From a virus: 22,728 nt of DNA. Position 1 is the first letter of the stretch. Every line of letters begins with the position of its first letter. Both the position numbers and the translations under genes were made by a program. Shown one piece after another: positions 1-22,728 of this stretch. The notes under the pieces are model-generated. The model was not told where the DNA came from and ran no database searches. It saw nothing but the letters and a program-made list of their open reading frames with translations. The DNA lies in IMG/VR virus record IMGVR_UViG_3300020439_000089, positions 1 to 22,728 of that record, one strand, 5' to 3'.

Positions 1-650
1 TGGTCATATTTGTGTAAGTCTACAATGCTTCCGCTTGCAGTATCTTCAAATAGTTTTGCCATTGCAAATGGTGAGAAGATTCCTAAGTAGGAATTTCCGT
101 CCCATTTTGGTACGTTATCAGTTTTAAGATTTCTGATAATGTCTCTAATGTGTGCAGATGTAATACTTGCTCCTGCACCTGTACTTACAGTTCCATCTTT
201 ATCTAATGTTCCTGCACTTGCTGATGTTGGTGTATAGAATACGTCAGCGTTCTGGAATTCAGTACCAGCAATCTTATCCATAGATTCTGCAACATTCATT
301 GACAATATTTTCTTTAGAGTTTCGTCTACAGAATATTCTGCTAATGTTTGTGCTTTTCTTGTGTAAGATACACCGTTACCATATTCGTTCACTGTCGCTA
401 CTACAAATCCAACACTAGGTTTTTGCATTGGTAAAGACTGTAGTTCAGAAATAGTAGAAGTAGCTTGTGATAATTTTTGATACTTCTCAATCTCTACTTG
501 TGAACCTTTGTTCTTACCATATGATTGAATAGGCTTAGATAGCGTTCTAAATTGCATCATGTTACCAGCTTGAAATCTGATGTCTGAATCAATTTTGATT
601 TTGGCAAGTCTAGCCTCTTCATTTAAGTAGCTTATTGCTCCTTGTGGCAT
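1..650 (-). CDS. Major capsid protein, N4-gp56-like (C-terminus missing)
   Basis: About 216 N-terminal residues are visible; the frame stays open to the left edge, so the gene is partial. The translation begins MPQGAISYLNEEARL and contains AGTEFQNADVFYTPTSA, then HIRDIIRNLKTDNVPKWDG and YLGIFSP. This pattern of a 'VDETLKK' helix, an insertion loop, then an 'R.L...N.P..DG.Y..I.SP' block resembles the N4-gp56 family of HK97-fold capsid proteins. The start is ATG at 650, preceded by AGGAGG that overlaps the stop of the scaffold gene. The position after terminase, portal and scaffold is classical for the capsid gene. Family assignment is from memory of the pattern, not from a search. Confidence 0.85.
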   Translation of the reverse strand, partial: MPQGAISYLNEEARLAKIKIDSDIRFQAGNMMQFRTLSKPIQSYGKNKGSQVEIEKYQKLSQATSTISELQSLPMQKPSVGFVVATVNEYGNGVSYTRKAQTLAEYSVDETLKKILSMNVAESMDKIAGTEFQNADVFYTPTSASAGTLDKDGTVSTGAGASITSAHIRDIIRNLKTDNVPKWDGNSYLGIFSPFAMAKLFEDTASGSIVDLHKYD

Positions 651-662
651 GATTTAGTCCTC

Positions 663-1178
663 CTAATTAATTATTTCTTTTTGCCTTTTGACAGTAGTTT
701 GTTTCTTATATCTATTTTCTAGAAACTTAAAATAAGCATCATCATCACCGTAAGGTGCATCATTAGTTTCAGTTAACAAATTACTATCTTTAACAGTGAC
801 TGGTGTAGTTACATCCATCTCTCCTTTAGGAGATACTTTAGCTGTTTCTGTATCTGCCACTGCTGCTTCTTCTTGTTGTGGTTTTTTCACCGTTTTTGTA
901 AACAAGTCCTGCGCTTTTGCAAACCTTTCTTCTACAGCCATATCGTCTGGTGTAGCTAATAGTAATGCATTAAACACATCTTGCTCCTCGTCTGTTAATC
1001 CTTCTATAGCTTTCTCATGTAGTCGGGATGCTTTGACCATAGTAGATGTAACATTTAATTGTTGTTCTGGAGTTAGTTTATCTACGTCAACTCCTGCTGG
1101 CAACATAGCTGCTGCTGCATCTTTTGTGTTAATTTTAACACGTGTCTCGTTATTGTTGTCTTTGGTTTCTTCTGACAT
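663..1178 (-). CDS. Probable capsid scaffolding protein
   Basis: This is a 171-residue, acidic, Glu/Asp/Thr/Lys-rich protein without cysteine. It has an Ala-rich segment near residues 20-27, a central helical stretch (about 38-95) and a charged C-terminus ending YKKQTTVKRQKEIIN. It sits exactly between portal and major capsid genes, where scaffolding proteins are encoded in many tailed phages. The ATG at 1178 lies inside the end of the portal gene, with AGGAGG provided by portal codons, so the two are translationally coupled. No sequence motif proves the role; assignment rests on position, size and composition. A head decoration protein is the main alternative. Confidence 0.65.
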   Translation of the reverse strand: MSEETKDNNNETRVKINTKDAAAAMLPAGVDVDKLTPEQQLNVTSTMVKASRLHEKAIEGLTDEEQDVFNALLLATPDDMAVEERFAKAQDLFTKTVKKPQQEEAAVADTETAKVSPKGEMDVTTPVTVKDSNLLTETNDAPYGDDDAYFKFLENRYKKQTTVKRQKEIIN

Positions 1179-2916
1179 TTCTCAAGACCTCCTCTAATTG
1201 TTGTTGTGCTTCGTCACCTTGTGGGCTTGCTGGACCCTGACCATTCAGACCACCAGGCATACCTGGCATTGCTGGACCTTGTGGTGGAGTTTCGGGTACT
1301 GTACCCTCAGGTTGATTGACGTTCTCTATCATCTCCATATTTAATAAATCTTCAGGAGCTTCATCAAAACTCTCAAAGATTCTTCTTACAAACTTAGTAG
1401 GGTCTACTGCGTTTGCAACTTTTGGCATGTTGCCTATAACATTAACAATCTGCATAAGTTTGTTAAAGTTACTCATCTTCATTACTTTTCCGGATACTCC
1501 ACGTACTCTTATCCTTGCATCTTTAACAAGTTTCATACGTTCATTAAATGACATACCTAGCAACGTTACAACAGCTTTATCTGTTTCATCTTCTGTAAAT
1601 AACGGTGCATGAAAATCGTCATCCATATACATCAATTCTGTGTGTAGCAATGTTTGTAATGAAGGTTCTATGATACTTCGCTCTATCTCACTGGCAATAT
1701 CAGTAAAGAAACTAGAAGTCTCTTGTGTTTTAGTTGCTACCTCTGATGCTGTAGGTCTACCTTTACTTGTGGGTGCGCCTTGAAAAAACTCGTTTTGAAA
1801 CGACCTATTCTGAATCAAACGGTCTATTGTAAATAATAGGTTTACGGCATTGGGGTTTAACGCATTGTTATATACCTGGTTTATAGTATTTGGAGCAGAG
1901 ACTGGGTACATACGTCCAGGTACTACGCTACCAAATAGATGGGCTTTGCCAGACTCTATGTTTGCAGTTACAACTTCGTATACGCCCAACGTTGAAATTG
2001 TAAATGCGTCTAGCAATAAATTCATACTTTCTACGTATGAACTTAACAGGCTTCTTAACTTTGTAATATAACCTCTACCGTAACGCCCTTGTAGTACTTT
2101 CATTGGAAACCCCACACAATATGGGAATTGTCCATTTGGTAAATTATTTTTACCATAATATACAACATGCTTGTCATTAGCGACTACATAATGTATATGT
2201 TCATCAAGAACTTGTCCACGAGCATCCGATATAAATTTACTATACACATAGTCTAATTTAACATCAGAGACATAATCTACATCCCCCTCTGACTTGTTAA
2301 CTGACTCCTGTAATATAGTTTTTGTTTTGTTCCAATTGTTCACTCTAGCAAGAGCTTGATACTCTGCAACTGAACAACGCTTTGTTTCTATTATATAATT
2401 GTTACCGTCTGGGTCCATCATAACATTAAATGGATTAACGGGTTTTATATTTACTCTACCCACTGTTTCTTTCTGTGCTTCTATCTCTCCGTTAGTTTCA
2501 TTAAATTGTGGATAGGTTTCTTCTGTGTAAGTGTAATTAATTTTTGTAATGTATGGTGCAGTTAGTAATGCCATCTTTAGTGCATCACCAAATACTAACG
2601 GAAATCTATTTTGTATTAGAGATTGCTCTAATAATTTATTTAATCCAGTTTGTATATTTTTATCTGGATGTTCTACAGTAAAGTATTTATTATCTGTAGA
2701 CATAAGTATACGTACAAAATAGTTAGACATTCTAACTACTAAGTTGTCTACTATAGGGTCTTTTATTTTTGTCTGCCAATCTATCTTGTTTTGAAAACTA
2801 TACTCATCCATATAGAAACGCATGTTTTCTTTCCATTCAGCAGATGCCATATCAAACTCACTTTCTGCCGCAGCTTTAATATGTGCATGAAACTTTATTA
2901 TATCTTTTTCGTTCAA
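1150..2916 (-). CDS. Portal protein
   Basis: The 588-residue product has the features of a podovirus-type portal. It has an N-terminal helical region, a central part with the NPFNVMMDPDG turn near residues 160-172, and a long helix after FQGAPTSKGRPTASEVATKTQ that includes SEIERSIIEPSLQTLLHTEL. The tail, after about residue 530, is Pro/Gly/Gln-rich (PETPPQGP, MPGMPGG) and probably disordered. The start is TTG at 2916: it overlaps the terminase TGA stop as TTGA and has GAGAGG eight bases upstream. One copy of the genome's GGGTAC palindrome (1294-1306) is embedded in the disordered tail, where it encodes Gly-Thr-Val-Pro. Confidence 0.9.
   Translation of the reverse strand: MNEKDIIKFHAHIKAAAESEFDMASAEWKENMRFYMDEYSFQNKIDWQTKIKDPIVDNLVVRMSNYFVRILMSTDNKYFTVEHPDKNIQTGLNKLLEQSLIQNRFPLVFGDALKMALLTAPYITKINYTYTEETYPQFNETNGEIEAQKETVGRVNIKPVNPFNVMMDPDGNNYIIETKRCSVAEYQALARVNNWNKTKTILQESVNKSEGDVDYVSDVKLDYVYSKFISDARGQVLDEHIHYVVANDKHVVYYGKNNLPNGQFPYCVGFPMKVLQGRYGRGYITKLRSLLSSYVESMNLLLDAFTISTLGVYEVVTANIESGKAHLFGSVVPGRMYPVSAPNTINQVYNNALNPNAVNLLFTIDRLIQNRSFQNEFFQGAPTSKGRPTASEVATKTQETSSFFTDIASEIERSIIEPSLQTLLHTELMYMDDDFHAPLFTEDETDKAVVTLLGMSFNERMKLVKDARIRVRGVSGKVMKMSNFNKLMQIVNVIGNMPKVANAVDPTKFVRRIFESFDEAPEDLLNMEMIENVNQPEGTVPETPPQGPAMPGMPGGLNGQGPASPQGDEAQQQLEEVLRNVRRNQRQQ
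1294..1306. repeat. GGGTAC palindrome, copy in portal gene
   Basis: The sequence is GGGTACTGTACCC: perfect six-base arms around one base. It lies in the codons for the disordered portal tail and reads Gly-Thr-Val-Pro on the coding strand. Confidence 0.85.
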
Positions 2917-4436
2917 TTCAATAACCTCTCTTTGTTTACCTCAAAATTCATAGCATAATACTTTGGTTCATTAGGGGTAAACGTATCCTCTCCCTGCATT
3001 AGTTTTTTTGATATGTAATATAACCCTAGTTTAAATGCATCACTTACATGTTCAAAATATTTATCTCTTCTAGGCTGACCTGTTTGTTCATCACGGGTAT
3101 AGCTAGACAGTGCTTGTATAAGAGTTGTGCAATGCTTGGAGTCTAATTTAATTTTAGGCGTTCCGGCACTAAACTCTTTTAACTCTTCATTAGCTAACTC
3201 TACACTGGTATCACGTTTAACATACACAACATCTGTTTGTAATCCTTTGCGTTTAAATATCATAGCACTTGTATTAGGCGACACATCATACTTCCTATTT
3301 GCATCATGTGGTAACAAATCCATAGTGCTTTGCACTTCTGGCATTACCTCATTTTGATATGCGTTGACCTCATCTATGAAATCAGTTAGCTGTATATTTT
3401 TACCCATCTTACAATACAGTACATTTTTGTTGCCGTTTTTATCTATCTGAAAAGCAACACACGCTGGTCTAGTAAATCCTAAATCCCAGCCTCTCCATAA
3501 TGTACGTAGTGGGTCGTACTGTTCTATCAAATCATCCTCTACATGCTGCTCACAAAAGTCAGGATAAACAATAGAACCTTGTGGTTGTAATTGAAACTTA
3601 CCACCGTCACTAAATCGCCAATGCATAGCTGACTCAGTAAATCTTTTTTTGTATCTTTCTATCTCTTCTTTTTCTAGAGACAGATTGTCATATACATCTA
3701 TAAAGTGAAACGATGTATTTTCATCTTCCTCGTTTCTACCATATAGGTCTTGTACTATATAATTACTTGTTGCGTCTTCTACAATAAAACTCATAATCAT
3801 CTTGCCAGACTTTCTTAACAGCCTAGCTAATATCTCATCATGCATAGTCTGGGACGGACACTCGTCAAACCAACAGAAGTCAATACCGGAGGCTTGGAGG
3901 TTTTGCGTTTTCATCTCTGCAGATTTGAACTCTAACACGGTACCGTCCCAAAATCTTACAAAGTCAATACATCTATTCTTACCCCAGGCTACTTTACCGC
4001 CACGTTTCTCTATGCTTTCTATTGATGGCAATAACCCAATGTCATTAGGTGTATCTGTAGAGAACAGGTGTACCTGACTAGAGGTACGTTGTATATCAAA
4101 CGATGGGCTAAATGCCCAGATGATTCTATTCCCATACTTAGGTTTAGGTATCTCAAAATTAGGATGCCAACCTATGACGTTAAAAGCTGTAACAGCCGCG
4201 CTGCAATATGACTTACCACTAGAATTGTTACCGTGGACATAAATAGAAAAGTTATTATCGTCCACAATGGGCTTTTGCGCTGGGTACGGATTAAAGAAGA
4301 ATAGGTTTCCATACCAATATTGCAACTCTTGAATAACTTTTTTATCCACATTATCTAATTCCTCTGGTGTCATGTTGTGTATTTTGTGCCACAACGCTAA
4401 CATTTTTGGGTCTTTGTACCACCAGTCTCTTACCAT
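2913..4436 (-). CDS. terL: Terminase large subunit (ATPase/nuclease)
   Basis: This is the packaging motor, about 507 residues. Counting from ATG 4436, an N-terminal ATPase carries the Walker A GNNSSGKS near 69-76 and a Walker B ending WFDE near 189-192. The C-terminal RNase H-like nuclease has candidate acidic residues in GWDLGF (Asp about 318), LLPHDAN (about 378) and VSDAFKLG (about 466). The frame can be extended to a TTG at 4451, but that start has no Shine-Dalgarno, whereas ATG 4436 has GGAG four bases upstream. The TGA stop overlaps the portal start. Three tiny basic genes separate it from the small subunit gene. Confidence 0.93.
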   Translation of the reverse strand: MVRDWWYKDPKMLALWHKIHNMTPEELDNVDKKVIQELQYWYGNLFFFNPYPAQKPIVDDNNFSIYVHGNNSSGKSYCSAAVTAFNVIGWHPNFEIPKPKYGNRIIWAFSPSFDIQRTSSQVHLFSTDTPNDIGLLPSIESIEKRGGKVAWGKNRCIDFVRFWDGTVLEFKSAEMKTQNLQASGIDFCWFDECPSQTMHDEILARLLRKSGKMIMSFIVEDATSNYIVQDLYGRNEEDENTSFHFIDVYDNLSLEKEEIERYKKRFTESAMHWRFSDGGKFQLQPQGSIVYPDFCEQHVEDDLIEQYDPLRTLWRGWDLGFTRPACVAFQIDKNGNKNVLYCKMGKNIQLTDFIDEVNAYQNEVMPEVQSTMDLLPHDANRKYDVSPNTSAMIFKRKGLQTDVVYVKRDTSVELANEELKEFSAGTPKIKLDSKHCTTLIQALSSYTRDEQTGQPRRDKYFEHVSDAFKLGLYYISKKLMQGEDTFTPNEPKYYAMNFEVNKERLLN

Positions 4437-4493
4437 AATACTCCAAAGCAAGGATGTTTGGCTGCAATTCTCATTGCCTGTGCCACATCCCGC

Positions 4494-4640
4494 TTATCTT
4501 TTTTTCTTTTTCATGTTCTTGGCAATAGCTTTAGCTACACCCTTTGGCATCTTAGGGTTCTTTGCCATTAACTTCTTAGCTCCATTTTTCTTTGGAGGTC
4601 TTCCTTTTGTCTTTCCATATGTTCCTTTGCCCATTGGCAT
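4494..4640 (-). CDS. Very basic 48-residue protein
   Basis: This short gene begins MPMGKGTYGKTKGRPPKK and ends KAIAKNMKKKKR. It is almost entirely Lys, Gly, Arg, Pro, Ala and Met, with no acidic residue. AAGGAG eight bases before the ATG makes it a convincing gene despite its size. I recall similar GKGTYG...GRPPKK peptides beside terminase and structural genes of marine phages, but know no function. The composition suggests nucleic-acid binding, perhaps DNA condensation in the head or a packaging accessory; that is inference. It lies in the late operon between the 89-residue basic gene and the large terminase. Confidence 0.75.
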   Translation of the reverse strand: MPMGKGTYGKTKGRPPKKNGAKKLMAKNPKMPKGVAKAIAKNMKKKKR

Positions 4641-4652
4641 AATACTATCTCC

Positions 4653-4922
4653 TTAACAATCCCATGCTCTTAACGCCTTATTGATACGTGAGTTAGGGTC
4701 TCTTGCTGTTTTTGCTGATGTTAGCTTCTTTTTCATACCAGTCATTCTAGCACAAAAAGATTTTCTTCTTGAACTTCCTTTTTTCTTAGTAGGAGCTTTT
4801 AAGTTACCACCAGTTGCGCGGTTATAACTTGCCCTACCCTTAGCATTTAATCCACCTTTAGGATTTTTTCCTGCTTTTCTTTGCCATGCTGGGCTTTTCT
4901 TGCTGGATTTCTTTCGTGGCAT
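4653..4922 (-). CDS. Small basic phage protein with GGLNAKGR / RRKSFCARM motifs
   Basis: The 89-residue product is strongly basic. From the N-terminus it has a Lys/Ser-rich leader, SPAWQRKAGKNPKGGLNAKGR, a NLKAP turn, RRKSFCARMTGMKKK, and RDPNSRINKALRAWDC at the end. This motif series matches a widespread family of small uncharacterised phage proteins (I believe the DUF6321 type; not verified). Two conserved-looking cysteines stand in FCARM and at the C-terminus. AGAGG about eight bases upstream supports ATG 4922. It overlaps the upstream 57-residue gene by 65 bases. The role is unknown; DNA binding or packaging is suggested only by charge and location. Confidence 0.8.
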   Translation of the reverse strand: MPRKKSSKKSPAWQRKAGKNPKGGLNAKGRASYNRATGGNLKAPTKKKGSSRRKSFCARMTGMKKKLTSAKTARDPNSRINKALRAWDC

Positions 4923-5031
4923 GCTTTTCCTCTCTTCTCATCCAGGCAGGTAAGTATCTGCCGTTTGAGTTATTAAAATCCTCTACAATATTCTTACTAT
5001 CTGGTAAAAAGTTACTGGATTTTTTCACCAT
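4858..5031 (-). CDS. Small hypothetical protein, about 57 residues
   Basis: Its start overlaps the small terminase gene by 20 bases and its end overlaps the next basic gene by 65 bases, in another frame. A strong GGGAGGAG stands just upstream of ATG 5031; spacing is short for this ATG but ideal for the following GTG at 5028, so either could start translation. The protein has a mixed first half (SSNFLPDSKNIVEDFNN), then GRYLPAWMRREEK and a Lys/Arg-rich end (MAKKSRKKS). No family is recognised. The long out-of-frame overlap lowers confidence slightly, but the ribosome site is good. Confidence 0.6.
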   Translation of the reverse strand: MVKKSSNFLPDSKNIVEDFNNSNGRYLPAWMRREEKHATKEIQQEKPSMAKKSRKKS

Positions 5032-5497
5032 ACTCCTCCCATGCTTCATCTTGTAGTGTAGTTATAGCATTTTCTATTGCAATCTGTTGTGTTTCTGTAT
5101 TCTGTACAGCTAAGGACGCCCTAAGTTGGTCCTTCAACACAGCTAGTTTTAATTTATAGTAGTTAACTACGTTTCTAGTATCTTCTTTATCTTCACATTC
5201 TTTAATCTTGTTGTCTAAGTCAGCTAATGTTCTCTCATATCTGTCAAAAATTGTACTCTTGAATTGTTTATCACTAAATGATTGTACAGTTTGTTCTACT
5301 TTTTTCATAAATGTAGAATATACAGAGCTATCTTTTACAGATTCTAAGATATTCTTTACTGTCTTATGGTCTATGTTCAATTCTTTGGCTGTAGCACGGT
5401 AAGACCACCCTTTGCTATAGGATAATTCTAGAAACTTCCATATCTTTTTATTGTAATCTTCAGTTTTAGGGAATAATTTACTTAGTGTATTGTTCAT
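5012..5497 (-). CDS. terS: Probable terminase small subunit
   Basis: The 161-residue protein has an N-terminal helix-turn-helix around residues 30-53 (SYRATAKELNIDHKTVKNI). A long, charged, probably coiled-coil segment follows (about 85-140: FDRYERTLADLDNKIKECEDKE onward), then a short acidic tail. This is the usual build of a phage small terminase: DNA recognition followed by oligomerisation. It is the first gene of the late operon and lies just upstream of the large terminase. AGGAGG seven bases before ATG 5497 is excellent, and the candidate late promoter lies about 60-85 bases upstream. A HTH transcription factor is the alternative. Confidence 0.75.
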   Translation of the reverse strand: MNNTLSKLFPKTEDYNKKIWKFLELSYSKGWSYRATAKELNIDHKTVKNILESVKDSSVYSTFMKKVEQTVQSFSDKQFKSTIFDRYERTLADLDNKIKECEDKEDTRNVVNYYKLKLAVLKDQLRASLAVQNTETQQIAIENAITTLQDEAWEEYGEKIQ

Positions 5498-5555
5498 TAA
5501 GTGCCTCCTAATGTACCAAAATTAATATGTTAAATAAAAACCTTTGTTTTATAAG

Positions 5556-5583
5556 GATATACTAAGGAATTACAATAAGTCAA
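5556..5583 (-). promoter_or_regulatory. Candidate late promoter for the terminase operon
   Basis: On the minus strand TTGACT (5583-5578) is followed after 16 bases by TATATC (5561-5556). The start point would be near 5549, giving a leader of about 50 bases to the small terminase. The -35 box and the next five bases (TTGACTTATTG) are identical to those of the early promoter. The -10 is weak, as expected for an activator-dependent promoter. GGGTA half sites begin 12 bases upstream of the -35. Confidence 0.55.
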
Positions 5584-5594
5584 GCATTATTTTT

Positions 5595-5725
5595 GGGTAA
5601 CTAGTGGGGTTTTCCTAAGTACCTGTAATCATTACATATTATAGTTGGGTACATGTACACTAATTTTTGGGTAAAAATGGGTAGAGCAATAAAAACCTGA
5701 TGTATATTTATTATATGTAGGGGTA
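5595..5725 (+). repeat. Phased GGGTA half-site array
   Basis: GGGTA occurs on the plus strand at 5595, 5647, 5669, 5679 and 5721. The intervals are 52, 22, 10 and 42 bases, each within about one base of a whole number of 10.5-base helical turns. The array lies just upstream of the candidate late promoter. It includes the imperfect palindrome GGGTACATGTACAC at 5647-5660. Confidence 0.6.
5647..5660. repeat. GGGTAC palindrome, degenerate intergenic copy
   Basis: GGGTACATGTACAC has one mismatch in the right arm relative to GGGTAC-N2-GTACCC. It stands about 95 bases upstream of the predicted late start point. Confidence 0.6.
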
Positions 5726-5902
5726 TGGGTGGCAGCCTACGGGGGGCAACTAGGCAGCAGAAAAAATTTGACCAAAAAAATAGCAACCAGAATATTATAC
5801 TGATTGGCGGGAACTTCCTAACTTTGTGGATCATAAGTTTTAATCTTAGAAGTTAATCACATAAGAAATATTATTAAAAAACTAAGTACAAAATTTTAAT
5901 TG

Positions 5903-5947
5903 TAGATGTGTGTTGAGAAAATAAAATTAGTAGATGTGTGTTGAGAA
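5903..5947. repeat. 17-base direct repeat pair
   Basis: TAGATGTGTGTTGAGAA occurs identically at 5903-5919 and 5931-5947, separated by 11 bases, with start points 28 bases apart. It lies just past the stop of the minus-strand gene 5984-6679. A shorter related AGATGTGT occurs near 6866 in the other control region. The role is unknown: a protein site pair or a 3' UTR element are both possible. Confidence 0.7.
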
Positions 5948-5983
5948 TGTGGAGTTGGATTTTATTTATTTTTTTTGTTTAAC

Positions 5984-6679
5984 TTATTGAATTATTGAAT
6001 CCGGGAATTCATTTCCGCGGTGGTCAACTATATGCTGAATACTAGCAAATAATTGCCTTAATGTTTTGACTTCATGGTCATTTAAATCATCTTGATTAAT
6101 TCCGTTTTCAATCAATGACTTGAACTCCATGACTTGTTTTTGATAGTCAACTTTCTTAGGTTGTTTAGGTGCAACTGGTTTACTAACCTTGTGACCTAAT
6201 TCATCTCCTAAGGTTCTGGAGCCCGTCATATTTGCGATAGTCTGCGGACTTAATAAAGCTTGTTTAATCCTCTTACGGTCAATATCTTTACCGTCAGCGG
6301 TTAACCACTTTCTAAGCTTGAAACACATATTTAAGAAGTTATAAGATTTAATCTTACTCTTAAAATTAGTATTCCAATTATCTTTAGCATCAGGGTTAAG
6401 CTTATCAACACTACTAGCTGAGAATTTCCAACTAGCTAACATCTGTTTTCTAATTGTTTTATCCTCTATTACTGAGTATTCATCTTCAGCTACTGCTAGA
6501 ATCCTAGCCGTTGCAACTCTATGCTTTAAGGCATCTTCTAAGCATTTATTAGCTGAATTATAATTGTTTATAATCCCACCAATATATTCTTTTTTAGTGA
6601 CACTTAAAACACTAGCTCTACCCTTATGAATTTTTGAATCGTTGGTTTGGGTACTCGTACCCGCTTTTTGTTTAGCCAT
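5984..6679 (-). CDS. Unknown basic protein, candidate regulator, between late and early promoters
   Basis: The 231-residue protein has a polar N-terminus (MAKQKAGTSTQTNDSK), a largely helical, Lys/Arg-rich middle, a segment near residues 140-165 (IDRKRIKQALLSPQTIANM) and a Pro/Lys linker before a C-terminal helical part. I recognise no family. The frame extends to ATG 6718, but ATG 6679 has AAGGAAAAAAG upstream and fits the promoter predicted at 6725-6752, whose start point would fall near 6718. It is isolated between the divergent late and early units, with a GGGTAC palindrome over codons 7-11 and another upstream of its promoter. That is the arrangement of an autoregulated control protein. 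This function is inference. Confidence 0.8.
   Translation of the reverse strand: MAKQKAGTSTQTNDSKIHKGRASVLSVTKKEYIGGIINNYNSANKCLEDALKHRVATARILAVAEDEYSVIEDKTIRKQMLASWKFSASSVDKLNPDAKDNWNTNFKSKIKSYNFLNMCFKLRKWLTADGKDIDRKRIKQALLSPQTIANMTGSRTLGDELGHKVSKPVAPKQPKKVDYQKQVMEFKSLIENGINQDDLNDHEVKTLRQLFASIQHIVDHRGNEFPDSIIQ
6649..6662. repeat. GGGTAC palindrome, inside start of gene 5984-6679
   Basis: GGGTACTCGTACCC has perfect arms around two bases. It covers the codons for Gly-Thr-Ser-Thr near the N-terminus, about 60 bases downstream of the predicted start point, consistent with an autoregulatory site. Confidence 0.85.
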
Positions 6680-6724
6680 ACTTTTTTCCTTACCAACTCC
6701 ACAAAATAAATTAAACATACGACC

Positions 6725-6752
6725 ATAGTATCATATTTATAGAACTAATCAA
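6725..6752 (-). promoter_or_regulatory. Candidate promoter for gene 5984-6679
   Basis: On the minus strand TTGATT (6752-6747) and TACTAT (6730-6725) are separated by 16 bases. The predicted start near 6718 leaves about 40 bases before ATG 6679. The perfect palindrome at 6774-6788 lies about 20 bases upstream of the -35. Confidence 0.45.
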
Positions 6753-6773
6753 TAGATTACAAAAAATAATTTA

Positions 6774-6788
6774 GGGTACACCGTACCC
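6774..6788. repeat. GGGTAC palindrome between divergent promoters
   Basis: GGGTACACCGTACCC has perfect arms around three bases. It lies between the two candidate divergent promoters and outside both predicted transcripts, so here it should act as DNA rather than RNA. Confidence 0.85.
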
Positions 6789-6836
6789 GAAAATAAGTTA
6801 TAAAAAAATAACAATACAAAACAGGGAAAGATTACA

Positions 6837-6852
6837 GGGTACAAAAGGGTAC
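6837..6852 (+). repeat. Paired GGGTAC half sites
   Basis: GGGTAC occurs at 6837-6842 and 6847-6852, ten bases apart on the same strand. They lie 63 and 73 bases from the palindrome at 6774, close to six and seven helical turns, and about 45-60 bases upstream of the early -35. Confidence 0.6.
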
Positions 6853-6895
6853 ATAAAAACAATAGAGATGTGTAAAAAGGATTTGTTTTCAAGTA

Positions 6896-6923
6896 TTGAC
6901 TTATTGAACTAATAGTGTATAAT
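6896..6923 (+). promoter_or_regulatory. Early promoter, sigma70-like
   Basis: TTGACT (6896-6901) and a perfect TATAAT (6918-6923) are separated by 16 bases, with transcription expected from about 6930. It is the best bacterial promoter in the window and reads into the early operon through a leader of about 155 bases. A host RNA polymerase should read it unaided. Confidence 0.75.
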
Positions 6924-7043
6924 AGGATTTATGATTACTAGTATTAACTCATTGTGTGTACAAGCACTTATATATTTATTAACTAGGTGGTTGTCACTAG
7001 TAGTTTATACTTGTATCTGTGTCGTGTCAAGTGCCCGTTTTTT

Positions 7044-7057
7044 GGGTACCTGTACCC
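7044..7057. repeat. GGGTAC palindrome in early leader
   Basis: GGGTACCTGTACCC has perfect arms around two bases. It lies 28 bases before the first early start codon and upstream of its ribosome site. Confidence 0.88.
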
Positions 7058-7085
7058 GACAAATTTTATTCTGTGAGGTGATGCT

Positions 7086-7358
7086 ATGAGCATTAAATTT
7101 AACGACCTAAAGAAAGGCGACAAGCTCAAGACTACTCAACTAGGTAGTCCTGTAACTAGCTTTTTATTAGAGTCACCAAAGCAAGGCAGAGGCACTAAAA
7201 GTGTTGTCCTTGTAGATACTAAAGGTTCAGAACTTGGTGGATTTGACGAGTGCGGTTCAGTCTATGCCCAAGATGTAGTTTCTGTATATCGTGACGAGTT
7301 ATGGCACGATGTAACAGACCAACCTGAATCTGTTAGCGGTTATAGTTACTTTGGATAG
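7086..7358 (+). CDS. Small hypothetical protein, first gene of early operon
   Basis: The product has 90 residues and begins MSIKFNDLKKGDKLKTTQLG. The 'L..GD.L' opening and alternating hydrophobic strands (KSVVLVDTKGSELGGF, AQDVVSVYRDELWHDV) suggest a small beta-barrel fold, but I recognise no family. GAGGTGAT precedes ATG 7086 at good spacing. First position after the early promoter suggests expression immediately on infection, as is usual for host-takeover proteins; that role is inference only. Confidence 0.75.
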   Translation: MSIKFNDLKKGDKLKTTQLGSPVTSFLLESPKQGRGTKSVVLVDTKGSELGGFDECGSVYAQDVVSVYRDELWHDVTDQPESVSGYSYFG

Positions 7359-7365
7359 TAAGAAT

Positions 7366-7608
7366 ATGCTATCAAAACACCGTTTCTTTGATTGGTTGAA
7401 TGATGCCGAGGGTTTTATTCAATACTATCTTGACAATAAAGACCGCATTGAGTCAAGAGATGGCAAAGATACAACTGCCCTACAAATTCTTGATACTATT
7501 GTACATGATTTGACGGGGCTAATTTACGAGGACGATAGTATGCTACCTAAGTGTAATGGCTATGGTAAATATACACATGCTAGGTCAAGAAGGTCAGGTG
7601 CCAATTAG
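7366..7608 (+). CDS. Small hypothetical protein
   Basis: The product has about 80 residues from ATG 7366 (MLSKHRFFDWLNDAEG). A TTG at 7351 would add five residues and overlap the previous stop, but neither start has a clear ribosome site, so initiation may rely on coupling. The protein looks helical and acidic in the middle (YYLDNKDRIESRDGKD, ILDTIVHDLTGLIYEDD) with a basic tail (HARSRRSGAN). No family is recognised. Its TAG stop shares its last G with a GGGTAC palindrome. Confidence 0.65.
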   Translation: MLSKHRFFDWLNDAEGFIQYYLDNKDRIESRDGKDTTALQILDTIVHDLTGLIYEDDSMLPKCNGYGKYTHARSRRSGAN

Positions 7609-7621
7609 GGTACCTGTACCC
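7608..7621. repeat. GGGTAC palindrome fused to stop codon
   Basis: GGGTACCTGTACCC has perfect arms. Its first G is the last base of the TAG stop of gene 7366-7608. A separate 11-base-pair hairpin (7622-7654) follows immediately. Confidence 0.88.
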
Positions 7622-7654
7622 AAGAGGGTAACTGTGAGAAACGGTTACTCTCTT
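7622..7654 (+). promoter_or_regulatory. RNA hairpin upstream of ribosome site
   Basis: AAGAGGGTAAC (7622-7632) pairs with GTTACTCTCTT (7644-7654) as an 11-base-pair RNA stem with one G-U wobble and an 11-base loop. AGGAG follows at 7657-7661. No T-run follows, so it is not a standard terminator. It may be a translational control element or an mRNA processing or stabilising structure. Confidence 0.6.
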
Positions 7655-7667
7655 ATAGGAGAATATT

Positions 7668-8006
7668 ATGTCTTTTCATTTGAGACATTATCCACGAAGT
7701 ACCCGTAATTTTTATTACTGTATACAAGATGGTCTTACTGTCTGGTATAGCTATAAAACTGCGGTTGCTGTTGAGGTTAATGATGAAAGATATGTTTGTG
7801 AAAACATGTGGTCTGTGACCACGGGCAAACATCTAACATGGATTGACGGTGGTGATAAAGAAGCTAAAAAAGCTAGGGTACCATACCCTGCTTTCCGTCA
7901 GTTATGTGACAAATATGCTATTGAAAAAACTAATGAGTACCAAACTCACTACCTTACACCAGAAGATGTAAAACGAATTGAGTTACTCAAGGCAGGTGGT
8001 GTATGA
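7668..8006 (+). CDS. Conserved small phage protein, function unknown
   Basis: The 112-residue protein has YYCIQDGLTVWYSYKTAVAVEV near residues 17-38 and NMWSVTTGKHLTWIDGG near 46-62. This 'SY.T.VA ... WS.TTGKHL..ID' pattern recalls short uncharacterised phage domains (possibly DUF8033; unverified). AGGAG stands six bases before ATG 7668. A degenerate GGGTAC palindrome (7876-7888) lies within the gene. Its TGA stop overlaps the start of the next small gene as ATGA, indicating coupled translation. Confidence 0.8.
   Translation: MSFHLRHYPRSTRNFYYCIQDGLTVWYSYKTAVAVEVNDERYVCENMWSVTTGKHLTWIDGGDKEAKKARVPYPAFRQLCDKYAIEKTNEYQTHYLTPEDVKRIELLKAGGV
7876..7888. repeat. GGGTA-CCA-TACCC palindrome, coding copy
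   Basis: The five outer base pairs of the motif are kept while the inner pair is lost. It lies in the codons of gene 7668-8006, preceded by CTA like several intergenic copies. Confidence 0.6.
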
Positions 8007-8182
8007 GTTACGGTGCTAAAGTATATGAAGAACTAATGCTACAAGCACCAGATTATCAAGAGTGTCATGTGAGGTGGCACTCTTGTATTTGTTTGTTGTA
8101 TTTCCATAAATTAGAACCTGTAGCCCACTCTGTTCATCAGTGGTTAAGAGATATAGGTATCAAGGAGGGTTATAATGGGTAG
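8003..8182 (+). CDS. Small hypothetical protein, 59 residues
   Basis: A complete short frame begins MSYGAKVYEELMLQAPDYQE and ends HQWLRDIGIKEGYNG. Its ATG overlaps the previous stop as ATGA, AGGTGG lies upstream, and its last eight bases overlap the next gene. It contains three Cys and five His (ECHVRWHSC, CLLYFHKLEP, HSVHQW), so metal binding is conceivable but unproven. Without it there would be an unexplained gap of 168 bases in a tightly packed operon, which favours a real gene. Confidence 0.7.
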   Translation: MSYGAKVYEELMLQAPDYQECHVRWHSCICLLYFHKLEPVAHSVHQWLRDIGIKEGYNG

Positions 8183-8549
8183 ATATTATGACGGTGATAT
8201 AAGTGGCAAGTTTTGGTTTGGTGTCCAGAGCAGTAATGATGCTGACCATTTTGGTGTAACGGGTACTGTACCCAACCAACTAAATTACTACTTTCATGAG
8301 CTAGATATTCCTTACATACTAAAAAAACTAGCTGAGATTAAGTCAGAAATGGGTGAAGATTTTAACGAACTAGCTAATTTCTTTGCCGATAACAATGGCT
8401 ACAATGATGAGATGATTGTAGAACAAACTAAAATCCCAAGAGATAAAGTAAAAAGTGCACTTCAATTGTATGCAAGATATCAATTAGGTAATGAAATACT
8501 AGAGTGTCTGCAAAAACATAAAGAGTGTTCTTTTACTGCGGAGGTGTAA
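8175..8549 (+). CDS. Conserved hypothetical phage protein (MGRYYDGDI family)
   Basis: The 124-residue protein begins MGRYYDGDISGKFWFGVQSS, a distinctive opening that I recall from uncharacterised phage and environmental proteins. Aromatic and acidic residues dominate the N-terminal half; the C-terminal half is helical (DKVKSALQLYARYQLGNEI). AAGGAGG lies seven bases before ATG 8175. A perfect GGGTAC palindrome (8261-8273) lies in frame, encoding Gly-Thr-Val-Pro near residue 30. Function is unknown. Confidence 0.8.
   Translation: MGRYYDGDISGKFWFGVQSSNDADHFGVTGTVPNQLNYYFHELDIPYILKKLAEIKSEMGEDFNELANFFADNNGYNDEMIVEQTKIPRDKVKSALQLYARYQLGNEILECLQKHKECSFTAEV
8261..8273. repeat. GGGTAC palindrome in gene 8175-8549
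   Basis: GGGTACTGTACCC has perfect arms around one base. It is read in frame as Gly-Thr-Val-Pro, the same reading as in the portal and in gene 19908-21335. Confidence 0.85.
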
Positions 8550-8551
8550 TT

Positions 8552-8770
8552 ATGATGAAAATTTATTTGTCAGTAGATTACATTGAATCAGTCATGGTCT
8601 TGTGGGCTTTGAAAGATTTGTATAGTTTCAATGCCCAGATGGCAGATGACGAATACCTAAAAAAACTAGAAGGTTTAATAAAACAAGCAGAACATTGTGC
8701 TGATAAATTATATGAGCATGGTGGTGCTGATGAAGTTTTACCAGTGTTAGACACTAAGGAGGCAAAGTAA
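8552..8770 (+). CDS. Small hypothetical protein
   Basis: The 72-residue product begins MMKIYLSVDYIESVMVLW. An upstream in-frame GTG at 8525 exists, but GGAGGT at 8540-8545 places the ribosome at ATG 8552. The protein is probably all-helical, with a short coiled-coil-like middle (DEYLKKLEGLIKQAEHCADKL). The last base of its TAA stop is the A of the next ATG (TAATG). No family is recognised. Confidence 0.75.
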   Translation: MMKIYLSVDYIESVMVLWALKDLYSFNAQMADDEYLKKLEGLIKQAEHCADKLYEHGGADEVLPVLDTKEAK

Positions 8771-9009
8771 TGAGATTCAGAAGTAAATCACCTAAAGATT
8801 TAGGACTAAATGCCATAGACAATTTTATGTTTGATAGATTTGTTGCTGTGCAGTACGAAGGTGCATACAACATGATGAGTCAAGAAGCAAGAGTCGCGGC
8901 GGAATTATCCCGTGATGAGCACTTTACTATTATCAAAAGATATGGTGAACTAGCAGAGAAATACCCTGCTGTAGTAGAATACCACGAAGAAGTAAACTAC
9001 AACGAATAA
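8770..9009 (+). CDS. Small hypothetical protein
   Basis: The 79-residue product begins MRFRSKSPKDLGLNAIDNFM. AAGGAGG lies nine bases before the ATG, and start and stop of adjacent genes overlap. It looks helical with a mixed charge pattern (MSQEARVAAELSRDEHF, RYGELAEKYPAVVEYHEE). No family is recognised. A structured 126-base spacer follows it, unusually long for this operon. Confidence 0.72.
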   Translation: MRFRSKSPKDLGLNAIDNFMFDRFVAVQYEGAYNMMSQEARVAAELSRDEHFTIIKRYGELAEKYPAVVEYHEEVNYNE

Positions 9010-9135
9010 CTAATGGTAGGTACCATGTGGTTACGAATGGAATACATAGCTGTATTAAATAGAGGGAATAGATGCACCGTACGAGCAAATCCAACCTCTA
9101 GCCACATAAGGTACTGTACCCAAAGGAGATTAATT
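9010..9135 (+). other. Spacer rich in inverted repeats, possible structured RNA
   Basis: Within 126 bases there are ATGGTA-GG-TACCAT (9013-9026), AATACA-TAGC-TGTATT (9041-9056), TAGAGG (9060-9065) pairing with CCTCTA (9095-9100) around nested short pairs, and the near-perfect palindrome AGGTACTGTACCC (9109-9121). The frame of the next gene is open through it, but the ribosome site lies at its right end, so I read it as non-coding. Confidence 0.5.
9109..9121. repeat. GGGTAC palindrome, near-perfect, before gene 9136
   Basis: AGGTACTGTACCC has one mismatch at the outermost base. AAAGGAG and ATG 9136 follow directly, the same order as at 10213 and 11887. Confidence 0.7.
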
Positions 9136-9414
9136 ATGTCAATGTATTATTATGATTTATGTGATGATATGCATGGTGAGATGTTAAATGAAGACATGTT
9201 ACATGCTATGTCAAATGGTCATGTATCTAAGCATACTTTATTGTTTCACTCTAAAAATGACTTGGATACACTATTAGGGTACTTTATGAAATATGGGTAT
9301 CGTACCCGATTTGAACGAGAGAGAATGCATGAACCAGCTTGGTGGCACTTGCATTGTATCCATATTGTAGAGAGAATTAATGAACCATTTACTGATGATA
9401 AGGAGGAGATATGA
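9136..9414 (+). CDS. Small hypothetical protein
   Basis: The frame is open from 9013, but AAAGGAG at 9122-9128 sets the start at ATG 9136, giving 92 residues beginning MSMYYYDLCDDMHGEML. It is rich in His, Met and Tyr, with WWHLHCIHIVERINEPF near the C-terminus. An imperfect GGGTA palindrome (9295-9307) and a half site (9277-9282) lie inside. Its TGA stop overlaps the start of a membrane micropeptide as ATGA. No family is recognised. Confidence 0.72.
   Translation: MSMYYYDLCDDMHGEMLNEDMLHAMSNGHVSKHTLLFHSKNDLDTLLGYFMKYGYRTRFERERMHEPAWWHLHCIHIVERINEPFTDDKEEI
9295..9307. repeat. GGGTA-TCG-TACCC palindrome, coding copy
   Basis: The five outer pairs are intact around three bases. It lies in gene 9136-9414, 18 bases after a GGGTAC half site. 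Confidence 0.6.
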
Positions 9415-9488
9415 CAAATGAATATATTATTATCCTCTATGCATTTATTATTATATGGTTTGTTATTGTTGTACTGTTTACTTTGTAG
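9411..9488 (+). CDS. Single-helix membrane micropeptide, 25 residues
   Basis: MTNEYIIILYAFIIIWFVIV followed by VLFTL is the whole product. After a short polar N-terminus it is a continuous hydrophobic segment long enough to span a membrane. AAGGAGG stands four to five bases before the ATG, and the start overlaps the previous stop as ATGA, so translation is very likely. Early position argues against a lysis holin; interference with a host membrane protein or superinfection control is conceivable. Function is not known. Confidence 0.65.
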   Translation: MTNEYIIILYAFIIIWFVIVVLFTL

Positions 9489-9515
9489 TATGATATGTTA
9501 TTATGATTTAAATTT

Positions 9516-10034
9516 ATGAATATATTTGTATTAGATAAAGACATAGGTAAATGTGCGGAGTATCACAATGATAAACATGTTGTCAAAATGTGTTTGGAAT
9601 CCGCACAAATCCTGTGTACTGTGTGTCACAACTTAGGTATGGATGTTCCATGGAAACCAGTACATACTAATCATCCTTGTACTTTGTGGGCTATGGCATC
9701 CTTAGGTAATTGGTTGTGGCTACGAGACTATTGCTTTGCTTTGAACAGCGAGTATCTGTGGCGGTTTGACAAAGGTGCAAACCATAGAGCCTGGGATGTT
9801 GTAAATAAGTTACAAGTACCCGATATGCGACACAAGAGAAAGACTGAGCATGTAATTTGTATGCCAGATGAATACAAAAGGGATACTGTTATTGATTCAT
9901 ACCGTGCATACTATGTGTGGGGTAAAGCATCTATTGCCAAATGGTCATTACCTGCTAAAATACCGGCTTGGTACAGTAGTAAAAAGTATCCAAAGGAGGA
10001 CTTATGTCTACTCAACAAAACGACGAATGGATAG
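9516..10034 (+). CDS. Conserved phage protein, NIFVLD...YHNDKHVVKM family
   Basis: The 172-residue protein opens MNIFVLDKDIGKCAEYHNDK, then HVVKMCLESAQILCT, HTNHPCTLWAMAS and NWLWLRDYCFALNSEY. I recall this series of conserved His/Asp/Lys motifs from a widespread uncharacterised family of phage proteins. The His/Cys-rich motifs could form a metal-dependent active site, but no reaction is known to me. The start has no visible Shine-Dalgarno, unlike its neighbours, so expression may be low or coupled. Its 3' end overlaps the next gene by 31 bases. Confidence 0.82.
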   Translation: MNIFVLDKDIGKCAEYHNDKHVVKMCLESAQILCTVCHNLGMDVPWKPVHTNHPCTLWAMASLGNWLWLRDYCFALNSEYLWRFDKGANHRAWDVVNKLQVPDMRHKRKTEHVICMPDEYKRDTVIDSYRAYYVWGKASIAKWSLPAKIPAWYSSKKYPKEDLCLLNKTTNG

Positions 10035-10213
10035 AAGCAGTTAGAGAGTGTTTATATGAACTAACTGTAGACATTCACAAGTTTGTAAAGACACTAGATG
10101 GACATACTAGTGCTGATATTATTGCAAAGTATGGAGAGTACCCACCACACTATGTGGCAGAGTTACTACTAGATGCATTGCATGAAAAACATGTCCAAAG
10201 TAAGATTAGTTAG
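10004..10213 (+). CDS. Small hypothetical protein
   Basis: The 69-residue product begins MSTQQNDEWIEAVRECLYEL. AAAGGAGG lies inside the end of the previous gene, giving a clear start at 10004. It is probably helical throughout, with a HTSADIIAKYGEYPPHYVAE turn. No family is recognised. The last G of its TAG stop is the first base of a GGGTA palindrome. Confidence 0.7.
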   Translation: MSTQQNDEWIEAVRECLYELTVDIHKFVKTLDGHTSADIIAKYGEYPPHYVAELLLDALHEKHVQSKIS

Positions 10214-10226
10214 GGTACATATACCC
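10213..10226. repeat. GGGTA palindrome fused to stop codon
   Basis: GGGTACATATACCC keeps the five outer pairs. It begins with the last base of the TAG stop of gene 10004-10213 and is followed at once by AAGGAGG for ATG 10239. Confidence 0.75.
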
Positions 10227-10238
10227 AAGGAGGCAAAC

Positions 10239-10532
10239 ATGGATATGAATAATCCAGTTAACGAAGTGAGACGAACACTTGATAAAATTCGTAATGACTA
10301 TGCAGACAACTGTATAGTAATACACAAATCAGATGATGGTTGTGTAGAAGTGTGGGACAGCAAGGAAACAGAGTTACTGTACACTTGCATGGGCACACGA
10401 AAGATAGCATTGAGGATTGCCAAAGACCTAGAGTTAGAAGCAATTAAAACTGAGAGGAAACTAACTGCTTGGTTCAATGTTGATGGTAGCAAACGAGGCT
10501 ATCGAACTCATACAAATAATGGAGGTATATAA
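10239..10532 (+). CDS. Small hypothetical protein
   Basis: The frame extends back to 10173, but AAGGAGG at about 10227-10233 sets the start at ATG 10239, giving 97 residues (MDMNNPVNEVRRTLDKIRND). Predicted strands (NCIVIHKSDDGCVEVWD, ETELLYTCMG) precede a helix (RKIALRIAKDLELEAIKTE). The build resembles a small alpha/beta domain, but no family is recognised. The next gene begins directly after its stop. Confidence 0.72.
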   Translation: MDMNNPVNEVRRTLDKIRNDYADNCIVIHKSDDGCVEVWDSKETELLYTCMGTRKIALRIAKDLELEAIKTERKLTAWFNVDGSKRGYRTHTNNGGI

Positions 10533-10745
10533 ATGGGTTACTATAACGAGAAACAAATACACAGGGACGAAGATAGACGAGAAGCTGAACGAGTAAAACA
10601 AGAGGGCATTACTATCTTAGCAACATTAAACACAGCTGTGGCTATACTACAGCATGGTCTTAACATAGATGATGTGTGCAAAGTGTCACAGCAACTTCTT
10701 GATTACAGAGATAAGGAGTTGTATGGTGAGCAAAACGATAAGTAA
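10533..10745 (+). CDS. Small hypothetical protein
   Basis: The 70-residue product begins MGYYNEKQIHRDEDRREAER. It has a highly charged N-terminal helix and a hydrophobic helix (ITILATLNTAVAILQHGLN). GGAGGT lies about seven bases before the ATG, within the end of the previous gene. The 3' end overlaps the next gene by 23 bases. No family is recognised. Confidence 0.7.
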   Translation: MGYYNEKQIHRDEDRREAERVKQEGITILATLNTAVAILQHGLNIDDVCKVSQQLLDYRDKELYGEQNDK

Positions 10746-10917
10746 TATAGGACAAGTCAAGCACAAAGATGTAAAGTCAAATGACTATGTACCTAATAGC
10801 CCCTGGCAACACAGGGCAATGAATAAAAAAGGAGTGTCCAATGGAAAATTCAGTACTAAATCTCATGGCTTTTCTACTAAAAAAGGAAAGACGCCACACT
10901 CTAAAAAAACAACTTAA
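10723..10917 (+). CDS. Small basic hypothetical protein overlapping the helicase gene
   Basis: AAGGAG six bases before ATG 10723 gives a 64-residue basic protein (MVSKTISNIGQVKHKDVKSN) ending in a Lys/Ser/Thr/Gly-rich tail (HGFSTKKGKTPHSKKTT). A longer reading from 10669 has no ribosome site. Its last 77 bases overlap the helicase start in another frame, which is long even here. Nucleic-acid binding is possible from composition. The overlap leaves some doubt whether the tail is functional. Confidence 0.55.
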   Translation: MVSKTISNIGQVKHKDVKSNDYVPNSPWQHRAMNKKGVSNGKFSTKSHGFSTKKGKTPHSKKTT

Positions 10918-11887
10918 GGGTGTACAATTAGAAACACCTTTTGATGTGTTAATGGAAGAGTTGTACTTGTGTGAAACAGATTTATCTAAACAAGATTTCT
11001 TAGATGTGGTAAAAGATAAATTAAATTCAACACAGTTTAACTTTGTCCGTGGTATGCCAGAGTCTGTTACTAGTGCCGTAGGTTTTAGGTCTATGAAACA
11101 CCTGCGTAGTTTAACACAGGTAAAAGAAATAGCAGACATACTGAAGAGTAGGTTAAGACCAGAGAAGAAATTAACAAAGATACAACGAGCATCTGATGTA
11201 CAAAGTTTTAACAGTCAATCACAATCAAAACTTATAAGTAGTTTTAATAGTGATGAGACTGAAGATATATTCAAACTATTTTACTATGGTTTGTGTAGAG
11301 AGGAATTAGCTGTGTTGTGTGCATTTAGTGGTAGAGGTAAGACAACGGTGCTCTTGTCTCTACTACGGGATGCTGTAAAAAGTGGATTGAAAACATTGTT
11401 TATATCCATACAAGATTTTAGTGAGGGTATGTTAAAACAAAGGTTAGAGGCAGCAGAGGAGTTTCCAGACTTTTATGCTTGTTGTTCTGCCTCGTTTGGT
11501 ATACCAGAACTTGAGATAGAAGTAGATGCGCTGCGTCCAGACATTGTGTTCTTAGATTATATGAGTGTTATGAGTACACCACAGATAAAAGAAAAGCGTT
11601 TTCAATTAGAATATATATCTGAGAACTTAAAACGATTAGCACAAGAAAAGAATATATGTATATTGACAGCGCACCAGCTCAATGCTGATGTAGATTTACC
11701 TACAGAGCGCGAGTTGTTAGAGGCAAAAGCTGGACTACTAGCACATACTGATTTAGTGCTAGGTATTGGTGGTGATATGTATGAGACTGTTCGTAATGTT
11801 ACTACAATTAAATCAAGAAGAGCGGCACCTGTTGATGTTTTCAAAATAGACATTGACTTTGCTAATCTTAAAACATTTTTATACTAG
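10841..11887 (+). CDS. DnaB-like replicative helicase (RecA-fold ATPase)
   Basis: The 348-residue protein has an N-terminal helical part and a RecA-like ATPase. Walker A is AFSGRGKT at residues 161-168; Walker B is RPDIVFLDYMSVM (Asp about 239); the sensor-like strand is NICILTAHQLN at 271-281. This motif order and spacing match DnaB-family replicative helicases, though it is shorter than the usual roughly 450 residues. GGAG stands eight bases before ATG 10841. Primase and polymerase follow in the same operon, so it should unwind the phage fork. A RecA/KaiC-type ATPase is the alternative. Its TAG stop overlaps a palindrome. Confidence 0.85.
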   Translation: MENSVLNLMAFLLKKERRHTLKKQLKGVQLETPFDVLMEELYLCETDLSKQDFLDVVKDKLNSTQFNFVRGMPESVTSAVGFRSMKHLRSLTQVKEIADILKSRLRPEKKLTKIQRASDVQSFNSQSQSKLISSFNSDETEDIFKLFYYGLCREELAVLCAFSGRGKTTVLLSLLRDAVKSGLKTLFISIQDFSEGMLKQRLEAAEEFPDFYACCSASFGIPELEIEVDALRPDIVFLDYMSVMSTPQIKEKRFQLEYISENLKRLAQEKNICILTAHQLNADVDLPTERELLEAKAGLLAHTDLVLGIGGDMYETVRNVTTIKSRRAAPVDVFKIDIDFANLKTFLY

Positions 11888-11900
11888 GGTACTGGTACCC
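11887..11900. repeat. GGGTAC palindrome fused to helicase stop codon
   Basis: GGGTACTGGTACCC has perfect arms. Its first base is the G of the helicase TAG stop. GGAGG and ATG 11913 follow. Confidence 0.88.
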
Positions 11901-11912
11901 GTGGAGGTTAAT

Positions 11913-12095
11913 ATGCCAGAATATAGAGTAAGACTAACAAACATACATTATTATGAAACTACAATTACGGCAGACACTGAGGATGAGGCATGGGCAATAG
12001 CAGAGACTATTGACTATGATTTCTTAGACAAAGCCGGTGACGCATACGAAACTGACACAGACGGATTTACCGTTGAGGAGGTAGATGAAGTATGA
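11913..12095 (+). CDS. Small acidic protein, 60 residues
   Basis: GGAGG after the palindrome sets ATG 11913; the frame open from 11853 overlaps the helicase and has no site. The product (MPEYRVRLTNIHYYETTITA, DTEDEAWAIAETIDYD) has two strands, then an 'A.tedEA..iA' helix and an acidic end. This pattern is common in small beta-alpha proteins of phages and plasmids. No function can be given. Its stop overlaps the next start as ATGA. Confidence 0.75.
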   Translation: MPEYRVRLTNIHYYETTITADTEDEAWAIAETIDYDFLDKAGDAYETDTDGFTVEEVDEV

Positions 12096-12640
12096 TTACT
12101 TATGATGCACACAGTTACGGAAGTAACAGAGACAACCAAAAAGGACAGATAGCACAGCATGCATTTGCAAAAGAAATACTTAGAGAATCTGGTTGGGACG
12201 TAGCTTTCCCAGACTCACATATCTCACCTGTAGATGCTTTTGCTTATAATGCTGAGGTAACATTAAGGTTTCAAATAAAATATTGTTCCTCTACAAAGTG
12301 TCCTACAAGTGGTGGAGCAAAATTTATAGTGCCCTTAAAAAATGGTGCTAAGAGAATTTATGCAAGGGGAGTAACCACAGGCATTATGAACAGAAAATTT
12401 TTGTATTTTGAAAATAATATAGATTGTATTTATGCTTATGTACCAGAACTAGACAAGGGTATATTTGTGTATCCAAGTATGGTAACACGAGGACAAACTA
12501 TGTTTCATGTTCGTGTGTCTGCACCAACAAGATGGACGAATAGATGTCGTATGTGGTACCACTATGTAGATTTCAAACCAGAGGAGATTATTAATGGGTC
12601 AAGTTATAGCGTTGACAAAATGTCCCTGGCATCAGGATAA
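12092..12640 (+). CDS. PD-(D/E)XK endonuclease-like protein
   Basis: The 182-residue protein has KGQIAQHAFAKEILRESGWD near residues 17-36, then SPVDAF (Asp 48) and FQIKY (Gln 61, Lys 63). The order KG.IA / SP.D / Q.KY matches the PD-(D/E)XK nuclease family with an 'RVQVKYAS'-type core (I think Pfam PDDEXK_5; unverified). GAGGAGG precedes ATG 12092. It lies between helicase and primase, pointing to DNA recombination or repair, or degradation of host DNA. Its 3' end overlaps the primase gene by 47 bases. Confidence 0.72.
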   Translation: MITYDAHSYGSNRDNQKGQIAQHAFAKEILRESGWDVAFPDSHISPVDAFAYNAEVTLRFQIKYCSSTKCPTSGGAKFIVPLKNGAKRIYARGVTTGIMNRKFLYFENNIDCIYAYVPELDKGIFVYPSMVTRGQTMFHVRVSAPTRWTNRCRMWYHYVDFKPEEIINGSSYSVDKMSLASG

Positions 12641-13334
12641 TACACCGTCACTAGCAATCTATAAAGATGGTTATTATTGTTTTGGGTGTAAGAAAAGTGG
12701 TAAATTAGAACCATGGATGACAGACTTGGTATCAAAAGAAGATAACAGGGATGTGTCAAAAAGGTCTATAGATATAAGTAAGTTTACTTACACTTATGAA
12801 GATGAGCACAAAGAATTTTTACAGGCAAGAAACATACCAGCAACCACAGCATTAGAGTATGGAATGTCAGCTAGGGCAAATCAATTTTTAATACCAGCAT
12901 ATGATTTTGATGGGCACCTACACGGCTACCAGATACGTAACATTACAGGCAAACCCAAGTATAAATCTCTACCGGTACATGGGCAATATGCTAAGTATAG
13001 TTGGGTTGATTACGTAGACGTTGGGGTGCCTATTACTTCAGGTAAACTAACATGCTGCATCGTAGAATCAGTTGTAGATGCATTGTACATGTCACAGTTA
13101 AACATGCCATCTCTAGCATTGTTAGGTACCAATATACCTATGGATATTATACCATTCTTTGAGAAGTTAAAAGTTTATATTGTCTTTGACCCAGATGCTA
13201 TCGTTATAGCTTCGTATTTGCAGGATGTTATAGGTGCTTATGGTATAGATGTTGAAGTTGTTGACTTACCTGATGCACCATATAAAGTACCTATTAAACA
13301 AATAGGAAACAAAATACTTGGAGGTAGTTTATGA
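12594..13334 (+). CDS. DNA primase (zinc finger plus TOPRIM)
   Basis: The 246-residue protein starts with a zinc ribbon: Cys10, His13, Cys29 and Cys32 in KCPWHQD and YYCFGCKKSG. A TOPRIM core has the catalytic Glu at about 158 (CIVESVVDAL) and an Asp-Pro-Asp at about 199-201 (VYIVFDPDA). This corresponds to the primase half of T7 gp4-type proteins without the helicase half, which is encoded separately upstream. GAGGAG stands before ATG 12594 inside the preceding gene. It should make primers for the family A polymerase. Its end overlaps the next gene as ATGA. Confidence 0.92.
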   Translation: MGQVIALTKCPWHQDNTPSLAIYKDGYYCFGCKKSGKLEPWMTDLVSKEDNRDVSKRSIDISKFTYTYEDEHKEFLQARNIPATTALEYGMSARANQFLIPAYDFDGHLHGYQIRNITGKPKYKSLPVHGQYAKYSWVDYVDVGVPITSGKLTCCIVESVVDALYMSQLNMPSLALLGTNIPMDIIPFFEKLKVYIVFDPDAIVIASYLQDVIGAYGIDVEVVDLPDAPYKVPIKQIGNKILGGSL

Positions 13335-13540
13335 TTAGTAAATTTGTAGATGAGGTAACTGCACAAATCATGACTGGTTTAGAATATGATAAACGCAGAG
13401 ACCCAATTAAATATACATTAGAAGAAAATATAGTAAGACGTATTTTGATGCGTAATTTAGATTCACTATTAGAGGAGATACAAGGTGTTCAAAAAGATAC
13501 AAGCGGGGACAACCAAGAGAGTAGTCTTAATACTAAGTGA
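13331..13540 (+). CDS. Small hypothetical protein between primase and polymerase
   Basis: The 69-residue product begins MISKFVDEVTAQIMTGLEYD and looks helical and acidic. GGAGGT stands six bases before the ATG, which overlaps the primase stop. Its last 56 bases overlap the polymerase start in another frame, and it carries the polymerase ribosome site. It may act mainly as a coupling leader for the polymerase, or be a replisome accessory; no family is recognised. Confidence 0.68.
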   Translation: MISKFVDEVTAQIMTGLEYDKRRDPIKYTLEENIVRRILMRNLDSLLEEIQGVQKDTSGDNQESSLNTK

Positions 13541-15542
13541 TAAACCATGTGAGGCAATGACCAGGTTAGGACAACCAAAAGGTACTAAGATGTATGACGA
13601 CTTAGAGGTATTGTGTCGTGATTATCTACCTAAGATACAAACTTGGTGGTGTTCTTGTATTCCTAAGTATCAAGACAAAGTAAAAATTGCAGACATTCGT
13701 AAACATGTGCCATTTGTCAGGCAGGTTATTGATAAAGTAAAACCTGTTTATATTATTGCCATGGGACGTGATGCGTCACGTACTATTGATGAGATAGAAG
13801 GTGATTTACCAGAGGTATTTTCTTGTGGTAGCTGGTTTGATGGTGCTTACAAATCTTTTACAGAAACTTTTAATAGAGTACAGCATGAGTTTAGGGGTAC
13901 ATTGTACCCAATACCTGTAACACAAAGTTTAAGTAAGATAGTTATGCAGTCAGAAAGATATAAAGAGTTAGCTATAGATTTTGAATGGAACCCAGACACA
14001 GGTGTACCCCATTCAGTGGGTTTAGCTGCAGGTAAATGGTGTGGTGGATTCATTCTTACTGACCAGATAAAACAAGTTATATTAAAAGCTGTACGTGATA
14101 AGGACATGACTATCGTAGGGCATAACATTACAGCTGACTGTACTAAAATATTAGACTACTTAGGTAATAATATAGAGTGTAATTTTATGGACACTTTATT
14201 ATTAAAACGTCAGTTAGATTTTAGTAATAAGAATAATGGATTAAAATATTTAGCTGACAGATTTTTGTTACTAGAAAATTATTGGAGGGATATAACAATT
14301 GAAGATTTTGCAAGCCCTAGTCCTAAGTTGCTTCGCTATACTGCTGGGGATGCTTGGGCTACTCTACGTTTGTGGGATACATATTACCAAAACTATCAAA
14401 AAGATTGGCAGTTTATGGACGTAGCCCGTAGGTTAGATATGGAGATGGTTCTGCCAGTAGCACACATGATACATGGTGGAATCAAATTAGATAAAAAAGA
14501 GTTGGTAAAGCAACGTAAAAAATTGCATAAAGAACAGATAAAACTATTAGAATATTTTGAAACAAATTATGACATAAATCCTTCAAGCCCATTGCAAGTG
14601 TTAGAGGTATTGAAGAAAAAACACAAGATTAAATCAACTGGTGTAGATGTGTTAAGTAAATTAAACACACCGTTTACTCAAAAGATATTAGAGTATCGTA
14701 AGGTTACAAAACTATTAACCACATACATAGACAAGATACCAGACTTAGCAGATTCAGAAGGTATCATTAGATGTAATTTACATTTAGGCAGCACTGTAAC
14801 AGGTCGTATGAGTAGTAGTAATCCTAACATGCAAAATATACCACCATATGTACGCCCTATATTTCAATCTGTATTTGAACAAGATGGATGTTTAATGACT
14901 GTGGATGCTAGTCAAAGTGAGTTGCGCTGTTTAGCATATCTTAGTGGTAGTCAGTACTTGATAGATGCATACAACCAAGGGACGGACATGCATACCCTTG
15001 TGTCAGAGTTAGCAGGGATAGAACGTAAAAATGCTAAGACACTTAACTTTGCTTATGTGTATGGTTCATCTGAGTTTGGTTTAATAAATCAATTAATTAT
15101 GTCAGGTGTACCTAAAGCACTGTCTGCACAAACTGTAAAATTATTTATGAATACAATGTCACAGATTGGTATAGCAGATTATCAACGTAAACTTATTGAC
15201 AAGGCTAAAGGGCTCGGGTATATATATTCACCATACGGTAGAGTGGGTAATAGGTTGAAGACTACACAAGTTGTTAACTATCCCATACAGTCATTTAGTG
15301 CTGACATAAACAAGCAACGCATTATACAAATGTTTAACTTGTTAAAAAAGTACAAACTAAAAAGTCGTATCTGGTTAGAGTTTCATGATGCGATGGAGTT
15401 AGATGTGTATGGACCAGAGTTAGAACAGGTCAGAGAAATATTACAAACAGAAATTAATGAAGATATCCCTGATGTCTTGGGTAAAGGCATAAATTTACAG
15501 CTCCCTTTGGATGTTAAAGAACATGGCGTCAACTGGGAATAG
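13485..15542 (+). CDS. Family A DNA polymerase with 3'-5' exonuclease and UDG-like N-terminal domain
   Basis: The 685-residue polymerase starts at GTG 13485 with GAGGAG eight bases upstream. Residues 1-155 resemble a degenerate uracil-DNA-glycosylase fold (VVLILSDKPCEAM; PFVRQVIDKVKPVYIIAMGR), lacking an obvious catalytic motif. The exonuclease follows: Asp165/Glu167 in AIDFEW, Asn214 to Asp218 in GHNITAD, YTAGDAW near 285-291. Polymerase motifs are TGRMSSSNPNMQNIP (439-453), motif A TVDASQSELR (Asp474), motif B RKNAKTLNFAYVYG (514-527) and motif C FHDAMELD (His634, Asp635). The residue equivalent to E. coli Phe762 is Phe522. A GGGTAC palindrome lies at codons near 137-141. Confidence 0.95.
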   Translation: MFKKIQAGTTKRVVLILSDKPCEAMTRLGQPKGTKMYDDLEVLCRDYLPKIQTWWCSCIPKYQDKVKIADIRKHVPFVRQVIDKVKPVYIIAMGRDASRTIDEIEGDLPEVFSCGSWFDGAYKSFTETFNRVQHEFRGTLYPIPVTQSLSKIVMQSERYKELAIDFEWNPDTGVPHSVGLAAGKWCGGFILTDQIKQVILKAVRDKDMTIVGHNITADCTKILDYLGNNIECNFMDTLLLKRQLDFSNKNNGLKYLADRFLLLENYWRDITIEDFASPSPKLLRYTAGDAWATLRLWDTYYQNYQKDWQFMDVARRLDMEMVLPVAHMIHGGIKLDKKELVKQRKKLHKEQIKLLEYFETNYDINPSSPLQVLEVLKKKHKIKSTGVDVLSKLNTPFTQKILEYRKVTKLLTTYIDKIPDLADSEGIIRCNLHLGSTVTGRMSSSNPNMQNIPPYVRPIFQSVFEQDGCLMTVDASQSELRCLAYLSGSQYLIDAYNQGTDMHTLVSELAGIERKNAKTLNFAYVYGSSEFGLINQLIMSGVPKALSAQTVKLFMNTMSQIGIADYQRKLIDKAKGLGYIYSPYGRVGNRLKTTQVVNYPIQSFSADINKQRIIQMFNLLKKYKLKSRIWLEFHDAMELDVYGPELEQVREILQTEINEDIPDVLGKGINLQLPLDVKEHGVNWE
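13895..13909. repeat. GGGTAC palindrome in polymerase gene
   Basis: GGGTACATTGTACCC has perfect arms around three bases. It lies in codons of the UDG-like N-terminal domain, outside the exonuclease and polymerase motifs. Confidence 0.82.
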
Positions 15543-15552
15543 GAGGTCATTT

Positions 15553-15825
15553 ATGGCATACGGTGAACCAAGAGCCGGAAGAGTAGGAGGACATAGTAAA
15601 CCTAGTGCTCCAGCAAACAACAATGAAGGTCAAAAAAGTTTGGTCAACATTGGTGGAGGTTGGAAAAAAGACTGGGGATACTCATGTGTTCTTACAGTAA
15701 ATGGTAGAAAATACAAAGTTCTAGCGTTTTGGAATAAATATAGAGATGGTAACAATCCACCTGATTTAGCATTTAGTTTACGTGCTGAAGAGGTAGATGG
15801 AGAACCAGCTGAGCCCAGAACATAG
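15553..15825 (+). CDS. Small protein after polymerase, possible beta-barrel
   Basis: AGGAGG and ATG 15553 give 90 residues; a longer reading from 15511 lies inside the polymerase and has no site. The N-terminal third is Gly/Ser/Asn-rich (MAYGEPRAGRVGGHSKPSAP). The rest has alternating strands (SCVLTVNGRKYKVLAFWNKY, PPDLAFSLRAEEV), resembling small phage proteins of the DUF736-like or OB-like kind. A single-strand binding role is tempting beside a polymerase and an exonuclease, but the motif evidence is weak. Confidence 0.7.
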   Translation: MAYGEPRAGRVGGHSKPSAPANNNEGQKSLVNIGGGWKKDWGYSCVLTVNGRKYKVLAFWNKYRDGNNPPDLAFSLRAEEVDGEPAEPRT

Positions 15826-15834
15826 GAGATTTGT

Positions 15835-16659
15835 ATGAGCTACACAGTAAAACAACTAATGACAGACCCAGAGTTGTTTCTGGAGGCTTTACACGACTCA
15901 ACAGAGTCTGTATTGGATGACGAGTTTGCGTTAAGATTTGAAGAATGGAAAGCACGCGGTGTAGGTAAAGACAATTTAGTACGTTCTTCAAGTCTGGGTA
16001 CGTGTATACGTCAGGCATATTATTCTTATTTAGCTGATGTGGAACGAACACCGGTATCGGACCCACTAGCTAGGCGTAGAATGTTTATGGGGTTTGTTAA
16101 TGAACAGACCATGGGTAGAATCATAGACAAAATGCCCGGTAAAATACATGGGTTAGATAGTGCGGAACAAAATCAGTTTCCTATTCATGTAGAAATGGAT
16201 GCTGACAAACCCATTGGTTTTGCAGCCACTACAGACTTTGTTAAAGAGTTTGAAGATAAAGATGGTAATAAATATCTGATACCTATGGAGTTAAAATCCA
16301 CGGATATTTACAAATGGAAAGATTTTACGTTTTGGAAGTACCACTTAAAACAATTATTGTTATGGGTGTATATAGCTAAACAACTGGGGTACAACGTACC
16401 CTATGCTATTTTACTATATACAAGACGTAGCACTATGGAGATGAAACATTGTGTTATCTCTGTAGATACTAAATATACAAAAATGGGCAGGATAATAGAA
16501 AGCTGGGAACATTGGCAGCCATACATTCACCATCTGGTGGACACCTTGCGAAACTCCTCACAGAGTAAACAAGTACCCGCTTTACCAACTGATGTTCCTA
16601 AATACATCTGTGCATCTTGCCCTCACAAACCGGTATGTGATAGGGATGGTAATTATTAA
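15835..16659 (+). CDS. Cas4/RecB-like PD-(D/E)XK exonuclease with Fe-S cysteines
   Basis: The 274-residue protein has the Cas4/AddB-type layout. Cys57 is in SSSLGTCIRQAYYS; the nuclease core has Asp134 (FAATTDFV), Glu152 and Lys154 (PMELKST) and a Gln173...Tyr179 helix (HLKQLLLWVYIAK). A C-terminal cysteine trio follows at about 259, 262 and 268 (CASCPHKPVC). The four cysteines would bind a 4Fe-4S cluster, as in this family. Phage members act in replication or recombination end-processing. AGGAG precedes ATG 15835. A GGGTAC palindrome (16387-16401) lies in frame near residue 185. Confidence 0.88.
   Translation: MSYTVKQLMTDPELFLEALHDSTESVLDDEFALRFEEWKARGVGKDNLVRSSSLGTCIRQAYYSYLADVERTPVSDPLARRRMFMGFVNEQTMGRIIDKMPGKIHGLDSAEQNQFPIHVEMDADKPIGFAATTDFVKEFEDKDGNKYLIPMELKSTDIYKWKDFTFWKYHLKQLLLWVYIAKQLGYNVPYAILLYTRRSTMEMKHCVISVDTKYTKMGRIIESWEHWQPYIHHLVDTLRNSSQSKQVPALPTDVPKYICASCPHKPVCDRDGNY
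16387..16401. repeat. GGGTAC palindrome in exonuclease gene
   Basis: GGGTACAACGTACCC has perfect arms around three bases. It encodes Gly-Tyr-Asn-Val-Pro in a folded part of the Cas4-like protein, so it is not limited to disordered linkers. Confidence 0.82.
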
Positions 16660-17039
16660 TGCCTAATAAAAAGTACCAAGCTGGTTATAGATTTGAAAAA
16701 CGTACTGTTGAGTATTTGAATAATCAACTTGGTCCCCTAAAACATATCAAGTATCACATTGTAGAATCAAGAGGTAGTAAAGGTATAGCTGATATCATGT
16801 GTGGTGTATATAACATGGACACAGGAGAACGTTTCTGGTTTGGTGTGCAGTGTAAAAAAGGTTACATTAGTAGACCACAGATGAAACGTGATGCTTACCG
16901 TGCTATGAAAGAAAAGGGCATGATGTTATACCATGCTACCTTAGATACAAGAAAGAATTTTATTATGACACCAGAGTTTTCTGATTGGATTGAGTTACAT
17001 TTAACAATACCAAGTTATGCGGAGGGCACTAGTGAATAA
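16659..17039 (+). CDS. Hjc-like Holliday junction resolvase / PD-(D/E)XK endonuclease
   Basis: The 126-residue protein matches the archaeal Hjc-type nuclease pattern: Glu13 in GYRFEKRTVEYL, the ESRGSKGIADIM loop with Asp45, and the VQCKK strand with Gln64 and Lys66. The N-terminal E, the 'SRGSKG..D' loop and the Q-x-K are hallmarks of this fold. A resolvase is expected in phages that pack branched replication products. The ATG overlaps the previous stop (TAATG); only a weak purine-rich site precedes it, so coupling is likely. A VRR-type nuclease is the alternative. Confidence 0.8.
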   Translation: MPNKKYQAGYRFEKRTVEYLNNQLGPLKHIKYHIVESRGSKGIADIMCGVYNMDTGERFWFGVQCKKGYISRPQMKRDAYRAMKEKGMMLYHATLDTRKNFIMTPEFSDWIELHLTIPSYAEGTSE

Positions 17040-17586
17040 AGAATATATCTTAGTGTTACAACGTTTAGGTGTTATATCGTTGATGTACAAAGATAAGTTT
17101 GGAGCAGGTATGTTAATGCCTACTATGTTCCAAGATAGTAGACTTACCATGATAAGTAAGTTATTAAATCTAGTCAGTCAACACTGGACGTCATTGCATC
17201 TGTCTCGTTTTTTACCACAAGAAATATCACCGGTTGAGTTTCACACATGGCTTACAGAGACAAAGATGTCTTACTTAAACAAAGAAAGTTATTTAACAAT
17301 GACTTACAAAAATTTATTACACGACTCTACTCGTATTATAGAGTTACCAACCGTAGGTAAAATAGAGCACTTGTGTAATATGAAAGTACGTATTTATTAT
17401 AATCTAATACCAGATATTGTTGTGCATATTTTGCAACATAATCCTATTAAATATCCAGGTACTATATTTCCAACTAAATTTCATTTCTTTTTTATCTCAT
17501 GTGATTGGGATGATATACACGACAGTGTATTAGAAGCGTACAAAAAATTTCTATATACTGGAGAAGAAAATGTTAGTAGTAGTTAG
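17032..17586 (+). CDS. Unknown protein, 184 residues
   Basis: GGAGG six bases before GTG 17032 is preferred to the ATG at 17017, which lacks a site. The protein (starting with residues of NKEYILVLQRLGVISLMYKD) is mixed helical with many aromatic residues; its second half contains IYYNLIPDIVVHILQHNPIK and KFHFFFISCDWDDIHDSVLE. I recognise no domain. It overlaps the resolvase end by 8 bases and the last early gene by 17 bases. The setting suggests a role in late replication or the switch to late expression, but nothing in the sequence proves it. Confidence 0.75.
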   Translation: MNKEYILVLQRLGVISLMYKDKFGAGMLMPTMFQDSRLTMISKLLNLVSQHWTSLHLSRFLPQEISPVEFHTWLTETKMSYLNKESYLTMTYKNLLHDSTRIIELPTVGKIEHLCNMKVRIYYNLIPDIVVHILQHNPIKYPGTIFPTKFHFFFISCDWDDIHDSVLEAYKKFLYTGEENVSSS

Positions 17587-18058
17587 CAATTTATCTGATG
17601 TGTTTAGCATTAAGAATTATTGGTCAGTGTCTATGGACCAGCAGTTATTAACTAGTGAGACTGTTAAGTTTATGGTAAATCCTGGTTATGCTGCTTTACA
17701 AGATAAACACTTTCCTAGCCTAATTGCATTGATAGCATTAGAGGAAGCTAAGTTAATTTTTATTGATGGATATCATCAGAATATTTTTTATCGTTGTTCT
17801 CAAATGATACACAGTTTAATGTCATATATGTTACCAAGTGAGTTGACTAAAACTTTAGTACGTAACAGAATTACTTACAACCGTGTAACTACAAAGAATG
17901 ATGAAACAAATACAAAGATTAGGATACTAAAAGAATCCGTAGATGCTGGAGAAGATACAGTGGATTTAAGTGTGGTGCCTTGGGAAGTATATTCTAAGGA
18001 AATATTACCAAGTTTGTACGACCCATACACTGATGACGAAACATCTACATTAAATTAA
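17570..18058 (+). CDS. Unknown protein, last gene of early operon
   Basis: The 162-residue protein begins MLVVVSNLSDVFSIKNYWSV. It has a hydrophobic helix near the middle (FPSLIALIALEEAKLIFIDG), a polar segment rich in Thr/Asn/Lys/Arg and an acidic C-terminus (YDPYTDDETSTLN). GGAGAAG stands close before the ATG. No family is recognised. An intrinsic terminator follows its TAA stop within 40-80 bases. Confidence 0.75.
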   Translation: MLVVVSNLSDVFSIKNYWSVSMDQQLLTSETVKFMVNPGYAALQDKHFPSLIALIALEEAKLIFIDGYHQNIFYRCSQMIHSLMSYMLPSELTKTLVRNRITYNRVTTKNDETNTKIRILKESVDAGEDTVDLSVVPWEVYSKEILPSLYDPYTDDETSTLN

Positions 18059-18097
18059 CCCTTAGTAACTTATCGGCGTTCGGTTACATTGGGTGAG

Positions 18098-18139
18098 CCC
18101 CACCGGGTTTTCTGGTTATATTACTGGTGGGGTTTTTTT
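18098..18139 (+). terminator. Rho-independent terminator of the early operon
   Basis: CCCCACC (18098-18104) pairs with GGTGGGG (18126-18132) around a 21-base loop, followed by seven T residues (18133-18139). The T-run is on the plus strand only, so it terminates the rightward early transcript. The right arm overlaps the last codons of the convergent gene 18121-18363. The loop is long for a terminator, but stem and T-run are strong. Confidence 0.8.
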
Positions 18140-18363
18140 CTACCATTCTTATGGTATCTGTGTACAGCACGTTCTAAGTAGTCTACTTTAAGTGTAAGTT
18201 CTTTTAAGGTTACATCTTTCTCAGACATAAGGTCATACAATTTATCTACACTATCTCTTAATTTATCTAAACTTTGATTTAGTTTATACAAAACAAATAT
18301 AGCTACAGCAATAGGGAAACCTACATTTGTAATCATACTTTCTACCATGCCGTACTCGTCCAT
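18121..18363 (-). CDS. Small membrane protein, holin-like
   Basis: The 80-residue protein has an acidic start (MDEYGMVESMI), one membrane segment near residues 12-28 (VGFPIAVAIFVLYKL) and a charged coiled-coil tail ending in basic residues (HRYHKNGRKKPHQ). This build resembles BhlA/UviB-type holin-like peptides, and it is the last gene of the late operon, a usual place for lysis genes. AGGAG precedes ATG 18363, which overlaps the previous stop (TAATG). No endolysin is visible nearby, so a lysis role is not proven. Confidence 0.6.
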   Translation of the reverse strand: MDEYGMVESMITNVGFPIAVAIFVLYKLNQSLDKLRDSVDKLYDLMSEKDVTLKELTLKVDYLERAVHRYHKNGRKKPHQ

Positions 18364-19676
18364 TAGTCTCCTATAGGTGGGTTAGTTAATGTTATATCTG
18401 CTATGTCCTTAGTTGGTTTTCCTTGTGTTTGTCTTAGTAAATTGTCAATGTTTATCCCGTTATCTTTCTCAATCTGTGTGCGTATTCTGTCGTCATTTGG
18501 ATTGTGTATTGAGTTTAAACTATTTCGTACAAATCCAAGTGCTCCACCATTTGGTCTATTTAACCGCCAGGTATCTGATTTCAATTTCTCTTTAACTTTA
18601 GCGTGTAACTCATCTCTCTTAGGGCTTGTATCTTGTAAATAATCTATGTATCCATTTTCGTACCCATATCTTTTAAGTACTGCGTCATAGTCGTTCATCA
18701 TAGGTTGTAATGTACTATAGATTCTTTTTAAGTGTGCATCAGCTCTAGCTCTGTCTTCATCCTCTAAGTCATCATAACCAATCTCCATCAGGTGTATGCC
18801 TAATACTGTGTTTAATAACTCTTGTTTAGTAGTTGGATGTGTTTTATTATTATTGTATGGTTCCCAACTTTGAAACCAAGTACTATCTGTCTTATTTAGT
18901 ATCTGCTCTACCCTCTTAATATAACTATTAGCTTTGGATAAGTATTCTTCAGTAGTAGTATTTTCTGCAAAGTTATCTCTCCACTTTACACGTGAGTCAG
19001 TAGCATCATATTTACCCTTATAAGTAAATCCATGCATATGTCTAAATAACTGCAATACCATATCTCCGTGTGTCATATACCTGGCTACACCTGCACGTTT
19101 TTCGTACTGTCCAGTTTCCTTGTCATAATTACCAGCAGCCCTCATGTGTACAGAAGGTACAGCACCAGTAAAATATTCTCTATCTTGAGTAGCAATTGAT
19201 GATGAGTAATTCATTTTACCATGGTGTATATCTAGGGCTGTATTGTCAGTAGGATTGTACAACGCGATAGGATTCTTAAAACCAGTTTTAATTAAATAGT
19301 TTTGTACAGTGGTCGGGATATATTGTTTATACCTATTAAAATCATCTTCTGTTTCAATCCTAACAGGTGGCAACATTCCAGAAGAATAATCTTGTACCTG
19401 CTGCTGTTCTTCTAGAGGCATCTGAGATACTTCTCTTGCCCAAGGACCAGAAAAAAATTTGTTTATAGGATTAGCAACTTCTTTATTAAAAATATTTGCT
19501 TCTTCTTGTGTTTCAAGTATCTCAATAATATGTGCGCTCTTTGAGTTTATTGCATCTAATGCACACTCATCATCTGTGATATATCTATTTTTTTCTAGTT
19601 CTGCATCCCAACGGTATGGGCTAACAGCAAAGAATCCATCATCTGTTTTTATCACACGTACTTTAGGTATTATCAT
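18363..19676 (-). CDS. Unknown late protein, 437 residues
   Basis: The soluble-looking protein begins MIIPKVRVIKTDDGFFAVSP. It contains a His-rich central part (ALDIHHGKMNYSSS; MVLQLFRHMHGFTYKGKYD), a helical stretch (ANSYIKRVEQILNKTDSTW; HLMEIGYDDLEDEDRA) and a polar C-terminus. GGGAG precedes ATG 19676 and forms the end of the upstream gene. I recognise no domain. A virion protein or a lysis-related hydrolase could stand here, but no catalytic motif is evident. Confidence 0.75.
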   Translation of the reverse strand: MIIPKVRVIKTDDGFFAVSPYRWDAELEKNRYITDDECALDAINSKSAHIIEILETQEEANIFNKEVANPINKFFSGPWAREVSQMPLEEQQQVQDYSSGMLPPVRIETEDDFNRYKQYIPTTVQNYLIKTGFKNPIALYNPTDNTALDIHHGKMNYSSSIATQDREYFTGAVPSVHMRAAGNYDKETGQYEKRAGVARYMTHGDMVLQLFRHMHGFTYKGKYDATDSRVKWRDNFAENTTTEEYLSKANSYIKRVEQILNKTDSTWFQSWEPYNNNKTHPTTKQELLNTVLGIHLMEIGYDDLEDEDRARADAHLKRIYSTLQPMMNDYDAVLKRYGYENGYIDYLQDTSPKRDELHAKVKEKLKSDTWRLNRPNGGALGFVRNSLNSIHNPNDDRIRTQIEKDNGINIDNLLRQTQGKPTKDIADITLTNPPIGD

Positions 19677-19681
19677 TTTAC

Positions 19682-19918
19682 TTATCTCCCTAATGGATTA
19701 TTTAAACCAGACCTAAATTCATCTAGTTTAGCATCCAATACTTCTACTCTTTTATCTAATAGATTTACTTGTTGTTGTAATTTTTCTATTGTATCAGAAC
19801 CTACTGCTTCTGACACTGCATCTAGTCTGTTGTTAAACACACCCCATGCATAGAATCCACCACCAATGGCAGATACAACCCCAATTATCATTGCATATTT
19901 TTGTAATTTATCTAGCAT
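19682..19918 (-). CDS. Small membrane protein with coiled coil
   Basis: The 78-residue protein has one N-terminal membrane segment (residues about 9-28, AMIIGVVSAIGGGFYAWGVF) and then a long coiled coil (DTIEKLQQQVNLLDKRVEVL). Phages often encode such proteins as holin accessories or in lysis cassettes, and the holin-like gene 18121-18363 has the same architecture. AAGGAG seven bases before ATG 19918 lies in the end of the upstream gene (11-base overlap). Confidence 0.72.
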   Translation of the reverse strand: MLDKLQKYAMIIGVVSAIGGGFYAWGVFNNRLDAVSEAVGSDTIEKLQQQVNLLDKRVEVLDAKLDEFRSGLNNPLGR

Positions 19919-21335
19919 ATTGTCTCCTTAAAACTTCTAATTCTCTTTCCTTAATTATTCTATTCTGTGTAGCTTGTTGTAAATTTACCTGATATTTTAA
20001 TACAGGGTCGTTTACTGACATAGCTAAGAATTTGTTATTGTTATTATAAATTTGTATATCATAATTATCTAATATACGCAAATCCTCATAAATACGCCCA
20101 CTATAAATCTCACGGTTATCTGTATATTGTTTGTAGTAACTAGATATATCTACTTGTTTTTCTTCTATCATTTGTGCTGCAACAATATTAACTACAGCTA
20201 ACTGTTTATCTATTGCTTTAACAGTCACACTTACTTCGGTCTGTATATCACCTACATCTATACTAGGTGTTTCTTCGGGTACAGTACCCTGGTCTGAGTT
20301 TTCCTCTACTGCCACTTGCTCGTTACTAGATGGTTCACTCTTAGGTTCTTCCTGAACTGTTGCCACAGTGGTACTTTCAGTCTGTTCAGGTTGTTCTTCC
20401 ATGAGCTCTTCTGTAACTGCAGCAGTTTCTGTAGGTTTCTCTTCTGTAATTTCTTCCTCTTCTTCAACAATTTCTGGTCCTCCAAATACTTGTAATATTT
20501 CTACCTCTTCAAATTCTTCTTCTAAGGTAGTAGTTAGTTCTTCAAATACTATTTCTTCTTCTAATGGGATTATACCAAATTCTTCTAATGCTATAGGCAT
20601 AGGAATAAACTCTTCTATGGGTACTGGTTCTGTAAATGATTGTTCCCATTCTGCAAACTGTTCGATGACTTCTTGTATTTCTTCTATAGTTTCTTCTTCT
20701 ATGACAGTATCATCGTAAGTCATAGTAAGTTTAGCACCAAGTAAATTAGGTCCACCTAGACTTGTGCCATATGTGCTATACCCAGCGTCTACACCTTCCC
20801 ATTCCCAATAGAATTGATTGCTACCTGCACCTGTATAGCTTACAGAATCTTCATACTTGAAAGCATTGTTACCGTATCCAGCATCTGTGTTTCTAGTTTG
20901 ATTTGTTATGGCTAATGTATTACCGTCATCATCTAATATTTTGACTGTAGTTGTATATGTATCTTGTCCTTGTGTAGCTTGACCACATTGCCAAGTAGAA
21001 CCAACAAACTCACAGTTCTGAACAATAGTTGTAGAGTTAAGTACAATACCGTTGTCTAGTTGTTGTTGTGTAGCATAGTCAGTCAGGTTACCAGTGTAAT
21101 TAATACTAGCTGTACCTGTAGTTTCTAACTCTCCACCCCAATCTCTTATAGCACCAACCGTGTTAAATCCATTAGTTGATACACTAGGTATTGTGTTGTC
21201 TACGCTTTGGTAACTGCTTGAGTTGTTTGTACCATTCGGTAATAGGTTTTCTGTCGTAAGTTCTTCTGCGCTTACTGCCCACGCTATCAATAATAGTATT
21301 AACAACAAGTAGCCACATTTAGTCATCATCTCCAT
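19908..21335 (-). CDS. Exported protein with Glu-rich disordered middle
   Basis: The 475-residue product has a clear Sec signal (CGYLLLILLLIAWAVSA, cleavage likely after residue 23). An Asn/Thr/Gly-rich beta-type region (about 30-205) with Cys108 and Cys117 follows. Next is a very acidic, Glu/Pro/Thr-rich probably disordered segment (about 210-356), then a helical end (IIKERELEVLRRQYAR). No family is recognised. The ATG at 21335 has no good ribosome site; internal ATGs at 21329 and 21326 follow GGAG closely, so translation is probably coupled to the upstream gene. A perfect palindrome lies in the disordered part. Confidence 0.78.
   Translation of the reverse strand: MEMMTKCGYLLLILLLIAWAVSAEELTTENLLPNGTNNSSSYQSVDNTIPSVSTNGFNTVGAIRDWGGELETTGTASINYTGNLTDYATQQQLDNGIVLNSTTIVQNCEFVGSTWQCGQATQGQDTYTTTVKILDDDGNTLAITNQTRNTDAGYGNNAFKYEDSVSYTGAGSNQFYWEWEGVDAGYSTYGTSLGGPNLLGAKLTMTYDDTVIEEETIEEIQEVIEQFAEWEQSFTEPVPIEEFIPMPIALEEFGIIPLEEEIVFEELTTTLEEEFEEVEILQVFGGPEIVEEEEEITEEKPTETAAVTEELMEEQPEQTESTTVATVQEEPKSEPSSNEQVAVEENSDQGTVPEETPSIDVGDIQTEVSVTVKAIDKQLAVVNIVAAQMIEEKQVDISSYYKQYTDNREIYSGRIYEDLRILDNYDIQIYNNNNKFLAMSVNDPVLKYQVNLQQATQNRIIKERELEVLRRQYAR
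20277..20289. repeat. GGGTAC palindrome in gene 19908-21335
   Basis: GGGTACAGTACCC has perfect arms around one base. It encodes Gly-Thr-Val-Pro (residues about 350-353) in the Glu-rich disordered linker. Confidence 0.85.
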
Positions 21336-21954
21336 ATAAATCGTATTCTGTATCTATAGGAACAAATTCTGTTTTGTTATCTATAGCATGTCTCCTTTTT
21401 AATTTTTCAATATATTTTTCATAGTCTGGTCTTTCGATATCATATTTCTTCCATTGTTCTTTCGCTTCATCGGCTATCTTACCTTCGAACGGGCAAGGTG
21501 TGCCAGCGTGTTCCATAGCACTAAAGACTCTATCATCTTGACATAGTATGGCTATACTAGCTACACGCATGTTAAAATCATATAATAGTTTACTTAACTT
21601 CATTCTTTCACAGTTCTCGTCAGTGATAAATGTACCTCCAGCTACTCCAAATCCGGTTACTTGCACACCACCACTTACTCCTACTACACACAGGTCTTGA
21701 GAATAACTACTCATACTAGGTGCTATTGCAGAGCCAACAGGTATTTTACTATTTTTAGTACTATTGGTAGTATTGTTAGTAGTGCTGTTGGTTTGTCCTC
21801 CGCTATAGGTATTGTTGGTTGTACTGGTGTATCCACCACTGATAGAGGTGTTACTGCCACTAGTGTTTGTTTGATTACTAACGGAGTTGTCTGTTGCATA
21901 AACAGTGAATCCTAATAATATGAAACTTAGTAGGGTGACTAATACATATTTCAT
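21319..21954 (-). CDS. Exported protein with four conserved-looking cysteines
   Basis: The 211-residue product has a signal peptide (MKYVLVTLLSFILLGFTVYA), then about 48 residues of Ser/Thr/Asn/Gly low complexity. A compact domain follows with DLCVVGVSGGVQVTGFGVAG, DENCERMKLSKLLYDFNMRV, AILCQDDRVFSAM and AGTPCPFEGKI. Cys89, Cys115, Cys138 and Cys154 could form two periplasmic disulfides. I recall the 'SGGVQ...DENCERxKLSK...CQD...AGTPCP' signature from uncharacterised marine phage proteins. AAGGAG precedes ATG 21954. The tail is acidic and overlaps the next gene. Confidence 0.8.
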   Translation of the reverse strand: MKYVLVTLLSFILLGFTVYATDNSVSNQTNTSGSNTSISGGYTSTTNNTYSGGQTNSTTNNTTNSTKNSKIPVGSAIAPSMSSYSQDLCVVGVSGGVQVTGFGVAGGTFITDENCERMKLSKLLYDFNMRVASIAILCQDDRVFSAMEHAGTPCPFEGKIADEAKEQWKKYDIERPDYEKYIEKLKRRHAIDNKTEFVPIDTEYDLYGDDD

Positions 21955-21955
21955 T

Positions 21956-22728
21956 TTATCTCCTTATACTATTTACCAGTTCTTTAATTACATCAGGTGT
22001 AACTGGGTTCTCCTTCTTTTTTGGTTGTGTTGTAAAGGTAGTTTTCTTAATTGTTTCATTAAGTAAATTACCGTGTTGTAAATATCCATCCATTACGTTA
22101 CGTGTTTCAGCAGACATATACTCACTCTTAGGAACTGCTGGTAATTCAGTAGCATCAGGACTATGCACTAATCTTTTTGAACCCCAGTATCCTATATCAT
22201 GTTGTTGCTCTGGTTTACGAAACAAACTTCGATGTACTGTATTAAATGTGTTACTATCTGTTAAAGCATGAACAAGACTTTCAGTTATAATAGCTAATTG
22301 TGTTGGGTTATTTACGGGTAAACTTGAACTAAATTCTTTACCATCTTTTAGTGCATCTATACCACTATAAATAGCCATTTGTTTTCCTAATTTTTTACCA
22401 TTGCCATAACTATTTAATAACGCTTCAGTAGTTACATAACGATTGCTTTTAGTTTTATTATAGAAATCACGTGCGACTGCTCTAACTGCTACTGTATCAT
22501 TATTAAACACGTCATCATCTGTCCCATAAAAAGCATCAGTGGTTGCTGCTGCACTTAATCCTTTGAACTTATTAGTAAAGGTTAATTTTAGTCCTTTAGC
22601 CGGTTGTATTTTTAATTGTTTTGCAATACCTACTACTAAATTTTGAAATACAGATGGGTCAATTTGTCCTTCATATTTTGTAGCATAATCTTTGTAATGA
22701 TAAAATGCTTTTAAGAACCAGTCTTCTT
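21956..22728 (-). CDS. C-terminal part of a large late protein (start outside window)
   Basis: The frame has no stop from 21958 to the right edge, so at least 256 residues are present and the true start lies beyond 22728. A GTG at 22510 could be read as a start but has no ribosome site and lies mid-frame. The visible part begins near EDWFLKAFYHYKDYATKYEG and ends KELVNSIRR. It is polar and helical with no motif that I recognise. Position between unseen tail genes and the exported proteins fits an internal virion or tail-associated protein. Confidence 0.75.
   Translation of the reverse strand, partial: EDWFLKAFYHYKDYATKYEGQIDPSVFQNLVVGIAKQLKIQPAKGLKLTFTNKFKGLSAAATTDAFYGTDDDVFNNDTVAVRAVARDFYNKTKSNRYVTTEALLNSYGNGKKLGKQMAIYSGIDALKDGKEFSSSLPVNNPTQLAIITESLVHALTDSNTFNTVHRSLFRKPEQQHDIGYWGSKRLVHSPDATELPAVPKSEYMSAETRNVMDGYLQHGNLLNETIKKTTFTTQPKKKENPVTPDVIKELVNSIRR

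Follow-up and report, generated by a model that had tools for sequence, protein, structure and literature searches.

The window analysed here is a virus record of 22.7 kb (22,728 nucleotides), a fragment of the genome of an uncultured phage. It contains genes for terminase, a portal-like protein, a DnaB-like helicase, primase and a family-A DNA polymerase. Polymerase and terminase searches recovered relatives only among IMG/VR viral contigs; deposited phages show weak similarity to the window, and a terminase search of bacterial genomes, in which each of 84,980 species is represented by a single genome, returned no prophage relative. The window gave no match in an Rfam search, and neither the integrase family PF00589 nor the ParB_N family PF02195 was matched in ten records, some of them fragments. 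The groupings used below are based on fragments of uncultured genomes, and the ten informative genomes represent few clades, with which the groups largely coincide. Two of the records, G001 and G008, show signs of different phages joined in one record.

Ten perfect copies of the palindrome GGGTAC-N1-3-GTACCC, with 6-bp arms and spacers of one to three bases, are present in the window, each of them where the first-pass annotation had placed it; the five near-perfect copies that it had reported are also there, with one mismatch per site. The perfect site GGGTACTGTACCC (1294–1306) falls within the portion of the portal-like gene (1150–2916, minus strand) that encodes the C-terminal part of the protein; it is kept in G001 (at 78214) and lies at a neighbouring alignment column in G016–G019. 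Near-perfect site GGGTACATGTACAC (5647–5660) is found between the gene for the small terminase (TerS) and the candidate regulator gene (5984–6718, minus strand), which is encoded at the early/late junction; its counterpart in G001 is AGGTACATGTACCC, at 73266. Two perfect sites accompany the regulator gene: GGGTACTCGTACCC (6649–6662) in its first codons, kept in G001 with a changed spacer despite a flank identity of 57%, and GGGTACACCGTACCC (6774–6788) upstream of it, whose N3 spacer corresponds to N2 in G001. The sequence GGGTACCTGTACCC occurs twice, at 7044–7057, downstream of the early promoter but ahead of the first early gene (from 7086, plus strand) and just upstream of a leftward promoter, and at 7608–7621, where it overlaps the stop codon that ends the early gene before it and has a displaced counterpart in G001. 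Near-perfect GGGTACCATACCC (7876–7888) lies inside an early gene and is perfect in G001 (71064); a second perfect GGGTACTGTACCC (8261–8273), inside early gene 8175–8549, is lost in G001. Three further near-perfect sites follow: AGGTACTGTACCC (9109–9121), directly 5′ of AAAGGAG and a start codon near 9133, is perfect in G001 (70322); GGGTATCGTACCC (9295–9307) is inside an early gene, and the aligned place in G001 has no site; and GGGTACATATACCC (10213–10226) separates a stop codon from AAGGAGG. The remaining four are perfect: GGGTACTGGTACCC (11887–11900) overlaps the helicase stop codon and abuts the next ribosome-binding site, GGGTACATTGTACCC (13895–13909) is inside the DNA polymerase gene (13485–15542, plus strand), GGGTACAACGTACCC (16387–16401) inside gene 15835–16659, and GGGTACAGTACCC (20277–20289) inside the late gene 19908–21335 (minus strand).

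The set is not random. In 500 dinucleotide-preserving shuffles no perfect copy was obtained, against ten observed, and the codon-matched null model that had been named as a possible refutation (synonymous-codon shuffle plus intergenic shuffle, n=1000) yielded 0.12 copies on average and never more than 3. When all gapped words of the 5+5-mer form were scanned without bias, the GGGTAC palindrome came out first in the window. Half sites number 38, versus 6.5–7.8 expected, and 20 of these 38 belong to perfect palindromes; in the earlier half-site list, 11 of 12 entries are exact, the one given at 1914 is really at 1904, and a half site at 15996 had been overlooked. A changed inner pair with the outer five pairs kept, as had been proposed, is seen at sites 7876, 9295 and 10213 but not at 5647 and 9109. 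Seven of the 15 sites are intergenic, though only about 9% of the window is (binomial p = 2e-4).

An early, rightward sigma70-like promoter, TTGACT-N16-TATAAT, is located at 6896–6923 (plus strand). It has counterparts in G001, G002, G005, G006 and G008, with the consensus TTGAC[AT]-N16-TATA[AC]T across the relatives. In all six genomes the first site is found 80–121 nt past the -10 box, just 5′ of the first early gene, and therefore does not overlap this promoter. A leftward promoter directed towards the regulator gene, TTGACA-N17-TAAACT, is located at 7002–7030 (minus strand); in the window, G001, G016 and G017 a site (that at 7044 in the window) lies 53–55 nt upstream of the end of its -10 box. 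In G002 and G008 the regulator gene is preceded by a weaker promoter, with a site farther upstream by roughly one turn of the helix. The promoters were called as matches to the consensus, and their conservation alone lends them weight: the early region contains 23 promoter-like matches, compared with 26.3 in shuffles, which is no excess. Most sites have no adjacent promoter; apart from the first site after the early promoter, they are situated between a stop codon and a ribosome-binding site, or within genes.

When the relatives were scanned for palindromes, as the first-pass annotation had suggested, the same or other dispersed palindromes were found, several of them in equivalent places. The GGGTAC-type motif occurs 12 times in the second half of G001, whose polymerase is 88% identical to that of the window. 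The motif is TCGGGTA-N3-TACCCGA in G016–G018, some copies being degenerate, GCGGGA-N3-TCCCGC in G002, G003, G006, G007 and G008, GTCGGGA-N3-TCCCGAC in G004, G005 and G011, and GTCGGTA-N3-TACCGAC in G015. Across the group there are 4–17 copies per genome, and in the scanned genomes with a palindrome it is the strongest dispersed gapped word. The dispersal described as genome-wide is seen in the window, in the second half of G001 and in G016–G018; it does not extend to the GCGGGA and GTCGGGA subgroups, which have 4–6 sites, mainly in intergenic gaps of the early region. The gapped-word scan revealed no dispersed dyad of comparable strength in G009, G012, G014 or positions 1–43 kb of G001. An apparent palindrome set in G023 consists of two copies 26 bp apart and is hence not a dispersed set.

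The sites are conserved while their surroundings diverge. In comparisons of six pairs of genomes, 7% of arm positions differ, as against 18% in the flanks and 31% in the spacers, with Fisher p-values (3e-11 and 1.5e-10) that are indicative only, as some genomes are common to several pairs. Nine of the ten perfect window sites could be aligned with G001 for this count; most are kept, often with an altered spacer. Six arm differences come from the single pair G006 and G008 and probably reflect a misaligned or lost site. Between groups, the sites change together. G011 and G015 have polymerases that are 96% identical over 200 residues of G015 and candidate regulators that are 88% identical, and they have four sites in common, with flanks 53–97% identical (97% at two sites); in all eight half-sites, on both arms, GGGA in one is GGTA in the other. 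The polymerases of G004 and G005 are 88–89% identical to those of G002, G006 and G008, and at a single column of the polymerase gene alignment the former contain the GTCGGGA site and the latter the GCGGGA site, with different encoded residues. Alignment led us to reject the idea that the polymerase sites of the window and its relatives fall at one codon: those of the window and G001 are about 40 codons downstream of the position common to the GCGGGA, GTCGGGA and TCGGGTA groups. Arm conservation, together with the concerted change of whole site sets, points to a trans-acting, sequence-specific factor for the entire set, and we are highly confident that the palindromes are the sites of such a factor.

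The gene next to TerS probably encodes this factor, as judged from comparison of the sequences. In the window it is listed as 244 amino acids; the likely start codon is at 6679, after an AAGGA motif, which would give a protein of about 231 residues, with a pI of 9.6 and a predicted all-helical core. Motif type and type of TerS-adjacent gene correspond in every one of the ten genomes in which both are readable; the contigs of G004 and G005 stop short of a full regulator gene. The window, G001, G016 and G017 have members of one family (242–288 amino acids, 23–63% identity to the window member), the GCGGGA group has a family of 195–206 amino acids, and G011 and G015 have a 240-residue family. In G009 and G012 another kind of gene occupies the position, and none of the regulator gene types was found in G009, G012, G014 or positions 1–43 kb of G001. 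All candidates are strongly basic (pI 9.3–9.8, charge +9 to +20), and in ten out of ten genomes with the locus a cognate site is present in the first codons of the gene or within about 110 bp upstream. In the GCGGGA group the TerS-adjacent gene is the only group-specific gene besides one short overlapping frame. The GGGTA group also has as group-specific genes the small early genes 10004–10213 and 10230–10532 and a short antisense frame, which therefore remain alternative candidates for the binder; the GTCGG group, made up of two related genomes only, has many group-specific genes.

The window candidate has no Pfam match, and PDB fold searches with its model (pLDDT 57.7) gave no match above noise; the model of the GCGGGA-type protein (pLDDT 43.6) is too poor for use. 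No homologue of any regulator type was found in 50,697 phage records, and searches with the window protein alone and with a two-member alignment found no relatives beyond G001. Profile comparison of the three types, as a test of homology, gave weak matches only: E is 0.14 over 29 columns for the GGGTA versus the GCGGGA type and about 0.4 for the other two pairs. A stretch LS..[TS]I.N common to the regulator types is at best a hint of homology. As the three types have no detectable homology, a single mechanism for all of them is an assumption.

Our preferred explanation, to which we assign a probability of about 0.62, is that the palindromes are operators for a phage-encoded, autoregulated, dimeric DNA-binding regulator, most likely the product of 5984–6718 (minus strand), which would act as a roadblock to RNA polymerase. 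The targets of the basic protein would be its own gene, the sites dispersed along the early operon and, in the GGGTA subgroup, some sites in late genes as well. Once bound, it would stop or slow elongating RNA polymerase, in the manner of a stoperator, so that early genes would be shut down at a later stage of infection or during dormancy, while the local sites would let the regulator control its own gene. An elongation roadblock appears the most likely mode of action because most sites are downstream of promoters, either within genes or in the short gap that separates a stop codon from the next ribosome-binding site; that it is the main mechanism we regard as an even bet. Spacers of one to three base pairs, and the change from N3 to N2 at one conserved site, would be unusual for a rigid dimer. 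The first-pass annotation had suggested that the copies are bound by a repressor or architectural protein that the phage itself encodes. A phage-encoded sequence-specific binder is borne out by arm conservation, concerted change and co-tracking with one gene; as between a repressor and an architectural protein, we tentatively favour a regulator, given where the sites lie and that some of them are at the regulator gene.

The same phage regulator might instead act at promoters, by occlusion or activation, as at classical operators, rather than on elongation. The near-constant distance between the site and the leftward promoter in the window, G001, G016 and G017 makes activation there possible; protein bound at 7044 could activate the leftward promoter and repress early transcription, and the weaker promoter of G002 and G008 also has its upstream site. 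We consider promoter action as the general explanation rather unlikely, since promoter-like matches are no commoner than in shuffles, most sites are promoter-free, and the sites inside the polymerase gene, the portal gene and late genes do not readily fit. ParB-type proteins, such as KorB of RK2, use dispersed palindromes, and a nucleoid-like, ParB-like or initiator protein could organise, segregate or replicate the genome from sites which, in the window subgroup, are found in early as well as late genes and also within coding regions. A ParB_N domain was not found in the ten records, however, and the few sites of the GCGGGA and GTCGGGA genomes, mainly in early intergenic gaps, fit regulation better; architectural, partition or replication sites thus seem unlikely.

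Several sites abut AAGGAG, and predicted folding energies are -8.9 for GCGGGAACTTCCCGC and -4.6 kcal/mol for GGGTACCTGTACCC, as might be expected if the element acted in mRNA, as a hairpin by the ribosome-binding site, a translational operator or a processing site. An RNA-level element is nevertheless improbable, because the arms are invariant in sequence and not merely complementary, the loops are free, and the mismatches are mostly not wobble pairs (a G-U pair would form in the transcript at one of the five imperfect window sites, 9295); some sites, moreover, are inside a gene or precede a promoter. The sites might also be bound, as decoys or as host-responsive elements, by a host transcription factor that is not the same in every host; a proposal of phages that respond to host CtrA has been published (PMC9437464). 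This we regard as very improbable, as the motif tracks a phage gene that bears its own site, and as two phages whose polymerase fragments are 96% identical would need hosts differing in factor specificity. Chance, a mobile repeat or an artefact of composition has nothing to commend it except the shortness of the motif and is practically negligible in view of the null models, the conserved positions with variable spacers and the concerted replacement of motifs.

G011 and G015 would be natural specificity variants, differing by one base per half site and having 88%-identical candidate regulators, and they make both the coevolution of operator and regulator and the roadblock idea directly testable. 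The question is raised why phages in which no integrase was found keep a repressor-like network. We tentatively envisage modular silencing in a lineage of uncultured, apparently non-integrating phages, in which an undescribed family of small basic proteins that lack a recognisable DNA-binding fold, or three unrelated families, is swapped at one locus and matched by the concerted rewriting of every palindrome in the genome, with one variant tolerating spacers of 1–3 bp. If so, phages that look virulent could fall into mutually incompatible immunity types according to which regulator they have.

Many scattered operators for one element-encoded regulator are found in phage P1, with its c1 operators, and in plasmid RK2, with KorB. 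The P1 operators are asymmetric, unlike the palindromes here, and KorB is a ParB-family protein, whereas ParB_N was not found in the ten records. The SAS elements of Cluster K mycobacteriophages are asymmetric and include the ribosome-binding site, and the associated ESAS are imperfect 17-bp inverted repeats with spacers mostly of 4–13 bp (PMC3203893). The likeness to the present sites is in short repeated elements just 5′ of translation starts and, for ESAS, in inverted repeats with a variable spacer. In Cluster A phages (L5, Bxb1), 20–30 dispersed repressor sites lie mostly away from promoters, their consensus diverges with the repressor, and a site is present in the repressor's own upstream region; these stoperators lack symmetry and follow the direction of transcription, and they occur in temperate phages that encode integrase or parABS (PMC6550527, PMC9283540). 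The L5 stoperators had been proposed as an analogue. The comparison is apt for placement (operon gaps, stop codon to ribosome-binding site, downstream of the early promoter), for the many dispersed sites of the window, mostly off promoters, and for a consensus that co-diverges with a cognate gene, here the candidate gene. It breaks down on symmetry, the sites here being palindromes, and perhaps on lifestyle, neither integrase nor ParB_N having been found in the ten records, several of which are fragments; the candidate protein, furthermore, has no detected similarity in the 50,697 phage records. As the window sites lack the asymmetry of stoperators, they are not classed as a Cluster A member.

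The nearest described case is, in our view, that of the Cluster O mycobacteriophages, in which 17-bp palindromic repeats, TGTTCGG-N3-CCGAACA, are present in 34 copies in Corndog; a dimeric binder has been predicted, and the binder itself is not known (PMC4351075). In both cases dispersed palindromes have invariant arms and a free spacer, many are in short intergenic gaps and some in genes, and they are mostly off promoters; Corndog-type phages have no integrase, and none was found in the ten records here. The N3 spacer and 7-bp arms of Corndog are matched in the GTCGGGA and GTCGGTA groups, while the window has 6-bp arms and N1-3. The arms themselves differ (TGTTCGG there; GGGTAC, TCGGGTA, GCGGGA, GTCGGGA or GTCGGTA here), as do the host group and the copy number, 34 there versus 4–17 here. 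Corndog-type palindromes had been reported without a known binder or function; in the phages described here, site sets are rewritten between relatives, and co-segregation singles out a specific candidate gene for the binder.

In G002, a related IMG/VR viral record, the small terminase gene is adjoined by a gene for a small protein (positions 9528-9806, minus strand; sequence DCEDILHDAC...KYIGKFRERRNRE), counterparts of which are found next to that gene in many relatives. These proteins, 77-92 amino acids long, have no match in Pfam; judged by eye, their sequence resembles sigma region 2. A convincing homologue was not found in the window.

In three other related records, G006, G016 and G017, an element of about 100 nucleotides is located between the palindrome (GCGGGA-N3-TCCCGC in G006, TCGGGTA-N3-TACCCGA in the other two) and the first early ribosome-binding site. 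It lies on the minus strand in G006 (stretch L036, about 11700-11815) and G016 (L097, about 12750-12850), while G017 contains two copies on the plus strand (L099, about 11443-11543 and 11561-11650), with three palindromes around them. The closing stem varies in sequence with its pairing kept (AGCAACUG/CAGUUGCU, AGUGACUG/CAGUUACU), and fold z-scores range from -1.0 to -2.9. The element matches no Rfam family and was not seen in the window.

The related record G001 (83,747 bases), possibly a chimeric assembly, contains one phage followed directly by another, different but related one: its first part (about 1-43 kb) is devoid of palindromes and encodes a polymerase 46% identical to that of the window, while its second part (about 43-84 kb) contains them, with a polymerase 88% identical. 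In G008, another relative, the gene series at 40.3-45.6 kb and 0.1-6.4 kb have matching sizes without being identical, as though a second, related genome followed on in the same record.

The only nucleotide-level match of the window in a collection of 50,697 phage records is a 66 bp stretch (4827-4892), 86% identical to Methylophilales phage MEP401, a sequence likeness that offers no more than a hint of host or habitat.
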